A DNA stretch of 64,000 bases from Spirosoma oryzae (GTDB lineage: Bacteria > Bacteroidota > Bacteroidia > Cytophagales > Spirosomataceae). The notes beneath the pieces were generated by a model. It was not told the DNA's origin. It saw only the letters and a program-made list of their open reading frames with translations, and did not search any database. Where the stretch lies: assembly GCF_003002825.1 (NCBI RefSeq), contig NZ_PVTE01000004.1, positions 248,001 to 312,000 of the forward strand, written 5' to 3'. Numbering within the stretch: the stretch's first letter is position 1; the number at the start of each line of letters is the position of its first letter. The position numbers were made by a program, and so were the translations under genes. Shown piece after piece: positions 1 to 64,000 of the stretch.

Positions 1-3000
1 TCGATGTTGGCGTTACGGTGATGCTGGCACCGGTTTGCCCATTGCTCCATAGTACTGTACCCTCGCAACCATTAGCCGTCAGGGTTACCTTCCCACCCGA
101 GCAGGTCGAATCCGTACTGGCTACCAGCGTCGGTACAGCAGGTGTCGTTACACGGATGGTCAGCGCATCCGATACCGGGCTTACGCAGGCTCCGTTCTTA
201 CAGTAGACTGTGTAGGTATTGTTGCCGGTCGTGGGCGATACGGTAATCTGGCCCGTCGTCGCCGTCGTGTTGCTCCACATCGGCGTACCGGTGCATCCGT
301 TGACCGTCAGGGTTACCTGCTCGCCGGGGCAAACGACCGATGTGCTCGCAACGATCGTCGGTTTGGCCGGTGTCTCGGTCACGTCGATTACGGTCGAAGT
401 AGCTGCGCTTACGCAGGCACCTATCCGACACTGTACGGTGTATGTCGTGCGGCTTGACGGACTAACAACGATCGACGCGCCCGTTTCTGATCCGGTCGAC
501 CACTGGTACGTGCCACCCGTACAGCCCGAAGCCGTCAGCGTAACCTGACCACCTGGGCAAACACTGGTTGCACTAGGGGTGAGTGTTGGAGCCTGTAGAT
601 CGCGTACGGTTATACTTACCGCGTTGGACGCCCCACTGGCGCAAGCAGCACTTTGTACACAGATTGCCGTGTAGGTTGTGTTGACCGTTGGTATAACAGA
701 CACCACAGGACCGGTTTGCCCGTCCGACCAGCGGATCGTTCCAGTCGTGCAGCCTGTTGCCGTCAGCGTCGCCGGACTTCCTTTGCAAATGTCACTGATG
801 CTGCTGGCGATGGTTGGTGCCTGAGCCGTACAGCCGTTCACCTGAATATCAACGCGCGAGGTATCGTTACCACCCAATGCCAGGTCGTTGTCCGGACTTT
901 GCACCACGGCGGTGTTCCGAACCGAACCCGTACCAACGATCGTCGCCTGAATGGTCAGGCTGCGTTGCGCACCAGCGGTAAGCGAGCCTACTGTCCAGAC
1001 ACCCGATCCGGCGTTGTAGTCGCTGGCAGGATTAGCACTAACAAACGACAGGCTGGCGGGCAGTTTGTCCAGTACCGTTACGCTGCTGGCCGTGGATTTG
1101 CCCGCGTTACTGACCGTAATCGCGTAAGACACGGTCTGGCCCAGCGAGTAGGAACCGGGCGTCGTGATTTGCTTGGCCACCACCAGATCGGTTTTGCACT
1201 TGTTGATTGTCAGCACCAGCGACGACGTACCGGCCACACACACACCCGCCCCGTCAGGATCATTGGTCGTAGCGCTAATCACGACTGACGCATTATTGAC
1301 ATCAACAGCCGATGGGGTGAACGTAGTGGTCAGACTAGTCGGGTTGCTGAACGTACCCGTGCCGTTCGATGACCAGGTTACGCTGGTTGCGGAACCTGAC
1401 AGACTGGCGACAAGCGTAACAGGATTTGCTCCGCAGCTTGTCTGCGCCGGACCGGCATTGACACCGGCCAGCGTCTGGCAACCACAATCAACGACGACCG
1501 CCGTCAGCGTGGCCGGACTGCTGTAGCAACCCGACGCTGATTTGGCAAACACGTAGTACGTACCGGCATTGGCAGTCGTCAGGTTGCCAACCAGTGTACC
1601 GGCTGCACGCGTCGCGCTGGTATACCATTCGTAGTTCAGGCTGGCATCGCTGTTCGAGATCGTTGCCGTCGTCAGGTTGACGGTTGTGGCGGGACACGTA
1701 TTCCGAACCGTATTGTTAGCCAGCACAGGTGCTGTCACTGTCGTTACGTTAACCGTCGCTGACTGTAGCGGGCTAACGCAACCATCGGCCGTGCGGGCCG
1801 ACACATAATAGATCGTTGTCTGCGCCGGTGCTACTGTTACCGATGTGCCACTGCTAACCGTCGCGAACGGCTGGCTACTGGTGGTTGACGTGTACCAGTT
1901 GACAGTCGCACCCGATATTGATGTCGACGCAACCAGACTTGCCGTTCCACCGGGACAGACGGGCACTACGCTGGCCAGCGTCAGACCGAGGTTGGCCGGG
2001 CAAAGCGGCTTGACGCCGGCGTTGATCGAAGTCAGCACCTGACCCGGTGTCAACGTGAAGCTGGTCGTACGGCCCGTTACAGGATCGGCATCACTGTCAG
2101 TAGCTGAATTACCCTGTTGATAGAGCGTCAGCCCGTACCCCTTCGCCCGCAGTCCCGTTGTATCGAAGACCATGTAGTACCCAATACCGGGTTGCAGTCC
2201 CGCAAACTGAACGGCACCGTTTACATCGGTTGTCAGACTTTGTACCGGTGATGACTGACCATTCTGGTAGAGTTTTACGGTCACGCCGGGCAGTATACCT
2301 TCGCCAGCGTCTCGCTGTCCGTTGCTGTTTCCGTCGATGAAAACAAGGCTGCTGATGGTCGCCGGTTTCGGTACGAACCCAGCACTGATTGTCGTATTCA
2401 CTTGACCTGCCGTCAGGCTGAACGGAGCCGTTTCCCCATTCGGACCAGCATCGCTGTCGAGTGCAGTATTCGTCGTGGCACCGGGTTTGGTTACGACGTA
2501 CCCGCGTGCTCCCAAACCGGTCGTATCAAACTTGACGTAGTAGCCTGACCCGGCTGCGATACCCGTAAAGCTATACGCACCGCTAGCCGTGGTAGTAGTA
2601 GTCGCAATCTGCGTTACACCAGCCGTAGTACTCTGAAATAGCGTAACGACAATACCCGGCATACCGCCGTCTTCTGACTCACGAATACCGTTTCCGTTTG
2701 CATCAACGAACGCGATACCGCCGAGCGTAGCCGTTGGTACGACCTTGGGAATAAACCCGGCATTGACGGTCATGTTGTCGCGCCCCGGATCACCTGCACC
2801 CTTTTCGGTATCAATCGTATATAAACCAGTGAATCCATCGGCCCCGGCCACGCTACCCATTGCCGTACCGGTTGGTGCCTGCTGCGTGTATTGCATCCCA
2901 CCGGGTGCGCTGAACCGGACTTTGTAGGTACCACTACGCAGACTATTGAACAGGTACTTACCCCCATTGGCCGATACAGTCGAGTCGAGTTTGGTCGTTC

Positions 3001-3889
3001 CGGTCTGATCGTAGAGGTAGACCTTGACGCCATCAAGACCCGTATCGCCCGCGTTGAAGATGCCGTCTTTGTTATTATCGACGAATACAAAGTTACCCAG
3101 ACTACCATATGGCCCCTGGATTACTTCGATATCACAGCAGTTGGATGAGGGGCATCCGTTGTTGAACGTAACAAAGCGATACGTTCCCGGACTTTTGATT
3201 GTCAGAGACGAATCGCTGTTAACAACGGCGGAGTCGGCCGGAACGGTCAGTACGTCTACGTTATTACGGTACCAGACGATCTTATGATAGCCCGAGGGTA
3301 CAACAACGGTGAATTCATCGCCCCGATAGAGTTCGATCGGAACGGAGAAACAGACCCCCTCATAGTCGTCCTCGTAGAGTTGACTGTTATTCGGCGTCGA
3401 ATCCAGATCAGCCTGATCAACGGCCATCACCTGCGCAATGTTGAACCAGACTCCCCGCTGTAATACTGTCGCTTTCAGCGTCAGCACGGCGGAGTCGCCG
3501 GAAGCCAGGGTGCCTACGGTCCAGTTTCCGGTCGCCGGATCGTAGCTACCGCTGCCACGTGTTACGATCGCTGACGAAGGCAGGTAGGCAACTCCACCAT
3601 CAGGCAGTTGATTTTTCACCACGACCCCCGTTGCCGTCGACAGACTGGGCGCGTTACTGACCACGACCGTGTAGGTTACCACGTCGCCCAGGGCCGGTTT
3701 CGACTTGTCGAGCTGCGTGTGAACACTAAGGTCAACCGTTGCCTGCGCGTAGCCCGCCACACTCAGACCCAGTAGCCCCAGCACCAGTATCCCTGCCTGA
3801 ATCGAACCGATTACCAGCCGTCGTGTGGGAAGAAGCGTTGTAAACCAACGCAGAAGCCAGGCCACCAATGCCCGGCCCATCGCCATCAT
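1..3889 (-). CDS. Large surface protein, N-terminal part (DUF11 / SdrD-B / Ig-like repeats)
   Basis: One open frame runs without a stop from the ATG at 3889 to the left edge (1296 codons), so the C-terminus is missing. The N-terminus has a long basic n-region and a hydrophobic stretch ending in GYAQA, a signal peptide. A DUF11-type domain follows (VDLSVHTQLDKSKPALGD), then a Cys-containing segment and three SdrD-B-like domains with Ca-site-like motifs (FVDNNKDGIFNAGD, FVDANGNGIRESEDG, FIDGNSNGQRDAGEG). Next come Ig-like Cys-rich modules, a second DUF11 module (DLVVAKQITTPGSYSLG), and at least four similar short Ig-like modules of the type CPGGQVTLTASGC. ATGs at 3886 and 3880 are alternative starts. 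Such proteins are usually exported adhesins or surface-layer components, and in this phylum often type IX cargo, but the C-terminus that would show a sorting domain is outside the window. Confidence 0.9.
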   Translation of the reverse strand, partial: MMAMGRALVAWLLRWFTTLLPTRRLVIGSIQAGILVLGLLGLSVAGYAQATVDLSVHTQLDKSKPALGDVVTYTVVVSNAPSLSTATGVVVKNQLPDGGVAYLPSSAIVTRGSGSYDPATGNWTVGTLASGDSAVLTLKATVLQRGVWFNIAQVMAVDQADLDSTPNNSQLYEDDYEGVCFSVPIELYRGDEFTVVVPSGYHKIVWYRNNVDVLTVPADSAVVNSDSSLTIKSPGTYRFVTFNNGCPSSNCCDIEVIQGPYGSLGNFVFVDNNKDGIFNAGDTGLDGVKVYLYDQTGTTKLDSTVSANGGKYLFNSLRSGTYKVRFSAPGGMQYTQQAPTGTAMGSVAGADGFTGLYTIDTEKGAGDPGRDNMTVNAGFIPKVVPTATLGGIAFVDANGNGIRESEDGGMPGIVVTLFQSTTAGVTQIATTTTTASGAYSFTGIAAGSGYYVKFDTTGLGARGYVVTKPGATTNTALDSDAGPNGETAPFSLTAGQVNTTISAGFVPKPATISSLVFIDGNSNGQRDAGEGILPGVTVKLYQNGQSSPVQSLTTDVNGAVQFAGLQPGIGYYMVFDTTGLRAKGYGLTLYQQGNSATDSDADPVTGRTTSFTLTPGQVLTSINAGVKPLCPANLGLTLASVVPVCPGGTASLVASTSISGATVNWYTSTTSSQPFATVSSGTSVTVAPAQTTIYYVSARTADGCVSPLQSATVNVTTVTAPVLANNTVRNTCPATTVNLTTATISNSDASLNYEWYTSATRAAGTLVGNLTTANAGTYYVFAKSASGCYSSPATLTAVVVDCGCQTLAGVNAGPAQTSCGANPVTLVASLSGSATSVTWSSNGTGTFSNPTSLTTTFTPSAVDVNNASVVISATTNDPDGAGVCVAGTSSLVLTINKCKTDLVVAKQITTPGSYSLGQTVSYAITVSNAGKSTASSVTVLDKLPASLSFVSANPASDYNAGSGVWTVGSLTAGAQRSLTIQATIVGTGSVRNTAVVQSPDNDLALGGNDTSRVDIQVNGCTAQAPTIASSISDICKGSPATLTATGCTTGTIRWSDGQTGPVVSVIPTVNTTYTAICVQSAACASGASNAVSITVRDLQAPTLTPSATSVCPGGQVTLTASGCTGGTYQWSTGSETGASIVVSPSSRTTYTVQCRIGACVSAATSTVIDVTETPAKPTIVASTSVVCPGEQVTLTVNGCTGTPMWSNTTATTGQITVSPTTGNNTYTVYCKNGACVSPVSDALTIRVTTPAVPTLVASTDSTCSGGKVTLTANGCEGTVLWSNGQTGASITVTPTS

Positions 3890-4274
3890 ACGTGTATCGC
3901 CGATCAACCGACCATGAGCCGCATCGGTCGGTCGGGGAGTGGTTGGCGCGTATAGTCTGTTCAGTAAACCTGGTTCATTCATCGATTCTGGAAAGCGAGT
4001 GGTGGGTATCGTCTTGACATTGAGCGACCGTTTATTCGCCGATGGGCCCCTGGGCGGAGCACCGTCAACAACAAATGGCCTGACAATGCAGGGAGTTCGT
4101 TTTGTATGGATATGCGTTTTGTCTGCCTGCCGGGCAATGGTATTCCAGCAGGCTATAGGGCGTAGCGTACAGTTTACTCTCATTGAAAACCTGGGTAACC
4201 TGTCTGGTGCTAATTCAGACCAGCAGGTTCGTAAATTGTCACGTGCTGGCAAAACGGCTTTTTACCCACCCCTG

Positions 4275-4461
4275 TAATAATCGAAAACTATGCCAAAGAA
4301 TCAGATAAATAATTTACAGATAACGATATGAGCGTTTGGCCCACCCGACTTTCTGTAGGTCAGTATTAACGGTTCGTAAGACGGATATAGGCTTGCTTAC
4401 GGTCTGGTACGGTTGACCCGTTTATGAATAACAAGGGGCATAATAATCGAAAACTATGCCA
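4275..4461. repeat. 21-base direct repeat, two exact copies 166 bases apart
   Basis: Copies at 4275-4295 and 4441-4461 are identical (TAATAATCGAAAACTATGCC plus one base). Both lie upstream of the surface-protein gene and have no inverted partner. They could be binding sites for a regulator of that gene or remnants of a duplication. Only the identity is seen directly. Confidence 0.75.
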
Positions 4462-4513
4462 GCTTTCCGCGTATCTAGTAACTTGTATACATCAGGCTCA
4501 AATTATTAGACAC

Positions 4514-4543
4514 AAAAAAAGCTACCCAAGGCGGGTAGCTTTT
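4514..4543 (-). terminator. Rho-independent terminator of the TolB/barrel gene
   Basis: A 10-bp stem (AAAGCTACCC at 4518-4527 with GGGTAGCTTT at 4533-4542) and a 5-base loop lie 22 bases past the stop of the minus-strand gene ending at 4565. Read on the minus strand the stem is followed by a run of seven T, the classic arrangement. Confidence 0.85.
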
Positions 4544-4564
4544 CTATACGAACGGGAGAACGCG

Positions 4565-7500
4565 CTAAAAATCGTACCCTAGTGTCAGGTAAGCAATCGG
4601 GCTACCAACTACTTTATTTTCCAGTCCCCAGGCGTAATCGAACTTGACGAAGTAACCAAACAGCACCGTTCGAGCCCCCGCGCCGTAACCAATCAGGAAT
4701 GGGTTTTTGAAGTTGGTTACCGTAGCCCGGAAGGGAATTGTCCCCCCTCCTACTACTTCCGTATTCAAACTATTCTGCTGACTAAACGGGCCCGGTCCGG
4801 TCCAGGCCGTACCAATGTCGGTAAAAGCCACCAGTTGCAGGTTACGCAGGAAGTTCGACGTTACGTTACCTTTATATAGGTACTTCACCAGAGGCAACCG
4901 GAGTTCGGCATTGAGGAGCATGTGACTCGTACCGACCAGCTTTCCCAACCGGAAACCCCGCAACGGTGCGGCAAAGTCAGCGAAGAAAATACTACGGTAG
5001 TCGAACGGAATGTTGGCTCCTACCTGATTCGGAATCAACAGGGGGTTATTTGCTGTTTGCTCTTTGATCGCCCCCGCCGTACCAATCCAGTTTTCCATCC
5101 CACCCAGAATACTGGCCTTCGGTGCCGGACCACCCGACTGACTGATCGACAGACGAGCGGCCAGAATCATGTCCCGGTGAATACGCTGGTAATGCCGGAG
5201 ATCGAGCGTTAGCCGACGGAACCCTTCTGCCGATGAGCGAATTCCTGCGTACTCCTCAAAGCGCAGTTTAGCCCGCGTACCGACCAGCAGGTTCATACCC
5301 AGTGATTTCGTGTTGTCGAAGACAGCCTCCGCCCGCAAACCGGCAAAATCAGAGGTGTTGTCGCCCTCCGAAAACGAAGTCAGATCAATCAGGCGGGTGA
5401 TTGCGTAGAAGGGCGATACGGTGAAGCGGGTCGTTACCGAGATCGGGTACGAGGCCGTCAGCGCGACGCGGTTGTAGCGGTTCCGCTGATTCAACCCGCC
5501 CCCATCGACGGCCAGCGTCTGCCGATCAACCCGGATACCGTAATCGATGCGATTGGTCAGGTTGGTGTATTCGGCAAACAGGTTGCTGTTACGTAAGGTC
5601 GTTGTAATAAATATACCACCACGCAGCACATGGTTTTCGAGCATGTCGGTAAGCGTGACATCCTGCTCGAAACCGAAGCCCCGCACTGGATCGACACGCC
5701 AGTTCGACACCGCGTCGGTAACGCCGAAGATGCCTCTGTACGGAAACGGTCCCCGGATCGTGATATTTTCCCGGCGTCGCGTACGGAGCGTTGGTATCGT
5801 TTGCGTAAGCGTGCTGCCAACCCCTACTGACCGCCGTTGCCGTGACTCCGCAGCTTTCAGAACATCAGCGTCGAACTTATAATTGTCGGTGTCGACTTCA
5901 CCGGGCCCCAGTGCCAAGCCTGTTGTTGATACGGGTTGTACCGTATCGGCCTTCGCAACAGCGGTATCGGCTCCTGAGGGTCGGGCAGCCGTCGTATCCT
6001 GTCGTACAGCGGTGGTGGGCCGGGTAGCCGTCCGATTTTGCAACGTCCGTAAGCTGGCCGCACGCGGTGTGAGTGCCGCCGTAACGGCTTGCGTCAGATT
6101 CGCCTGTGCCCGATAGCCGATATACTCTTGCCCGTTACGCTGACTACTGTAAACAAATCCCCCGCTTTCCGGGATGAGATCGTACAGGCGAATGCTCTCG
6201 GGCAACGATGTCAGTTGCACCGGCGAGCCGGATTCCGTGTTGAGCCGGTACAGATTACGCACACCCGATGCATCACTTAGGAAGTAGAACACCGTTTCGC
6301 TGGCCGGAATCGGCTGCGTTGCATTCAGAAGCGAGTCGGTCAGGCGGGTGAGTGACTTATCGCGGGCACTGCCTTCGTGGGTGAACAGGCTCATCTGGTC
6401 ACGGGTGTCGCGATAGCTTCCCTTGTCTAGGCCCAATGTATCCTGCCGCCGGTTTGAACTGAATACGATCTGACGGGCCGTGCGGCCGATGAACGTCGGA
6501 TAGGTATCGTCATACAGGTCGTTGGTCAGTTGCTGGTACGACCCCCGGTTTATACTGTACAGGAAGAGATCGTTCTGTCCCTGCCGGTCAGCACTCAGAA
6601 TCAGACTCCCTCCGTCGTCCGACGCATCGACCGACACCACCTGTGACAAGCCATTGACCGTCCGGCGGAAATCGCGCTTGGGTTTCTTCTCGAAATTGCT
6701 GAATCGATACAGACGCGTCTCTCCTTCTTCTTCTGTCAATACGATCAGGTTGTTATCGCGCTGCCAGGTTACCAGCGGTGTCGCGGTGCGGGCCATGGAT
6801 TGGCCGTCGAGCCGGTAACCACCGGTCAGGATCGTCGTCTTTTTCCGGTTGGCCGTATTCACAACCTCCACGGCAAACTTACCATCGCGCAGGGTCGAGT
6901 ATGCAATGTACTGCTTGTCTTTACTCAGCTTCAGGCTACGCAGGGCCGGATTGCCGGCGTCGGAGCTGACCTTTACCTGAAAATCGTCGGATGCCGGGCG
7001 AAACGACTGCCCGACTGTATTCGCCATACCGGCGTAGTATTCATTCCACTCGCGCAGGAAACGGCTGTACGGAATACCCAGTGTGCTGGAAATACTGCGC
7101 TGCTCGTTACGAATGATTCGTGTCAGATTCAGGATATTGGACACATTATCGCGCCCATACCGTTGCACGATGTAATTCCAGATCGATTGCCCAACCCGTT
7201 CGGCTTCGTAGCCTGTCAGGTTCGACGGTTTTTTAACGGACCGGGTCTGACTCACGTCGCGCATATAGTCGTCCAGTTCGAGGCTGTTTCCGTCGGCTAT
7301 ATACGCAGCGATGCCGGGCATAAACCAGTCGGGCAACGTCAGCAGCAGCGAATTCTGAAGCGCGTCTTTCAAGCTACCGCCGTATAGCATATCATATACG
7401 AACAACATGGCGATGTCGCGAACGACCTGCCGCCGGAAGCTAACCTGGTCGCCAGTGAAGGCCAGTTCGATACGCGACTTGGACAGGTTGAGTTCGCGAC

Positions 7501-7849
7501 TGCTCAGGCCACCCTGCGTGTTGATGCCGATATTACTCTGCGCCAGTTCCTGCGGGGAGTTGAAGAGAAAAATCTTGACCCGATTGTATGGCGTATAACC
7601 AAGCAGTTCCGTTACGCGATCAAACTCCGACTCCGCATACTGCGCTGTCAGATTAGCGAGCTGCGTACCGTCTTGGTAGTAATAGATCTCGAAGTTCGCG
7701 GTACGAACGATCTTCCAGTCGAAATGCTGGTATTGAATCCGGTTTTTCCCAAACCGCTCCTGAGACGGGTAGTTTTGGCCCAGCGCAATTCCCGCCGTCC
7801 CCAGCCATAGGCTCAGCAGTACCAAGTAGTGATTTCGCATACGATACAA
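4565..7849 (-). CDS. Secreted protein: degenerate peptidase-MA-like region, TolB-like propeller, outer-membrane barrel
   Basis: A 1094-residue protein with signal peptide 1-24 (ending ALGQ). Residues about 25-280 resemble the gluzincin 'peptidase MA-like' region, but where a HExxH zinc motif is expected the sequence is RDIAMLFVYD, so it is probably not catalytic. Residues about 285-600 contain repeated blades of the TolB/PD40 type (SKDKQYIAYSTLRDGKF, DDGGSLILSADRQGQNDLFL). A Thr/Ala-rich linker near 600-650 leads to a C-terminal region rich in alternating beta strands that ends in GYDF, the aromatic terminus typical of outer-membrane barrels. The likely location is the outer membrane with a periplasmic or surface propeller. 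ATG 7840 is an alternative start. The substrate is unknown. A terminator follows directly. Confidence 0.85.
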   Translation of the reverse strand: MYRMRNHYLVLLSLWLGTAGIALGQNYPSQERFGKNRIQYQHFDWKIVRTANFEIYYYQDGTQLANLTAQYAESEFDRVTELLGYTPYNRVKIFLFNSPQELAQSNIGINTQGGLSSRELNLSKSRIELAFTGDQVSFRRQVVRDIAMLFVYDMLYGGSLKDALQNSLLLTLPDWFMPGIAAYIADGNSLELDDYMRDVSQTRSVKKPSNLTGYEAERVGQSIWNYIVQRYGRDNVSNILNLTRIIRNEQRSISSTLGIPYSRFLREWNEYYAGMANTVGQSFRPASDDFQVKVSSDAGNPALRSLKLSKDKQYIAYSTLRDGKFAVEVVNTANRKKTTILTGGYRLDGQSMARTATPLVTWQRDNNLIVLTEEEGETRLYRFSNFEKKPKRDFRRTVNGLSQVVSVDASDDGGSLILSADRQGQNDLFLYSINRGSYQQLTNDLYDDTYPTFIGRTARQIVFSSNRRQDTLGLDKGSYRDTRDQMSLFTHEGSARDKSLTRLTDSLLNATQPIPASETVFYFLSDASGVRNLYRLNTESGSPVQLTSLPESIRLYDLIPESGGFVYSSQRNGQEYIGYRAQANLTQAVTAALTPRAASLRTLQNRTATRPTTAVRQDTTAARPSGADTAVAKADTVQPVSTTGLALGPGEVDTDNYKFDADVLKAAESRQRRSVGVGSTLTQTIPTLRTRRRENITIRGPFPYRGIFGVTDAVSNWRVDPVRGFGFEQDVTLTDMLENHVLRGGIFITTTLRNSNLFAEYTNLTNRIDYGIRVDRQTLAVDGGGLNQRNRYNRVALTASYPISVTTRFTVSPFYAITRLIDLTSFSEGDNTSDFAGLRAEAVFDNTKSLGMNLLVGTRAKLRFEEYAGIRSSAEGFRRLTLDLRHYQRIHRDMILAARLSISQSGGPAPKASILGGMENWIGTAGAIKEQTANNPLLIPNQVGANIPFDYRSIFFADFAAPLRGFRLGKLVGTSHMLLNAELRLPLVKYLYKGNVTSNFLRNLQLVAFTDIGTAWTGPGPFSQQNSLNTEVVGGGTIPFRATVTNFKNPFLIGYGAGARTVLFGYFVKFDYAWGLENKVVGSPIAYLTLGYDF

Positions 7850-7871
7850 CGAGTAGCCAACAGATTATTCA

Positions 7872-7998
7872 GACAGGATTACAGGATGGACAGGATTCAT
7901 TCAAGCAGTAGTGTCAGGTTTGGAATGACATCCCCAACACTACTACAGAATGTTCATACGTATAAGAAAACAAATCCTGTTCATCCTGTAATCCTGTC
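7872..7998. repeat. Nested inverted repeat, GGATTACAGGAT family
   Basis: The 26-base arm at 7872-7897 is repeated inverted at 7973-7998 with one mismatch. The arm is itself a repeat of the core CAGGAT at 8-9-base spacing. A shorter inner pair (AGTAGTGT with ACACTACT) lies between the arms. The element fills the spacer between the TolB/barrel gene start (7849) and the stop of the FAD oxidoreductase gene (8027). Similar sequences are, to my knowledge, widespread in Bacteroidota intergenic DNA; a role as terminator or RNA-stability hairpin is inference. Confidence 0.85.
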
Positions 7999-8026
7999 AA
8001 AAAAAACCGTAGTCAAAGTAACGTGA

Positions 8027-9079
8027 TTATAACGAAAGGCAACGGGTAATATTCGCTTCAGCGTCGATTTCTTCACCGTCGAGCAGGTAACGGGCAAACT
8101 GCTCGGCCAGATAGGGTGAGAGCGATACGCCTTTGGTGCCCATTCCCCCAAAAATACCGACGGCGGGCTGGTCGGGATGGATACCGATAAATGGCCGCCG
8201 ATCTTTACTGGACGGTCGGATACCGGCCTGCTGCCCAACCACTTCGAACGGAATTTTCAGCAAGGCCCGCGCTTTCTCTTCCAGAAACGTACGAGCATCG
8301 GCGGTTGTTTGCCAGTCGAGATCATCCCAGCTATACGTAGCACCAATCCGGATCAGGCCGGGCCGCACGGGCAGCACGAATATGCCCTGGTTGACGATGG
8401 ACGTTACGGGGTAGTTCTCGACCATGGCCGTTAGCAGTTGCCCCTTCACCGGGCTGTACGGTAACCAGTTGAACAGCGGATTTTCGGTCGCCTGTACGCC
8501 ATCGCAGAAGATGACCTTGCCGAAACGTACACCGTTCCAGATTACCGATGACTCGGTCAGCAACAACTCGTCGACCGGCACACGACCTTCGTAGTACTGA
8601 TTCTTGCGGATGAAATAGCCCTTGATCAGCCGACCGAACTCCGTCAGATCGACCCAGCCGGCCTGCCCTACCGTCAACCCACCAAATGGATTTTCAATGT
8701 ACAGCGCATAGCTCTCGTCATTGATCGAAGGGTCGATGTAGGGACGAATGGCGGGGTCGGCCGTGTAAGTCAGGTAGTTGTTCTTTTCGGTCTCCGAGCG
8801 ATACGGCCGGTAGATCGTCTCGGGATGAAAGAAACGAACGCCAAGTTCGTCTTCGATACCGCTGTAAAACTGGTGTAGAAACGGAAACAGCTCAGCCGCC
8901 TTCCAGGTCTGTACCAGCTTACGACCCGTCAGCGGATTGACGATACCGGCGGCTACGGCCGAGGCTGCCGGTGTAGCGGGGTCATTGGTTAGCACGACTG
9001 AGCAGCCGCGCTGATCGAGGGTCCAGGCCAGCACCGATCCGGCCACGCCCTGCCCGACAATCAGGTAATCGATGGTCAT
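8027..9079 (-). CDS. FAD-dependent oxidoreductase (DAO / glycine-oxidase-like)
   Basis: A 350-residue protein of the DAO superfamily. The N-terminus carries the dinucleotide-binding motif YLIVGQGVAGSVLAWTLDQRG (GxGxxG) directly after the start. The C-terminal third has the family segment IRPSSKDRRPFIGIHPDQP followed by GGMGTKGVSLSPYLAEQ, which closes the FAD site. Such enzymes oxidise amino acids or other amines with FAD. The exact substrate cannot be read from sequence; a MnmC C-terminal-like or glycine-oxidase-like role is possible. It begins 3 bases after the cmk stop and is almost certainly co-transcribed with it. No signal peptide, so cytoplasmic. Confidence 0.85.
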   Translation of the reverse strand: MTIDYLIVGQGVAGSVLAWTLDQRGCSVVLTNDPATPAASAVAAGIVNPLTGRKLVQTWKAAELFPFLHQFYSGIEDELGVRFFHPETIYRPYRSETEKNNYLTYTADPAIRPYIDPSINDESYALYIENPFGGLTVGQAGWVDLTEFGRLIKGYFIRKNQYYEGRVPVDELLLTESSVIWNGVRFGKVIFCDGVQATENPLFNWLPYSPVKGQLLTAMVENYPVTSIVNQGIFVLPVRPGLIRIGATYSWDDLDWQTTADARTFLEEKARALLKIPFEVVGQQAGIRPSSKDRRPFIGIHPDQPAVGIFGGMGTKGVSLSPYLAEQFARYLLDGEEIDAEANITRCLSL

Positions 9080-9082
9080 GAA

Positions 9083-9805
9083 CTAGCCGTTTACCGCTTT
9101 CCGGTGCGTCCGGCCCTGCCGGTGAATCTGGGCCAGCCGCTTATCGGCCTGTTCGATTACCCATTCGATCTGCTCTTCGATGGCCATGTGCGACGTATCG
9201 AGCAGCACGGCATCGGGGGCCTGCACCAGCGGGCTCTCTGACCGAGTGCTGTCGATCCGGTCGCGCTTTTCGAGATTTTCGATGATCGCGCCGAGGTTGA
9301 CCATTTCGCCCTTGCCGAGCAACTCCTGCTGCCGACGCCGGGCGCGGGTTTCCACGTCGGCGGTCATGAACACTTTGACTTCGGCATCGGGAAATACTTT
9401 GGTGCCGATGTCGCGGCCATCCATCACGACGCCCCGTTTCCGGCCCATCTTCTGCTGCTGCGCAACCATGGCCCAGCGCACTTCAGGAATCGCGCTTACT
9501 TCGCTGACGATGTTGGAGATAAACATCGTCCGGATTTCTTCTTCCACGTTCAGCCCATTCAGGCAGGTTTCGTTTTTACCCGTGCGCGTGTTGAAATTGA
9601 ACGTGATATGAATGTTGTCGAGCGCGGCCAGCACCTCATTCGTGTTGGAGAGTGAGACGTGCTCGCGGCTAAAAAACAGGCTGACGGCCCGGTACATGGC
9701 CCCTGTGTCGATATATGCGTATCCCATTCGGGCAGCTACGGCTTTGGCGGTCGTACTTTTTCCGCAGCTTGAGTAGCCATCAATGGCAATGACGATCTTC
9801 GGCAT
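9083..9805 (-). CDS. cmk: Cytidylate kinase
   Basis: A 240-residue enzyme that phosphorylates CMP/dCMP with ATP in pyrimidine nucleotide synthesis. The P-loop is GYSSCGKST at residues 9-17, followed by the CMP-binding segment YIDTGAMYRAV. The segment VVMDGRDIGTKVFPDAEVKV and the lid region with ETRARRRQQEL are also characteristic. Length is normal for the family, with a short basic tail (RQGRTHRKAVNG). It is the first gene of a two-gene unit with the FAD oxidoreductase. A TAnnTTTG promoter box lies about 140 bases upstream. Confidence 0.96.
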   Translation of the reverse strand: MPKIVIAIDGYSSCGKSTTAKAVAARMGYAYIDTGAMYRAVSLFFSREHVSLSNTNEVLAALDNIHITFNFNTRTGKNETCLNGLNVEEEIRTMFISNIVSEVSAIPEVRWAMVAQQQKMGRKRGVVMDGRDIGTKVFPDAEVKVFMTADVETRARRRQQELLGKGEMVNLGAIIENLEKRDRIDSTRSESPLVQAPDAVLLDTSHMAIEEQIEWVIEQADKRLAQIHRQGRTHRKAVNG

Positions 9806-9940
9806 GACAGACTAATCCGCCGAAGCGGGAGATTATTGCGTTTATGGGTTGTCGTCTAAGGTTCGATGGAGCCCGATCAAGCGTATACATTGCCCGCACC
9901 ATTGACCATTGGTCGTTATACCTTACACGTCCTTCCAGGG

Positions 9941-9973
9941 CAAAAATAACCACAAAACACCCGATAGGCCAAA
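9941..9973 (-). promoter_or_regulatory. Putative promoter for cmk (TTTG-N21-TAnnTTTG)
   Basis: On the minus strand TTTG (9970-9973) is followed after 21 bases by TATTTTTG (9941-9948), matching the Bacteroidota -33/-7 consensus TTTG...TAnnTTTG. Transcription would start near 9935 and leave a leader of about 130 bases before the cmk ATG at 9805. The match is by motif only. Confidence 0.45.
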
Positions 9974-9977
9974 CCGA

Positions 9978-10628
9978 TTACCCGTTCCGGCGGGTCAGGT
10001 AGTCGGCCTTGGTCATGGCAAAAATGTGTTCGTCGAGATACTGATTGTTTTTCACGGCTGCCTGACGCAGTACGGCTTCGGGATAGAAACCAGCCGACTC
10101 CAGCACCCGCATCGACCCCCGGTTGCCTTCCAGCACGCAGGCAAATACCCGGTTGACCTGAAAGTTTTCGAAGATATACTGCGTCAGTACCGGCACAGCC
10201 TCGCTCATGATACCCTGCCCCCAAAACGGCTCGCCCAGCCAATAACCGATCTCGGCATTGTACCGGTAGATGTCGTCTTTTACGGTGAAGCCGATGTTGC
10301 CCACCGCCTTCCCGTCGATCTCCACCGCAAAGTTGTTGGGTTGCTGGTACGACTTGTTCGACCGCACCCACGAGTGCGCATCGCGGGGGGTGTACGGGTA
10401 CGGAAAAAAGTCGCGGACGTTGTTCCAGATTAGCCGGTTACTGGCGTAATAGGACAGCGTATCTTCATCGCCTTCGCGCCAGGGGCGCAGGCGACATCGG
10501 GTTAGTTGAAAGGTGGTCGAGATAGCGATCAAGGTCAGGTCTGGGGTATAGGTACTAAACAATTGTCGCTCGTAAATGTTGACGGCCGGCGCGCCAATAT
10601 TCCGTCGTCGGGCGCTAAAAAATTTCAT
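9978..10628 (-). CDS. GNAT family N-acetyltransferase (RimJ/RimL-like)
   Basis: About 216 residues. The domain begins at FQLTRCRLRPWREGDED and contains the acetyl-CoA-binding segment LGEPFWGQGIMSEAV (Q/RxxGxG/A type) and NRVFACVLEGNRGSMRVLESAGF, the conserved C-terminal half of the RimJ/RimL group. Substrates of this group range from ribosomal protein N-termini to antibiotics, so the target is not predictable. The ATG at 10628 is chosen. A longer frame to 10730 would run into the divergent receptor gene, and a still shorter start nearer the domain is possible. Confidence 0.85.
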   Translation of the reverse strand: MKFFSARRRNIGAPAVNIYERQLFSTYTPDLTLIAISTTFQLTRCRLRPWREGDEDTLSYYASNRLIWNNVRDFFPYPYTPRDAHSWVRSNKSYQQPNNFAVEIDGKAVGNIGFTVKDDIYRYNAEIGYWLGEPFWGQGIMSEAVPVLTQYIFENFQVNRVFACVLEGNRGSMRVLESAGFYPEAVLRQAAVKNNQYLDEHIFAMTKADYLTRRNG

Positions 10629-10738
10629 CGGGAATATACGACCATTCACACCACATCTGGCGGGGTTGGTCGGAAAAGACGAGTGTCCGGCACCGCAACA
10701 GCTCACCTTTGATCCATCAAGGCAAAACACACCCGCTC

Positions 10739-12931
10739 ATGAACTGGATCGCGCTACTTCTCACTTGTCTGCTCACCGTCAGCGCATCGGCACAAACTGT
10801 ACTCACCGGACGCATTACCGACCACAACGGACACGGCCTGCCGGGTGCCAACGTGATGCTGCGCGGTACCTACGATGGCACCAGCACCGACAGCACCGGC
10901 GCGTTTCGGTTCAGTACCAGCCGGAAAGATACGGCTACTCTCGTTGTCTCGTATATTGGCTACGAACCAACCCGTCAGAAAATTACCATCGGCCCAAACC
11001 CCATCAGCGTTCGGCTGAATGAACTGGCCAACGAATTGAATACCGTCGTTGTAACGGCCGGTGTGTTCGAAGCCTCCGACTCGAAACGCATGACAATGCT
11101 CAAACCGATGGACATCGTGACGACGGCCGGGGGCGGTGCCGACATTACTTCCGTGATGAACCTACTGCCCGGTGCCCAACGGGTAGGCGAACAAAACGGT
11201 CTGTTCGTACGGGGCGGTTCGGGCGAAGAAGCCAAGATCGTCATCGACGGCATGATCGTGCAGAACCCATTCTTCAGTCAGTCGCCCAATCTCCAGTCGC
11301 GGGGACGATTTCAGCCATTCATGTTCAAAGGCACTTCCTTCAGCACGGGCGGCTACTCAGCCCAGTATGGACAGGCCCTATCGAGCGTACTGCTGCTGAA
11401 CACCACCGATCAGAATCAAAACGAGGGACTGGGTATCAGCGTAAACCTGGCCAACGCCGGCCTGACGTACGACCACGCCACCCGCAACGCATCGATTTCG
11501 GCAACGGGCTACTACGGCAACCTGAAACCTCTGTTCGCTCTGGTACCGCAAAACGTCGACTGGACACACGTGCCAGAGCTGGGTGGCGGCTCGCTGACAT
11601 ATCGCTTACAACCCAGCAAAACGGGCATGCTAAAATTTTACGGTATGTATTCCAACAGTGTGGTCGGCATGAACTTCGTCGATCCCAGCAGCGAAACGGG
11701 TAAAACGGCATTCAACCAGCGGAACACCAATATCTTCGTCACCAGCACGTACACTGATAGATGGGCCAACGGTAACTGGCAACTGATGTCGGGGCTGTCG
11801 TATAGCCATGACGTCGACGCAACGACCTACGGCACATTGGATTTCGGGCGGGGCACCGATCGTTTACAGGGTCGGGCCATGCTGACACGGTCACTCGGCG
11901 GCAAACTCGGCAATCAGCTATTGTTCGGCACCGAAGGCAGTCGGGTGACCTACCGCAATGCGATAGCCGGTACGCCGTACTCGCTGGTCGACACCTATGG
12001 GGCCGTATTTTTCGAATCGCAGGTATACGCAGGCCGGAAGCTGGCTATTCAGTCGGGTATTCGGGGCGAATATTCGTCGGTACTCAACCGCTTTAACCTG
12101 GCCCCCCGCGTATCGATGGCCTACAAAACTGGCCTGTACAGCCAGGTATCGCTGGCTTACGGACAGTTCTATCAGACACCCGATGCCCGCTACTTATACC
12201 GCAATACGAGTCTGAACTACGAACGGGCCGACCATCTGATTTTGAATTACCAGATCATTCGTAACAAGCGTACGTTTCGCATCGAGACGTATTACAAAAA
12301 CTACGCGCAGCTCGTCCGGGAGTTCACCGGTCCCAACGGCACGCTCGGTCCCTACGACGCAAACCCGTATCGATTCCCCTGGGGCCAGACCAACAATACG
12401 GGCTACGGCTACGCCAAAGGGTTCGACCTGTTCTGGCGCGATCAGCAAACCATCAAAGGGCTGGACTACTGGATTACGTACAGTTTTGTCGATTCGAAGC
12501 GGCTCTTCCAGCAATTTCCGACACTGGCCACGCCATCGTTCATCTCAAATCATAACATCGCACTGATCGGCAAACGGTATTTCGAGAAAATCAGCACGAA
12601 CGTGGGACTCACGTATACGATCAGCACAGGCCGCCCGTACTACAACCCAACCAACCCGACCTTTCTCGCTGACCGCACACCAGCCGTGACGAACCTGAGC
12701 TTTTCAGCCAGTCACCTGACGCACATCGGTAAGAATCTGACGATCCTCTACGCCAGCGTCGACAATATGCTGAACACCCGTAATGTCTACACCTATCTGT
12801 ACACCCCCAATCGCAACGACGGCAGCGCGCCGACTCGGTACGCCGTCGGTCCGGCCTCGTACCGCAGCTTTTTCGTCGGTGGCATCGTCATGCTGTCGCG
12901 CAAAGCCAAGGTCGACGTGCGGCAATTATAA
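10739..12931 (+). CDS. TonB-dependent receptor with carboxypeptidase-regulatory N-terminal domain
   Basis: A 730-residue outer-membrane receptor. A signal peptide (MNWIALLLTCLLTVSASAQ) precedes a carboxypeptidase-D-regulatory-like domain (about 20-100: LTGRITDHNGHGLPGANVML to SYIGYEPTRQKI). The plug follows (about 110-220, with FVRGGSGEEAKIVIDGM and GGYSAQYGQALSS) and then a 22-strand-type barrel to the C-terminus. These receptors take up substrates across the outer membrane using TonB/ExbBD energy. No SusD-like partner follows, so the ligand is open. The ATG at 10739 is preferred over 10709 because it begins directly at the signal peptide. The next gene starts 108 bases downstream in the same direction. 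Confidence 0.92.
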   Translation: MNWIALLLTCLLTVSASAQTVLTGRITDHNGHGLPGANVMLRGTYDGTSTDSTGAFRFSTSRKDTATLVVSYIGYEPTRQKITIGPNPISVRLNELANELNTVVVTAGVFEASDSKRMTMLKPMDIVTTAGGGADITSVMNLLPGAQRVGEQNGLFVRGGSGEEAKIVIDGMIVQNPFFSQSPNLQSRGRFQPFMFKGTSFSTGGYSAQYGQALSSVLLLNTTDQNQNEGLGISVNLANAGLTYDHATRNASISATGYYGNLKPLFALVPQNVDWTHVPELGGGSLTYRLQPSKTGMLKFYGMYSNSVVGMNFVDPSSETGKTAFNQRNTNIFVTSTYTDRWANGNWQLMSGLSYSHDVDATTYGTLDFGRGTDRLQGRAMLTRSLGGKLGNQLLFGTEGSRVTYRNAIAGTPYSLVDTYGAVFFESQVYAGRKLAIQSGIRGEYSSVLNRFNLAPRVSMAYKTGLYSQVSLAYGQFYQTPDARYLYRNTSLNYERADHLILNYQIIRNKRTFRIETYYKNYAQLVREFTGPNGTLGPYDANPYRFPWGQTNNTGYGYAKGFDLFWRDQQTIKGLDYWITYSFVDSKRLFQQFPTLATPSFISNHNIALIGKRYFEKISTNVGLTYTISTGRPYYNPTNPTFLADRTPAVTNLSFSASHLTHIGKNLTILYASVDNMLNTRNVYTYLYTPNRNDGSAPTRYAVGPASYRSFFVGGIVMLSRKAKVDVRQL

Positions 12932-13039
12932 TGGACCTCATACTCACCAACAGCGGCTGACCTCCCCGGCAGCGGCCGCTTACCTTCTTTCTTCTCTCAT
13001 CTTTCTTCTCACATCTTATTTCTTTCTTCGCAAAGCCAA

Positions 13040-13693
13040 ATGAAAACTCTTGTCATCACTCTGCTTACAGCCCTGTTGGGTATAACTACCCCCACACTGG
13101 CCCAGTCGCCCCAGTACAAACAGGCGATGACCGACGCCCTGACGGCCATGAACAACTTTCGTGGTCAGCCTTCAGCAACCGACCTGCTGACTGTAGCCAA
13201 CCAGTTTGAACGAATCGCCACCGTAGAATCCGGCGAATGGTTGCCTCGTTACTACGCCGGCTTGAACTACGTGTACCTCGGGTTTATGGGAAAAGATCAG
13301 GCCGAGAAAGACAAGTACCTCGATCAGGCGGACGTGAACCTGAAAGCTGCCGAAGCCATCTCGCCCAAAAACGACGAACTGGCGGTTCTGAAAGCATACA
13401 TTGCGCAGTCGCGCATGATCGTCGACCCAATGAATCGCTGGCAGCAGTACGGCCCCCTGTTTCAGTCGGGTATCGAGCAGGCCAAAGCCATGAACCCGGC
13501 CAACCCACGTCCCTATGTACTCGAAGGGTCGTCGCTGATGTACACGCCCGCCCAGTTTGGCGGTGGTGCCGACAAAGCCTGTCCGGTGCTGAAGCAGGCG
13601 ATGGAAAAATTCGCGACCTTCAAGCCAGCCAGTGAATTTGCCCCCGGCTGGGGCAAGCAGCAGGTCGAACCCCTGCTGGCGAAGTGTAAATAG
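13040..13693 (+). CDS. Secreted TPR-like protein of unknown function
   Basis: A 217-residue protein with signal peptide MKTLVITLLTALLGITTPTLAQ. The mature part is helical, and segments such as WLPRYYAGLNYVYLGFM, YLDQADVNLKAAEAISPKND and GIEQAKAMNPANPRPYVLEG look like degenerate tetratricopeptide units. There are two Cys (KACPV and the C-terminal AKCK). It follows the TonB receptor and may be co-transcribed with it, which hints at a periplasmic accessory role, but no function is recognised. Confidence 0.82.
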   Translation: MKTLVITLLTALLGITTPTLAQSPQYKQAMTDALTAMNNFRGQPSATDLLTVANQFERIATVESGEWLPRYYAGLNYVYLGFMGKDQAEKDKYLDQADVNLKAAEAISPKNDELAVLKAYIAQSRMIVDPMNRWQQYGPLFQSGIEQAKAMNPANPRPYVLEGSSLMYTPAQFGGGADKACPVLKQAMEKFATFKPASEFAPGWGKQQVEPLLAKCK

Positions 13694-13700
13694 CAGCAAG

Positions 13701-13804
13701 CCGGTATACGGCTTACAGTGTTCGGTATACGGTTCACAGTTTATCTGCATGCCCAACATACGTTACCGAACACTGTATCCTGAAAACCGAAAATCGTAAA
13801 CCGA
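13701..13804. repeat. Heptamer-periodic inverted element 1
   Basis: The left arm (13701-13745) and the inverted right arm (13760-13804) are each built of six degenerate 7-base units (RGTNTWC; variants include GGTATAC, GGCTTAC, AGTGTTC, GGTTCAC, GGTTTTC). Arms are separated by about 14 unrelated bases. The element starts 7 bases after the upstream stop and ends 3 bases before the histidine-kinase ATG, so it makes up the whole spacer. Confidence 0.85.
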
Positions 13805-13807
13805 CTT

Positions 13808-15298
13808 ATGACCCGCGAACAACTTATCGATACGCTTGGCAAAAACGGTCGGCGGCTGACAATGAAAGCCGGCGAGCTGGTTGGCTTCGATTTCAGCGGG
13901 CTCGATCTGACGCAGGCTGATTTCCGGTTCGCCGACCTGCGACGGGCCAATTTTCGGGGTGCTATTTTGCGGCAGGCCGACCTCCGCTACGCCAACCTAA
14001 GCGGAGCTGACCTTACCGACGCCGACTTGTACGGAGCAAACCTGAACTTCTGTGGTCTGTCGGATACCAAGCTCACGGGGGCCAATATGGAAGGCGCTTC
14101 GCTGAATTACTCCGTGGGCCAGGGGCACCAGTCACTGAAGAAGCTACCCGCCGAGCCGATTACGCTGACCACTATTCTGCAAAAGCCCGGCTGGGGTCTT
14201 ATGATCGGGGCCTTACTGGGCGCACTGCTCATCTACGGCTGTAACGCGGTTGTCTTTTTCACCAACCTGATTGTCACGGCGAAAGACCCGGTACTGGTCG
14301 GGTTATACCGCTTCCTGATCGTACAAAACCTGTCCGACGGCATAGTTATGTTTCTGCTGGTCTGGGCCATGTCGATCTGGCTGGCGCGACACGTTGCCAA
14401 ACCCTGGAAACGGCATTTAATTATCACTTTAGTCGTACTAGTCAGTTTCTTTATCGTCAACACCGGAATCTACTTCCTGATTGGCAAACCCAGTATCGAC
14501 GAACTGCGAAAGCGTTCCGAAGAAGCCTACGTCAACGCGCCGTGGTATTGCTACGTGGTCGGTGATCTGCTGGTTGCCAACTTTTTCTTATACATCCTGC
14601 AACAGGGTCGACAAATGACACGCAAGCTCTCCGAGCAGGAATTCCAGTTGCTCAATCTGGAACAGCTGAAAACCCGTGCTGAACTCGACGCGCTACAGGC
14701 GAAAATCAACCCGCATTTCCTGTACAACGCCCTCAACAGCATTGCTAGCCTGGTTCACGACGATCCCGACAAGGCGGAGGAAATGACGCTGCTGCTGTCG
14801 AAGCTGTTTCGGTATTCGACCGGGCGCGACGGTGAACTGTTTGCATCGCTGGCCGACGAACTGGAAATGGTACGCACCTACCTACAGGTCGAAAAAGTAC
14901 GCTTCGGCAACCGACTAACCTTCACCGTCGACATCAGCAACGATGCGTTGACTTCGTTGCGGCTACCGCAGTTCCTGCTACAACCCATCGTCGAAAATGC
15001 CATCAAACACGGTATTGCCAAGCGGGCGGAGTCGGGCCGGATCGACGTGCGGATTTACGAAAAAGCCGATTATCTGCATCTTTGCGTACACGACAACGGC
15101 CCTGCTTTTCCCGACGATATGGGGGGCGGCTACGGCCTGCGCAGCATCCAGGACAAACTGAACCTGCTCTACGGCGACGATGCCAGCGTTGAGTTTCAGA
15201 ATTTTCCGCTCAAGCAAGTCCTTATCTCGATCCGGCTGGACCGTATCAATACGCCCCCGGTCGGTACCGCATCCCCTACCCGGCCAACACCGGCCTAG
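13808..15298 (+). CDS. LytS-type sensor histidine kinase with N-terminal pentapeptide repeats
   Basis: A 496-residue membrane kinase. Residues about 28-105 are pentapeptide repeats (A(D/N)LxX pattern: DLTQADFRFADLRRANFRG, ADLTDADLYGANL), predicted to form a right-handed beta helix. Four hydrophobic segments follow near 125-148, 163-190, 199-222 and 246-265. The kinase core is of the His_kinase family (PF06580): AKINPHFLYNALNSI with phospho-acceptor His303, and an HATPase region ending in DNGPAFPDDMGGGYGLRS. It pairs with the LytTR regulator that starts 4 bases after its stop. The stimulus is unknown. The pentapeptide domain before the first membrane segment would lie on the cytoplasmic side. 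Confidence 0.93.
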   Translation: MTREQLIDTLGKNGRRLTMKAGELVGFDFSGLDLTQADFRFADLRRANFRGAILRQADLRYANLSGADLTDADLYGANLNFCGLSDTKLTGANMEGASLNYSVGQGHQSLKKLPAEPITLTTILQKPGWGLMIGALLGALLIYGCNAVVFFTNLIVTAKDPVLVGLYRFLIVQNLSDGIVMFLLVWAMSIWLARHVAKPWKRHLIITLVVLVSFFIVNTGIYFLIGKPSIDELRKRSEEAYVNAPWYCYVVGDLLVANFFLYILQQGRQMTRKLSEQEFQLLNLEQLKTRAELDALQAKINPHFLYNALNSIASLVHDDPDKAEEMTLLLSKLFRYSTGRDGELFASLADELEMVRTYLQVEKVRFGNRLTFTVDISNDALTSLRLPQFLLQPIVENAIKHGIAKRAESGRIDVRIYEKADYLHLCVHDNGPAFPDDMGGGYGLRSIQDKLNLLYGDDASVEFQNFPLKQVLISIRLDRINTPPVGTASPTRPTPA

Positions 15299-15302
15299 TT
15301 TT

Positions 15303-16103
15303 ATGAAACTCCCCCTTACGACCCTCCTCATCGACGACGAACCACTCGCCATCAATCGACTACGTCGACTCCTCGACAAACACCGTGACGTATTTACCAT
15401 TATCGGCGATGCCGCCAACGGTGCAGAAGGCTTATCGATGATCGAAACCACCCAGCCCGACCTGGTTTTTCTGGACATTGAAATGCCCTTGCTGAACGGG
15501 TTTGAAATGCTGTCACGCGTCAACACGATGCCGCTGGTCGTCTTTGCCACCGCCTTCGATCAGTACGCCATCCGCGCCTTCGAAGAAAATTCGGTCGACT
15601 ACCTGCTCAAGCCAATCGAAGCCGACCGGCTGGCCCGCACGGCCCAGAAAATCCGATCTATGGCCGAACGCAGTACCACGTCGCATAATGCTGCCAACGA
15701 ATCGACTGCGCTGCCCATGGCTACCGAAAACGTAATGCGCCTGCTGGCGCAGATGCAACCCAAAAAAGAGATTTACTCGATTTCGGTGAAGATGGGCGAC
15801 AAGATCCGGCTCATCCCCCTGTCCGACATCGTTTATTTTGAAGCCGAAGACAAGTACGTCTTTCTCGCGACGACCGACGGGCAGAAATTTCTGACGTCCT
15901 ACACCCTGACAACCCTGAGTGAGAAATTACCCGACACGTTTGTGCGCGTCAGCCGCTCAGCGATGATTAACCGGCAGAAAATCAGCGAGGCTCACAAACA
16001 TTTCGACGGCAAGTTCCAACTGGTTATGGGCGACAAAAAAGCGACTCGTCTAACCACCGGTACCACCTATAGCGACACCGTACGGCAGCTACTCGACTTA
16101 TAA
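15303..16103 (+). CDS. LytTR-family response regulator
   Basis: A 266-residue regulator. The receiver domain (about 8-125) begins LLIDDEPLAINRLRRLL and has the phospho-acceptor Asp58 in FLDIEMPLLNGFEM; the conserved Thr/Ser and Lys region is VVFATAFDQYAIRAF and YLLKPIEADRL. After a linker, the C-terminal LytTR DNA-binding domain has IYFEAEDKYVFLATTDGQKF and FVRVSRSAMINRQKI. It is the cognate partner of the upstream histidine kinase. The ATG at 15303 is used; a longer frame from 15180 lies inside the kinase gene. Confidence 0.95.
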   Translation: MKLPLTTLLIDDEPLAINRLRRLLDKHRDVFTIIGDAANGAEGLSMIETTQPDLVFLDIEMPLLNGFEMLSRVNTMPLVVFATAFDQYAIRAFEENSVDYLLKPIEADRLARTAQKIRSMAERSTTSHNAANESTALPMATENVMRLLAQMQPKKEIYSISVKMGDKIRLIPLSDIVYFEAEDKYVFLATTDGQKFLTSYTLTTLSEKLPDTFVRVSRSAMINRQKISEAHKHFDGKFQLVMGDKKATRLTTGTTYSDTVRQLLDL

Positions 16104-16183
16104 GCGGTATACGGTTTTCAGGAGCCGGTTTACGGTGAATTACTTGCGGATCACCGAATACCGTAAACTGAAAACCGTATACC
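16104..16183. repeat. Heptamer-periodic inverted element 2
   Basis: The left arm (16104-16140) starts at the first base after the regulator stop. The right arm (16151-16183) ends 9 bases before the SUI1-like start. Units include GGTATAC, GGTTTTC, AGTTTAC, GGTATTC. The outer 14 bases of the two arms pair perfectly. Confidence 0.85.
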
Positions 16184-16192
16184 TTTACCAGT

Positions 16193-16528
16193 ATGAGCAA
16201 GAAAAATCGGTCGGGCGTTGTCTACTCGACGAATCCTGATTTCCAGTATCAGGCTGATAATATGCCGGACGTCGACACATTGGCACCGGCCCAGCAAAAC
16301 CTTAAAATCTGGCTGGTCAAGCTGGGGGGTAGCAAAGTGGTTACGGCCGTGCGGGAGTTCATCGGCACCGACGCAGACCTGGCCGATCTGGGTAAACAGC
16401 TAAAAGCCGCCTGCGGAACAGGCGGCTCAGTAAAAGACGGCGAAATTCTGATTCAGGGCGACCACCGCGACAAAGTACTGACGTGGCTCACCGGCAAAGG
16501 CTATAAAGCAAAGAAAGCGGGCGGCTGA
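16193..16528 (+). CDS. SUI1/eIF1-like translation factor (YciH family)
   Basis: A 111-residue protein matching bacterial eIF1/SUI1 homologues. The conserved part is NLKIWLVKLGGSKVVTAVREFIGTD, then LGKQLKAACGTGGSVKDGEILIQGDHRDKV and a basic C-terminus (GYKAKKAGG). In E. coli YciH is thought to influence start-site fidelity; a role here is inferred by homology only. It is transcribed in the same direction as the two-component genes but separated by a heptamer element. Confidence 0.93.
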   Translation: MSKKNRSGVVYSTNPDFQYQADNMPDVDTLAPAQQNLKIWLVKLGGSKVVTAVREFIGTDADLADLGKQLKAACGTGGSVKDGEILIQGDHRDKVLTWLTGKGYKAKKAGG

Positions 16529-16535
16529 CCGGCGG

Positions 16536-17432
16536 TCAGGGTTTCTCCTGCCGCACCTGTTCAATCAGCGACAGGACTTCAGCAAGGTCCATCTCAAACG
16601 TATCGGCGATTGTTTCGGCATCCATACCCAGCTTGAGCGCACCTTTGACAAGTTTGCGGTTTATTTCCACGCGTCCTTCCATTCGTAGTTGATCGGCTCC
16701 ATTCATGGCAGCTTCTTCGGTTTCTTTGGATACTGTACTAAAGATAAAGACAATGTCTGAACCAGTCAAGTTCGTCGTTTCGAGCAGGTACAGGAACGTC
16801 GGCAAAACCACCGACATTAGTTCATCAACGGCGATACCCTGCATCAGTCGCTGTATATTCTGACGAATATAATCGGCAAACTGCTTATCCTGCCGATGCT
16901 TCATCAGCGCAGCCGATACCGTCAGAAATCGGTTTCGGAACGTGAAGATCTGCTTATCACTAAGCGCAGTCAAATTGACCAGCAAGTAGTCGAATTCGGG
17001 AAAGAACGGCTTAACCAGCGCATTCATGCCCAATAGCGACGCAGCAAATGGTAGGTGCTGCCAGGTGTCGGTGCCGTGGTAGATCAGTACCGGAATTACC
17101 GGCGTCAGCTTCTGACCGTGCTCGACATCCTGTTGCCAGCGATTCAATAGGTAGCGCATCAACTGTAGATGCGGATGCGCTACCGTATAACTTTTGTGCT
17201 CCAGTAACAAAGCAATCTGAACAGGCATGCCGTCGTCCAGCAGACAATCGTAGACCAGATCGGCAAAATGCTCATTGAGTTCGTCATCAATGTACGAATT
17301 CGTTGTCAGCACCAGCGAATCGAGCCGGATGGCCTGTCGTAACGCAGCCGGAAATAGCGATTCGATCAGCGAAGCGACGACATCCGGTTGCGAAAACGCA
17401 GCTTTGAATAACTTGTCGTGCGGATTGTTCAT
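16536..17432 (-). CDS. Rpn-family PD-(D/E)XK nuclease / putative transposase
   Basis: A 298-residue protein of the Rpn family (PF04754). The start NNPHDKLFKAAFSQPDVVASLIESLFP is the family signature. A likely PD-(D/E)xK site is formed by the Asp in HFADLVYDCLL and the ExK of ALLLEHKSY. IPVLIYHGTDTW is also conserved, and the C-terminus is a variable helical tail with the GADQLRMEGRVEINRKLVKG type segment. E. coli RpnA to RpnE are DNA endonucleases that promote RecA-independent recombination. Its start is 3 bases after the stop of the peptide transporter, an unusual apparent operon partner. It converges with the SUI1-like gene. Confidence 0.88.
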   Translation of the reverse strand: MNNPHDKLFKAAFSQPDVVASLIESLFPAALRQAIRLDSLVLTTNSYIDDELNEHFADLVYDCLLDDGMPVQIALLLEHKSYTVAHPHLQLMRYLLNRWQQDVEHGQKLTPVIPVLIYHGTDTWQHLPFAASLLGMNALVKPFFPEFDYLLVNLTALSDKQIFTFRNRFLTVSAALMKHRQDKQFADYIRQNIQRLMQGIAVDELMSVVLPTFLYLLETTNLTGSDIVFIFSTVSKETEEAAMNGADQLRMEGRVEINRKLVKGALKLGMDAETIADTFEMDLAEVLSLIEQVRQEKP

Positions 17433-17435
17433 TGG

Positions 17436-18932
17436 TTACTCAATACCACCCATCCACTTTTTGAGTTTGCCCGAAAAGAGCAGCAGCAGCGCACCAAAGC
17501 CCAGGCTGAAATAAACGACGCTCAGGAACAACTGCGGCATCTGGGCCACATTCTCTTCATCGAAGCCGCCGGCGAACAGACCGGCAACCAGGTTGCCCAG
17601 CGACGTCCCGACAAACCACAGGCCCATCAGCTGACTGGCATAGCGCTTCGGTGCCAGCTTGGAAAACGAGCTCAGCCCGACCGGACTCAGAAACAGCTCA
17701 GCCAGCGTAAACAGTAAATAAGTCCCGCCCAGATAGATTGGCGACGTGCGTTCACCCGACACCGCAATTTTAGCGGCAAAGACCATGATGATGTAGGCCA
17801 GTCCCAACAGTAACAGACTCGTTGCCATCTTGGCCGGAACCGAGTAATTGACCTTACGATTGGCCAGATAAACCCACAACGATGCCAGCACGGGCGAGAA
17901 AATGACGATAAAGGCAGGGTTCAGGTTCTGAAACCAGCTCGACGGCATCTGCCAGCCAAAGAGTGTCAGGTCGGTGTAGCGATCGGCGAAGATTTGCAGC
18001 GACGACCCCTGCTGCTCGTTACCAGCCCAGTACGCAGCCGACGCCAATAAGAATACGAACAGCACAACGACCCGCTTCTTCTCAACGCTATCCAGCCCAC
18101 CGGCCACCAGAATGTAGACGAAGTAGCTGATGGCAACCAGCGAGATAATGGCTCCCATCGCCTTCGCCAGTCCCTGGGCCGTGGTTAGATCGAGTACACC
18201 CGTCAACTGCAAAACCACAAAAACCGCGACCAGGCCGGCCAGAAAAACAAGCAATGACTTATTCCCACCAGCTGCCGTAGCATCCGCCGTTTCTGACTTG
18301 CGCGGTTCGTTACCGATCTGACTCAGGTGCTTCTGACCCAGTAGCCAGAACGTAATCAGACCGAGTCCCATACCGACGGCGGCCGCTCCGAAACCATAGT
18401 GCCAGCCTACTTTCTGGCCCAGGTAGCCGACAACGGTAATCCCCAGAAACGAGCCGATGTTGATCCCCATGTAAAAGATCGAGAAAGCCGCGTCGCGACG
18501 GGCGCCCCCTTCGGGATACAGCTCACCCACAAGTGTGCTGATATTCGGCTTGAGCAATCCGGTTCCGAGCGCCACGACGGTCAGACCCAGGAAAAACAGC
18601 GACTGACCCGCCGGAAAAGCTAGAATAATATGCCCCAGCATGATGATGATGCCGCCGTACCAGATCGACTTCCGCTGCCCGATCAGGTTGTCGGCAACCC
18701 AGCCACCGGGTAGCGACAGCAGGTAAACCGAAGCCGTGTAGATACCGTAAATGGCAGCACCTTCACTTGCCGTGAGGCCCATACCGCCCCGTACATTGTC
18801 GAGCAGAAAAAGGAGCAGAATAGCCCGCATCCCGTAATAGCTGAACCGCTCCCACATCTCCGTAAAAAAAAGCACGTACAGGCCGGTGGGATGCCCCGTG
18901 CGGGTAATCGGTTTCGCAACTGTTGATTCCAT
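17436..18932 (-). CDS. Proton-dependent oligopeptide transporter (POT/PTR2, MFS)
   Basis: A 498-residue inner-membrane protein with 12 or more hydrophobic segments. TM1 carries the proton-coupling motif ExxER in FTEMWERFSYYGMRAILLL, and the PTR2 signature FYMGINIGSFLG lies near residue 165. Such carriers import di- and tripeptides with protons. The ATG at 18932 (MESTVAKPITRTGHPTG) is chosen because the alternative at 18959 adds only nine residues unlike family members. Upstream is a short divergent spacer shared with the M23 peptidase gene. Confidence 0.93.
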   Translation of the reverse strand: MESTVAKPITRTGHPTGLYVLFFTEMWERFSYYGMRAILLLFLLDNVRGGMGLTASEGAAIYGIYTASVYLLSLPGGWVADNLIGQRKSIWYGGIIIMLGHIILAFPAGQSLFFLGLTVVALGTGLLKPNISTLVGELYPEGGARRDAAFSIFYMGINIGSFLGITVVGYLGQKVGWHYGFGAAAVGMGLGLITFWLLGQKHLSQIGNEPRKSETADATAAGGNKSLLVFLAGLVAVFVVLQLTGVLDLTTAQGLAKAMGAIISLVAISYFVYILVAGGLDSVEKKRVVVLFVFLLASAAYWAGNEQQGSSLQIFADRYTDLTLFGWQMPSSWFQNLNPAFIVIFSPVLASLWVYLANRKVNYSVPAKMATSLLLLGLAYIIMVFAAKIAVSGERTSPIYLGGTYLLFTLAELFLSPVGLSSFSKLAPKRYASQLMGLWFVGTSLGNLVAGLFAGGFDEENVAQMPQLFLSVVYFSLGFGALLLLFSGKLKKWMGGIE

Positions 18933-19059
18933 GTAGTTTATCGTAGTAGAAAAGGGCAAACCGAAGATAATTTGGCCGATTTACCTGAAAAGGAACGGTA
19001 AAGATACCCACGTGCTGTCAATCCGGCAACTAACTTGCGTGCGTAACCAATCGGCTGCT

Positions 19060-19722
19060 ATGCTGCTTCCCTTCGATTTCTCAACGGACCCGTTTCTCAT
19101 CCTGGATTTTTCAGCCACAAACCCCGATCTCGCCCCTAACCGCCAACCACCCCTTGACCTGACGAACACGGCCGCTTTTACCGATTATGTGTTTGGTACG
19201 CTGCGGGCAGCAGGCGCGCGCGTCGGGGTGGGTGGTTATAATGAGCACCGGGTTATCTACCGCCGTAGCCCACATTTTCAGCAGGCCACGCAATCACCAC
19301 GCGAAATCCATTTGGGCATCGACCTGTGGGCTGACGCGGGAACGCCGGTGTTTTCGCCCCTGGACGGTGTCGTTCACAGTTTTCAGGACAACGCCAACTT
19401 CGGCGACTACGGGCCAACCATCATTCTTGAGCACACCTATGAGGGTAAACCGCTGTACAGTTTGTACGGCCACCTAACCCGCTCATCGCTCGATGGGTTA
19501 TACGAAGGGAAACCGGTTCGGGCGGGCGACAAACTGGCCGAGATTGGCCCCTACCCGGAGAACGGCGACTGGCCCCCGCACCTGCATTTCCAGCTGATGA
19601 CGGACATGTTCGGCCATCGGGGCGACTTTCCCGGCGTCTGCTCCCTTACCGACCGCGCATACTATCTATCGATCTGCCCCGACCCGAATCAGTTATTGCA
19701 CATTCCGGGTTTGTCGCAATAG
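19060..19722 (+). CDS. M23-family peptidase (LytM-like)
   Basis: About 220 residues. The zinc-site motifs of M23 are present: HLGIDLWADAGTPVFSPLDG (HxxxD) and PPHLHFQL (HxH), with YSLYGHLTR between them. M23 enzymes cut peptide cross-links in peptidoglycan. No clear signal peptide is visible with either the ATG at 19060 or the GTG at 19012, so export, if any, is unexplained; some cytoplasmic M23-domain proteins with other roles exist in this phylum. Confidence 0.88.
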   Translation: MLLPFDFSTDPFLILDFSATNPDLAPNRQPPLDLTNTAAFTDYVFGTLRAAGARVGVGGYNEHRVIYRRSPHFQQATQSPREIHLGIDLWADAGTPVFSPLDGVVHSFQDNANFGDYGPTIILEHTYEGKPLYSLYGHLTRSSLDGLYEGKPVRAGDKLAEIGPYPENGDWPPHLHFQLMTDMFGHRGDFPGVCSLTDRAYYLSICPDPNQLLHIPGLSQ

Positions 19723-19738
19723 GCTACCATTTAATCAC

Positions 19739-19788
19739 AATCTCTCTTCTAAACTTTCAAAATATTTTGAAAGTTTAGAAGAGAGATT
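19739..19788. promoter_or_regulatory. Perfect 50-bp palindrome, probable GbsR/MarR-type operator
   Basis: Bases 19739-19763 are the exact reverse complement of 19764-19788, with no spacer. The centre contains TTTCA-N8-TGAAA (19755-19772). It lies 12 bases before the ATG of the regulator gene, so it could be an operator for autoregulation. The same TTTCA-N8-TGAAA pattern recurs before the next gene. As RNA it would also form a very long hairpin. Confidence 0.7.
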
Positions 19789-19800
19789 TACATTTGGATC

Positions 19801-20301
19801 ATGACATTTGAGGAGGCAAAAGATACATTTATTCATACCTGGGGGACGCTGGCAACCCAATGGGGCATCAGTCGGTCGATGGCGCAGCTACACGCGCTAT
19901 TGCTGATTTCGCCCAACCCCATGAGCACGGAGGAGATCATGGAGCAGCTTCAGATTTCACGCGGCAACGCCAGCATGACCTTGCGCGACCTGATGGACTG
20001 GGGCCTGATCTCAAAGCAGCTTAAACCGGGTGAACGCAAAGAATTTTTCTGGGCGGAAAAAGACATCTGGAAAGTGGCCCGGCAGGTGGCAAAGGAACGC
20101 CGTCGTCGTGAGATCACCCCGGTTGTCGAGGTCCTGAACGAGCTTAAAAACATTCCTACCGATACGCCCGAAGCGCAGGAATTTCAGCGCGTTATGACGG
20201 GTCTGAGTAATGTCGTCGGTTTTGCCGATAACACGCTTAACGCGGTTATCAAGGCTGAAGAGAACTGGCTGATGAGCCAGTTTCTAAAAGTATTCCGTTA
20301 A
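19801..20301 (+). CDS. GbsR/MarR-like winged-helix transcriptional regulator
   Basis: A 166-residue regulator of the GbsR-like branch of MarR. The wHTH is LLLISPNPMSTEEIMEQLQISRGNASMTLRDLMDWGLISK, followed by the wing LKPGERKEFFWAEKD and a helical dimerisation C-terminus. Family members often control osmolyte or membrane genes and repress their own promoter. Here the gene sits between two copies of a TTTCA-N8-TGAAA motif, suggesting self-regulation and control of the downstream membrane-protein genes. Effector unknown. Confidence 0.92.
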   Translation: MTFEEAKDTFIHTWGTLATQWGISRSMAQLHALLLISPNPMSTEEIMEQLQISRGNASMTLRDLMDWGLISKQLKPGERKEFFWAEKDIWKVARQVAKERRRREITPVVEVLNELKNIPTDTPEAQEFQRVMTGLSNVVGFADNTLNAVIKAEENWLMSQFLKVFR

Positions 20302-20316
20302 TTTTTTTGTTACTAT

Positions 20317-20336
20317 ATTTCAATAATTTCTGAAAT
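20317..20336. promoter_or_regulatory. Second TTTCA-N8-TGAAA palindromic site
   Basis: ATTTCA (20317-20322) and TGAAAT (20331-20336) are separated by 8 bases, the same half-sites and spacing as in the centre of the 50-bp palindrome at 19739-19788. It lies 9 bases before the ATG at 20346. Likely a target of the adjacent GbsR-like protein. Confidence 0.55.
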
Positions 20337-20345
20337 TTTAAAATC

Positions 20346-20846
20346 ATGAAAAACATAGTTTCTTTATCAGAAGAGCAGCAATGCATTTACTGTACTTGGG
20401 TGTTTGGTCCGGTTGTAGCGCTTGTGTTGAGTCTCCCAACAGGTTATGTAGCTATACTACTTTTACCCCTTCTGCTGACAATAGGCTACTACATATTCTT
20501 CAACCAATATTCGTCAGCCAGGTATCCTGCCTGGTATCTCCTTACGTTGCCACTAACGGTGTACATATGGCTGAGGTGGGGGCTCGCTACTGGCAACTTA
20601 CCTCTCCTACTCGCCTATCACGTTGGTCAGTTGATCAATTCATTTACGATTCCGCTCATTTTCAAGAAAGACTACACGGATACATTTATTGGCTGGCTAG
20701 TCGCGCATACGGCAGCGTTGCTTGTCTGGCTTATCCTTCACGCCTTACTCCAGCCACACGACGATTTTTTAATCTATGTGATTATAGGGCTGATCGCGCA
20801 GAGCCTGAGTGGTTTTTTTTTGTTCGGCAGGTATGCCGTCCGTTGA
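20346..20846 (+). CDS. Unknown multi-pass membrane protein
   Basis: 166 residues, not recognised. About five hydrophobic segments are visible (WVFGPVVALVLSL, VAILLLPLLLTIGYYIFF, YLLTLPLTVYIWL, FIGWLVAHTAALLVWLILHAL, FLIYVIIGLIAQSLSGFFLF). A short N-terminus has a Cys pair (CIYC). Codons are clearly more AT-rich than in surrounding genes, as in the regulator spacer. Placed directly behind the GbsR-like regulator with a possible operator in front, it is probably that regulator's target. An overlapping frame (20381-20878) is a shadow. Confidence 0.78.
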   Translation: MKNIVSLSEEQQCIYCTWVFGPVVALVLSLPTGYVAILLLPLLLTIGYYIFFNQYSSARYPAWYLLTLPLTVYIWLRWGLATGNLPLLLAYHVGQLINSFTIPLIFKKDYTDTFIGWLVAHTAALLVWLILHALLQPHDDFLIYVIIGLIAQSLSGFFLFGRYAVR

Positions 20847-20886
20847 TCAGCAATCTATTACTCAACAGCTTATGCTAATAAACACC

Positions 20887-21177
20887 ATGCAGCGAACCAA
20901 TTTTCTGCCCTTATTCAGTTTACTTGTTTTGCTTTCTCCCTTAGTCTACGCGCTTTACCTGTTCATTTCTCGTAGCACGATCCCACCAGACTGGACTTGG
21001 TGGCTTATCTACTATGTATTTCTACTGGCCGGCCCTTTTCTGATTGGGTATGGAATGATGGTTTACCCCCACAAACAGCACCGAATACTATCCTGGGTTG
21101 CCTTTACTATTGGGGGCGGGTTGACTATTTATTTCCTATGGCTGTTCGTAGTGGCCCCTCTTCTAGGAAGCAACTAA
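20887..21177 (+). CDS. Small unknown membrane protein
   Basis: About 96 residues with three hydrophobic segments (FLPLFSLLVLLSPLVYALYLF, WLIYYVFLLAGPFLIGYGMMV, WVAFTIGGGLTIYFLWLFVVA). No family recognised. It follows the other unknown membrane protein by 40 bases and shares its AT-rich codon use, so the two are probably one unit. ATG 20872 is an alternative start. Confidence 0.72.
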   Translation: MQRTNFLPLFSLLVLLSPLVYALYLFISRSTIPPDWTWWLIYYVFLLAGPFLIGYGMMVYPHKQHRILSWVAFTIGGGLTIYFLWLFVVAPLLGSN

Positions 21178-21328
21178 GGGAAACGGTTCAATAGTCTAAA
21201 ATGCCAGCTTGAACTGTACAAAATGATTGGCTTGTCATCTGTACTGACAACCCCCGCAGACATCAACCGCTTATACCATTCACAAAATAGTATCAGTCAA
21301 CGCAGTCAGGCCACTACCACAAATAACC

Positions 21329-21353
21329 CTAAACGGTTTTTGAAACCGTTTAG
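21329..21353. repeat. CTAAACGGTTT palindrome, copy 1
   Basis: Two 11-base arms (CTAAACGGTTT and AAACCGTTTAG) flank TTG. The element lies 2 bases from the stop of the minus-strand VOC gene, so it may act as its 3' hairpin although there is no T tract. A longer copy occurs at 41701-41731. Confidence 0.8.
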
Positions 21354-21355
21354 AT

Positions 21356-21745
21356 CTACATTGGCTGAATCATGTCCCAGAGGTTACCATACAAATCGGC
21401 AAAGACCGCGACGGTTCCGTAAGGCTCCTCGACTGGATCTCGGGAAAACAGCACGCCCGCTGCCCGCATGGCATTGTAATCACGCCAGAAATCGTCGGTG
21501 TACAGAAACAGAAAAACGCGTCCGCCCGTCTGATTACCAACCCGGCTGCGTTGCTCGTCGGAATCGGCGTGGGCCAGCAACAGGCTGAAACCGGCGCTAC
21601 CCCGTGGGGCTACGCGCACCCATCGTTTGGTAGCACTCAGGCGGGTGTCTTCCAGTAAATCGAACGACAGTTTCTGCGTGTAAAACGCAATGGCCTCGTC
21701 ATAATCGTGGACGAGCAATGCCAGCTGACCAATGTGTTGACTCAT
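21356..21745 (-). CDS. VOC-superfamily protein (glyoxalase/bleomycin-resistance-like)
   Basis: A 129-residue single-domain protein. The N-terminus IGQLALLVHDYDEAIAFYTQKLSFDLLEDT and the C-terminus VEEPYGTVAVFADLYGNLWDMIQP are typical of the VOC fold with two beta-alpha-beta-beta-beta modules. A metal site is plausible (His4 region, Glu in VEEPYG, Asp in FADLYGN). The reaction cannot be named. It is divergent from the SMP-30-like lipoprotein gene. Confidence 0.9.
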   Translation of the reverse strand: MSQHIGQLALLVHDYDEAIAFYTQKLSFDLLEDTRLSATKRWVRVAPRGSAGFSLLLAHADSDEQRSRVGNQTGGRVFLFLYTDDFWRDYNAMRAAGVLFSRDPVEEPYGTVAVFADLYGNLWDMIQPM

Positions 21746-21850
21746 GCCGAAAAGACACCGCCTTCCTCCGGGCAGTTCCCGCTAGCTATGCTTTACAACA
21801 TTTACGGTGGGCAGCCGGTTAGGCAATCGGTTCTTACTCAACGATACACA

Positions 21851-22954
21851 ATGAAACAATTCCTGATTCCGGCCCTGCTCAGTCTTAGCCTGGTCACCAG
21901 CTGCCAGAAAAAAGAAAACAGCGACAGCACCTCCGCTGGCAATGAAACCGACACGTCGGCCCAGACGGTAGCGACGATCGGTGATCCGAAACTGCTGTAC
22001 ACGCTGGCAGCCCAGTACAACACCCCCGACGGCCTGGCCATTGGCCCCGATAGTTCGATCTATCTGTCGGTTCCGAACCTGGCGAACAACACCTATCCCG
22101 GTGTCATCGTGAAGTTTGCGGCCGACTCAGTTCAGCTGTTTACCACACTACCGCCACAGCCCGATACAAAACACGCTGCACCGATGGACCTCGCTTTCGG
22201 TCCGGACGGAAATCTGTATTATGCCGAAAATCAGTACGAAAATAGCAAAGACTATAAGTCACGGCTGATGCGGATTACGATGCAAAACGGCAAGCCGGGT
22301 AAAATCGAACCGGTCGTCGTTAACTTCGGACTAGCCAACGCCGTAGTCTGGAAAGGCAACACCATTTATCTGACAGACAGTCAGTGGGACATGCCCGACA
22401 ACGACAAGGGCAGTGCCGTTTTTCACTTCAAGCTGGACGAATTGAATAAAGGTACCGTTTCGCTAAAACCGAAGACGATGGACCCGCACGTGCTGGCAAC
22501 GTTTACAACTACCGTTAACGAAACCGGCGTCGACAACGGAGCCGACGGGCTGGACTACGACAGCAAGGGCAACTTCTACACCGGTTCGTTTGGCGACGGC
22601 ACGCTTTATAAACTGACGCTCAAACCAGATGGTACACTGGCATCGAAAGAAACCGTGAAGGTCAGTACGCCCATTAGCTGCGTCGACGGCCTGATTGTCG
22701 ACCGCCGGACCGACAAGCTATACGTCTGTAATTCCCGCACCAACGCTATTCAGGTCGTTGATCCGAATGGAACGGTCAGCACCCTGGTACAGAACCCTGA
22801 TACCGATGGTAAAGACGGCCGGGTCGATCAGCCCGCCGAGGTTCTGCTGAAAGGTAATCGACTGTACATCACCGACTTCGACAAACCGGAAAAGCACTTC
22901 GTCAACAAGAAAGCCGATCAGATACATACGATGTCGTACATCGATTTGAAGTAA
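21851..22954 (+). CDS. Lipoprotein with SMP-30/gluconolactonase-like (NHL) beta-propeller
   Basis: A 367-residue lipoprotein with the lipobox LSLVTSC within the first 20 residues. The mature part has repeated propeller strands with Asp-rich loops: YNTPDGLAIGPDSSIYLSVP, MDLAFGPDGNLYYAENQY, GADGLDYDSKGNFYTGSFGDG and VDGLIVDRRTDKLYVCNSRT. SMP-30-like proteins bind a metal and hydrolyse lactones, but many are only binding proteins. The ATG at 21851 is selected because it starts at the signal peptide; the frame is open further upstream into the divergent gene. Confidence 0.88.
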   Translation: MKQFLIPALLSLSLVTSCQKKENSDSTSAGNETDTSAQTVATIGDPKLLYTLAAQYNTPDGLAIGPDSSIYLSVPNLANNTYPGVIVKFAADSVQLFTTLPPQPDTKHAAPMDLAFGPDGNLYYAENQYENSKDYKSRLMRITMQNGKPGKIEPVVVNFGLANAVVWKGNTIYLTDSQWDMPDNDKGSAVFHFKLDELNKGTVSLKPKTMDPHVLATFTTTVNETGVDNGADGLDYDSKGNFYTGSFGDGTLYKLTLKPDGTLASKETVKVSTPISCVDGLIVDRRTDKLYVCNSRTNAIQVVDPNGTVSTLVQNPDTDGKDGRVDQPAEVLLKGNRLYITDFDKPEKHFVNKKADQIHTMSYIDLK

Positions 22955-22969
22955 GTCGCTCTGGTACGT

Positions 22970-23020
22970 CAGCCGGGCCTGTGTCATTCGATAAAGATCG
23001 AGTGACTTCAGGCCCGGCTG
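22970..23020 (+). terminator. Stem-loop after the SMP-30-like gene
   Basis: CAGCCGGGCCTG (22970-22981) pairs with CAGGCCCGGCTG (23009-23020), and the inner bases extend the pairing (GTCATTCG with CGAGTGAC, imperfect). It lies 15 bases after the stop at 22954. The downstream tail (TTGGTTTAG) is only weakly T-rich, so it may be a terminator or an mRNA-end hairpin. Confidence 0.5.
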
Positions 23021-23055
23021 TTGGTTTAGTGATAAACAAAACCAGAAACGTACTC

Positions 23056-24150
23056 ATGCCACAAGCGCCCGCTGATTTCAAGCCGCTACGTTACGACCCT
23101 GCCTACGAACAACCCGAACCCGACGAAGCCGAGACAATCCAGGAAATTATGGATACGATGGCCGAGATTCAGCGCAAGACGTATCAATCGCAAGGCCATG
23201 CCATCCGGAGTGTACACGCCAAAAGCCACGCCATTTTGAAAGGTGAGCTGGACGTGTACGACAACCTGCCTCCTTACCTGGCGCAGGGCTTTTTCGCGAA
23301 GCCCGGCAAATACGCGATCATCGCCCGTATCTCTACCCAGCCAGGCGACGTGCTACCCGACAGCGTATCGACACCCCGTGGTATTTCATTTAAAGTACTG
23401 GGCGTAGAAGGCGAACACTTACCCGGCGCCGATGAGTCGACAACGCAGGATTTCATTGTGGTGAACAGCCCTGTTTTCCCGCAGAAGTTAAAAGATTTCC
23501 TGAGCGGACTCAAACGGTTCGATGCACTAACCAACAAAGCTGAAGGGTTCAAGGAGGTATTCTCCAAAACGTTACGCGCGGCTGGTGAAGTCGTTGAATC
23601 CGTGACTGGCTCCGATGAGGGCGTAATGGCGGGTATGGGCGGACAGCTAGCCAGACATCCGATGGGCGACACGTATTATTCGCAGGGTGCTTATCTGTAC
23701 GGCGATTACATGGCCAAATTTGCGCTGACGCCCGTATCACCCAACCTGACCTCGCTGAAAGGGCAGGACATCGACGTCGATAGCGATAAAGACGCCCTTC
23801 GCCATCTGCTGAAAGACTTTTTCGCCACCAACGGGGGCGAGTGGGAATTCGGCGTACAACTATCGACAGACATTGAAAAGATGCCGGTCGAAGACGCGTC
23901 GGTGGAGTGGCCCGAGGATGAAAGTCCCTATCTCACTGTCGGCAAAGTGACGTTTCAACCGCAGGATGCGTGGGCGGCTGAGAACGTGGCCGTTGTTGAA
24001 GACAAGATGTACTTCAGCCCGTGGCACGGTCTGGCCGCGCACCGGCCGCTGGGGTCCATTCAGCGGGCGCGCAAAGCGCCGTACAAAGCCTCAGCCGAGT
24101 TCCGCCGGAGCATGTATGGAAAAGTGGAGAATCCAGACGAGCAGAAGTAG
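23056..24150 (+). CDS. Catalase-family heme protein (SrpA-like, short)
   Basis: A 364-residue protein of the catalase superfamily, shorter than canonical catalases (about 480). The catalytic His region is SVHAKSHAILKGEL and the distal Asn lies in FIVVNSPVF. The family segment VSTPRGISFKVLGVEGE is present, and the region AWAAENVAVVEDKMYFSPWHGLAAHRPLGSIQRAR matches the conserved C-terminal part of catalase-like proteins. No signal peptide with the ATG at 23056; the GTG at 22981 lies inside the upstream hairpin. Peroxide removal or another heme-dependent peroxidation is likely. A strong terminator follows. Confidence 0.88.
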   Translation: MPQAPADFKPLRYDPAYEQPEPDEAETIQEIMDTMAEIQRKTYQSQGHAIRSVHAKSHAILKGELDVYDNLPPYLAQGFFAKPGKYAIIARISTQPGDVLPDSVSTPRGISFKVLGVEGEHLPGADESTTQDFIVVNSPVFPQKLKDFLSGLKRFDALTNKAEGFKEVFSKTLRAAGEVVESVTGSDEGVMAGMGGQLARHPMGDTYYSQGAYLYGDYMAKFALTPVSPNLTSLKGQDIDVDSDKDALRHLLKDFFATNGGEWEFGVQLSTDIEKMPVEDASVEWPEDESPYLTVGKVTFQPQDAWAAENVAVVEDKMYFSPWHGLAAHRPLGSIQRARKAPYKASAEFRRSMYGKVENPDEQK

Positions 24151-24173
24151 TCGCTCAACACGGATAGATACAG

Positions 24174-24203
24174 AAAACACCGGGCGAAACCCGGTGTTTT
24201 TTT
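24174..24203 (+). terminator. Rho-independent terminator of the catalase-like gene
   Basis: An ACACCGGG / CCCGGTGT stem with a short CGAAA-type loop is followed by seven T (24197-24203). It lies 24 bases after the stop at 24150. Flanking A and T runs extend the stem. Confidence 0.9.
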
Positions 24204-24258
24204 GTGCGGAAAGAAGCCGTGCAAACCAACATTCTTCCTGCTTTATTAACTACGATAC

Positions 24259-24705
24259 TCAAGAACCTTTCTGACCGCGAAGGTACACTTTATTGCCTTT
24301 CTTGTTGATGTAAAATTTGCCACCCCGTGGGCCGGTCATTACGGCTTCCCCGTTCGGCCCTTTCATCGACTTGTCGACGGGCGCTTTGTAGTCGGCGGGG
24401 GTTGCCTTTTCCTCCTTCATGGCTTCTTTACCGGCCATCGCTCCTTCCTTGGCTGACTTTGTTTCTGCCTTGGCCGCTTTCTTGGCCGACGCATCATCCA
24501 GCTTCATTTCTTTCTTTGCCTTCGCTTCCGATGGCGGCATGGCAGCCGTGGCATTGGCCGCGTCGCGCTTGGCTGCTTTGGCCGCCCGTGCTTTCGCCAT
24601 GCGGTCGTTGACCGACATGGTACCGGTAGCGGGCGTTTGGGCTAACGTACTCAGACAAAGGCATAGCAAGCCGAGCAAAACAGGGAATCGAACGAGTGCT
24701 TTCAT
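24259..24705 (-). CDS. Small secreted Ala/Lys-rich protein with PBCV-type basic adaptor motif
   Basis: 148 residues. A signal peptide (MKALVRFPVLLGLLCLCLSTLAQ) precedes a low-complexity region of alternating Ala, Lys, Glu and Met (RAAKAAKRDAANATAAMPPS, AKKAAKAETKSAKEG). The C-terminal 30 residues contain GPRGGKFYINKKGNKVYL, which matches the short PBCV-specific basic adaptor motif (PF08789) known from chlorovirus and some bacterial proteins. Function unknown; the basic motif is thought to be an adaptor or targeting module. ATG 24705 is used rather than 24747 because it starts the signal peptide. Confidence 0.8.
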   Translation of the reverse strand: MKALVRFPVLLGLLCLCLSTLAQTPATGTMSVNDRMAKARAAKAAKRDAANATAAMPPSEAKAKKEMKLDDASAKKAAKAETKSAKEGAMAGKEAMKEEKATPADYKAPVDKSMKGPNGEAVMTGPRGGKFYINKKGNKVYLRGQKGS

Positions 24706-24841
24706 GGTTTTGTCAGATTGGGTGAGAACTGGACTAAGCAGCAGCAATGATGTTTATTTTTTCGTGAATGTCAATTAATTAGCCATTAAACCTGCGTAGC
24801 GGACTCAACCGGAAAACGACCGGTATCTCGTGCTTTTTTCG

Positions 24842-24849
24842 TAAATTTG
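24842..24849 (+). promoter_or_regulatory. -7 box TAAATTTG before recQ
   Basis: An exact TAnnTTTG match 21 bases upstream of the recQ ATG at 24871. No clear TTG at the -33 position. An upstream TTG codon at 24847 overlaps the box and is therefore unlikely to be the start. Confidence 0.5.
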
Positions 24850-24870
24850 ATAGATTCATTCGATTGCCCT

Positions 24871-27027
24871 ATGCTGCTCACCGACGCACCGGGGTCGGCC
24901 ACGACGACCCTCAACACACCCGCCGATTACCTCAAACGCTACTACGGCTACGACAACTTCCGGCCCATGCAGGAGGCCATTGTCAACTCCATCGTTTCTG
25001 GTCGGGATACGGTCGTACTGATGCCGACGGGTGGGGGCAAATCCGTTTGCTTTCAGATTCCGGCGCTGATGCTGCCCGGCCTGACCGTTGTCGTTTCGCC
25101 CCTGATTGCCCTGATGAAAGACCAGGTTGGCGCACTGCATATGAACGGTATCCAGGCCGCATATTACAACAGTACGCAAACCAGCCGCGAGCAGCATGCC
25201 ATCGAAGACGACTGCCTGAAGGGAAAGCTCAAACTACTGTACGTCTCCCCTGAAAAACTGCTGACCGAAGCGTTCTTCGAGTTTCTCAAACACGCGAACC
25301 TTTCGCTTTTCGCCATCGACGAAGCGCACTGTATTTCCTCGTGGGGGCACGACTTCCGCCCGGAATACACGCAGTTGCACGTGCTGAAAGAGCAGTTTCC
25401 CAACGTACCGACCATTGCCCTCACCGCAACGGCCGACAAACTGACCCGCGCCGATATCGCCACCCGGCTCGGCATGGTCGACCCGGCGGTGTTTATTTCG
25501 TCGTTTAACCGGACCAACCTCAGCCTGAAGGTGATGCCGGGGCAGAATCGTGTTCAGCAGATCATCAAGCTGCTGCAACAGAAGCCCGACACCTCGGGGA
25601 TCATCTATTGCCTGAGCCGTAAGTCGACCGAATCGCTGGCGGCCAAGTTGCAGGAGAAAGGCTTCAACGCTGCATTTTACCACGCGAAAATGGACCCCGG
25701 CGACCGCGCCCGTACGCAGGAAGCCTTTCTGCGCGACGATGTCCGGATTATGTGCGCAACGATTGCCTTCGGGATGGGCATCGATAAGTCGAACGTCCGC
25801 TGGGTAATTCATTACAACATGCCCAAAAACATCGAGAGCTTCTACCAGGAGATCGGTCGGGCGGGGCGTGATGGTGCCGATGCGCAAACGGTGTTGTTTT
25901 ACAGCTTCGCCGACGTAGCGACGTACAAGGACATGCTATCCGAAAACAATCCGGCAAACCTCGGTCTGCAACTGGCCAAGCTGGAACGGATGCAGCAGTA
26001 TGCCGATGCGCACACCTGCCGCCGGCAGATCCTGCTCTCCTATTTCTCGGAAGACTTACCCGAGCCATGCGGTAACTGCGACGTTTGCCGCGACCCACGC
26101 GTTACGTTCGACGGCACGATACTGGCCCAGAAGGCCTTATCGGCCATGGTCCGCACGGGCGAGCGCGTACCGATAAACCTGCTGATCGACATTCTGCGCG
26201 GCTCCCGGAGTCAGGCGGTTATGCAGGGTGGTTACGATCAGATCAAAACCTACGGCGCGGGTCGCGATCTTCGGTTCGACGAATGGCGCAATTACATTCA
26301 TCAGCTTATTAACATTGGCGTTATCGAAGTAGCGTACGATCAGCACTACGCCCTGCGCCGGGGTATTCTGGCCGACCCGGTATTAAAAGGCAACCGTAAG
26401 ATCGACCTTGTCCGGCCCGACGATGCGCCGAAGCCTGTACCGGCCGAAAAACCAAAAACCAGAACCGAGGTCAACCGCGACGAACTATTCGAGCAACTGC
26501 GTACCCTGCGCAAGCAACTGGCCGATGAGCAGAACGTGCCGCCGTATGTCATTTTCACCGACACGACGCTGGAAGACATGGCCCGGCAGAAACCCACCAC
26601 GCCCGACGCTCTGCGCAACGTCAGCGGGGTTGGTGAACGGAAGCTGCAACTCTTCGGCCGGCAGTTTCTCAACGTCATTACGGGCTACGTCCGGGGGCGG
26701 GTGCAGGCGGGCGAAAAACCCCGTGGATCAACGCAGTTACAAACGCTCGATCTCTTTAATCAGGGGTTGACGATTGATGAGATTGCGGCTGAGCGAAACC
26801 TCAAAAGCAGCTCGATTGCCAGCCATCTGGTGCAGTTAGCGCGCTCCGGCTACGACATCGACCTGGCTTCGCTAATCGACCCAATCGACCGGCGCGACAT
26901 CGAAAAAGCCATTCGGGAAGTGGGTGTGGAAGAGGGCCGAACCAAGCCTATTTTCGACTACCTGAACGGCCGCTACGACTACGCCAAAATAGCCCTCGCG
27001 CTGGGTCTGATGGAACAGGAAGGCTAA
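24871..27027 (+). CDS. recQ: ATP-dependent DNA helicase RecQ
   Basis: A 718-residue 3'-5' helicase. Motif 0/I is FRPMQEAIV and MPTGGGKSVCFQIPA. Motif II and the aromatic-rich loop are DEAHCISSWGHDFRPEY, and motif III is LTATA. Motifs IV to VI include GIIYCLSRKSTE and YQEIGRAGRDG. The RecQ-C zinc site uses the Cys of HTCRRQILLSYF and PCGNCDVC. A winged-helix region follows and then an HRDC domain (ALRNVSGVGERKLQLFGRQF). The extra C-terminus (about 640-718) has a helix-turn-helix-like segment (GLTIDEIAAERNLKSSSIASHL), common in Bacteroidota RecQ. It acts in recombination and fork repair. Confidence 0.97.
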   Translation: MLLTDAPGSATTTLNTPADYLKRYYGYDNFRPMQEAIVNSIVSGRDTVVLMPTGGGKSVCFQIPALMLPGLTVVVSPLIALMKDQVGALHMNGIQAAYYNSTQTSREQHAIEDDCLKGKLKLLYVSPEKLLTEAFFEFLKHANLSLFAIDEAHCISSWGHDFRPEYTQLHVLKEQFPNVPTIALTATADKLTRADIATRLGMVDPAVFISSFNRTNLSLKVMPGQNRVQQIIKLLQQKPDTSGIIYCLSRKSTESLAAKLQEKGFNAAFYHAKMDPGDRARTQEAFLRDDVRIMCATIAFGMGIDKSNVRWVIHYNMPKNIESFYQEIGRAGRDGADAQTVLFYSFADVATYKDMLSENNPANLGLQLAKLERMQQYADAHTCRRQILLSYFSEDLPEPCGNCDVCRDPRVTFDGTILAQKALSAMVRTGERVPINLLIDILRGSRSQAVMQGGYDQIKTYGAGRDLRFDEWRNYIHQLINIGVIEVAYDQHYALRRGILADPVLKGNRKIDLVRPDDAPKPVPAEKPKTRTEVNRDELFEQLRTLRKQLADEQNVPPYVIFTDTTLEDMARQKPTTPDALRNVSGVGERKLQLFGRQFLNVITGYVRGRVQAGEKPRGSTQLQTLDLFNQGLTIDEIAAERNLKSSSIASHLVQLARSGYDIDLASLIDPIDRRDIEKAIREVGVEEGRTKPIFDYLNGRYDYAKIALALGLMEQEG

Positions 27028-27128
27028 CTATCGTATAACTATAGCACCGGTACCGTTAGATAACTCCCGACGCAGACGCTTGCTATATACCAGACTATCA
27101 ACGACATTCGTTATTGAATTGCAGCCAG

Positions 27129-27152
27129 GCCCGTTCCAAAGGACGGGTTTTA
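27129..27152 (+). terminator. Probable terminator after recQ
   Basis: CCCGTTCC (27130-27137), loop AAA, GGACGGG (27141-27147), then TTTTAC. The stem has one bulged base. It lies about 100 bases after the recQ stop. Confidence 0.6.
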
Positions 27153-27181
27153 CTGTCTGTATACGTTACACCAAATACCCA

Positions 27182-27189
27182 TAAATTTG
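27182..27189 (+). promoter_or_regulatory. -7 box TAAATTTG overlapping the TTG start of the first transglycosylase gene
   Basis: An exact TAnnTTTG match whose last three bases are the TTG codon at 27187. If used as a promoter, transcription would begin near 27195, and the TTG could not initiate translation; the next in-frame start is ATG 27238. The two interpretations exclude each other. Confidence 0.4.
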
Positions 27190-28269
27190 ATTCAGGAAAT
27201 TAGTATTTCACTGCTGCTCACGTCGCTGACGCCAGCTATGACAGGGCCGTTTTTTAGGCCGGACACCAACCGCATTCAGCCGGTCGGCAACGAACTTGAT
27301 AACCCCGCCTTACTGGTCACAGACTCAACACAACGGGTGTTTCCCGTTTACTTCTGCGGTGAAGAATTACCCGTTAGCGAACCCCGCGTCGCCCGACGCT
27401 GGGTGCAGGTACTTCGGACGTACGGGGCTCAGCAGGAATGTTTATTTTCCCTTCGCCAACGGGCTTCCCAGTTCTTTCCGGTCATCGATCCTATCCTGCG
27501 CAAGTATAAAATTCCCCGCGATTTCCGTTTTCTACCATTGGCGGAAAGTGAACTCGTCAACGATTGCGTGTCGCCCAAAGGCGCGTCGGGCTACTGGCAG
27601 CTGATGCCCGGCACGGCCCGCGAACTGGGCCTGACCGTATCGGGCAAAACAGACGAACGGTACAACCTGGAAAAGGCGACGATTGCGGTTTGCCATCACC
27701 TGCACAAACTGTATAGGGAACTGGGTTCCTGGACACTGGTAGCGGCTGCCTACAATGCCGGCATTACCCACGTTCAGAAGACGATGGCGAAGCAGAAACA
27801 CGCCAACTATTACCGACTCCGCCTACACCGTGAGACCAGCCACTACCTATTTCGCGTGCTGGCCTACAAAGAGCTGCTCAGTAACCCGCGTCAGTATGCG
27901 CTGATGCTTAAAAACTCAACGATGGAGCAACTGATCAAACCGTTGCCCAGCTGGCACAAACCACTCGCCGTGCCACGCAAGATCAAGGATTCGCCCACTA
28001 TCGAACTGGTCGACGACGATGCCATCGATCCAACCTGGGGCCCTCGCCCCAATACAGCGCTGACGAAAGCGCCGTCTGACACGCGGCAATGGCTGGAATC
28101 GGCATTATCCTTGCGCACCGAAACGAACGGCATCGACGAGCAGAACACCGAGTTACCGATTCGTAAAGTCATGATGGGACTGACGGTATTGCGTTTCCGA
28201 CGTCCCCGCTTCCTGCGTAAAAAAGCCTCCGGCGGTGTTCGTCCGCTCCACTTCTGGGACTGGATTTAA
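27187..28269 (+). CDS. Lytic transglycosylase (SLT family), paralogue 1
   Basis: 360 residues from a TTG start. An N-terminal module with VYFCGEELPVSEPRVARRW precedes the SLT domain: catalytic Glu120 in PLAESELV, then SPKGASGYWQLMPGTARELG and WTLVAAAYNAG. These enzymes cut the glycan strand of peptidoglycan and form 1,6-anhydro ends. It is the first of three tandem paralogues and the only one without the shared C-terminal beta-rich domain; its tail is basic (LRFRRPRFLRKKASG). From the TTG a hydrophobic export-like stretch is kept (ISLLLTSLTPAMTG). From ATG 27238 the export signal would be lost. A terminator follows. Confidence 0.88.
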   Translation: MIQEISISLLLTSLTPAMTGPFFRPDTNRIQPVGNELDNPALLVTDSTQRVFPVYFCGEELPVSEPRVARRWVQVLRTYGAQQECLFSLRQRASQFFPVIDPILRKYKIPRDFRFLPLAESELVNDCVSPKGASGYWQLMPGTARELGLTVSGKTDERYNLEKATIAVCHHLHKLYRELGSWTLVAAAYNAGITHVQKTMAKQKHANYYRLRLHRETSHYLFRVLAYKELLSNPRQYALMLKNSTMEQLIKPLPSWHKPLAVPRKIKDSPTIELVDDDAIDPTWGPRPNTALTKAPSDTRQWLESALSLRTETNGIDEQNTELPIRKVMMGLTVLRFRRPRFLRKKASGGVRPLHFWDWI

Positions 28270-28291
28270 CTGTTCAATTCGTTTTATACCG

Positions 28292-28327
28292 AACCCACAG
28301 CAGCGATGTTGTGGGTTTATTTTTTTG
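28292..28327 (+). terminator. Rho-independent terminator after transglycosylase 1
   Basis: AACCCACA (28292-28299) pairs with TGTGGGTT (28310-28317), followed by TTATTTTTTT. It lies 22 bases past the stop and separates paralogue 1 from paralogues 2 and 3. Confidence 0.85.
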
Positions 28328-28430
28328 CTTTTCAGCAGAAGCGTAATCAATTACTAAATGCAGGCATCCTATTTGTTACCCCGTGTTACTTGACTAGTCA
28401 TAATAGTATACCGTACACGTATTTAACCGA

Positions 28431-29642
28431 ATGAGTTACTTGCTTACCCTGTCATTGACGGCAGGCCTGTTACTATCGGCCCCGGCTGTATCCTCGCTGG
28501 TGTCCAGGCCGGTGCGTTCAGCGACTATCCCGTATGTTACTGGTCCTGGCCTGGCAGCCCTTCCTCCCGTTTATTTTTGCGGTGAATCGGTTCCTCTGCA
28601 CGAAGAAGTAGTCGCCAGACGGCTGGTGTCAGCCCTGGCCCGTAACACGAAGCACAACGATTACCTGTTTTTGATGCGGCAACGGGCTTCCAAGTTCTTT
28701 CCGGTTATCGAACCGATTCTGGCCCGCCACAATATACCAGTCGACTTTAAGTACTTGCCATTGGTCGAGAGCGCGTTGCAGGGTTTCGCCGTGTCTCCGA
28801 GGGGAGCCGTTGGCTACTGGCAGTTTATGCCCGGTACGGCCCGCGAACTGGGTCTGAGTGTACACCCCGGTCGGGACGAGCGAAAAAACCTCGCCAAGTC
28901 GACCGAAGCGGCCTGTCGCTACCTCACGTACCTGCACGATCGGCTCGGCACCTGGACACTGGCGGCTGCCGCCTACAACAATGGCATCGGTGCCTTACTG
29001 AGCAACATTCGCCGGCAGCAGCAACGCGATTACTACTACCTGCGACTCAACGCTGAAACCGGCAAGTACCTTTATCGCATTCTGGCGTTCAAAGAGCTGT
29101 TCTCCAACTCACACCTGTACGAAGGCTTTATCCCGGACCGGGTGCTGGCAAGCCTGCGCCGACCCCTCGACGGTGCAGTCGATTTTTCAGATGATGACGC
29201 ACTAATACCCGTTCAGATACTCGACGAAGCGACGGAAGTAGCCGTTAACGAACCCGTTGATGTGCCGGTCACCGGAAATCGACTAGCGGATATTCCGTTG
29301 CCTAACGCAGCCGCCGTGTTCCGGGAGGGTATCCGCACCCGCCTGCATCAATCGGCCAACCTGGAACGCGGCCAAACCTGGGTGTTTAACCTGACCCGTG
29401 CTGGTATAGTCGACGGACAGCCTGTTTCCGAAGGCGACATGCTCTACGCGATTGTGGAAGACGTCGATCCCAAAACCCACCGGATCTATCTCCGGGCCGA
29501 CAAAGTGTATTCAGCCAGCGAGCACCATACCTACGATCTCTCACTGGCAGCAGTCGACGCGGCTACCGGGCGGCTGGGGGTTGAAATACCCGATATTGAC
29601 CAGGTGCGCGTCGGCTGGATATTGACGTGGAAGAGCTTGTAG
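28431..29642 (+). CDS. Lytic transglycosylase (SLT family), paralogue 2
   Basis: 403 residues with a signal peptide (MSYLLTLSLTAGLLLSAPAVSS). The FCGE module (VYFCGESVPLHEEVVARRL) precedes the SLT domain with catalytic Glu113 in PLVESALQ, SPRGAVGYWQFMPGTARELG and AAAYNNG. After a linker, residues about 305-403 form a beta-rich domain (WVFNLTRAGIVDGQPVSEGD, MLYAIVEDVDPKTHRIYLRA, VGWILTWKSL) that is also found in paralogue 3 and is not LysM. It probably acts in the periplasm on peptidoglycan. The stop codon is in the same frame as the start of paralogue 3, 54 bases on. Confidence 0.92.
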   Translation: MSYLLTLSLTAGLLLSAPAVSSLVSRPVRSATIPYVTGPGLAALPPVYFCGESVPLHEEVVARRLVSALARNTKHNDYLFLMRQRASKFFPVIEPILARHNIPVDFKYLPLVESALQGFAVSPRGAVGYWQFMPGTARELGLSVHPGRDERKNLAKSTEAACRYLTYLHDRLGTWTLAAAAYNNGIGALLSNIRRQQQRDYYYLRLNAETGKYLYRILAFKELFSNSHLYEGFIPDRVLASLRRPLDGAVDFSDDDALIPVQILDEATEVAVNEPVDVPVTGNRLADIPLPNAAAVFREGIRTRLHQSANLERGQTWVFNLTRAGIVDGQPVSEGDMLYAIVEDVDPKTHRIYLRADKVYSASEHHTYDLSLAAVDAATGRLGVEIPDIDQVRVGWILTWKSL

Positions 29643-29696
29643 ATCAATAAATGGATTTGTCGAACTAAACCCAAAATAGCCGCTGTTGTCCATAGG

Positions 29697-30941
29697 TTGA
29701 ACCAACACGTTATCCCATTGCCCACACTGATTCGACAGTTTTTGCCACTAACGCTCAGTTTACTTGTCTTGGTGACTCCGCTGTTAGCCCAGAAAAAAGG
29801 AAGTCACAGCAGCGCCAGACCCATTCCACCCCGCCCGGCAGTTGGCCTGGCCCGGCTGCATTTCTGCGGGGAAATGGTTCCGACCCAACAAAGCACCGTG
29901 TCGGCTAAATTGGCCGTAGCATTGGCGGGTAGTTCGGGTTATGCCCGACACGTGGGCGCGCTGAAGGCACGGTCGGCCCCGTTTTTTTCGGTTATCGAAC
30001 CGATTCTGGCCCGTCACAACGTGCCGAACGATTTCAAATACCTGCCGCTGATCGAAAGCGCCTGGCAGGCCAATGCGGTATCATCAGCAGGCGCAGTTGG
30101 CTACTGGCAATTCATGGACGAAACGGCCAAACTCATGGGTCTGTCTATCGATCCGGCCAACGATGAGCGGACCGACCTGCGTAAGTCGACCGAAGCCGCC
30201 TGTCGCTATCTGAAGGATCTACACCGCCAACTGGGTTCCTGGACACTGGCGGCAGCGGCTTACAATGGTGGCCTGGGCATGGTACAGCGTAAGATATCGA
30301 AGACCGGTCACCGCGACTATTATTCGATGGTCATGAACCCCGAAACCGGGTATTACCTCTACCGGATTCTGGCCATGAAAGAACTGTTCACTAACCCGGC
30401 TTACGGCGTTGGGTCGATCGGGCTGTTGCTGGCGTCGACGGGACGCGAATACGAAGCAGAGCGCGAACAGGCCCGGCGCATGGGCTGGCTGCAGGATCAG
30501 GAACCCGAGTTGGTCGGCGTACCAATCGAAGCAAGTTCAGACAGGCTGGCACCTGCCCGTAGCGAAGCCACCAGGATGGACAGCGTGCTCAACGAACTCC
30601 TGAAAAGTCACCCAAACACGCCCGCCGTTTTTGCCGGTGATGTAGCCGCCAAGCTGCTGCAAGCAGGTCAGCCCAAAATCGGTCAATCGTGGCGTTTCGC
30701 CCTGACCGAGCCGCTCCTAGCCGGTGAAGATGAGCTTCGGCCCGGCGACGTTCTTTACGCCGTTGTCGACGATATTGACAGTCGCGGCACCCTGTTTTTC
30801 CGGGCGACGAAAGCCGTTTCCGTCGAAACGAAATCGATTATTCCACTCACCCTGATCGCCATCGACCCAGCAACGGGCCTGGCCGGTGTCCCCCGCCCCA
30901 AAACCGTAAAACCCGGCTGGCTCGTGCAGTGGAAGCTGTAA
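29697..30941 (+). CDS. Lytic transglycosylase (SLT family), paralogue 3
   Basis: 414 residues. No in-frame ATG precedes the signal peptide, so TTG 29697 is used (NQHVIPLPTLIRQFLPLTLS then LLVLVTPLLAQ). The FCGE module (LHFCGEMVPTQQSTVSAKL) and SLT domain follow, with catalytic Glu120 in PLIESAWQ, SSAGAVGYWQFMDETAKLMG and AAAYNGG. The C-terminal domain shared with paralogue 2 is WRFALTEPLLAGEDELRPGD, VLYAVVDDIDSRGTLFFRAT and KPGWLVQWKL. The frame is open all the way back to the stop of paralogue 2, so another non-ATG start is possible. It converges with the DUF4249 gene, whose stop lies 4 bases beyond. Confidence 0.9.
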   Translation: MNQHVIPLPTLIRQFLPLTLSLLVLVTPLLAQKKGSHSSARPIPPRPAVGLARLHFCGEMVPTQQSTVSAKLAVALAGSSGYARHVGALKARSAPFFSVIEPILARHNVPNDFKYLPLIESAWQANAVSSAGAVGYWQFMDETAKLMGLSIDPANDERTDLRKSTEAACRYLKDLHRQLGSWTLAAAAYNGGLGMVQRKISKTGHRDYYSMVMNPETGYYLYRILAMKELFTNPAYGVGSIGLLLASTGREYEAEREQARRMGWLQDQEPELVGVPIEASSDRLAPARSEATRMDSVLNELLKSHPNTPAVFAGDVAAKLLQAGQPKIGQSWRFALTEPLLAGEDELRPGDVLYAVVDDIDSRGTLFFRATKAVSVETKSIIPLTLIAIDPATGLAGVPRPKTVKPGWLVQWKL

Positions 30942-30945
30942 TTGA

Positions 30946-31974
30946 TCACCAGCCATCTGGCTCCGTGACGGGTACAGGACCGTATGTCGCGCGGCAGTCA
31001 CCCGTCGGTACAATTTGACTGCTCAGAAAGCCGTACACAGCAGAACCATTCGCTTCATTTCCCTGGTTTCGGTACCGACGGCGTGTTACTGATGTAACGG
31101 CGAAGTAGCCGCGTGCTACGTCTGTTGGGTCGGCACCGTTAGTCAAGTTTCCCGTGATTGGTGCCGGTAAGGGATCAAACGTACTCCCCGAGCGGACGCT
31201 TTGTTGCTGGTACAATTTCCAGAACTGATAGTTATCCTGTGTAATTCCGTACTGCATTACTTCAATCAGTTGCGGCCCAACAGCGTAGATAGGCACTTGC
31301 AACACCGTTCGGTTCGAAATACGATTACCATTGATAGCTTCGTCGCTATACACGTTTACGTCTGTACTCACGACAGTTGTCCAACAGCGATCGAAGCAAA
31401 CGAAAGGGCAGCCAGTGCAACAAGGCATGCCTGTTGAACGACGGGTGGTGATCCCGTAAGCTGTCCAGCGATAATAATTTTTCTGCTCTTTCGGATCACG
31501 ACTGTATACAGCATAGGCAAAGCGAAAAGGTGTAGCGAAATTTTCTACCCGAATCAGCTTGCTGGCAATGCTATCGATAGGTGGTACGTCTGGCATCTGC
31601 TCTGCTTTCGTCGCATACCGCTTGCCATCACCCAGTACAACCATCAGTCGGTAGGCCCGCCCGATCTGACCTCTGAAGGAAGTGTCGACAGTTTGGTAGA
31701 TACCGGCGCTGGTCTCCCGAAAGGTCGTTTGCCGATTCAGATCATTGGTTAATACTAACGTTGCTCCCGTTACGAACCTGTCACCACTCCCCCCGCCGGG
31801 TTGATATTGACCTGTATATGTTAACCGGACAGTGTAGGGTGGTGGCTCATTGGTAATTTGCCCCTCTACAACCAATTGATTTTCCTGCGATCGGATGGGC
31901 AACTCAATGCGATCGATGCATGCTGCCGCCAGCGCAATCAGGAAGAAAGCCATTGTAAGTTGCCGCAACCACAT
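30946..31974 (-). CDS. DUF4249 outer-membrane lipoprotein
   Basis: 342 residues. The lipobox is LIALAAAC near residue 20, followed by IDRIELPIRSQENQLVVEGQ and TYTGQYQPGGGSG, typical of DUF4249 proteins. A Cys cluster (GMPCCTGCPFVCFDRC) lies mid-protein. DUF4249 proteins occur next to TonB-dependent receptors throughout Bacteroidota and are thought to be surface partners, by analogy with SusD, although not homologous to it. Its ATG is one base past the stop of the receptor gene, so the two are co-transcribed. A much longer frame upstream lies inside the receptor gene and is not used. Confidence 0.9.
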   Translation of the reverse strand: MWLRQLTMAFFLIALAAACIDRIELPIRSQENQLVVEGQITNEPPPYTVRLTYTGQYQPGGGSGDRFVTGATLVLTNDLNRQTTFRETSAGIYQTVDTSFRGQIGRAYRLMVVLGDGKRYATKAEQMPDVPPIDSIASKLIRVENFATPFRFAYAVYSRDPKEQKNYYRWTAYGITTRRSTGMPCCTGCPFVCFDRCWTTVVSTDVNVYSDEAINGNRISNRTVLQVPIYAVGPQLIEVMQYGITQDNYQFWKLYQQQSVRSGSTFDPLPAPITGNLTNGADPTDVARGYFAVTSVTRRRYRNQGNEANGSAVYGFLSSQIVPTGDCRATYGPVPVTEPDGW

Positions 31975-31975
31975 C

Positions 31976-34354
31976 TTAGAAATAAGCATTGTAAGCGATA
32001 GATGGAATAAGTGTGCCGAAGACCGACAGCCTGTATGCATCAACTCGCTGGCTGGTACGCGTAAAGTAAATGGAATACGGGTTTTTGCGAGCGTACACGT
32101 TGTAGATACCAAGCGTCCAGATGCCGTATCGGCGTTGGTTCTTGGAAAATCGGGTATCCTTCGAGAAAGCGATATCGAGCCGATGATAATCTGGAATGCG
32201 ATCGGCATTCCGCTGTGAGTAATCCAGCGTCGTTTCGCCGTTGTAATTAAACCGGCCGTCAGGGTAAGTTGCTGGTACACCCGTGTAATAAACGAAGTTG
32301 GCGGAGAATATCCAGTTATGGCTTAAGCTGAGCCGGCTCTGTACGTTGAGCGTGTGCGGCCTGTCAATATAAGCCGGATAATAACGCCCTCCATTGATTC
32401 GGAGCGCGTCGAATGGTGTCTGTACGGCAATCAGCGAACGTGCGTATGTGTATGTAATTTGTCCCGTCAAACGACCTGTTCGCTTCGTTAGGCTAGTCTC
32501 GACGCCGTACGCTTTACCAGTCGCCTGTATAAGGGCTGTCTCAAGATGGGGATTTAACACCAGATTAGCCCCATACCGGTAATCGATCTGATGCTGTAGG
32601 CGTTTATAATATGCTTCCAAGCTAATCTCTACGGCATTATTGCGCCCGTTTTGAAAAAATCCTATAGCCACCTGATCGGCAATTTGCGGGGGTGTAAACG
32701 GATCGCTGAGCTTCCAGAAATCCAGTGGTGTTATGGCCGTGGTATTGGAAATCAGACTGATATACTGGCGATTTCGCGCTATACTTACCTTGATGGCCGT
32801 GTTAGTCGCTACCCGCAAGCGCAGATTAAATCGGGGTTCAAGACCGCCGTACTGCTGTACAACCTGGCGTGGTCCGTACCGCACCGAGTCAACGACGGTT
32901 TCGGGCGAGCGGGGGACGTCTTCGGCATACTGATAGACCGTAGCGGCACCGACGTATGCGAAAGTGGAATATCGTAGTCCGGCCTGTACCGTGACTGCGG
33001 GACTGGGTGTCCAATCAGTACTGATATATACGCCGAACTCCCGGCCGTTCTCGGGGGTAACAGCGAATGAATTTATACTCGACCCATCGCTGGCGGGTTG
33101 AATAGAACCTGTTTGAACACGGTATACGATACCATTGGTACCCGCCTGCACCCGTAGCTTTTCGTTTGGCGTATACACCAGATCGACTTTACCTTCCCGC
33201 TGCGCAATCGACGACTGAAAGTTGAAATCCAGCCGGGGGGTTACTCCATTGACGTTCAATCGATAACCGCTATACAAACCTGTCACTGACAGTTGCACGG
33301 ACGGAGCAATCAAATAACTCCAGCGTCCGGTTACGACGGTAGATTTCCAGCCGTAGAGCGTATCGCCCGGGAATCGAAATGAATCGCCACTCTGGTAAAG
33401 CGATACACCAATGGTATGGCGCACAGTGGGCGTGTATGTTAGCTTAAGGTTTGCGTCGTAAAACGAAGCCCGACTGTTTCTGACGCTTGGCGTAGGAAAC
33501 AATTGAAGTAAATAGTTTGGAAAGGCAACACGCCCGCCCGCTATCAACGTCAATTTTTTCGCAACTGGCCCGTCCGCCACCACGCGCAGACTAACGGGAC
33601 TGATTCCACCCGAAACCCGCCAGCCATCAGCATTTCCGTTGCGGGTGCTCATCGTCAGCAGTGACGAAACACGACCACCATACTGAGCCGAAAAAGCGCC
33701 TTTGCTTAAGCTTACATCCTGCATCAGATCAGGATTTACGTTGGTGAAGAAACCCAGCAGATGCGCTGTATTGAGCAAGGGGGCTCCGTCTAACAGTACC
33801 AGGTTTTGATCAGCTCGTCCACCCCGCACGTTAAACCCACCCGCTCCTTCCCCAGCGGTCGTTACGCCAGCCTGAAGCGTTAGCGCTTTCAGAATATCCG
33901 GTTCGCCCAGGACAACAGGCATACGCTTCAACGCTGGCATGCTTAGTTGAACCTGTCCCATCTCCACAGCGCGGATGTTATTATCCGGTCGACTAGCCCG
34001 CACATCAACTTCGTCAAGCGTTGTTGAGCGCATTTTTAGGTATACGTCGATTCGTTTATCTGCATCGAGCGTAACAACGACACGATCGCGTATGTAGCCT
34101 ACGGCCGAGACGTATATAGTAAAAACATTTGGTGCCAACCAGAGCGTAGCAACACCAAGACTATCGGCTTTACCACCGGATCGGGTTTCGCTGATAAACA
34201 GACTGGCTCCGTCGATCGGTTTCTTCGATTTATCATCCCGTACAGTCACGACAAGCTGATGCTGCGCCCACAGTGCCGACGTACAGTAAAGCAACAGGAA
34301 GCCAGTGAGAAAAAGCCGGACGTTTATAATCTTAGCCACGCCATAATCGGTCAT
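31976..34354 (-). CDS. TonB-dependent receptor (carboxypeptidase-regulatory type) paired with DUF4249
   Basis: 792 residues. A signal peptide (VRLFLTGFLLLYCTSALWAQ) precedes a carboxypeptidase-regulatory-like domain (VVTVRDDKSKKPIDGASLFI to VGYIRDRVVVTLD). The plug has VQLSMPALKRMPVVLGEPD, LQAGVTTAGEGAGGFNVRGG and LLDGAPLLN, and a barrel follows to the C-terminal NAYF. It forms a two-gene transport unit with the DUF4249 lipoprotein. The gene is somewhat more AT-rich than its neighbours. Ligand unknown. Confidence 0.93.
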   Translation of the reverse strand: MTDYGVAKIINVRLFLTGFLLLYCTSALWAQHQLVVTVRDDKSKKPIDGASLFISETRSGGKADSLGVATLWLAPNVFTIYVSAVGYIRDRVVVTLDADKRIDVYLKMRSTTLDEVDVRASRPDNNIRAVEMGQVQLSMPALKRMPVVLGEPDILKALTLQAGVTTAGEGAGGFNVRGGRADQNLVLLDGAPLLNTAHLLGFFTNVNPDLMQDVSLSKGAFSAQYGGRVSSLLTMSTRNGNADGWRVSGGISPVSLRVVADGPVAKKLTLIAGGRVAFPNYLLQLFPTPSVRNSRASFYDANLKLTYTPTVRHTIGVSLYQSGDSFRFPGDTLYGWKSTVVTGRWSYLIAPSVQLSVTGLYSGYRLNVNGVTPRLDFNFQSSIAQREGKVDLVYTPNEKLRVQAGTNGIVYRVQTGSIQPASDGSSINSFAVTPENGREFGVYISTDWTPSPAVTVQAGLRYSTFAYVGAATVYQYAEDVPRSPETVVDSVRYGPRQVVQQYGGLEPRFNLRLRVATNTAIKVSIARNRQYISLISNTTAITPLDFWKLSDPFTPPQIADQVAIGFFQNGRNNAVEISLEAYYKRLQHQIDYRYGANLVLNPHLETALIQATGKAYGVETSLTKRTGRLTGQITYTYARSLIAVQTPFDALRINGGRYYPAYIDRPHTLNVQSRLSLSHNWIFSANFVYYTGVPATYPDGRFNYNGETTLDYSQRNADRIPDYHRLDIAFSKDTRFSKNQRRYGIWTLGIYNVYARKNPYSIYFTRTSQRVDAYRLSVFGTLIPSIAYNAYF

Positions 34355-34437
34355 GTGTGGATCGATAAGCCCGTATCCGTCTGTCTTTACTCATTGGCCA
34401 GGCACTCATAGCCAGCCTGAATCATGTCTTATTGTTT

Positions 34438-35757
34438 TTACTCCTTCCCCAACCCCTTCTTGTAGGCATCCAGTGCGCGCTGACGGGTTTCGCTGGCGTC
34501 GACCATGGGCTTGGGGTACTTGTCGGGGTCGTCGACTTCGGGTACCCACCGTTTGATGTACTCGCCTTTGGGGTCGAATTTCTTCGTTTGCGACTCCGGG
34601 CTGAATACGCGGAAGTAAGGTGACGCATCCGTACCCGACCCAGCCGCCCACTGCCAGCCGCCGTTATTGGCCGACAGATCGTAGTCGCGGAGCTTTTTGC
34701 CAAAGTACGCTTCGCCCCACCGCCAGTCGATAAGCAGGTTTTTGCAGAGAAAGCTGGCCGTAATCATCCGAACCCGGTTGTGCATCCAGCCGATGGTGTT
34801 CAGTTGCCGCATCCCCGCGTCGACGATCGGAAAACCGGTCTCGCCCTTGCACCACTTCTCGAACTCGGCCTCGTTGTTGCGCCACTTGATGTTGTCGTAT
34901 TCGCGCCGGAACGAGTGCTTCTCGACATGCGGAAAGTGGTCGAGTACCTGGAAGTAGAAGTCGCGCCAGCACAGTTCGTTCAGAAACGTCTTGTCCTTCG
35001 CTTCGTGAGCCTGCCGGGCCAGTTCGCGGATGCTGATCGTACCAAACCGCAGGTGCATGCTGAGCTGACTCGTACCGTCTTCATCGGCGGGAAAATCGCG
35101 TGTCTTTCCGTAGTGATCGAGTACCTTATCAGACACCGTGCGGGCGGGTATGTTGTCTGTAACCGATTCAAAGCCCATCGATTTCAGCGAAGGCACTGGC
35201 AGCGGCTTTGTCTGGTAGTAGTTCTTTTTGTACTTCTCCGTCGGGTACGACTTCAGGTAGAACTCATTGAGCTTGGCGTGCCACGTTTTGCTGTACGGTG
35301 TGAAGACCGTATACGGCGCTTTTTTGGCTTTGCTCAGAACCTCGTCGTGGTCGAAAATAGTCTGGTCTTTATAGCTGTGAAAGCCGATCCCGGTCTTATC
35401 GAGCAGCGCGCCAATAGCCTTATCCCGGTCTTTGGCGTATGTCTCGTAGTCATAGTTGGTATAGACCGCTTCGACGTCATACTTCTTGACAATTGCCTTC
35501 CAGACGTCCTCCGGCTTACCGTATTCGACGTAAATCGCGGAGCCCAGTTTAGCTAGTTCGTCGTGCAATCGCTCGACTTCCTGCACCAGAAACGTTACAC
35601 GACGGTCATGCTTATCGTCGAGCGCGTCGAGAATGACTTTGTCGAAGATGAAAACGGGGAGTACCGGTTTGCCGCTGCGCAATGCGTGGTACAGAGCCGC
35701 GTTGTCGTGCAGCCGCAGGTCGCGCCGGAGCCAGACCAGCGATAAGGGTTCAGCCAT
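34438..35757 (-). CDS. phr: Deoxyribodipyrimidine photolyase (class I)
   Basis: 439 residues. The N-terminal Rossmann domain begins LSLVWLRRDLRLHDNAALYHAL. The C-terminal FAD domain has TSQLSMHLRFGTISIRELAR, ELCWRDFYFQVL, PIVDAGMRQLNTIGWMHNRV and RMITASFLCKNLLIDWRWGE, followed by LSANNGGWQWAAGSGTDASP. These are the CPD-photolyase FAD- and DNA-binding segments with the Trp residues for electron transfer. It repairs UV-induced pyrimidine dimers in blue light. The start is preceded within 6 bases by a single heptamer array. Confidence 0.95.
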   Translation of the reverse strand: MAEPLSLVWLRRDLRLHDNAALYHALRSGKPVLPVFIFDKVILDALDDKHDRRVTFLVQEVERLHDELAKLGSAIYVEYGKPEDVWKAIVKKYDVEAVYTNYDYETYAKDRDKAIGALLDKTGIGFHSYKDQTIFDHDEVLSKAKKAPYTVFTPYSKTWHAKLNEFYLKSYPTEKYKKNYYQTKPLPVPSLKSMGFESVTDNIPARTVSDKVLDHYGKTRDFPADEDGTSQLSMHLRFGTISIRELARQAHEAKDKTFLNELCWRDFYFQVLDHFPHVEKHSFRREYDNIKWRNNEAEFEKWCKGETGFPIVDAGMRQLNTIGWMHNRVRMITASFLCKNLLIDWRWGEAYFGKKLRDYDLSANNGGWQWAAGSGTDASPYFRVFSPESQTKKFDPKGEYIKRWVPEVDDPDKYPKPMVDASETRQRALDAYKKGLGKE

Positions 35758-35762
35758 GTGTG

Positions 35763-35790
35763 GGTATTCGGTTTAAAGTTTTCGGTAGTC
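35763..35790. repeat. Single heptamer array upstream of the photolyase gene
   Basis: Four units (GGTATTC, GGTTTAA, AGTTTTC, GGTAGTC) in exact 7-base register. No inverted partner arm is visible nearby, so this is either a half element or a decayed one. Confidence 0.65.
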
Positions 35791-35842
35791 TGGTCGGACT
35801 GACGTACGGTAGCAAACCAGCTGTTTGAGGAAATGGTTACAT

Positions 35843-35884
35843 ACGAAGAAGCCGCTGACGACTATACGTCAGCGGCTTCTTCGT
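35843..35884 (-). terminator. Long perfect stem-loop, terminator of the small secreted-protein gene
   Basis: An 18-base arm (35843-35860) pairs perfectly with 35867-35884 across a 6-base loop. It lies 22 bases beyond the stop at 35907 on the minus strand. The tail is only moderately T-rich. Confidence 0.7.
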
Positions 35885-35906
35885 AATACATTCAACGTAG
35901 ACTTGT

Positions 35907-36254
35907 TTACTCGGGCCGGAAACGGAGTCGAACCGTGTGTACTTCACCCGCATCGCTCCCGTAACCAGCCAGTTTTTTACCGGTTAGCTGCTGCGTCAGG
36001 CTATTGTTGATTTGTTCGTTGTGGCTGAACACCGCCAGTTGGCATAGTTCGTTGTCGGAGTTGACCTTGAATTGAATCACGACGACGCCGGGCTGCTCTG
36101 CTTTTTTCAGTGCGTCGGGCGTCGATATATAGCTTGCCAGCTGTTTTTCCAGACTGGCTTTTGGCGCTTTTACTTTACGGCTCTTAGCGGGGTTTGCGTA
36201 GCCCTGCGTCGCCAGGAAGCCTACCAGCGCAACGAGAAAGAGTGACTTTTTCAT
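35907..36254 (-). CDS. Small secreted protein of unknown function
   Basis: 115 residues. The signal peptide MKKSLFLVALVGFLATQGYA precedes a basic stretch (NPAKSRKVKAPKAS) and a domain with VVVIQFKVNSDNELCQLAVF and EVHTVRLRFRPE. The strand pattern and the phrase 'VIQFKV..DNEL' resemble TonB C-terminal-like domains of small Bacteroidota periplasmic proteins, but the similarity is weak. ATG 36254 is preferred over 36263 by two basic residues next to the hydrophobic core; both are possible. It has its own promoter-like and terminator-like sequences. Confidence 0.75.
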   Translation of the reverse strand: MKKSLFLVALVGFLATQGYANPAKSRKVKAPKASLEKQLASYISTPDALKKAEQPGVVVIQFKVNSDNELCQLAVFSHNEQINNSLTQQLTGKKLAGYGSDAGEVHTVRLRFRPE

Positions 36255-36477
36255 TGACTTCATTCGATTAAGGTGAATACTAGATCGTCCTGTCTCGTCG
36301 TCTCGAAACCGCGCCGACTTACATTACCTCAATATTACTTCAATATTATCTAAATGTTAACAATACGATCATATTAATTTTTTACTGGACTAAATACCCC
36401 AGAAACACAAACGACTAATACATTTTAAACACTTCACTTACAGAATATTAAGCCAAAGATCATAAATATAAACATGC

Positions 36478-36507
36478 CAAAACTAATATTACCTAAATGT
36501 TAACAAA
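36478..36507 (-). promoter_or_regulatory. Putative promoter TTTG-N18-TAGTTTTG
   Basis: On the minus strand TTTG (36504-36507) is followed after 18 bases by TAGTTTTG (36478-36485), matching the Bacteroidota -33/-7 consensus. It points to the small secreted-protein gene at 36254 with a leader of over 200 bases. Confidence 0.5.
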
Positions 36508-36511
36508 TAGA

Positions 36512-36568
36512 AAACCGGACCCCTATACGTGTGCGATGATGATATCGACACGTATAGGGGTCCGGTTT
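36512..36568 (-). terminator. Terminator of the S15 peptidase gene
   Basis: A 21-base perfect stem (36512-36532 with 36548-36568) around a 15-base loop lies 19 bases past the stop at 36588. On the minus strand it is followed by TTTTCTATTTGTT. Confidence 0.8.
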
Positions 36569-36587
36569 GGGAACCGTGTAAAACGAA

Positions 36588-38558
36588 CTACGGATTGAGC
36601 CGCAGCAGTTGAATAGCCGATGGGTGATCGGCATCGTGGTACAACCGAATCGTTGCTTTCTTATAATCGTCGTCGTTGGCCGAACCAATGTTGATGAACT
36701 GTTGCGGATTACGGTCGACCAGCGGGAACCATGAACTTTGTATCTGTACCATCAGTCGATGGCCTTTACGAAACGTATGCAGCACATCAGGCAGTTGAAC
36801 CTTAACTACTGTCGGCTGATTCGGCACAAACGCTTCAGGCTTCTCGAACGACGACCGAAACCGCCCACGGATAACGTCTGCCCGGACCAGCCGCTGATAA
36901 CCGGCTAACTGAACGCCCTTCAACGGACTACCTGCCTTGTTATAGTCTGGACTAGCCGTACTGTCGGGCAATACGTCAATCACTTTTACGATAAAATCGG
37001 CATCGGTGCCCGACGTGGCGACAAACAGCGTCGCGTCGATCGGGCCGGCGCTTGTCAAGTCTTCGGTCAGGGGTTCGGTTTCGAAGACCAGCACATCAGG
37101 TCGGCGGGCAGCAAAGCGCTGGTCTTCGATCATGTACTGGTTGTTACGCCGGGCAAACACGCCGTCGGTGTACGGAACCGGTTTGGCGGGATCGCTCACA
37201 TACGAATCATACGCATCCGGACCGGTGGGTTTTGTTGTACTGAGCTGCTGATTGGCCGTCAGGTAAAACGTACCAGGCTGCGCAGCTGCGGGTGGCCACT
37301 GCGTAAACGACTGCCAGCGGTTGCTTCCCGTATCGAACACACGGGCTTCCGGCTGATCGAACGTCCCCTTATTTTTTAGGTGATAGGCGAAGAAACGGGT
37401 TTCGATACTGTCGCGGTAGTATTTGGCGGTATTCTGCCCAAACGCTAGTGGACCGAACTGACTCCAGTTGGCCCGTGCCCAGGCACCGTGCGTCCACGGC
37501 CCCATCACGAGTTTGTTCTGGCTTTTCGACTGCTGTTCAATGCTTTTGTAGGTTGCCAGCGCGCCAAAGAGATCTTCGGCATCGAACCAGCCCCCAACGA
37601 CCAGCGTAGCCGGCGTCAGGTTTTTTAGGTGCGGGCGAATATTGCGGCTTTGCCAGTACGCGTCATACGTGTCGTGCTGAATGTACTCGTTCCAGATCTT
37701 ACTTTTCTGATTGTAGTACGTCGGTCCGTTAGCGTTTTTCAGCGCACCCATCTTTAAAAAAAACGAATACGCGTCTTTCATCGGTGCTTTGAACAGCGGA
37801 TCGTAGTCTTCCACAGGCCCGGTACGGGGGCCATCGAAATAATTGATAAACCCAAAATTGTCGAGCAGGAAGAATGCCCCCTTGTGCCGGGCGTCATCGC
37901 CAATAAACTCATCGGTGACGGGGGCCTGTGGCGATACGGCTTTCAGAGCCGGGTGCGCACCGGGCAGCGCTGCCGACGCGTAGAAACCGGGATACGAAAT
38001 CCCCATCAACCCGACACGACCGTTGTTGTTCGGCACATTCTTGAGCAGCCAGTCGATGGTATCATACGTGTCGGTGCTCTCGTCGGTTCCGGTGGGTGTA
38101 ACCGATTTGGCTTTGCCTTTTTTAGCGGTCGGCGCGGGCGTGGTACTGCGGTTGAGCGCGGGCGTCATTTCCTCGAACTGCCCTTCGCTCTTGTACCGGC
38201 CTCGTACATCCTGATACACGAAGATGTATTTCTCCTGCGACAGTTCGGTCGACATACCCGGTCCAGACTTTGGGTAATTAGTTTCGCCGTAGGGAGCCGC
38301 CGAATACGGTGTCCGCTCCATGAGTATCGGGTACCGGTTGGTCGGCGATGCATCGGTCGGTACGTAGATCGTCGTGTACAGCTTTACGCCATCGCGCATG
38401 CCGATTTGCCGATCGAGTTTACGATAGTTCTGCCGGACAAACAGTGAGTCAGTACCCGGTGTCTGCGCATAGCAGAAGGATGTGAGAAGGAGAAGAAGGT
38501 ATACAGTTTTCAGTATACGGCTTACGGTGTTCCGTTGTACGCTAGTTCGTTGGCGCAT
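36588..38558 (-). CDS. CocE/NonD-family hydrolase (X-Pro dipeptidyl-peptidase S15-like)
   Basis: 656 residues. After an export signal (YLLLLLTSFCYAQ), the alpha/beta-hydrolase part begins IGMRDGVKLYTTIYVPTDAS. The nucleophile Ser is in GLMGISYPGFYAS. A likely catalytic Asp is in VVGGWFDAEDLFG and a His in MGPWTHGAW. The C-terminal jelly-roll (PDVLVFETEPLTEDLTSAG to LRLNP) is the family's carbohydrate-binding-like domain. It hydrolyses esters or N-terminal dipeptides with Pro at position 2; substrate not predictable. Residues about 9-21 (RNTVSRILKTVYL) are encoded by a heptamer repeat array that has merged with the gene start. ATG 38558 is the only ATG before the signal. Confidence 0.92.
   Translation of the reverse strand: MRQRTSVQRNTVSRILKTVYLLLLLTSFCYAQTPGTDSLFVRQNYRKLDRQIGMRDGVKLYTTIYVPTDASPTNRYPILMERTPYSAAPYGETNYPKSGPGMSTELSQEKYIFVYQDVRGRYKSEGQFEEMTPALNRSTTPAPTAKKGKAKSVTPTGTDESTDTYDTIDWLLKNVPNNNGRVGLMGISYPGFYASAALPGAHPALKAVSPQAPVTDEFIGDDARHKGAFFLLDNFGFINYFDGPRTGPVEDYDPLFKAPMKDAYSFFLKMGALKNANGPTYYNQKSKIWNEYIQHDTYDAYWQSRNIRPHLKNLTPATLVVGGWFDAEDLFGALATYKSIEQQSKSQNKLVMGPWTHGAWARANWSQFGPLAFGQNTAKYYRDSIETRFFAYHLKNKGTFDQPEARVFDTGSNRWQSFTQWPPAAAQPGTFYLTANQQLSTTKPTGPDAYDSYVSDPAKPVPYTDGVFARRNNQYMIEDQRFAARRPDVLVFETEPLTEDLTSAGPIDATLFVATSGTDADFIVKVIDVLPDSTASPDYNKAGSPLKGVQLAGYQRLVRADVIRGRFRSSFEKPEAFVPNQPTVVKVQLPDVLHTFRKGHRLMVQIQSSWFPLVDRNPQQFINIGSANDDDYKKATIRLYHDADHPSAIQLLRLNP
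38498..38534. repeat. Heptamer array inside the 5' end of the S15 peptidase gene
   Basis: Five units in register (GGTATAC, AGTTTTC, AGTATAC, GGCTTAC, GGTGTTC) from 38498 to 38532. They lie within the coding sequence of the minus-strand gene starting at 38558. An inverted arm occurs at 39175-39207 on the other side of the nested repeat spacer. Confidence 0.75.
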
Positions 38559-39206
38559 CTTGTCAGCGTTTGTGAATAATGCTGCAAACTACGCATTATA
38601 CCCCCACCTCCGAGTTGTCGGAGCGCCCGTTGGGGAGGGGACATTTAAGGACTAGAAGGCAAAGAGTCTATGGCCCTTTCCACCCCTAAATCCCCTGAAG
38701 GGAACTTTTTTCGAGCATGAGCAAAGTCCCCTTCAGGGCAGGGCTGTTAAGTTCTGGGTAGCCCCACCCCCCAGCCCCCTAAAGGGCAGGGCTGTTAAGT
38801 TCTGTTCCGCCCTACCCCCCAGCCCCCTAAAGGGGGAGCATTCCACAAATGAAGTTCACCCCCTTTAGGCCGGGCCGACGTTTCGGGGCTGGGGGGTAGA
38901 TGGACCGAAGGTAATTTGGCTACCGTCAGCGTCAATTTAAGAACTTAACAGCCCTGCCCTAAAGGGGGAGCCGTTCATCCGCAAAATGCTCCCCCTTTAG
39001 GGGGCTGGGGGGTGGTTTAGCCGAAGGAAATTTGGCCAATACCAGCATTAAATCAAGAACTTAACAGCCCTGCCCTTCAGGGGATTTAGGGGTAAAAGAG
39101 CCTACTCAAATACCACATAACATGTTCGCCCTAACGGGCGCTTTAATCCGTCAGAACGCTGAAACCCGTACGACAGACCGCCGAAAACCGTATACCGAAA
39201 ACCGTA
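38559..39206. repeat. Composite nested inverted-repeat spacer (CCCCCTAAAGGGGG family)
   Basis: No gene is visible in this 650-base spacer. An outer pair (38681-38702 with 39073-39093) encloses further inverted copies of AGGGCTGTTAAGTTCT (two on the left near 38739 and 38787; inverted near 38940 and 39056) and of CCCCCAGCCCCCTAAAGG with its complement. A separate small hairpin CGCCCTAACGGGCG is at 39128-39141. The same modules recur at 45731-45830. The heptamer array at 39175-39207 ends exactly in the copA stop codon. Confidence 0.85.
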
Positions 39207-39207
39207 C
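39175..39207. repeat. Heptamer array ending in the copA stop codon
   Basis: On the minus strand the units GTAGTAC, GGTTTTC, GGTATAC, GGTTTTC run directly from the TAG stop of the copper ATPase gene. It is inverted relative to the array at 38498-38534. Confidence 0.75.
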
Positions 39208-41453
39208 TACAGCTTCGCCCCCCGAAGCCGCAAACTGTTGCTGACAACGGATACGGAACTCAGGGCCATGGCTGCGCTGGCAATCATGGGACTAAGCAGA
39301 AAACCGAAGGCCGGGTAAAGCACACCGGCGGCAATGGGAATACCGATCAGGTTGTAGATGAACGCCCAGAACAGGTTTTGACGAATGGTACGAACGGTTT
39401 TACGCGCCAGCGTCAGCGCCTTCGGTACGCTGGTCAGGTCCGTCGAGATAAGTGTCATCCGGGCTACGTCGAGGGCGATATCGGCACCACGGCCCATTGC
39501 CATGCTCACGTCGGCCTGCGCCAGTGCAGGCGCATCGTTTATCCCGTCGCCAACCATTGCCACCGTATGTCCCTGCCGTTGCAACTGCTGGATGAAACTG
39601 GCTTTCTCGGCGGGTAATACACCGGCCTGCACCTGCTGAATACCGACCTGTTCAGCAACGGCAGCCGCTGTACGGACATTGTCGCCGGTCAGCATATACG
39701 TTGTGGCCCCCTGTTGTTGCAACTGCTCGATCGCCTGCCGGGCTGACGACCGAACGGGGTCGGCAATCGCAAATACGGCCAGTACGGGTTGATGGGCACT
39801 GGCGAAAAAGACGACCGTTTTGGCCTGACTTTCCCACATATCAACCAACTTATCCACATTAGCCGGAACACGCGCCCCATTTTCGGTCAGCAGCCGGCGG
39901 TTGCCAATAAGGTAGGTATCACCCTGATACTGCCCGGTCACCCCCTGCCCAGTCACGCTCTCGAACCCGTCCAGTTCGAGTTGCGCAACACCTGACTTAG
40001 TCAGATGGGCAACGACTGCGTCGGCTAGCGGGTGCTCTGACTGCGACTCAAGCGCCAGCAGTATCGATTCCAGCAGGGCCGTATTCGCCGTACCGATCAG
40101 CCACTTGCTATCCGTAACGGTTGGTTTGCCTTCGGTAATCGTACCCGTTTTATCGAGCACAACCGCGTCGACTTTATTTCCTAACTCCAGGCTTTCGGCG
40201 TCTTTGATCAGGATGTTCGACTCAGCGCCTTTGCCGATACCGACCATGATTGCCGTGGGCGTTGCCAGACCAAGGGCACAGGGACAGGCAATAACGAGTA
40301 CCGTCACGGCGGTCAGCAGGCCTGTCGTCAGTGCGGTGTCAGGTGGCCCGAACAACAGCCAGCCAAGAAACGTCAGCAGAGCGACGCCGAGCACGACCGG
40401 CACGAAGACACCCGCCACCCGGTCGACCAGTTGCTGCACAGGTGCTTTACTACCCTGCGCGTCCTGCACCGAACGAATGATACGCGCCAGCACGGTATCG
40501 GCACCGACCTTACGGGCTTCGAACCGAAAAGCACCCTTCTGGTTGATGGTACCACCAAAGACCGCGTCCCCCGTCGCTTTGCTGACAGGTACCGGTTCAC
40601 CACTAATCAGGCTTTCGTCGACATACGAACTGCCCGACACGACGGTTCCGTCGACCGCAATCCGTTCACCAGGACGAACCACCAGTATATGACCGATTTG
40701 CACCTCGGCCAGCGGGATCTCCCGCTCGACATCCCCCGCAACGACCCGTACCGTCTGCGGCTGCATACCGATCAATTTCTTGATGGCCGAGCCCGTGTTC
40801 GACTTGGCCCGCTCCTCCAGTAGTTTTCCCAGCGAGATAAAGGCGATGATGACGGCGGCCGCTTCGAAATACACGTGCGGCATCTGCCCCCGATCGAGCC
40901 AGAACTGCGGATAGAGCGTATTAAACGTGCTGAATAGGAAAGCGATACCCGTACTAAGTGATACCAGCGTGTCCATGTTGGCCATGCCATGCCGGACCTG
41001 CCGCCAGGCATTCACGAAGTAGCTACGACCCAGCCAGAACACCACCGGAGCCGTCAGTACGAGCATGATATAGTTGGCGAAAGGCCAGTTCATCCCGAAC
41101 ATACCCAGTACCAGCACTGGCATCGAAAGCACCACCGACCAGATCGTTCGCTGTTTCAGTTCGGCATATTGTTGTTGCCGGGCCTCCTCCTGTACGGCAT
41201 TGGGGTCTTCGGCATCGATAACCAGATCGTAGCCCACTGACTGCACAGCTTTCTGCAACGATTCGGGCGTGGCAATTTGGGGATCATACTGCACCCAGGC
41301 CGTCTGATTGGCGTAGTTGACACCGGCATCCTGAACACCTGCGGTATGTTTCAGCATCGACTCAACGCTGACGGCGCAGGCGGCACAGCTCATGTCCAGC
41401 ACCGGATATGTTTTTCGAATCCCGGAAGCGGGTTTTCGTTCGATCGTATTCAT
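39207..41453 (-). CDS. copA: Copper-translocating P-type ATPase
   Basis: 748 residues, class P1B-1 type. One N-terminal HMA domain has the metal motif [15 protein letters not shown] (CxxC). The membrane CPC motif is [13 protein letters not shown], the phosphorylation loop [13 protein letters not shown], the actuator loop [15 protein letters not shown], and the hinge [20 protein letters not shown]. The HP motif of the nucleotide domain is [12 protein letters not shown]. It exports Cu(I) from the cytoplasm. ATG 41453 is chosen since the HMA domain starts about 17 residues later; a longer frame to 41591 lacks homology. No copper regulator or chaperone gene is adjacent. Confidence 0.95.
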
Positions 41454-41647
41454 AGTAGCGAGAGCAGCGTTGATGTAGCCTTGCCGGGCGACGCTGCTAC
41501 TATTTCTATAAGAACACGAAAGCGGTTGGTCTCTGTTTCCGGGCCAGTGTACATAATTGGGGGCAAGCTTTATACGTATCCAGAACAGCACCTCATGTGG
41601 AAGCAGGCAAACAGCATCCTGCTGTTTGAGACATACGCCTAAACGCA

Positions 41648-41680
41648 GCAGCCCCGAAACCGGGATGGTCTCGGGGCTGC
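41648..41680. terminator. Stem-loop, probable terminator
   Basis: GCAGCCCCGAAACC (41648-41661) pairs with GGTCTCGGGGCTGC (41667-41680), one G-T/A-C exception. The plus-strand tail is TTATTGTGTT, the minus-strand tail TGCGTTTAGG. It lies between the start of copA and the stop of the acidic-protein gene and probably ends transcripts of the latter. The rest of the spacer 41454-41746 holds the palindrome at 41701-41731 and nothing else recognised. Confidence 0.5.
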
Positions 41681-41700
41681 TTATTGTGTTGATGACTAGA

Positions 41701-41731
41701 GACCTAAACGGTTTTGGAAACCGTTTAGGTC
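41701..41731. repeat. CTAAACGGTTT palindrome, copy 2
   Basis: Two perfect 14-base arms (GACCTAAACGGTTT and its complement) flank TGG. The central 25 bases match the element at 21329-21353 except for one loop base. It lies 15 bases after the stop of the acidic-protein gene. Confidence 0.8.
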
Positions 41732-41746
41732 TGGGTTGAGCGTGTA

Positions 41747-42037
41747 CTAATACCGCTCGTTACCCTCGTTTTCTTCTTCGGCCAGTTCGGTGATCTGATC
41801 GTCGAGTTCGTCGTCCGACAGTTCTTCGTCGTCCAGCATATCCTCTGGTAATTCGTCGCCGTCCATACCGTTCGACACTTCGTCGGTTGCGTGCTGCGCC
41901 GTTATGGTGTCAGTATAGAGCAGCGTGTCCGACGCTTCTTCGCTACCGGGGTTCATGTTGTCGGGCTCGTTGTTGACACCCAATCCAGCGTAGGCAACGC
42001 CGTCGTCTTCCTGTTCGTTTTGATGATTGGTTTGCAT
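41747..42037 (-). CDS. Small, very acidic protein of unknown function
   Basis: 96 residues with 32 Asp/Glu, one Arg and no Lys. The C-terminal half is a run of acidic repeats ([20 protein letters not shown]). No signal peptide and no hydrophobic segment. The predicted product is intrinsically disordered. Coding is supported by codon use and by a clean ATG and stop in a spacer otherwise flanked by hairpins. Function unknown. Confidence 0.72.
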
Positions 42038-42223
42038 GACGGTTCACGTTTGTATGCTTACCTAACCACCGGTTCAGCAAAGAGTTTTCGACTATTTCCA
42101 GATTGTCGACTAATCAACGAGGAGGCTATTTTATTGACGACATCAAGGTATTTACCTTCACAATAAGCAATTATCCCCGCATATCGATCAAAAAATATAA
42201 TATTTGCGGGAATATTCAACTTT

Positions 42224-43393
42224 ATGCTACACCGAATTCTTGAAAATGATTTCGTTCAACGGCTAACTCATTTTCCGGCCGTTGGTCTGTTGGGGCCCAG
42301 ACAAGCCGGCAAAACGACGCTTGTTCATGCCATACAGAATCAGTTGTCTCGACCCACCGTTTATTTTGATCTGGAGCGAAGTAGTGATCTTGCCCGTTTT
42401 CAACAGGACCGCACTTTCTTTCTGGAACAGTTTACCGAAGAAACCGTGATTCTCGATGAGATTCATCGCCTACCCGAACTCTTCCCTGATCTGCGCGGAC
42501 TTATCGATCGAAACCGTCAGCCAGGCCGGTTTATTCTGCTGGGTTCAGCTTCACCTACCCTGCTCCGCAACACGTCGGAGTCATTAGCAGGCCGTATCTC
42601 ATACCTGGAACTAACCCCTTTTCAACTACGTGAATTACCCAGCCCAGATTATCAGCAACACTGGCTACGAGGAGGTTTCCCTACCAGCTGGCTGGCCCCA
42701 TCAACTGACCTATCGGCCATCTGGCGCGAAGACTTCATTCGGAATTATATTGAGCGCGATCTGCCACAACTTGGGCTAACGGCCAATCCAATTCAACTCC
42801 TGCGCCTGTTTACCATGCTGGCCAATCAGCAGGGGGGCCTACTCAATCAAACCGCGCTTGGGAACGCCTTACAACTCCGGACACCGCTTGTCGGTCAATA
42901 CCTAAACTTTCTGGAGCAGGCTTTTTTGGTGCGTCGATTAACACCCTACGCGACAAACGTAGGAAAGCGACTAACTAAAAGTCCGAAGCTGTACATTCGC
43001 GATAGTGGCTTAGTGCACCAGTTGCTACGACTGTATGACATCAACGTTCTTTTTGGCCATCCAGTAGTGGGCGCTTCGTGGGAAGGTTACGTTATTGAAC
43101 AGTTGATTCCTATGCTACAATTCGATCAGCTGCCTTTCTTCTATCGTACTGCTGATGGTGCTGAACTTGATTTGGTGATCGAAAGTCAGGGGCAGATCAA
43201 GCTAGCGGTCGAAATCAAACTGTCAGACGCACCGACGCTGTCTAAGGGCACCACGACTGCGTTACAAGATGTGGGAAATCCCCCACTTTTGGTTGTCACC
43301 CCGTCAGCCGACACCTACCGACTTCGCGAGCATGTGTGGGTATGTTCGGTGTCGTCACTACCTGACATGCTTCAGCGCTTACTGGATGGCTAA
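42224..43393 (+). CDS. AAA-type ATP-binding protein with DUF4143 domain
   Basis: 389 residues. AAA_14 domain: Walker A GLLGPRQAGKTTLVHAI, Walker B ETVILDEIHRLPELF, sensor region LLGSASPTLLRNTSESLAGR. The C-terminal DUF4143 domain has SPKLYIRDSGLVHQLL, and then ELDLVIESQGQIKLAVEIKLSD, whose Asp and ExK resemble a PD-(D/E)xK nuclease core. These proteins are common, mobile and of uncertain role, often considered part of defence or toxin-like systems. An inverted repeat (CCCGCATAT with ATATTTGCGGG) lies just upstream near 42177-42207 and may regulate it. Confidence 0.9.
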   Translation: MLHRILENDFVQRLTHFPAVGLLGPRQAGKTTLVHAIQNQLSRPTVYFDLERSSDLARFQQDRTFFLEQFTEETVILDEIHRLPELFPDLRGLIDRNRQPGRFILLGSASPTLLRNTSESLAGRISYLELTPFQLRELPSPDYQQHWLRGGFPTSWLAPSTDLSAIWREDFIRNYIERDLPQLGLTANPIQLLRLFTMLANQQGGLLNQTALGNALQLRTPLVGQYLNFLEQAFLVRRLTPYATNVGKRLTKSPKLYIRDSGLVHQLLRLYDINVLFGHPVVGASWEGYVIEQLIPMLQFDQLPFFYRTADGAELDLVIESQGQIKLAVEIKLSDAPTLSKGTTTALQDVGNPPLLVVTPSADTYRLREHVWVCSVSSLPDMLQRLLDG

Positions 43394-43399
43394 CGATTA

Positions 43400-45643
43400 C
43401 TATTTCCAGATCACAATTTTCTCCACCTGCGCCGTTTTGCCGGGGGCTGTCAGCCGCAGCAAATACGTACCTTCCGCCAGACTACCCAGATCGAGAGTCT
43501 GTTCCGTATTCACTTTTACAGCCTGCCCCGCTAGCACCGTTTGCCCCGACAGCGACAGCATGTCCACCTGCCCGTCGTGGGGGGCGCGAACGATCAGGTA
43601 CCGATCGATGGGGTTTGGAAATGCCCAGGGGCCTGTCGTTTCCGTCGGTAAACCCGTAACAAGCTTTTTCTGCGACACGTTTTTCAGGTAACGAAGCCCG
43701 CCCGCACCGGTGCCCAGCATCAGATCAGGCAAGCCGTCGCCGTCCAGATCGGCCATCGAAGCCGCCAGTTTCGAACCGGGTAATCCCAGCGCCGGCAAAC
43801 TGTCGAGCAGCGTCAGTGAACCGGTTAGTTGATCCGGGAACTGATAGAGCTTGACGCGTCCGTCGCCGGATGCCATGACAAATTCGTTTTGCTGATCGCC
43901 GTTCAGATCAGCCAGCACCAGCGAGTAAGCCCCACTGTATGTGTAGGTTGTGGGCAGGTTTCCAAAGTTCTGATTCTGCAATTGAAACACCGGGTTCGTC
44001 GCCGTGCCGGTATTGCGGAAGTAGTGAATCAGGCCGTTGTTTTTACCCAGCAGCACGTCGGCCTTTCCGTCGCGGTCGAGGTCAGTCACGGTCAGGCGTT
44101 CGCCCAGTTGCATCAGGTCGGGGTTGGGCCAGCGAACGGCCGTGGTCAGGGTATACTGTACCGGTGCGCCCTTGGCGGCTGCATTCAGAAACAGGCGAAT
44201 CTCCAGACTACTCGTCCCCGTTCCTGTCACGATCAGGTCCGTGCTCCCGTTTCCGTCGACATCGGCAAAGGTCGGCATGGTATTCGTCAGGGTCAGCGAC
44301 TGCGCCATACCCAGATAGTCGGTCGTTACCAATGAAAAAGCTGGATTTTGCAGGGTCCCTTTGTTCTCGAACTGCCAAACTCCTGACCGATACCCTTTGC
44401 CGGTCTGTACACCAGCATAACCCACCAGTAGATCCATGTCGCCATCGCCGTCCAGATCGGCCAGGGCGGGCACTGCATTTTCGCCCAGATCGAGCATATC
44501 ACTTTGCAGAAAATCCTTCTGTTTGAGCTGAAAATCAGGCTTGGCGTTCGTACCGACATTCCTGTAAAACCAGCCCGACGCCCGAAAATCGTACGCATCA
44601 TTCTCGTTCACGTCGGTAAACGTCGACGCCAATAAGTCGCGGACACCATCGCCGTCGGCATCTTCCAGATACACGCCCGCGAAGGCCGGAAAAAGCACCG
44701 GGTTCTTCGCCGGAAAGAGCGTATCGAAGCGGGTAAATCGGGCCGAACTGTCATTAGTCGCGACGTTGACAAGCCGGGCCACACCAGGACAACTCACCGA
44801 TCCGAACAACAGATCTTTCTTCCCGTCGCCATCGGTATCCAGCACCGCCAGCGTATTGCCGCTGTGCATCGGGCGAGCAGCCCCCGTCTTCGGCCACAGT
44901 GGAACCGACTGCCCGGTCGTGCCATCGCAATTGATGTTGAAGACAAAATCGTTGCAGAACTCCTTCAGGAAATGACCCCAGTAAAAGCAGTCAGGCCGTT
45001 TGAAGTCGAGCCCGTCTTTCTTACCCGTCCGTTCAACGCTCATGTTCTGCTGATAGGCAATCAGGTTACCCGTCGGGTCGAAGGTCAGTATGTCGATGTC
45101 ACCATCATCGTCGTAGTCCAGAATGGCAGGCGAATCGGCGGGCGATACATACAAAATCTGGCGACCGGCGAATCCCTGCGTCATCAGCGGATCGACTGCT
45201 ACGGAGAACGCTACCTTGCCGCCCTGTGAATCGTTATGATAGACGCGAACGTTGCCATTAATCAGTGAGAACAAGTCTTTCTTTCCATCGCCGTCATAAT
45301 CGACCGCGACTACCCAGCCCGACAAGGGCGGGAGCATGGTTTCGTAGGTGGGGGCGTACTGCCAGGCGATACCCGTACCTGTCGGGTTGTCGATAGCGAC
45401 GAAGGTGCTGACTTTTCGGCTCGTCCGGTCATAAACCAGCAGGTCGTCGCGGGCATCGTCGTTCAGGCGCAGCGTCGCAAACTGCATGGCGTTGAGCCCA
45501 CCCGCCCAGGGATTGAGCAGCGCCCGCCCATCGACGCTGACCGTCGGTTGCTGACTGTACTGAAAACCAAAGGGTGCCGACGACGATTGACCATAAGTCA
45601 GCCACGGAATCAGCGTTAACCAGAGCGTACACAGCTTTTTCAT
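43400..45643 (-). CDS. FG-GAP/VCBS repeat protein with type IX secretion sorting domain
   Basis: 747 residues. A signal peptide (KLCTLWLTLIPWLTYGQ) precedes a propeller of FG-GAP/VCBS repeats with Ca-binding loops (VDYDGDGKKDLFSLING, LDTDGDGKKDLLFGS, ADLDGDGDMDLLVGYAG, TDLDRDGKADVLLG, ADLDGDGLPDLMLG). The last 80 residues are a type A C-terminal sorting domain (WAFPNPIDRYLIVRAP, EQTLDLGSLAEGTYLLRL, EKIVIWK). It is exported through the outer membrane by the type IX system and probably anchored at the surface. Ligand unknown. It converges with the AAA/DUF4143 gene, 6 bases apart. Confidence 0.93.
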   Translation of the reverse strand: MKKLCTLWLTLIPWLTYGQSSSAPFGFQYSQQPTVSVDGRALLNPWAGGLNAMQFATLRLNDDARDDLLVYDRTSRKVSTFVAIDNPTGTGIAWQYAPTYETMLPPLSGWVVAVDYDGDGKKDLFSLINGNVRVYHNDSQGGKVAFSVAVDPLMTQGFAGRQILYVSPADSPAILDYDDDGDIDILTFDPTGNLIAYQQNMSVERTGKKDGLDFKRPDCFYWGHFLKEFCNDFVFNINCDGTTGQSVPLWPKTGAARPMHSGNTLAVLDTDGDGKKDLLFGSVSCPGVARLVNVATNDSSARFTRFDTLFPAKNPVLFPAFAGVYLEDADGDGVRDLLASTFTDVNENDAYDFRASGWFYRNVGTNAKPDFQLKQKDFLQSDMLDLGENAVPALADLDGDGDMDLLVGYAGVQTGKGYRSGVWQFENKGTLQNPAFSLVTTDYLGMAQSLTLTNTMPTFADVDGNGSTDLIVTGTGTSSLEIRLFLNAAAKGAPVQYTLTTAVRWPNPDLMQLGERLTVTDLDRDGKADVLLGKNNGLIHYFRNTGTATNPVFQLQNQNFGNLPTTYTYSGAYSLVLADLNGDQQNEFVMASGDGRVKLYQFPDQLTGSLTLLDSLPALGLPGSKLAASMADLDGDGLPDLMLGTGAGGLRYLKNVSQKKLVTGLPTETTGPWAFPNPIDRYLIVRAPHDGQVDMLSLSGQTVLAGQAVKVNTEQTLDLGSLAEGTYLLRLTAPGKTAQVEKIVIWK

Positions 45644-45730
45644 CTACTTTTGAGTTTCCTTTGCAATACGTTCGGGTACCGATAGCCAAAACGCCCCGTT
45701 TACCAGGCAGCGGCCAACCGTCTCGTCCAC

Positions 45731-45830
45731 TAAAGGGCAAGGCTGTTAAGATCCTGGCCCGTTTACCCCCCGCCCCCTAAAGGGGGAGTATTCTGCGGAT
45801 GAACTTCTCTCCCTTTAGGGGGCGGGGGGT
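45731..45830. repeat. Inverted repeat of the CCCCCTAAAGGGGG family, second locus
   Basis: The arm at 45765-45788 pairs with 45809-45830. Before it, 45731-45752 repeats the AAAGGGCA...GGCTGTTAAG module seen in the spacer at 38559-39206. It lies between the divergent T9SS gene and murF. A false N-terminal extension of murF is encoded by its right arm. Confidence 0.85.
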
Positions 45831-45882
45831 AATAACATATCGGAAAGAAAACGAAGAAGAATCCCGTTTACGTCTACCTGAC

Positions 45883-47214
45883 ATGACATCAACGCCTGCC
45901 CTGTACGATAAATTTCTGGAATGCTCTGGTGTGTCGACCGATACACGCCGAATTGCCCCCGATTCGCTGTTTGTCGCCCTCAAAGGCGCGTCGTTCGATG
46001 GGAATCAGTTTGCTGAACAGGCACTGGCTGCCGGTGCGAAATACGCCGTTGTCGACGACCCGTCCGTCGCCAGTCAGCAGCCGCGCTGCCTGCTGGTTGA
46101 GGATGGACTACTGGCCCTACAGGACCTGGCCCGGCACCACCGGCAGACGCTGACGATTCCCGTAGTCGGCCTGTCGGGATCGAACGGCAAAACAACAACG
46201 AAAGAACTCATCGCGGCTGTACTGTCGACCCGATTCCGCACCTACGCGACGGTCGGTAACCTCAACAACCACATCGGTGTACCGCTGACGATCCTGTCGA
46301 TCCGGACTGAGGGCGACGGACCGGCCTATGAAATGGCGGTCGTGGAGATGGGCGCGAACCACCAGCGCGAAATTGCCCTGTTGTGTTCCATTGCCCAGCC
46401 CACCCACGGTCTGCTGACCAACGTCGGCAAGGCGCACCTGGAAGGGTTCGGCGGTATTGCCGGTGTGCGCAAGGGCAAGGGCGAACTATATGATTACCTG
46501 ATCGAGACGGGCGGCACGGTCTTTATCAATTCGCGCGACAAAGTGCTGATGACGATGTACCGTGAACGATTGAAAACGACCCGCTCGGACAACACCTTCG
46601 CCAACGTCATTTTCTACCCCGCCGACGAACCGGCCGGCGCTCAAATCGAACTCCTTTCTGAATCGCCGGTAACGTACCGTGATGCGACGGGTGAAACGGT
46701 GACGCACCTGCCGGGCCAGTATAACTTCGACAACATGCTGGCGGCTATGGCCGTCGGCTATCAGTTTGGTGTGACGGTCGCGGAAGCTAATCAGGCCATT
46801 GCTGCTTACAACCCGACGAACAATCGCTCGCAGGTGGTGCTTCGGGGCAGCAACACTGTGTTGCTCGATGCCTATAACGCCAATCCCAGTTCGATGGCGG
46901 CCGCTATCCGGCAGTTTGCGGCTATGACGGCTCCGCGCAAGGTCGTGGTTCTGGGCGATATGTACGAGCTGGGCGACGAAAGCGCAGCCGAACACGCAGC
47001 CCTCGGTAAACTCATCGCCGACGCCAAATTCGATCTAGTGTTACTAGCCGGTAAAGACATGAAATACGCGCTGGAATCGCTACCGACGGCCTACTATTTC
47101 CCCGACAAGTTTTCACTGCACAACTGGGTGATGGACCACCCCATGACCGATACGCATTTCCTGATCAAAGGGTCGCGCGGCATGGGACTGGAAAGCGTCG
47201 TGCCGTTTATATAG
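45883..47214 (+). CDS. murF: UDP-N-acetylmuramoyl-tripeptide--D-alanyl-D-alanine ligase
   Basis: 443 residues, normal for the family. MurF adds D-Ala-D-Ala to UDP-MurNAc-tripeptide in the cytoplasm, the last step of the soluble precursor. The N-terminal domain has VSTDTRRIAPDSLFVALKGA. The ATP-binding loop is GLSGSNGKTTTKELI, and further Mur-ligase motifs are EMGANHQREIALL, NVGKAHLEGFGG and LLDAYNANPSSMAAAI. The start is ATG 45883, because the frame upstream runs into the repeat at 45809-45830. It stands alone and not within a mur/fts cluster. Confidence 0.96.
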   Translation: MTSTPALYDKFLECSGVSTDTRRIAPDSLFVALKGASFDGNQFAEQALAAGAKYAVVDDPSVASQQPRCLLVEDGLLALQDLARHHRQTLTIPVVGLSGSNGKTTTKELIAAVLSTRFRTYATVGNLNNHIGVPLTILSIRTEGDGPAYEMAVVEMGANHQREIALLCSIAQPTHGLLTNVGKAHLEGFGGIAGVRKGKGELYDYLIETGGTVFINSRDKVLMTMYRERLKTTRSDNTFANVIFYPADEPAGAQIELLSESPVTYRDATGETVTHLPGQYNFDNMLAAMAVGYQFGVTVAEANQAIAAYNPTNNRSQVVLRGSNTVLLDAYNANPSSMAAAIRQFAAMTAPRKVVVLGDMYELGDESAAEHAALGKLIADAKFDLVLLAGKDMKYALESLPTAYYFPDKFSLHNWVMDHPMTDTHFLIKGSRGMGLESVVPFI

Positions 47215-47338
47215 TAGAGACGCGAAGGGTCGCGTCTTATTACGCGTCAGCAACTACCGGCGGTAGCCAAGTCATCCGGCGGTAGCCCTCCGGCGGTGAG
47301 ACGCGAAGGCCGGGTCGCCGGTGCGATCGCGTCTCTAC
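47214..47338. repeat. GAGACGCGA-type inverted repeat
   Basis: GTAGAGACGCGA (47214-47225) pairs with TCGCGTCTCTAC (47327-47338). A local hairpin (AGACGCGAAGGGTCGCGTCT) sits in the left arm, and CCGGCGGTAGCC occurs twice between. The left arm begins within the murF stop codon; the element ends 19 bases before the SGNH gene. Confidence 0.8.
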
Positions 47339-47357
47339 ATTAATCCTACTAAAAACT

Positions 47358-47996
47358 ATGCGCTTTTTCTTCCTTGCCCTCCTGTTCGTAAGCCGGCTGA
47401 CGCTGGCGCAAAACAAGTTTGACAGCAATATTGCGGCTTTTGAGGCTGCCGACCGACAGACGCCCCCACCCAGTCGGCCCATTGTCTTTACCGGTAGCTC
47501 ATCAATCGTCAAATGGGGTTCCCTGGCGCAGGATTTCGCGGGCAAACCCGTGCTGAATCGGGGGTTTGGTGGCTCTGAGCTGAGCGACGTACGCCATTTT
47601 GCCGATCAGGTCATCCTGGTCTACAAACCCAAACAGGTTGTCGTCTATGCGGGCGAAAACGACATCGCCAACGACCACTCGGCCCAGGAAACCTGTCAGC
47701 GGTTGGTCGATCTGTTTACCTACGTGCGGCAGCATCAGCCCAACGTTCCGTTCGACTTCATCTCGATCAAACTTAGCCCGTCGCGCCGGAAATACTGGCC
47801 GGTTGTGCAGGAAGCCAACGAGTTGATTAAGAACTATCTGGCGAAACAGAAAAACGCCCGGTTCATCGACATCCGACCGGCTATGAACGATGCCAGCGGA
47901 CACCTGATGGGGTCGCTGTTTCTGGCCGACAGCCTGCACATGAATCCGTCGGGTTATGCCAAATGGGTACCGGTCGTGAAGCCGTATCTACGCTAG
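47358..47996 (+). CDS. Secreted SGNH/GDSL hydrolase
   Basis: 212 residues with signal peptide MRFFFLALLFVSRLTLAQ. The SGNH blocks are all visible: block I FTGSSSIVKWGSL (Ser), block II NRGFGGSELSDV (Gly), block III VVYAGENDIA (Asn) and block V ADSLHMNPSGYAKW (Asp-x-x-His). The family includes esterases and acetylhydrolases acting on lipids or polysaccharides. The stop codon overlaps the stop of the converging FtsX gene. Confidence 0.92.
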   Translation: MRFFFLALLFVSRLTLAQNKFDSNIAAFEAADRQTPPPSRPIVFTGSSSIVKWGSLAQDFAGKPVLNRGFGGSELSDVRHFADQVILVYKPKQVVVYAGENDIANDHSAQETCQRLVDLFTYVRQHQPNVPFDFISIKLSPSRRKYWPVVQEANELIKNYLAKQKNARFIDIRPAMNDASGHLMGSLFLADSLHMNPSGYAKWVPVVKPYLR

Positions 47997-50551
47997 CCTT
48001 TCCCCCGCAGCACGTCCAGTGGCGAACGCGCCAACACATCCCGACTGTTGAACAACCCGATCAACAAGGTTAGTACCGTGACGGTGGTGGCCACAACGAG
48101 CAAGGGCAACGGGTCGATCTGGTAAGGCACCTCGAAGACGAACCGCGCCAGCGACCACGTCCCGGCTATCGACAGCAGGATACCCGATAGAGCAGCCAGA
48201 AACCCCAGCAGTCCGTATTCGATGGCGGTGATCTGTAGGATCTGTTTGCGACTCGCACCAAGCGTTCGTAGCAGCACGCTTTCGCGCAATCGCTGGTATT
48301 TGCTCAGGACGACCGAACTGCTCAGTACGAGTAGCCCCGTCAGGATACTGAACAGCGCCATGAACCGGATAACGAACGAAATCTGACCCAGTATTTCATC
48401 CAGCGTTTTCAGAATCAGGCCGAGGTCGATTGCCGATACGTTTGGGAAGCGACTCACCAGCACGCGCTGCAACCGGGCCGAAGTCTGGTTGTCGGGCACG
48501 CGGGTCATCAGCACGCGGAACTGGGGTGCCTGTTCGAGCACACCCGCCGGAAACACCACCAGAAAATTAGTTTGTACCCGGTTCCAGTCGACCTCCCGTG
48601 TGCCACCGATGATGGTTTGCAGGGGTAATCCCTGCACGTTGAAGTCGAGCGTATCGCCAATCTTCGCCCGCAGTCGGCTCAGGAAGTCTTTTTCGACCGA
48701 AATGTACACGTTGCCATTCGCCTGATAAGGGCCTTGGCCCGAAGCCGGCTTTTCCGACGAAATCAGCGAATCGCGGTAGGTAACGCGGTATTCGCGGGTG
48801 AACGCCCACGGTGGCGGTCCGGTCGTGTCGGTGCGGGCGGATTGCTGGGGCTGATCGATGGGTTTGGCGGTATCGGCGGCACTGCTTCGACCATTGATAC
48901 CCGTCAGTCGCATCGTTACGACGGGCACTTCCTGAAGTATAGGCAGTTTCTGTTCCCGTACCGCGTCACGCACGCCGGCAATCTGCTCGTTCTGAATATC
49001 GAACAACACCATATTCGGCTGCTGTCCACTCCCCGACAACTCGACCCGACTCAGTAATAGTCCCTGCGTCAGATACAGCGTGGCAATCAGAAACGCGCCC
49101 AGCCCGATTGCCGTCACGAGAATAACGGTCTGGTTATTCGGCCGGTACAGATTCGCCAGACTTTGCCGCCAGACGTAACTCCAGGCTGTTGGAAACAGTC
49201 GACGGACCAGCCAGATCAGGCCCAACGACACGGCTGTCAGCACGCTGAACGCTACGACTAGCCCGCCGGTAAACCAGCCCGCCAGTTGCAGATTTCGCGT
49301 TTGCCAGTAGGCGAAACCAATGATAAACGCGAGTATCAACCCGTAGGCCAGCCAGCGAAGGGGATCACGACCGGCCGTATCAGCTTCGTAGGCGGAACGT
49401 AACGTACGCAGCGGGGAAACTTTGCGAATGCTCAACAGCGGTAGCAGCGCGAACAGGACTGAAATGAGCACGCCCGTTCCGATACCGCTCATCACCGCCG
49501 GCACCGACAGGGTAGTCTGCACGGCAATGGGCAGGAAGCGACCGAAGACCTGCGGCAGCGCCAGTTGAACTACCGATCCCAGCACTGCCCCGATCGTCGC
49601 GCCGATCAGCCCCATGATCGCCGTTTGCAACAGATAGATCAGCATCGCCTGCCGACCGCTTGCCCCTAGCGTCCGTAGGATAGCGACCGACGCTACTTTT
49701 TCCTTCACATACAGTTGCACGGCGCTCGCAACACCCACGCAACCCAGCAGCAGGGCAACAAACGCCACCAGACTCAGGTATTTGGTCAGGTCGCCAAACG
49801 CACGGCCGGTTTGTCGCTTACGATCAGCTACGGTATCTGTATTGATACCCGCCCGTTCCAGTCGTCGTTCGACGGGACGAATCGCCCGCGCAACGTCGGT
49901 GCCGGGCGCAAACTGATAGTAGTATTTGTAACTCACCCGGCTACCCCGCTGTAGCAATCCGGTTCCGGCCAGATACCGGTTTGGTACAAACACCGTGGGG
50001 GCCACCGTAGCGGCAATCGCGGCCTGACCGGGCGTTTTCTCGACTCGTCCGGCAATCAAAAACGACAATTCACCCAGCCGTACCGAATCCCCAGGCTGCG
50101 CACCAAGTTGCACGAGCAGCGCATCGTCGACGAGCGCCACCTGCTGATCGGCCCGCCGAAACGTGGCAATGGCCGAACGCGGTTCCACTTCCCAGTCGCC
50201 ATAATACGGGAAGCGGCCTTCCAGCCCTTTCACCTGCGCCAGCCGCACGCCACCCGTTCGTGGAATCGACACCAGCGACGGAAACGCCACTTCATAAGCC
50301 CGATCCTGACCGATGGATGTCAGCAGCCGCTGTATGCGTTTTGTTGGCGTTCGGCTCCACGACAGCGTCAGGTCGGCACCCAGTAGTTCGCGCGCCTGCT
50401 CGTCGATACTCCGGGCCAGGTTATCACCAAACGAATTGATCGCGACCAGCGCAGCAATGCCCAGCACGATCGCCGACATAAACAGTAGTAGCCGCTGCCG
50501 GCTCCGGCGACTGTCGCGCCACGCCATCTTGAAAAGCCAGGAGGTATTCAT
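47993..50551 (-). CDS. ABC transporter permease of the FtsX/YbbP type
   Basis: 852 residues. One N-terminal membrane segment (LLLFMSAIVLGIAALVAINS) is followed by a periplasmic domain. A first FtsX core lies at about 260-380 (YLSLVAFVALLLGCVGVASA, KVASVAILRTLGASGRQAML) and a second at about 730-850 (FVIRFMALFSILTGLLVLSS, LRESVLLRTLGASRKQIL), with four segments in between. This 'two FtsX domain' layout is that of YbbP. It forms a transporter with the ATPase gene 88 bases upstream. The function of YbbAP is not settled; an envelope role with the adjacent esterase is likely. Confidence 0.92.
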   Translation of the reverse strand: MNTSWLFKMAWRDSRRSRQRLLLFMSAIVLGIAALVAINSFGDNLARSIDEQARELLGADLTLSWSRTPTKRIQRLLTSIGQDRAYEVAFPSLVSIPRTGGVRLAQVKGLEGRFPYYGDWEVEPRSAIATFRRADQQVALVDDALLVQLGAQPGDSVRLGELSFLIAGRVEKTPGQAAIAATVAPTVFVPNRYLAGTGLLQRGSRVSYKYYYQFAPGTDVARAIRPVERRLERAGINTDTVADRKRQTGRAFGDLTKYLSLVAFVALLLGCVGVASAVQLYVKEKVASVAILRTLGASGRQAMLIYLLQTAIMGLIGATIGAVLGSVVQLALPQVFGRFLPIAVQTTLSVPAVMSGIGTGVLISVLFALLPLLSIRKVSPLRTLRSAYEADTAGRDPLRWLAYGLILAFIIGFAYWQTRNLQLAGWFTGGLVVAFSVLTAVSLGLIWLVRRLFPTAWSYVWRQSLANLYRPNNQTVILVTAIGLGAFLIATLYLTQGLLLSRVELSGSGQQPNMVLFDIQNEQIAGVRDAVREQKLPILQEVPVVTMRLTGINGRSSAADTAKPIDQPQQSARTDTTGPPPWAFTREYRVTYRDSLISSEKPASGQGPYQANGNVYISVEKDFLSRLRAKIGDTLDFNVQGLPLQTIIGGTREVDWNRVQTNFLVVFPAGVLEQAPQFRVLMTRVPDNQTSARLQRVLVSRFPNVSAIDLGLILKTLDEILGQISFVIRFMALFSILTGLLVLSSSVVLSKYQRLRESVLLRTLGASRKQILQITAIEYGLLGFLAALSGILLSIAGTWSLARFVFEVPYQIDPLPLLVVATTVTVLTLLIGLFNSRDVLARSPLDVLRGKG

Positions 50552-50554
50552 ACA

Positions 50555-50644
50555 TGATTGAGTGATCGAATTGTTGAGTGATTGAGTGATTGAATGGTAG
50601 CATGCGTCAGCCTATTCAATCATTCTATCACTCATTCATTCAAC
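50555..50644. repeat. Octamer-periodic inverted element A
   Basis: From 50555 five octamers follow in exact register (TGATTGAG, TGATCGAA, TTGTTGAG, TGATTGAG, TGATTGAA). An inverted arm of the same type is at 50611-50644. The element fills the spacer between the FtsX start (50551) and the ATPase stop (50640-50642), and provides that stop codon. Confidence 0.82.
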
Positions 50645-51308
50645 CGTTGGCCATCGTTCCGCCTTTGATGCGGATGATGCGGTTGGTTTTAGCGGCCAGG
50701 TCGAGGTCGTGGGTGACGAGTACGAGCGTTGTGCCGGCTTCGCGGTTGAGTTCAAATAGGAGGTCGATGACGGTGGCGCTGGTGTCGGTGTCGAGGTTAC
50801 CGGTCGGTTCATCGGCGAATAGGATTTTGGGACGGTTGGCGAAGGCGCGGGCCAGCGACACGCGCTGCTGTTCCCCCCCTGACAACTGCGTAGGATAATG
50901 GTGTCCGCGCTGCCCCAGTCCTACCCGTTCCAGCAGCGACTGCGCCGTTTGCTTCGCGCCTTTCTCACCACGCAGCTCAAGTGGCACCATTACATTTTCG
51001 AGGGCCGTCAACGTGGGCAGGAGCTGGAAATTCTGGAAGATGAAGCCAACGTACTGGTTACGGATAGCGGCCCGCTGGTCTTCGTTGAGCGTATCAAGTC
51101 GAATATCGTTCAGATACACGCTGCCCGACGTAGCGCGATCCAGGCCGGCGCAAAGACCAAGCAGGGTCGTCTTACCCGATCCCGACGGACCAACAATGGA
51201 AAACGTATCACCGGGCTCGATCGCAAAACTGACCCCATGCAACACGGTCAGATCGCGCCCGCCACTGGAATAGGTGCGGGTCAGATCCTCAACGCGAAGT
51301 ATGCTCAT
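50640..51308 (-). CDS. ABC transporter ATP-binding protein (YbbA/LolD type)
   Basis: 222 residues. Walker A SIVGPSGSGKTTLLGL, signature YPTQLSGGEQQRVSLARAF, Walker B KILFADEPTGNLD and H-loop TLVLVTHDLDLAAK place it in the LolD/MacB/YbbA group. It energises the FtsX-type permease downstream. A TesA-like esterase gene lies divergently upstream, the same arrangement as ybbA-tesA in E. coli, which supports the YbbA assignment over LolD. The C-terminal tail (IKGGTMANG) ends in the octamer repeat. Confidence 0.94.
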   Translation of the reverse strand: MSILRVEDLTRTYSSGGRDLTVLHGVSFAIEPGDTFSIVGPSGSGKTTLLGLCAGLDRATSGSVYLNDIRLDTLNEDQRAAIRNQYVGFIFQNFQLLPTLTALENVMVPLELRGEKGAKQTAQSLLERVGLGQRGHHYPTQLSGGEQQRVSLARAFANRPKILFADEPTGNLDTDTSATVIDLLFELNREAGTTLVLVTHDLDLAAKTNRIIRIKGGTMANG

Positions 51309-51317
51309 TGAACAATT

Positions 51318-51435
51318 GGTTTACGGTATTCGGTTTACCGTTTACGGTGGTATGTCGTGACCTGATTTTTCAGGTGACAGGCAATCGTTCGAGCGCTGCA
51401 TGGCTCAGAAAACCGTAAACTGAATACCGTAAACC
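51318..51435. repeat. Heptamer-periodic inverted element 3
   Basis: Left arm 51318-51354 and right arm 51404-51435, units GGTTTAC, GGTATTC, CGTTTAC, AGTTTAC, GGTTTTC. The outer 14 bases pair perfectly. Between them is another small hairpin (CCTGATTTTTCAGG, 51361-51374). It fills the divergent spacer between the ATPase and esterase genes, so promoters of both must lie in or at it. Confidence 0.85.
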
Positions 51436-51452
51436 TAACTTCCATTTCTCCT

Positions 51453-52160
51453 ATGAAGTTCTCCCGATTAGCTGGTTCCGTGATAGGCGGCTGGCTACTA
51501 CTGTCAGTGGTTACCGGTTGCGGGTCGTCGGATTCGAAAACCGAATCGACCGCAGAAACCACGACGTCTTCGGCTAAGCCTACTGCTACGAAACCGGCGG
51601 ATTCGGCCCCCAAAAAGACGATTCTATTTTACGGCAACAGCCTGACGGCCGGATATGGCGTCGAACCGAGTCAGGCGTTTCCGGCGCTAATTGGCAAAAA
51701 AATCGACTCGCTGGGACTGGGTTACTCAATCGTCAATGCCGGCTTGAGCGGTGAGACTACCGCCGGTGGGAAAAGCCGGATTGGCTGGGTACTCCGCAAA
51801 CCCGTCGACGTATTCGTGCTGGAACTGGGCGGTAACGATGGTCTACGCGGCTTACCCCTGTCGGCCACGCGGCAAAATTTACAGGCGATCATCGACACGG
51901 TTCGGGCGAAAAGTCCGCAGGCGCAAATCGTACTGGCCGGTATGCAAATTCCGCCCAATATGGGAACGACCTACGCCAACGAATTTCGCGAGCTGTACAA
52001 GCAACTGGCCGATAAAAACAAGCTAGTGCTGATTCCCTTTTTGCTAGAGGGTGTGGGGGGTGTTCAAAAGCTGAATCAGCCGGATGGTATTCACCCCACC
52101 GTGGCCGGCCACCGTATCGTCGCCAATACCGTCTGGCAGGTGCTTCAACCGATTTTATAG
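51453..52160 (+). CDS. TesA-like SGNH esterase/lysophospholipase, lipoprotein
   Basis: 235 residues. The signal WLLLSVVTGC is a lipobox, so the protein is probably membrane-anchored, unlike soluble periplasmic E. coli TesA. A Ser/Thr/Ala-rich linker follows (SSDSKTESTAETTTSSAKPT). SGNH blocks: LFYGNSLTAGYG (Ser; GNSL instead of GDSL), VNAGLSGETTAGG (Gly), LELGGNDGLRG (Asn) and DGIHPTVAGH (Asp-x-x-His). The family cleaves acyl esters, lysophospholipids and acyl-CoA. The divergent partner genes encode a YbbAP-type transporter. Confidence 0.93.
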   Translation: MKFSRLAGSVIGGWLLLSVVTGCGSSDSKTESTAETTTSSAKPTATKPADSAPKKTILFYGNSLTAGYGVEPSQAFPALIGKKIDSLGLGYSIVNAGLSGETTAGGKSRIGWVLRKPVDVFVLELGGNDGLRGLPLSATRQNLQAIIDTVRAKSPQAQIVLAGMQIPPNMGTTYANEFRELYKQLADKNKLVLIPFLLEGVGGVQKLNQPDGIHPTVAGHRIVANTVWQVLQPIL

Positions 52161-52165
52161 ACAGT

Positions 52166-52269
52166 GTGTAGCCCAGACCTCCCGGTCTGGAGGGCGCGAT
52201 AGCGACCAAAAAGCTGCCGCCCGTAGCAGTTGGCCTGACGGCCTCCAGACCGGGAGGTCTGGGCTACAC
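52166..52269. repeat. 28-bp perfect inverted repeat (CCCGGTCTGG family)
   Basis: The arm 52166-52193 is the exact reverse complement of 52242-52269, with a 48-base spacer. It starts 5 bases after the esterase stop and ends at the base before the tamL stop codon. Placed between convergent genes it can serve as a bidirectional transcript-end hairpin. Confidence 0.9.
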
Positions 52270-54669
52270 TTAGAAGGGGTAGCCGATGCCGATGTTGAAG
52301 ACAAGGTTCTGCCGTCGCCAGGCACTGCTTCTGAGGTTAATCTGGTCAAAAACCCAGTTACTACCCTCTACTTGGTACGGTTTGCGGAGGGGCGTAGCAA
52401 TATCAAGTCGAACCAGGAAGTACGATAGATCCAGCCGAACACCTAAGCCTGCGCCGACGGCGATCTGTTTATAAAAATCACTGGTGAATTCAGAGCCCTC
52501 ACCATAAACACCAATATTGGTATAGGTCCAGATATTACCAGCGTCAACGAAGGCAGCACCCTCCAGGTACTTGTTAAACTTGAACCGAAATTCAGTATTG
52601 GCTTCCAACTTGATGTCGCCCCCGCCGTCCTGAAACGGAGCTGATGTAGTGATCGTATCACGGGGAATAGTCCCTGGTCCAAGCGCACGGGGCCGGAAGG
52701 CGCGAATGCTATTGATACCACCCACAAAATACTGTTTGGTAAATGGAATCTGAAAACCCTGTGAATTACCGTATGTAAAGCCTGCACCGGCAAATAACCG
52801 GTTCGCCCAAGTCAGTTTAGGCGTCATTTTACGGTAAAATCGAGCATTAACGTCGGCCCGGATAAACTGAGCGAAAGGAACACCAAAAATACCGTTGCGT
52901 AGTGGGTCGTTCTCCAACGGCTTTCGCAGAAATAGACTTGCCAGATTACCCGCAGGTTCAACGTTCGCAGTCAACAGAAATGAGTTCGGCGAGTTCGATC
53001 GGGGCGACGAGTTGTAATTAAACGTATAGAGCGTGCTAAAAATAAGCTGATCACTCCTCAGAATACTGAGGAATTGCTGCTTAATAATTTTAGGCACATC
53101 AGAGCTGATTAGCGTATCGTATACAGCTTGGTCAACGTTTGATATTGAAATGTAATTGATGTTGAACGGCTGAAAGATGTGTTCTATTTTTTGATTTCGG
53201 CGCCAGGCATAGCCAAACGTAATCTGTGATGAGTTAAGGTCATACAGGCCACCTCGCTTGATCAGCTGATAGCCGATTGTTGCGTTCGTTCTGGGCAAAG
53301 CGGCCCGCTGATCATAGGTAAACCGGAACGGGCTTACTAATCGGGGAAAGGTCAGTGTAGCATCGGTACCGAAGCGATAATTGGTCACACCCTGCTCGCC
53401 CGAATTAACCTGAAATTCGATACCGGCACTGGCGTTGATTGTCAGCAGTTCGGCCCGGCCCAGTGCGTTGCGGTTACGCCAGCTTACGGTCGCCTGTGTA
53501 CCGTTGAAGTTGTTAGAGCGCGACGTTCCGTCCAGTTCCAGTCGAATCGATTTCGACGGATATGGCGTCAGGTAATAATGCACGTCGAGAACCGCCGAAT
53601 CACCCTGTTCATCCGGGGCAAACCGGTTTCGGACGAATTTGAATGCGCCCACGTTGATAAACCGCTGTAAGGTCAAATCCTGCGCCCGCGAACTGTACCG
53701 CCGGCCTGGTCGCACAGCCACAATGTCACGAAACAGCTTGGGATTGAACTGTCGGCTTGAATCGACAACGACAAAATCCTCGTCGGTTTGGTAGGACTTC
53801 CGCAGATTCGTATCGGCACGGGCCGACGACAGGTCGTAGTTGGGGTAAATGTATACGTTGCGGATCGAGTACGGTACGCCAGCCGCTTCGGGCATGGCAG
53901 GATCGAGCGCGAAATAGAGATTGGCGCGATGCCGGGCCGTATCGTTCAGCGACAGTACTTTGATATAGTCGGGCTGGAAGTAGTAAAAGCCCCGCTGCTT
54001 GACAGCCTGACTAATGCGTTCGCGCTCGATCTTGATTGCGTCCAGCCGCCACGGGTCCCCTTTTTTGATGACCGTTCGTCCGGCCGTCGCCTGCATCACC
54101 CGACGCACCGTGTCTTTCTCCTGCCGAATCGTAATCGCCACCGAGTCCACCAGAAACCGCTGGGGAACATTGACCTGGTAAACACCCCGCGCCTTGTACC
54201 CGTCTTCTTTCAACTCGCCTGATGTCGTGGCTTCAAAATAACCTTCGTTTTTCAGCGTACCGGTGAATACGGCGGCATTGGCGCCGATGGCCCGCGCACT
54301 GGCCAGTACGGGTTCAGCACCAAACTTCCGGCGAAACCAGGCTCGAAAACCGTGCTCTTTCTTCGGCTCACCAAACAGGTAATACAGGGCGACTTTGTAC
54401 GGAAAGCCAAACAGCTGCGAGTTAGGCCGGGGGCGGGCCAGTTCCTGCAACTTTGTTTTTAGCGTTGTTTGCTCGTCTGCCGAGACCGTCGAATCAGCGT
54501 TGATGTTGATATCGGTACCTGCGTACAGTTTTTCACCGGCAGGCAGGTGCCGTCCAACATTACAGGCCGACAGCAGCAGCACCGCCCCGATGGGCAGCAA
54601 CCGCCCTACCGCCCTGCGCCGGTCGTTTAGCCAGTTTCGATAATACGTCAGGTACTGATAAATCCACAT
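52270..54669 (-). CDS. tamL: TamL: lipoprotein-type TamA/BamA family outer-membrane assembly protein
   Basis: 799 residues. An N-terminal lipobox (GAVLLLSAC) near residue 36 is followed by NVGRHLPAGEKLYAGTDINI. POTRA-like repeats occupy about 40-380 (KGDPWRLDAIKIERERISQA, SSRAQDLTLQRFINVGAFKF). The surface-antigen barrel occupies the rest, with FAGAGFTYGNSQGFQIPFTK and the conserved KQYFVGGINSIRAFRPRALG, ending GIGYPF. In Bacteroidota the lipidated TamA variant TamL sits beside TamB, as here; together they help insert outer-membrane proteins or move lipids. It lies downstream of tamB, separated by a heptamer element. Confidence 0.92.
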   Translation of the reverse strand: MWIYQYLTYYRNWLNDRRRAVGRLLPIGAVLLLSACNVGRHLPAGEKLYAGTDININADSTVSADEQTTLKTKLQELARPRPNSQLFGFPYKVALYYLFGEPKKEHGFRAWFRRKFGAEPVLASARAIGANAAVFTGTLKNEGYFEATTSGELKEDGYKARGVYQVNVPQRFLVDSVAITIRQEKDTVRRVMQATAGRTVIKKGDPWRLDAIKIERERISQAVKQRGFYYFQPDYIKVLSLNDTARHRANLYFALDPAMPEAAGVPYSIRNVYIYPNYDLSSARADTNLRKSYQTDEDFVVVDSSRQFNPKLFRDIVAVRPGRRYSSRAQDLTLQRFINVGAFKFVRNRFAPDEQGDSAVLDVHYYLTPYPSKSIRLELDGTSRSNNFNGTQATVSWRNRNALGRAELLTINASAGIEFQVNSGEQGVTNYRFGTDATLTFPRLVSPFRFTYDQRAALPRTNATIGYQLIKRGGLYDLNSSQITFGYAWRRNQKIEHIFQPFNINYISISNVDQAVYDTLISSDVPKIIKQQFLSILRSDQLIFSTLYTFNYNSSPRSNSPNSFLLTANVEPAGNLASLFLRKPLENDPLRNGIFGVPFAQFIRADVNARFYRKMTPKLTWANRLFAGAGFTYGNSQGFQIPFTKQYFVGGINSIRAFRPRALGPGTIPRDTITTSAPFQDGGGDIKLEANTEFRFKFNKYLEGAAFVDAGNIWTYTNIGVYGEGSEFTSDFYKQIAVGAGLGVRLDLSYFLVRLDIATPLRKPYQVEGSNWVFDQINLRSSAWRRQNLVFNIGIGYPF

Positions 54670-54675
54670 AACTGT

Positions 54676-54833
54676 GCAGTTTACGGTTTACGGTTTACAG
54701 TATTTGGTTCATGACCTGCGGCCCTTCCACTTTATTCGAAGGCCATGCGCAAGTCATCGACCCATTGGTCCGCCATACAACGAGCCACACCACGGTGACC
54801 ACCGTAAACCGAACACTGTAAACCGTGAACCGG
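54676..54833. repeat. Heptamer-periodic inverted element 4
   Basis: Left arm 54676-54710 (AGTTTAC, GGTTTAC twice, AGTATTT) and inverted right arm 54800-54833 (GGTTCAC, GGTTTAC, AGTGTTC in minus-strand reading). About 90 bases lie between the arms, with no recognised content. It spans the whole tamB-tamL spacer: 6 bases from the tamL ATG and 2 from the tamB stop. Confidence 0.85.
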
Positions 54834-54835
54834 TC

Positions 54836-57800
54836 TTAATTGGCTGCCGACGAGCCGGAAGAACGGTGCAGCAGGTCAGATAGCGTGTTGTAATCAATCG
54901 TGATAACGAAACCGACCCCCGTTTCGATGATGTAGCCGTCGAGAATTGCCTGGTAGTCGTTGTTTCGGTAGCCCCGCAGCACGTAACGTCCGTCACGAGT
55001 CAGGTTATAGTTCACCGATACGTTGTCGAATATTTCGTTGGGGTTGCGGGTTGCGCTATTGGCTGCGTTTTCGAGCAGGAAGTTCCGCCCGACCGCTACG
55101 GTGATCCGGCCTTCGAGGAAACTCTTCGACAGACCGATGTTCAGGTCCGTACGGGCCCCGTTGGTTGTACCGCCGGTGTTGGTACTCCCCGTCTGCGACA
55201 GCAAGTTAAAGTCGACATCGAACCCTTTCAGCACGTTCGACGCCAGTCGCCCCAGCTGATCGGAAATCAGTTTGCTCACGCTGCTCCGGGCGATACCTTC
55301 GGCCTGTGTATCCAGTCCACCGTTGTTGGAACCGGAGAAGAAATCCGACGTATTTTCCGGCAGGAACCGGTTCAGTACAAGCAGCGCAAATACCTGTTTG
55401 TTGATCTGGGTCTGATCCTGCCGTAACGATTTCAGCTTGGCTTCGATCGATGAGGCCAGTTCTGTAGTCGAACTACCCTGCCCCTCTTCCAATTGAATAT
55501 CGAAGGTAAGTTTTGGCGACTCCAGGTTGTCAGAGATCGTCAGCAACACCTCAAACGGCAGCTTACGTTTAGCTGCCACAGCAGGTAAGGCGCTCGACTC
55601 ACTACCAACCAGATCACCGGCGGGTGTCGACACCTTGTAAACGGCCGTCAGGTTGATATCGGCTTTGAGTGGGTCGCCGGTGAAACTGATATAGCCACCT
55701 TTTTGAAGCTCGAACTGCCGTTTCAGAATCTGATACGTTAGTGAGTATTCACCCTCCGTCACGTCGTAGCGGCCCAGCACGGAGATTTCGCCCGCCGGCG
55801 TTACCGTCACATTAAGCTGGGCATTGCCCCGCGCCCGCAGGTAGTCGCCGTTCAGCTCGTCGACGACAATGGTCAGTTCCGATTTTTCATCGACTTCCAG
55901 ATCGAGCGAAATGTTGGCGTTATTCAGGTTGTCGAACGAGAGCTTGCGCTGTGTCGTGTCTTTCTTGGATGCGTACAGGTACTTAGTCAGCGCCAGCGAA
56001 TCTTTCGGATTAACGAACGTGACGATACCGTTCATTTCCTCCGCAGCGATTGATTCGTCGGGCAGCACAACGGCTATTTTGCTACCATCCTCCAGCCTGA
56101 TTTTACCCACGACCGCCGGACTCGTACCCGCTCCGCGAATCCGTAGATCGGCGCTAACCGACGCCTGACCATAGGCATAGTCATTGTCTTTACGGGCCGC
56201 ATTCAGCACCTGAAAACCACTGGTTCGTACGCGCAGGTTATACGTCGCGTCAGGCAGATTTTTCAGTACTACGGTCCCATCGACGTCAAGCGTGCGGTTC
56301 TGGGTATCGCGCAATGTGAAGTTGTCGAGCGTAACTGTCTGACCGGAGAAGCCTACTTTTTCTTTGTCGATAAAATAGGTGGCGTTCGACTGCTTAATGT
56401 TGAATGCGACGGAATCGAAGTTTACGCTTCCATCAAGTTTGGGGTTGCTGGTCGAGCCCGCTACGTTCAGTTCACCCGTCAGTTGTCCTTTCGCCTGCCG
56501 CAATTCACCAAAACTGAACGCTTCGATCGTACGCGCGTCCAGCCGCTTTAGGTTAATAGCCAGATTTAGTGCCTGCTTCGCATCGTCCGGGTTGTAAAAG
56601 CCCGTTACGGTAGCATCGTTGTACGGCCCCGCCAACACCGTGTTGACGTTGATCTTTCCATCAGACGTGTTGTTGAACCGGGCAGTCAGGTTACCGATGG
56701 GTTTCTGCATCACCTGTAGACTATCGACGTAGATTGACCCGATGAAGGCAAGTTGACTGTCCTCCGCCATGTAGTCGCGTACGACAATCGTACCGTTGAG
56801 CTGCCCACTCGCCAGCGTTGTATCCTGCCCGGTTAGCCGCGCCAGATTAGCCAGTTCGATTGCCCGTGTCGTCACCCGCAGGGGCGCGTTACCATAAGGT
56901 TCGGTGCTGCTTACTTCCAGCGACTGATTATCAGCTTCCAGACGTATTCGATCGACCAGCACGCCGTCTTTACCGTACTGCGCAAACCCACTGGTATCGG
57001 CCGTCCACTGCTCGTAGTTAGTCAGCAATCCCCGTCGGGCAAACTGGAATCGGTAGTTCTTGTCGACAACACTGAGCGTACCAGCCAGTCCGTGGCGATT
57101 CTGGTCAAGGGAGTCTTTGCTAACCAGTCCAAACTGAAAGCGGTTGTTCTGCGCGGTACCGGTCAGGCTGGTCGGGCCAATGTTCGTACCATCGTAAACG
57201 GCACCAGAAACGTTTCCATCGACAGCCAGTTGACGACCATTACCCCGCAATACGAAATTGCTGGATTTGATGGTTGTCGTATCGTACACAACCACACCCG
57301 TCTTCAGCGTAGCCACCAGCGACGTATCATTTGCGATCCCGCCCCCCTGACTATCGAGTCGGGCATTTAGCCGCACGGTGTCGAGCCGGGTGAGTTCCGG
57401 TACGAAGGCCCGAAACAGGGGATTTTGGTACGCCTTCAGATTCAGCGTAAAATCGTAGGGCGTCGTTACTTTTTTGTAGGTCAGATCGGGAACGGCTATG
57501 TAGCGACTAATCTCGCCAACGACGATGTCGTAGAGTCGATCGTACGCGAACTGTCCGTTCAGCCGCAGCCGGGCACCGGGGATGGCCGCCAGTACACCTT
57601 TATTGTTTCCGTCAGCTGTCAGTCTTGCGTAGAGTGAATCGACGGGGTAGCGGGTACCGTTCAGCGTCAACACCGCATCACTGGCCGATACCGTTCCGAC
57701 TGGTCGTGCCGGATCAGTCGATGTCATATCCAGATTGATGTCGCCCTTAAGCGACAGCGGATCGCTGTACAGCTTGAGTGGTTTCAGGTTCAGCTCGGTA

Positions 57801-59923
57801 ATCGACACTTTCCCCGCGACACTGGGAAATTCCCCTTTAAGATTGGTATTGATGTCGAGATTCAGGTTGGCATTCGGATCTTTCAGCCCACCCGTCAGCG
57901 CCAACAGCCCATTGGTCAGTTTCCCTTCGGCATCCAGATTCTTGTAGACGTAGCCGTTCAGATCAGCCGATTGAATGGCCAGGTCGAAGGTTGTGCTTAA
58001 CGTGTTCACGTCGATGCCGCGCCCATTGACCGTAGCCCGCCCGGTAATCTTGCCGACCGTACCCGTCTGCTTCGTCCACTTTCCGGCGTCAAAATCCGTC
58101 AGGTTCAGCGTACCCTTGTAGGTCTGATTTTTACCAGCTACGAAGCCAGCCAGTTGGCCGTCGAATCCCGCTGTTCCCCAGTCCGTCGCCAGATTAGCGT
58201 TCAAGTCGAGGTTGTTCAGCGCACCGCTGATCTTCCCGGTCAGCCGTAAGTTGGGTGGTAAGTCGATGGTCGATGGAATAGACCCCGGCGGAGCCAGCCG
58301 GTTGATGTCGGCCAGGTTGGTCGTTCCCTCGCGGATGTCGAGGTCGACGCCGATCCGGTCGGGATCGGTAACGTTGGTGAGCCGCCCGCTTGCGGCAATG
58401 CGTGTGCCCGACAGCATGTCCAGTTCGAGCCGGGGCAGATTCAACGCAGCCAGCGTACCCGTGGCCGTAGCGTTGGCCCGGAACACCCCGCCCGGACTGT
58501 TAAACGGGGGCGTATCGGCCAGGAAGGGAGCCAGTTGCAGTACGTCAGCTACCGACAACCGGCTTTGCTTCAGGTTGACATTGACACTGACTCGCCGGGC
58601 AAAACGTGGGTCCGACAGTTGCGCCAGCGAATCGTATTTCAGCACCAGCCGGTCGCGGATCAGGCTGGTCGGAGTTTGCGCGTAAAGCCGTGTGACAGAT
58701 GTTGTCTTGTCATTGTACAACACATCGCCCTCCAGCTTTTGCAGGAAAAAGCCACTGCTCGACCGGAAGCGCCCGTTACGTAGCTGCCCGCTAACGAGCT
58801 GGCCTTTAGCCCCTAAATCACGGTACATTAGAAAACGACCGTCGATACCTAAATCGCGCAGGTCGAGATGACTGTAGTCGAGTCCTCGCGCCTGTCGGGG
58901 TGCCGTTTCATCGTCGTATCGAATTCGATTATTGGCAAACCGTACGTTGGTCAGCTTCGCCTGCCAGCCCAGCGTGGATGCGCCCGGCGTGGATGCGCCA
59001 GTTGTTGATTTTGGCGCTGATGGCGTCGCTTTTCGCGTGGGTTTGAGCAGTGTGGCCGTAACGTCGCCATTCGTCAGCGCCAGCGATTTGATACCAATTT
59101 TTTCGCCGTTCAGGTAAAAATAGTCCGACTCCATGGCCAGACGTCCGACGTTACCAGTCGTTCGAAAGTCAGCCGTCTCGACGCGAACGTCCCACTTTGT
59201 CCGGTTGAGTTGCCATTTCCCCAGGCCAATATTCAGCGTATCGTCGGGGGCCGACGGCGGACTGGGCGGAGTTGGTAATCCTTCGTACAACCGCACGGAC
59301 GCATTCAGCCCGTTTCCCGTGACGTCTTTCAGCCGATAAATCGACTTGTATACGTTGGTTTCATCGAAGTTAACCCGGAGGCTGTCCGTGTACGCATTTA
59401 CGTCGGCACCTACGACATCGTCGTGGTACCGAATACGAACGTCTTTCAACGATAGACCCGTGAGGTTGATCGCCATCGGGGTCGACACCGTATCGGCGGG
59501 TTCGGGGGCTGTACCCGTATCGAACGCATTGATGATGTACTGGAAATTAAATGTCGTGTCGGGCAGCGTCCGGTTAATATTCAGACTGACCTTTTCGAAA
59601 TCGATCTGATTGATAGCCAGCTTGTTGTTCAACAACCCCCACATATCCAGATCCACGCGCATTTTGCCACCGTCGATCAGCGTATCACCTTTTGGCGTAA
59701 TAAACAGTACGTCGGTGAGCTGGATATAATCGGGGATTTCGTAGCTGACCCGCCCGATACGAAACGGTGATTGCAGCCGGTTGGCCAGGTATGAATTGAC
59801 CTGTTTCGTAACGAACTGCTGCCCCCAGGGAGTGGTCGCTATCAAAACGACGAATCCCGCCACGAGCAGGATCAGGGCTAGCAAACCAAGCAGTACACGA
59901 ACAAGTATTTTAGGGGCAGACAT
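54836..59923 (-). CDS. tamB: Translocation and assembly module protein TamB
   Basis: 1695 residues. A signal-anchor (LLGLLALILLVAGFVVLIAT) precedes the AsmA-like N-terminal region (TTPWGQQFVTKQVNSYLANR). The long centre is repetitive beta structure forming the hydrophobic groove, and the C-terminal DUF490/TamB domain begins near 1320 (ARGNAQLNVTVTPAGEISVL, GRYDVTEGEYSLTYQ) and includes LPFEVLLTISDNLESPKLTF. TamB is anchored in the inner membrane, spans the periplasm and works with TamL; related proteins carry phospholipids to the outer membrane. It probably forms an operon with tamL. Length is at the upper end for the family. Confidence 0.94.
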   Translation of the reverse strand: MSAPKILVRVLLGLLALILLVAGFVVLIATTPWGQQFVTKQVNSYLANRLQSPFRIGRVSYEIPDYIQLTDVLFITPKGDTLIDGGKMRVDLDMWGLLNNKLAINQIDFEKVSLNINRTLPDTTFNFQYIINAFDTGTAPEPADTVSTPMAINLTGLSLKDVRIRYHDDVVGADVNAYTDSLRVNFDETNVYKSIYRLKDVTGNGLNASVRLYEGLPTPPSPPSAPDDTLNIGLGKWQLNRTKWDVRVETADFRTTGNVGRLAMESDYFYLNGEKIGIKSLALTNGDVTATLLKPTRKATPSAPKSTTGASTPGASTLGWQAKLTNVRFANNRIRYDDETAPRQARGLDYSHLDLRDLGIDGRFLMYRDLGAKGQLVSGQLRNGRFRSSSGFFLQKLEGDVLYNDKTTSVTRLYAQTPTSLIRDRLVLKYDSLAQLSDPRFARRVSVNVNLKQSRLSVADVLQLAPFLADTPPFNSPGGVFRANATATGTLAALNLPRLELDMLSGTRIAASGRLTNVTDPDRIGVDLDIREGTTNLADINRLAPPGSIPSTIDLPPNLRLTGKISGALNNLDLNANLATDWGTAGFDGQLAGFVAGKNQTYKGTLNLTDFDAGKWTKQTGTVGKITGRATVNGRGIDVNTLSTTFDLAIQSADLNGYVYKNLDAEGKLTNGLLALTGGLKDPNANLNLDINTNLKGEFPSVAGKVSITELNLKPLKLYSDPLSLKGDINLDMTSTDPARPVGTVSASDAVLTLNGTRYPVDSLYARLTADGNNKGVLAAIPGARLRLNGQFAYDRLYDIVVGEISRYIAVPDLTYKKVTTPYDFTLNLKAYQNPLFRAFVPELTRLDTVRLNARLDSQGGGIANDTSLVATLKTGVVVYDTTTIKSSNFVLRGNGRQLAVDGNVSGAVYDGTNIGPTSLTGTAQNNRFQFGLVSKDSLDQNRHGLAGTLSVVDKNYRFQFARRGLLTNYEQWTADTSGFAQYGKDGVLVDRIRLEADNQSLEVSSTEPYGNAPLRVTTRAIELANLARLTGQDTTLASGQLNGTIVVRDYMAEDSQLAFIGSIYVDSLQVMQKPIGNLTARFNNTSDGKINVNTVLAGPYNDATVTGFYNPDDAKQALNLAINLKRLDARTIEAFSFGELRQAKGQLTGELNVAGSTSNPKLDGSVNFDSVAFNIKQSNATYFIDKEKVGFSGQTVTLDNFTLRDTQNRTLDVDGTVVLKNLPDATYNLRVRTSGFQVLNAARKDNDYAYGQASVSADLRIRGAGTSPAVVGKIRLEDGSKIAVVLPDESIAAEEMNGIVTFVNPKDSLALTKYLYASKKDTTQRKLSFDNLNNANISLDLEVDEKSELTIVVDELNGDYLRARGNAQLNVTVTPAGEISVLGRYDVTEGEYSLTYQILKRQFELQKGGYISFTGDPLKADINLTAVYKVSTPAGDLVGSESSALPAVAAKRKLPFEVLLTISDNLESPKLTFDIQLEEGQGSSTTELASSIEAKLKSLRQDQTQINKQVFALLVLNRFLPENTSDFFSGSNNGGLDTQAEGIARSSVSKLISDQLGRLASNVLKGFDVDFNLLSQTGSTNTGGTTNGARTDLNIGLSKSFLEGRITVAVGRNFLLENAANSATRNPNEIFDNVSVNYNLTRDGRYVLRGYRNNDYQAILDGYIIETGVGFVITIDYNTLSDLLHRSSGSSAAN

Positions 59924-60063
59924 TCAGTATAGATAGCGAATCGGCTGGTGGAAAGTCGATTAACAAGCCGACGATACAGGGCGGCACTAGTTGATAAAGC
60001 GCTACGGTAATAACGGGTCAGGTAGGAATTATGTTACCTGACCGACGGCATCTCTTATCTGCC

Positions 60064-60210
60064 TTATACAAACCAAATGCCGACTTTGTTGCCCAGCAGG
60101 GCAAAATTACCGCCTGATGGGTCGCGGAAACCTTTCGTCAGACCAGTCGTCCTTTCTTCGCCGGTTTGTTGCAGACCCGCCCCACAGCCGGTACTTTTGC
60201 GGTCAACCAT
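60064..60210 (-). CDS. Candidate small ORF (48 residues)
   Basis: A minus-strand frame from ATG 60210 to TAA 60064 lies in the 313-base spacer between tamB and terC. It encodes a basic peptide with Gly-rich segments (STGCGAGLQQTGEERTTG, KGFRDPSGGNFALLGNKVG). Codon choice is like that of the neighbouring genes. The tail 'FRDPSGGNFALLGN' resembles the end of VOC-type domains, so it may be a gene remnant. The terC promoter box overlaps its 5' end, which argues against it. Apart from this, a hairpin (GTCAGGTA with TACCTGAC near 60018-60043) is the only structure seen in the rest of the spacer. Confidence 0.35.
   Translation of the reverse strand: MVDRKSTGCGAGLQQTGEERTTGLTKGFRDPSGGNFALLGNKVGIWFV
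60169..60199 (+). promoter_or_regulatory. Putative terC promoter (TTG-N20-TACTTTTG)
   Basis: TTG (60169-60171) and TACTTTTG (60192-60199) match the Bacteroidota promoter consensus with 20 bases between. Transcription would start near 60206, 31 bases before the terC ATG. No manganese riboswitch (yybP-ykoY) could be recognised in the spacer. Confidence 0.55.
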
Positions 60211-60236
60211 CTGGTTTTTTTTCGTTCTCCTGATCC

Positions 60237-61046
60237 ATGAGCGACCTGTTTACGGCCGAATCTATTGTTAGCTTACTTACCCTGACGTTTCTGGAAATCG
60301 TCCTGGGTATCGACAACATTATCTTTATCTCCATCGCGGCTAACAAGCTGGCGGTACAGGATCAGGGTAAAGCCCGCAACATCGGCCTTATCCTGGCGAT
60401 GGCCTTCCGGCTGGCGCTGCTGACCGTTATATCGTTCGTCATTTCGCTGAGTAAGCCATTTACCCATATCGACGCCGGCTGGTTCAGGGCCGAACTGACC
60501 GGGCAAAGCCTGATTCTGTTTGCCGGAGGGCTATTTCTCCTCTACAAAGCAACGTCGGAGATTCACCACAAACTCGAAGGCGATGCCGAGGAAATGGCCG
60601 ACGCCACGAAAGGAAAAGCCACTGTTTCGAGCGTCGTGACGCAGATCGCCATTACCAACATCGTCTTTTCGATCGACTCGATTCTAACGGCCATCGGGCT
60701 AACGCAGAACGTAACGATCATGATGATCGCGGTCGTTCTGTCGATTGGTATCATGATGTTCTTTGCCGGCCCCGTCGGTAAATTCGTCAACGAGCACCCC
60801 ACGATTCAGATGCTGGGGCTAGCCTTCCTGATTATGATCGGCTTCATGCTGGTAGCCGAGGGCGCTCACCTATCGGAAGTCGTTATCTTTGAACAACACG
60901 TGGGTGAAGTGCCGAAGGGGTATCTTTACTTCGCCATTGCGTTCTCGCTGCTGGTTGAGTTTCTCAACATCCGGCTGCGCAAGACGCAAAAACCCGTCAC
61001 GCTCCGCCCCTACGATGGGCAGCCGGGACGGGACGGAATGGTATAA
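60237..61046 (+). CDS. TerC-family integral membrane protein (putative metal exporter)
   Basis: 269 residues with seven hydrophobic segments. The family motifs FLEIVLGIDNIIFISI and ITNIVFSIDSILTAIG carry the conserved acidic residues of the transport core. A charged cytoplasmic loop lies between (HHKLEGDAEEMADATKGKA). TerC proteins of other bacteria move Mn(II) out of the cell and help metallate exported proteins; tellurite resistance is the historical name. The short C-terminus is hydrophilic. The heptamer element starts inside the last codons. Confidence 0.93.
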   Translation: MSDLFTAESIVSLLTLTFLEIVLGIDNIIFISIAANKLAVQDQGKARNIGLILAMAFRLALLTVISFVISLSKPFTHIDAGWFRAELTGQSLILFAGGLFLLYKATSEIHHKLEGDAEEMADATKGKATVSSVVTQIAITNIVFSIDSILTAIGLTQNVTIMMIAVVLSIGIMMFFAGPVGKFVNEHPTIQMLGLAFLIMIGFMLVAEGAHLSEVVIFEQHVGEVPKGYLYFAIAFSLLVEFLNIRLRKTQKPVTLRPYDGQPGRDGMV

Positions 61047-61195
61047 CGGTTTCTCGGTATACCGTCTACGGTGGTCATCACACGGTGTTGTTCGCCAGGC
61101 GTAACCCACGAGCTACTCGTGTACCGTTCCGCCCCGTATACTGAAAGACCAAAACCACCGAATGCCGTAAACCGAATACTGTAAACCGAACACCG
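61040..61195. repeat. Heptamer-periodic inverted element 5
   Basis: The left arm (61040-61074) overlaps the terC stop codon and is partly out of register (two 8-base units). The right arm (61155-61195) is clean: GGTGTTC, GGTTTAC, AGTATTC, GGTTTAC, GGCATTC in minus-strand reading. It ends 3 bases before the nuoN start. Confidence 0.82.
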
Positions 61196-61198
61196 ATT

Positions 61199-62713
61199 TT
61201 GTCTCTCTCCGATCAACTTACCGATATTCTCAACAGCCTGGGCGGCTTCGGCCCGGAGCTATGGCTGTCGGTAGCGTTTTGTGGCCTGCTGCTGGCCGAA
61301 CTGCTCCTGCTACGGACAAATGTGGGCGTCCGGCGTCGGTGGCTGGCGGGACTCAGTATCGGCAGTTTGATCGTAGCGGGCATCTGGGTTGCGGTATTAC
61401 CCGCGCGGGGATTCCTGTTTACGCACCTGCTGTTTGTCGACAATCAGGCGGTCTATTTTCAACTGATTATCGTACTGAGCGCCGTGCTGGTACTGGCCTA
61501 CGAAGCGTCGGTAAACAGCGCGGCTGACAGACCGGTTGGCAATCGATTACCCGTTGAGTGGTATTCGCTGGTGCTGGCAATGACACTCGGGATGTTCCTG
61601 ATGACCCTGTCGGTCAACCTGCTGAGCATCTACCTGAGTATCGAACTGGTGTCGATCTGTTCGTACCTGCTGACGGCCCTCAACGCCGACCGGAAAGCGT
61701 CGGAAGGCGGGATTAAATACCTGCTGTTTGGTGCTGTCAGTTCGGCAGTCATGCTGTATGGTATGTCGCTGCTATATGGTATGACCGGCACCCTCGACCT
61801 GACCGCTGATAATTTTGGTATCGGCCTGTCGCAGCAGGACGCACCGATAGCGACCGTAGCGATGCTGCTTACGCTGGCAGGACTCCTGTTCAAACTCGCG
61901 GGTGTACCGTTCCACGTCTGGACACCCGACGCCTACGAAGCGGCCCCCGTACCCGTTGCGGCCTTCTTCTCCGTTGCCCCCAAAGCAGCCGCCGTGCTGG
62001 TATTCCTGCGTCTGGTATCGGCCCTGCCCGTCAACGGGCCGGCGGGGGGCGCGACGATCACCACGCTTCAAACGCCACTGGCCATCCTGGCGCTGGCGGG
62101 TATACTGATTGGAAACCTGACCGCCCTGCGCCAAACCGACGCCAAACGGCTGCTGGCGTATTCGAGCATTGCCCACGCCGGTTTTCTGCTGGTTGGGGTC
62201 GTCGCGCTGAATCCGGCCGGTTTCAATGCGGTGCTTTTCTATGCGGGCACCTACCTGTTTATGTCGCTGGGCGCGTTCTTCCTCATTGACTTACTGGCCC
62301 GTAGTCAGCGTAGCGATTCGCTCAGCATGGATCAGTTTGCCGGACTAGGCTCCCGCCAACCGCTGCTGGCGGTGGCGCTGACAATTATCATGCTGGCCCT
62401 GACGGGTCTGCCACCGACGGTAGGCTTTACGGCCAAGCTTCTTTCGTTCAGCGCCCTGTTCGAGGCCTATCAGCGCAGCAACGATCCGTGGCTGCTCACC
62501 CTTTTCGGACTAGGCCTACTCAACGCCCTGATCTCACTGGTGTATTACGTACGGATTCCGTTTCTGCTCTTTTTCCGACCCGCACCGACGAATCTTGCAG
62601 TTCCCGCTTCGCTTCCCCGGTTTGCTACGGGTCTGTCGGTAGCGCTGGCGCTAATTACGCTGCTCCTCTTCCTACGCCCCGACCTGCTGACAAACTGGAT
62701 TGCTGGTTTGTGA
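61199..62713 (+). CDS. nuoN: NADH-quinone oxidoreductase subunit N
   Basis: 504 residues with about 14 hydrophobic segments. The proton-pump core has LSIYLSIELVSICSYLLTAL (membrane Glu), EGGIKYLLFGAVSSAVMLYG (Lys) and FKLAGVPFHVWTPDAYEAAP, the antiporter-type signature. It is a proton-translocating membrane subunit of complex I. No ATG precedes the first membrane segment, so TTG 61199 is used (LSDQLTDILNSLGGFGPELW). No other complex I gene is in the window, and the neighbours are terC and purQ, so it is separated at least on these sides from the usual nuoM neighbour. Confidence 0.94.
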   Translation: MSLSDQLTDILNSLGGFGPELWLSVAFCGLLLAELLLLRTNVGVRRRWLAGLSIGSLIVAGIWVAVLPARGFLFTHLLFVDNQAVYFQLIIVLSAVLVLAYEASVNSAADRPVGNRLPVEWYSLVLAMTLGMFLMTLSVNLLSIYLSIELVSICSYLLTALNADRKASEGGIKYLLFGAVSSAVMLYGMSLLYGMTGTLDLTADNFGIGLSQQDAPIATVAMLLTLAGLLFKLAGVPFHVWTPDAYEAAPVPVAAFFSVAPKAAAVLVFLRLVSALPVNGPAGGATITTLQTPLAILALAGILIGNLTALRQTDAKRLLAYSSIAHAGFLLVGVVALNPAGFNAVLFYAGTYLFMSLGAFFLIDLLARSQRSDSLSMDQFAGLGSRQPLLAVALTIIMLALTGLPPTVGFTAKLLSFSALFEAYQRSNDPWLLTLFGLGLLNALISLVYYVRIPFLLFFRPAPTNLAVPASLPRFATGLSVALALITLLLFLRPDLLTNWIAGL

Positions 62714-62851
62714 GAGCGTATCGAGAGTACGTAGTGTGTTCGTCTTCTCAATCCGCCGTTGCATGATTTGACCGTCAGCCGCCCATCATGTACGTACGAG
62801 CGGGGAGCCAAGCGATACATCAGTTTAACAGTTGGAAACCGTCGCTAAAAG

Positions 62852-62884
62852 AAAAGAGCGCCCATCAATGAGTAGCGCTCTTTT
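62852..62884. terminator. Bidirectional terminator between nuoN and purQ
   Basis: AAAAGAGCGC (62852-62861) pairs with GCGCTCTTTT (62875-62884). T runs follow on both strands. It lies between convergent genes, 18 bases from the purQ stop. Confidence 0.85.
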
Positions 62885-62902
62885 TATGAGTAGTCGCGAT
62901 AG

Positions 62903-63592
62903 TTATACCAGCGCGCCCTTTAGTAGCTGCTCCAGGATAAGCCGGCCATCGGTGTTGCCCAGCATGGGGTCGGCTGCGCGTTCCGGGTGTGGCATCATGC
63001 CGAACACGTTCTTTTCCAGATTACAGACCCCGGCAATGTGATCGATACTGCCATTAGGGTTGTGACTATCATCGCCAACGTTACCGAACTCGTCACAGTA
63101 GCGAAACAGCACCTGACCGTTGTCGTTCAGTTCATTCAGCGTGTCGGCATCGACGAAGTAACGACCGTCACCGTGCGCAATGGGAATTTTATAAGCCGGT
63201 TTATCAAGACCGGCCGTCAGCAGCGCATCCGACGATTGTGGCTTGAGATAAATGTTTTTGCAGGCGTATTTCTGACTTGTGTTGCGTAACAGAACACCGG
63301 GTACCAGCCGGGCTTCGGCCAGAATCTGAAAGCCGTTGCAGATACCCATCAGGTAACCACCCCGCTTGGCGTGGGCAATCACTTCGTTCATAATGGGCGA
63401 AAAGCGGGCAACAGCGCCCGTTCTTAGGTAGTCACCGTACGAAAAGCCACCGGGAAGAATAATGAAATCACAGCCCTGTAGGTCGTGGTCTTTGTGCCAG
63501 AGCTTTACTACCTGCTGATCCATCAGCGTCAGCGCATCGACCGCATCCTGATCACAGTTCGAACCGGGGAAAACAACAACGCCAAATTTCAT
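62903..63592 (-). CDS. purQ: Phosphoribosylformylglycinamidine synthase, subunit PurQ
   Basis: 229 residues. The glutaminase subunit of the FGAM synthase complex; it supplies ammonia to PurL for de novo purine synthesis. [20 protein letters not shown] opens the domain. The nucleophile Cys lies in [14 protein letters not shown], and the His-Glu pair in [31 protein letters not shown] is also typical. The ATG at 63592 is the true start; the longer frame to 63652 is encoded by the octamer repeat (SFHHSLIQSL). No other pur gene is adjacent. Confidence 0.96.
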
Positions 63593-63601
63593 AGAAGTCA
63601 A

Positions 63602-63669
63602 TGATTGAATGAGTGAGTGATGGAATGATTGAGTACCTGGCTGTTTACTCATTCAATCACTCGTTGATC
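63602..63669. repeat. Octamer-periodic inverted element B
   Basis: Octamers TGATTGAA, TGAGTGAG, TGATGGAA, TGATTGAG run in register from 63602 to 63633. The inverted arm is at 63647-63669. It fills the spacer upstream of purQ. Same family as the element at 50555-50644. Confidence 0.82.
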
Positions 63670-63672
63670 GGG

Positions 63673-63680
63673 CAAATTTA
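63673..63680 (-). promoter_or_regulatory. -7 box TAAATTTG, candidate purQ promoter
   Basis: An exact TAnnTTTG match on the minus strand, overlapping the stop codon of the upstream 5'-nucleotidase gene. Transcription would run through octamer element B before purQ. No clear -33 TTG. Confidence 0.4.
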
Positions 63681-64000
63681 CGCCTTTATTTCGAGCGATT
63701 GGCCGGTCAGTGCTGCTTTTCCTCGTTCGAAGGTGAGGTCGAGCCGTCCTAGGTTGATACCGGCAAAACCGACTTGATTCACCCAAACCGGCTGTCCATC
63801 GAGGTTAGTGATGGCAACGGGTGCATCGAGGAAGGTATGCGTATGCCCACCGATAATCAGGTCGATGTTGCGTGTTTTGCCGGCCAGTACCGTATCCGAA
63901 ATGGTTGGTCCCTCGTACTTATAGCCAAGGTGCGACAGACAAACCACGTAATCGCAGCGTTCCTGCTGCCGGAGCTGCTGCGCGGTAGTCATGGCCACGT
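63678..64000 (-). CDS. 5'-nucleotidase/metallophosphatase family protein, C-terminal end
   Basis: The last 107 codons only; the N-terminus lies beyond the right edge. DLIIGGHTHTFLDAP is the conserved GHTH metal motif of the calcineurin-like phosphoesterase domain, and VVCLSHLGYKYEGPTISD and VNQVGFAGINLGRLDLTFE are typical of the UshA-like nucleotidase group. The protein ends soon after the phosphoesterase domain, without the usual 5'-nucleotidase C-terminal domain. In this phylum the two domains are often encoded by separate neighbouring genes. A GTG codon near the edge is not taken as the start. Confidence 0.88.
   Translation of the reverse strand, partial: VAMTTAQQLRQQERCDYVVCLSHLGYKYEGPTISDTVLAGKTRNIDLIIGGHTHTFLDAPVAITNLDGQPVWVNQVGFAGINLGRLDLTFERGKAALTGQSLEIKA

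Follow-up and report, generated by a model that had tools for sequence, protein, structure and literature searches.

Facing ladders of degenerate 7-base units at gene ends of Spirosoma oryzae occupy conserved sites and differ in sequence type between sister species

The STRR heptanucleotide repeats of heterocystous cyanobacteria are tandem 7-base units located in spacers, organized as direct repeats and not known to have paired facing arms. The elements analyzed here, in a 64,000-nt stretch of the Spirosoma oryzae genome (the window), are likewise tandem 7-base spacer units but come as paired, facing arms. The TAACTGA heptamer repeats of Beggiatoaceae, cyanobacteria, and some Bacteroidetes are described in PMC4679880 as one-sided direct repeats, with related 7-mers interrupting 36 of 169 sets and 1 inverted case among 170; the largest class stops 1 nt ahead of start codons, and one reverse set in F. 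litoralis lies immediately past a stop codon. The BrickBuilt MITE of Porphyromonas gingivalis (PMC4596501) is built of 23-nt units and lies 49 to 591 nt from genes, with 19 copies in a single strain. REPINs and REP-BIMEs (PMC3116915) are extragenic, hairpin-forming elements in many copies and several groups per genome, with facing arms, a variable spacer, and a short tagged palindrome.

The heptamer elements share all of these REPIN/REP-BIME properties except the last: no short tagged GTAG/CGTC-like palindrome was found in the halves, the arms being degenerate ladders of GTWTWCR, GTYYAAN, or GTTYGTR units. Unlike in REPIN/RAYT systems, no cognate RAYT was found for them in S. oryzae, and their positions are conserved while the unit type differs by species. 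Like the TAACTGA repeats (PMC4679880), they are intergenic 7-base tandem units near start codons (the start-codon side is within 15 nt of the element in 84 of 134 cases) and have the same polarity; by our own comparison, TAACTGA rotated into this register is GTTATCA, a single step away from GTWTWCR. The heptamer elements differ from those repeats in forming facing pairs, in having unlike neighboring units, and in comprising three types, and the initial annotation of the window had rightly set its degenerate facing heptamers apart from plain cyanobacterial heptamer repeats. The BrickBuilt element (PMC4596501) is also an intergenic element of Bacteroidota with tandem repeats inside inverted repeats, but it is neither gene-flush nor built of facing ladders. 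No description of a facing degenerate-heptamer-ladder design was found in the literature searched.

Arms were located in the window with a general profile, which recovered heptamer arms in 7-base register at every place that the initial annotation had listed and gave seven further short or weak matches (14 to 18 bits) elsewhere. The window contained no Rfam match at gathering score. The features are as follows.

13704..13745, plus strand: left arm, C-type, 6 units, beginning 10 nt past a stop codon
13767..13801, minus strand: right arm, partner of 13704, finishing 6 nt ahead of the ATG at 13808
16107..16134, plus strand: left arm, C-type, 3 nt past the stop codon of a gene for a LytTR response regulator
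16155..16189, minus strand: right arm, partner of 16107, 3 nt ahead of the ATG of a SUI1-domain gene
35764..35791, plus strand: single arm whose outer end lies 6 nt from a minus-strand gene's start codon
38499..38540, plus strand: left arm of a far-spread element, overlapping the longest minus-strand ORF, 36588-38558
38541..39181, no strand: enlarged 641-nt loop with nested repeats, including GGGCTGTTAAGTTCT and CCCCTTTAGGGGG palindromes
39182..39202, minus strand: right arm, partner of 38499, 4 nt from a minus-strand gene's stop codon
51319..51346, plus strand: left arm, C-type, in a divergent spacer
51407..51434, minus strand: right arm, partner of 51319, a profile match
54679..54713, plus strand: left arm, C-type, adjoining an Omp85-domain gene
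54803..54830, minus strand: right arm, partner of 54679, 5 nt from the stop codon of a 1695-aa ORF
61055..61089, plus strand: left arm, weak at 16.5 bits, 8 nt past the stop codon of a TerC-family gene
61159..61193, minus strand: right arm, partner of 61055, 5 nt ahead of the start of a proton-antiporter-family gene

Gene order suggests that the Omp85-domain gene is TamA-like. Two entries of the initial annotation change in reading. The sequences at 38498 and 39175, listed there as further arms, are indeed arms but make most sense as the left and right arms of a single element, separated by 641 nt of nested repeats; the orthologous spacer of one sister species, G020, holds a normal pair with a 116-nt loop, and the gene caller starts ORF 36588-38558 further in, 99 nt from the left arm. 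The complete element reported at 61040-61195 has a clear right arm, whereas its left arm is the weak one listed above. The proposed consensus, RGTNTWC, had the register right, but its rotation GTWTWCR fits the S. oryzae genome (G000) better.

The observation of heptamer arms is confirmed on a larger scale. On C4, the 363-kb contig that holds the window, intergenic DNA contains 60 heptamer arms compared to 0 to 1 in ten dinucleotide shuffles, a control of the kind that the initial annotation had named as able to refute it. Arms of at least 18 bits number 62 in the 363 kb and 1 in the reversed sequence. Strict patterns gave 102 matches genome-wide and none reversed, and a second strict count gave 300 matches (some overlapping) against none, in keeping with the single dispersed family that had been proposed. 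The two contiguous runs analyzed contain 405 spacers that are 60 nt or longer, and 47 of these carry a pair. Copy number varies across the genus, and the element types have expanded in a lineage-specific fashion.

Facing pairs of this kind occupy many spacers in S. oryzae and in two sister species, G020 and G022. The arms are ladders of mostly four to six degenerate units that keep the 7-base register, and the units fall into three types that can occur together in a single genome: C (GTWTWCR), A (GTYYAAN), and G (GTTYGTR). In C-type arms, G1, T2, T4, and C6 are almost invariant, positions 3 and 5 are mainly T or A, and position 7 is mainly G or A. Typing relied on these unit rules because refined profiles of the types failed to stay separate; approximately one-fifth of the units match none of the rules, and the type of an arm is the majority call over its units. 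The majority type agrees between the left and right arms in 172/179 elements, with 7/179 mixed-type pairs, and units of more than one type are mixed within single arms in G000 (31 of 196 arms) and G020 (38 of 162 arms). The window alone reveals neither the A and G types nor the turnover between species. Arms had been said to face each other always, and nearly all do: neighbors within 220 nt have the plus-minus orientation in 24/25 cases on C4, 22/23 in the G020 run, and 126/128 in other stretches, although the paired-element set itself admits only such pairs by construction.

Beyond the units, little is held in common. No loop or inner sequence present in most copies was found, nor did the element ends, when compared, share a sequence of the kind that terminal repeats give a MITE. 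A conserved loop core (GCGTCAGC or TTGCC..GGCAA) was considered and rejected, the shared words being weak; the excess of shared words in G000 loops is due in part to a nested GTAGCCTGGACC-like palindrome. TAnnTTTG is the Bacteroidota promoter motif, and its presence within arms, looked for by eye, was also among the rejected ideas.

Most of the elements lie in spacers that adjoin a stop codon on one side or both. The stop-codon side is within 15 nt of the element in 178/197 cases (median, 4 nt), which upholds the description of the arms as flush with ORF ends. Divergent spacers carry pairs less often than other spacers do (3/84 versus 44/321; P = 0.007).

The sister species compared are approximately 80 to 87% identical. 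The check at orthologous spacers that had been suggested was positive: across 168 spacers, 17 of 21 C4 pairs meet a pair at the syntenic G020 spacer, where 2.75 are expected (P ∼ 2e-15). Differences in presence are few, with 2/21 C4 pairs armless in G020 and 3/22 G020 pairs armless in C4, and no clean filled/empty heptamer site, of the sort that would reveal a target-site duplication, was recognized among the syntenic spacers read. A comparison with G015, an element-poor genome with thin synteny, covered three element spacers. The sequences at these conserved sites have changed. Over 35 arms, orthologous arms are 0.663 identical compared to 0.650 for random cross-species arms. Paralogous arms are 0.741 identical in G000 and 0.664 in G020, the latter resembling the orthologous value because G020 mixes types.

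At the C4 spacers 64360, 75401, 78215 (left arm), and 264103 (the window element at 16107), the type is C in G000, G in G022, and A in G020, with the G022 type at 64360 and 264103 read by eye where the caller gave none. Among the window's other elements, the spacer orthologous to 13704 is C-type in both sister species, that of 54679 is A-type in both, and that of 61159 is G-type in G020 and C-type in G022. At the 51319 locus, the flank TGAACAATT and the register are common to the three genomes, the type is A in G022 and G020 and C in G000, and the G000 arm retains GTTTACC, the odd unit of G022. The G020 orthologue of C4 78215 is a half-swap in which the left arm is A-type and the right arm is homologous to the G000 C-type arm. 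Orthologous arms of the same type are in phase in 6/10 cases (P = 0.001), compared to 6/25 for arms of different types (3.6 expected; P = 0.14); given the lack of a clear phase match in the latter, some replacements may be new insertions.

Elements at different loci are related to each other. Scoring alignments of element pairs at a threshold of at least 22 against one unit-shuffled set, we found 421 versus 115 related pairs for G000 C-type elements (3,828 pairs), 185 versus 35 for G020 A-type elements (1,378 pairs), and 17 versus 7 for G020 C-type elements (190 pairs), although the top G000 scores stem mostly from another palindrome nested in the loops. Unit order and loops are thus common to loci beyond the unit-shuffled control, indicating that copying happens.

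We give an even chance to the reading that these elements are REPIN-like palindromes at inherited sites, with arms rewritten by copying from other loci of the genome. Under it, the sites would be old and inherited by the sister species, and the arms would be repeatedly replaced by arm copies from other elements of the same genome, perhaps via nonallelic gene conversion or via template switching where replication forks stall at hairpins. Each lineage would then drift toward a distinct mixture of the C, A, and G types, which would amount to concerted evolution in a dispersed bacterial repeat. The interpretation offered in the initial annotation is partly supported, and its suggestion of recombination sites fits best if taken to mean sites of element-to-element conversion. 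Arms of ∼35 nt with 65 to 75% identity are poor substrates for RecA recombination, which counts against overwriting by conversion. It is possible, if somewhat doubtful, that a palindrome class without an evident transposase persists by self-rewriting among hundreds of 7-base ladders, with sister species bearing different C/A/G "alleles." A hairpin is probably transcribed from the element right after the stop codon and may, by analogy with E. coli REPs, serve passively at the 3′ end of the mRNA; REPs less than 16 nt from a stop lower translation in E. coli, according to work cited in PMC12306157.

A rather unlikely alternative is that the elements are nonautonomous mobile palindromes (REPIN/MITE) moved by a transposase, with new subfamilies displacing old ones at the same spacer or palindrome and later deletions making them flush. 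The relatedness of elements at different loci, the lineage-specific expansion of types, the uneven copy number across the genus, and the lack of significant phase conservation between arms of different types would all be expected of such elements, and the copying between loci bears out that part of the earlier proposal. The conserved positions, with their few presence/absence differences, and the absence of a loop or end sequence common to most copies argue against it. So does the transposase search, which covered the Y1 family: the single Y1 match in G000 is flanked by palindromes of another kind, GTAGCCCAGAC, with no heptamer arm in that 3.2-kb stretch, and the Y1 and C-type heptamer counts are uncorrelated over 36 genomes (Spearman 0.00). 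A RAYT-driven REPIN is not supported, and an anticorrelation suggested by low Y1 counts in three heptamer-rich genomes was rejected on that rank correlation. In-place growth by replication slippage of a 7-base repeat, as in the slippage-grown hairpins once suggested, is hardly credible: related heptamers do form perfect tandem arrays in other genera, but in G000 and G020 slippage is disfavored because identical adjacent units are depleted (25 versus 50 expected in G000 C-type arms, 7 versus 26.5 in G020 A-type arms, and less strongly in G020 C-type arms). Identical next-but-one units show no significant enrichment either (42 versus 34, 17 versus 18, and 6 versus 7).

The strong folding of the elements (mean MFE z of −5.5, −7.3, and −5.7 in sets of 60, 52, and 15 elements no longer than 160 nt), their closeness to stop codons, and the agreement in type between arms would suit functional RNA hairpins selected at gene ends as 3′ stabilizers or for ribosome stalling or processing, with types drifting while the arms pair. 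A-type arms of G020 also mirror each other (in-register identity of 0.805 versus 0.760 for shuffled partners; z = 7.5). C-type arms barely do so (0.791 versus 0.781; z = 2.0), mixed-type pairs occur, and the sense strand has no bias of G-U over A-C (143 versus 142) and so offers no evidence that an RNA stem is under selection. T-runs follow the hairpin at 17/356 ends (4.8%) compared to 3.1% of intergenic 15-mers (P = 0.06), a slight excess at most, and an intrinsic terminator was rejected on this basis. We consider a selected RNA hairpin improbable, and the RNA-stability role raised earlier keeps the folding but gains nothing from strand bias and little at most from T-runs. Very improbable is an array of binding sites for a protein reading a 7-bp register, analogous to the heptads bound by the ribbon-helix-helix omega protein of pSM19035, with types changing along with protein specificity. 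The fixed G1, T2, T4, and C6 of C-type units, with restricted positions 3, 5, and 7, look like a motif rather than mutational decay, but one genome holds three types together, and the placement hugs stop codons and tends away from divergent spacers.

The usual examples of concerted evolution in bacteria are rRNA and tuf genes. If the self-rewriting of the heptamer elements is real, such evolution would extend to a dispersed short repeat. The combination of conserved sites with species-specific sequence offers a natural test bed for whether it acts on dispersed repeats of bacteria. If arms are converted rather than reinserted, gene-end hairpins would be hot spots of short-tract recombination. 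The abundance of these elements also suggests that RAYT-centered searches for REPs can overlook abundant palindrome families. Octamer and longer-period families of the same genomes may act likewise, and designs of the same kind were also found in other genera. The idea of an autonomous copy carrying a gene between its arms was set aside; one wide pair of two-unit arms, near 165.9 to 167.4 kb on C4, encloses two ORFs of 340 and 327 aa.

The elements are real and abundant. On inspection of the window, heptamer arms are present at the places given by the initial annotation. A position weight matrix for the arms, refined on contig C4 (of which the window is positions 248001-312000) with a cut-off of ≥18 bits, detected 62 arms on this contig versus 1 in the reversed sequence, and the core lay within a called gene in 6 of the 62. 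The pattern also withstood the shuffled control that had been proposed for it, with 60 intergenic arms on C4 versus 0 to 1 in ten dinucleotide shuffles. Elements likewise occur elsewhere in the 6.57-Mb Spirosoma oryzae genome (G000), where two strict patterns gave 102 and 300 partly overlapping matches genome-wide and none in a reversed control. The arms at window positions 38498 and 39175, first listed as separate, both exist, but the most fitting reading makes them the two arms of a single element whose loop measures 641 nt. At window 38541-39181 and C4 61917-62072, heptamer elements enclose nested repeats that have GGGCTGTTAAGTTCT ends, as well as CCCCCTTTAGGGGG palindromes.

In the register used here, the unit of the window is GTWTWCR (C-type); its positions 1, 2, 4, and 6 hardly vary, T or A predominates at 3 and 5, and 7 is mainly G or A. 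Two more unit types, GTYYAAN (A-type) and GTTYGTR (G-type), were found in relatives. The arms had been described as always facing each other, which is nearly but not always so: among neighbors ≤220 nt apart, 24/25 faced each other on C4, 22/23 in a run of the sister species G020, and 126/128 in other stretches. An element set was assembled from the surroundings of strict pattern matches in G000 and G020, plus one contiguous run per genome; it is biased to clean arms and admits facing pairs only. With types assigned as majority calls per arm, both arms had the same type in 172 of its 179 pairs. Units of more than one type were mixed in 31/196 arms of G000 and 38/162 of G020, and 196/959 and 164/793 units, respectively, fit no type. 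Across the three sets examined, arms mostly contain 4 to 6 units (range, 2 to 10). Loops span 5 to 130 nt, with medians of 37.5 nt for G000 and 16.5 nt for G020; in neither genome do most of them share a sequence. The folded RNA of elements of ≤160 nt is far stabler than shuffles (mean z of -5.5, -7.3, and -5.7 for 60, 52, and 15 elements). Left and right arms of G020 A-type elements clearly mirror each other (z 7.5); for G000 C-type the mirroring is weak (z 2.0), and two small sets, G020 C-type (z 0.9) and G000 G-type (z 0.3), gave no detectable signal.

The outer end was ≤15 nt from a gene boundary in 47/62 C4 arms, and the inner end in 0/62. In the 179-pair set, the distance was ≤15 nt on 178/197 stop-codon sides (median, 4) and on 84/134 start-codon sides (median, 9), the gene calls coming from a simple caller of our own whose starts are less certain than its stops. 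Subtracting the element from its spacer leaves a median of 14 nt (154 elements); spacers of ≥60 nt without an element have medians of 167 to 249 nt, depending on orientation. Among solitary arms, the outer end was flush in 37/48, and a gene lay ≤15 nt from the inner end in 3/48. Among spacers of ≥60 nt in two unbiased runs, paired elements occupied 3/84 divergent and 44/321 other spacers (P 0.007 pooled; P 0.053 and 0.18 for the runs singly), and divergent spacers made up 6/154 in the enriched set. Octamer-armed inverted elements (degenerate TGATTGAR and RGTTGTAR, by eye) also fill spacers, at window 50551-50639, C4 17628-17713, and C4 146898-147037; the C4 146898 spacer measures 139 nt in G000 versus 21 nt in G020. 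In the G020 spacer orthologous to C4 335538, read by eye, one gene is bordered by a G-type heptamer arm and the other by an octamer arm (RGTTGTAR), and a terminator-like hairpin lies between the two arms.

Our best guess at a function is a passive 3′-hairpin role. T-runs followed hairpin ends in 4.8% of cases versus a 3.1% background (P 0.06), sense-strand G-U bias was absent from the arms (143 versus 142), and the window had no Rfam matches. Escherichia coli REPs are reported to lower translation at certain stop-codon distances (PMC12306157), and the stop-codon distance of the heptamer elements falls in that range.

G020:C1:180-560 kb is collinear with C4 at 80% identity and provides 168 syntenic spacers, in which arms were counted at ≥13 bits. 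Plus and minus arms were both present in 21/168 of these spacers in C4; in G020, the same spacers held both arms in 17 cases, a single arm in 2, and none in 2 (P ~2e-15). In the reverse direction, 3/22 G020 pairs had no arm in C4. At the 17 doubly paired spacers, the types in G000 and G020 were C and A in 10, C and C in 3, and other combinations in 4. Arm identity was 0.663 for orthologous arms (n = 35) and 0.650 for random cross-species pairs, compared to 0.741 and 0.664 for paralogs within G000 and G020. The explanation we favor is that sites are inherited while arms are overwritten by copies from elsewhere in the genome.

The metagenome-assembled sister species G022 is nearer to G000 than G020 is (85 to 87% identity). 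Three types occur in the three species at C4 64360, 75401, 78215, and 264103, where the G-type units of G022 at 64360 and 264103 were read by eye, the automatic caller giving none, and the A-type of G020 at 78215 is the left arm only. The G020 element at 78215 combines one new arm with one old arm. C4 261693 is C-type in all three species; at C4 299308 and 302669, G022 and G020 share A-type and G000 has C. At C4 299308 (window 51319), the flank, the register, and one odd unit are common despite the differing type, so the type changed in place. Phase was kept in 6/10 same-type arms (P 0.001) and, not significantly, in 6/25 type-different arms (P 0.14); both conversion and fresh replacement of arms may therefore occur. 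At C4 257805-257977, an A-like element is present in all three species with conserved flanks and strongly different arms and loop, which suggests faster change within the element than in its flanks.

Growth by slippage predicts the opposite of what the arms display, namely a depletion of identical neighboring units (observed versus expected, 25 versus 50 for G000 C-type, 7 versus 26.5 for G020 A-type, and 4 versus 10 for G020 C-type); loss of identical neighbors by deletion could contribute. Perfect heptamer arrays are present in other genera, so the depletion is a property of the G000 and G020 lineages. As for copying between loci, unit order and loops were common to within-genome element pairs beyond one unit-shuffled set (421 versus 115 of 3828, 185 versus 35 of 1378, and 17 versus 7 of 190). 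For 5/6 best G000 pairs shown, the score comes from a different palindrome nested within the loops, and in 5/6 best G020 A-type pairs an alignment of 69 to 81 nt covers both arms and the loop at moderate identity.

No driver of the heptamer elements was found in a search that covered the Y1 transposase family, and a conversion machinery is what we infer. Y1 matches numbered 1 in G000, 1 in G020, and 0 in G022, whose genome is 82% complete, and Y1 counts did not correlate with C-type heptamer counts (rho 0.00, 36 genomes). The G000 match, which by its motif we take to be a RAYT-like protein, has no heptamer arms in its flanks:

L220:1186-1806, Y1 match, RAYT-like gene of G000, with GTAGCCCAGACC...GGTCTGGGCTAC palindromes (the GTAGCCCAGAC kind) in its flanks

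Window 52160-52269, a convergent spacer, is filled by a palindrome of this same kind. Across species, that spacer holds the GTAGCCCAGAC palindrome in G000 and a CAGGATTACAGG palindrome in G022, and the G020 sequence resembles that of G022 at the right end only.

The closest known systems are REPINs (PMC3116915) and TAACTGA heptamers (PMC4679880). No account of such a design turned up among the results listed by searches of the open-access literature, which leaves out most subscription journals and bioRxiv preprints; the elements are apparently a so far undescribed variant of the dispersed-palindrome kind. Their evolutionary behavior is unusual and worth further study.

C-type words occurred in 26/59 genomes, counting that of the window, and C-type words plus a second pattern in 28/390 genomes and 15/130 genera of the order. 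A-type words are abundant in G020 and G-type words in G022 and G020, while G000 has 1 A-type and 14 G-type matches. Outside the genus, 20 places in eight genomes were chosen from the matches listed, and facing pairs were present at 17, with a gene ≤20 nt away on both sides in 9 and on at least one side in 16. The exceptions were a single arm (L228), a complex locus (L239), and arms facing outward (L243). Besides such outward-facing arms, other families of the order contain long one-direction heptamer arrays, mostly of GTTTAAT (G055:C45:122700-123020).
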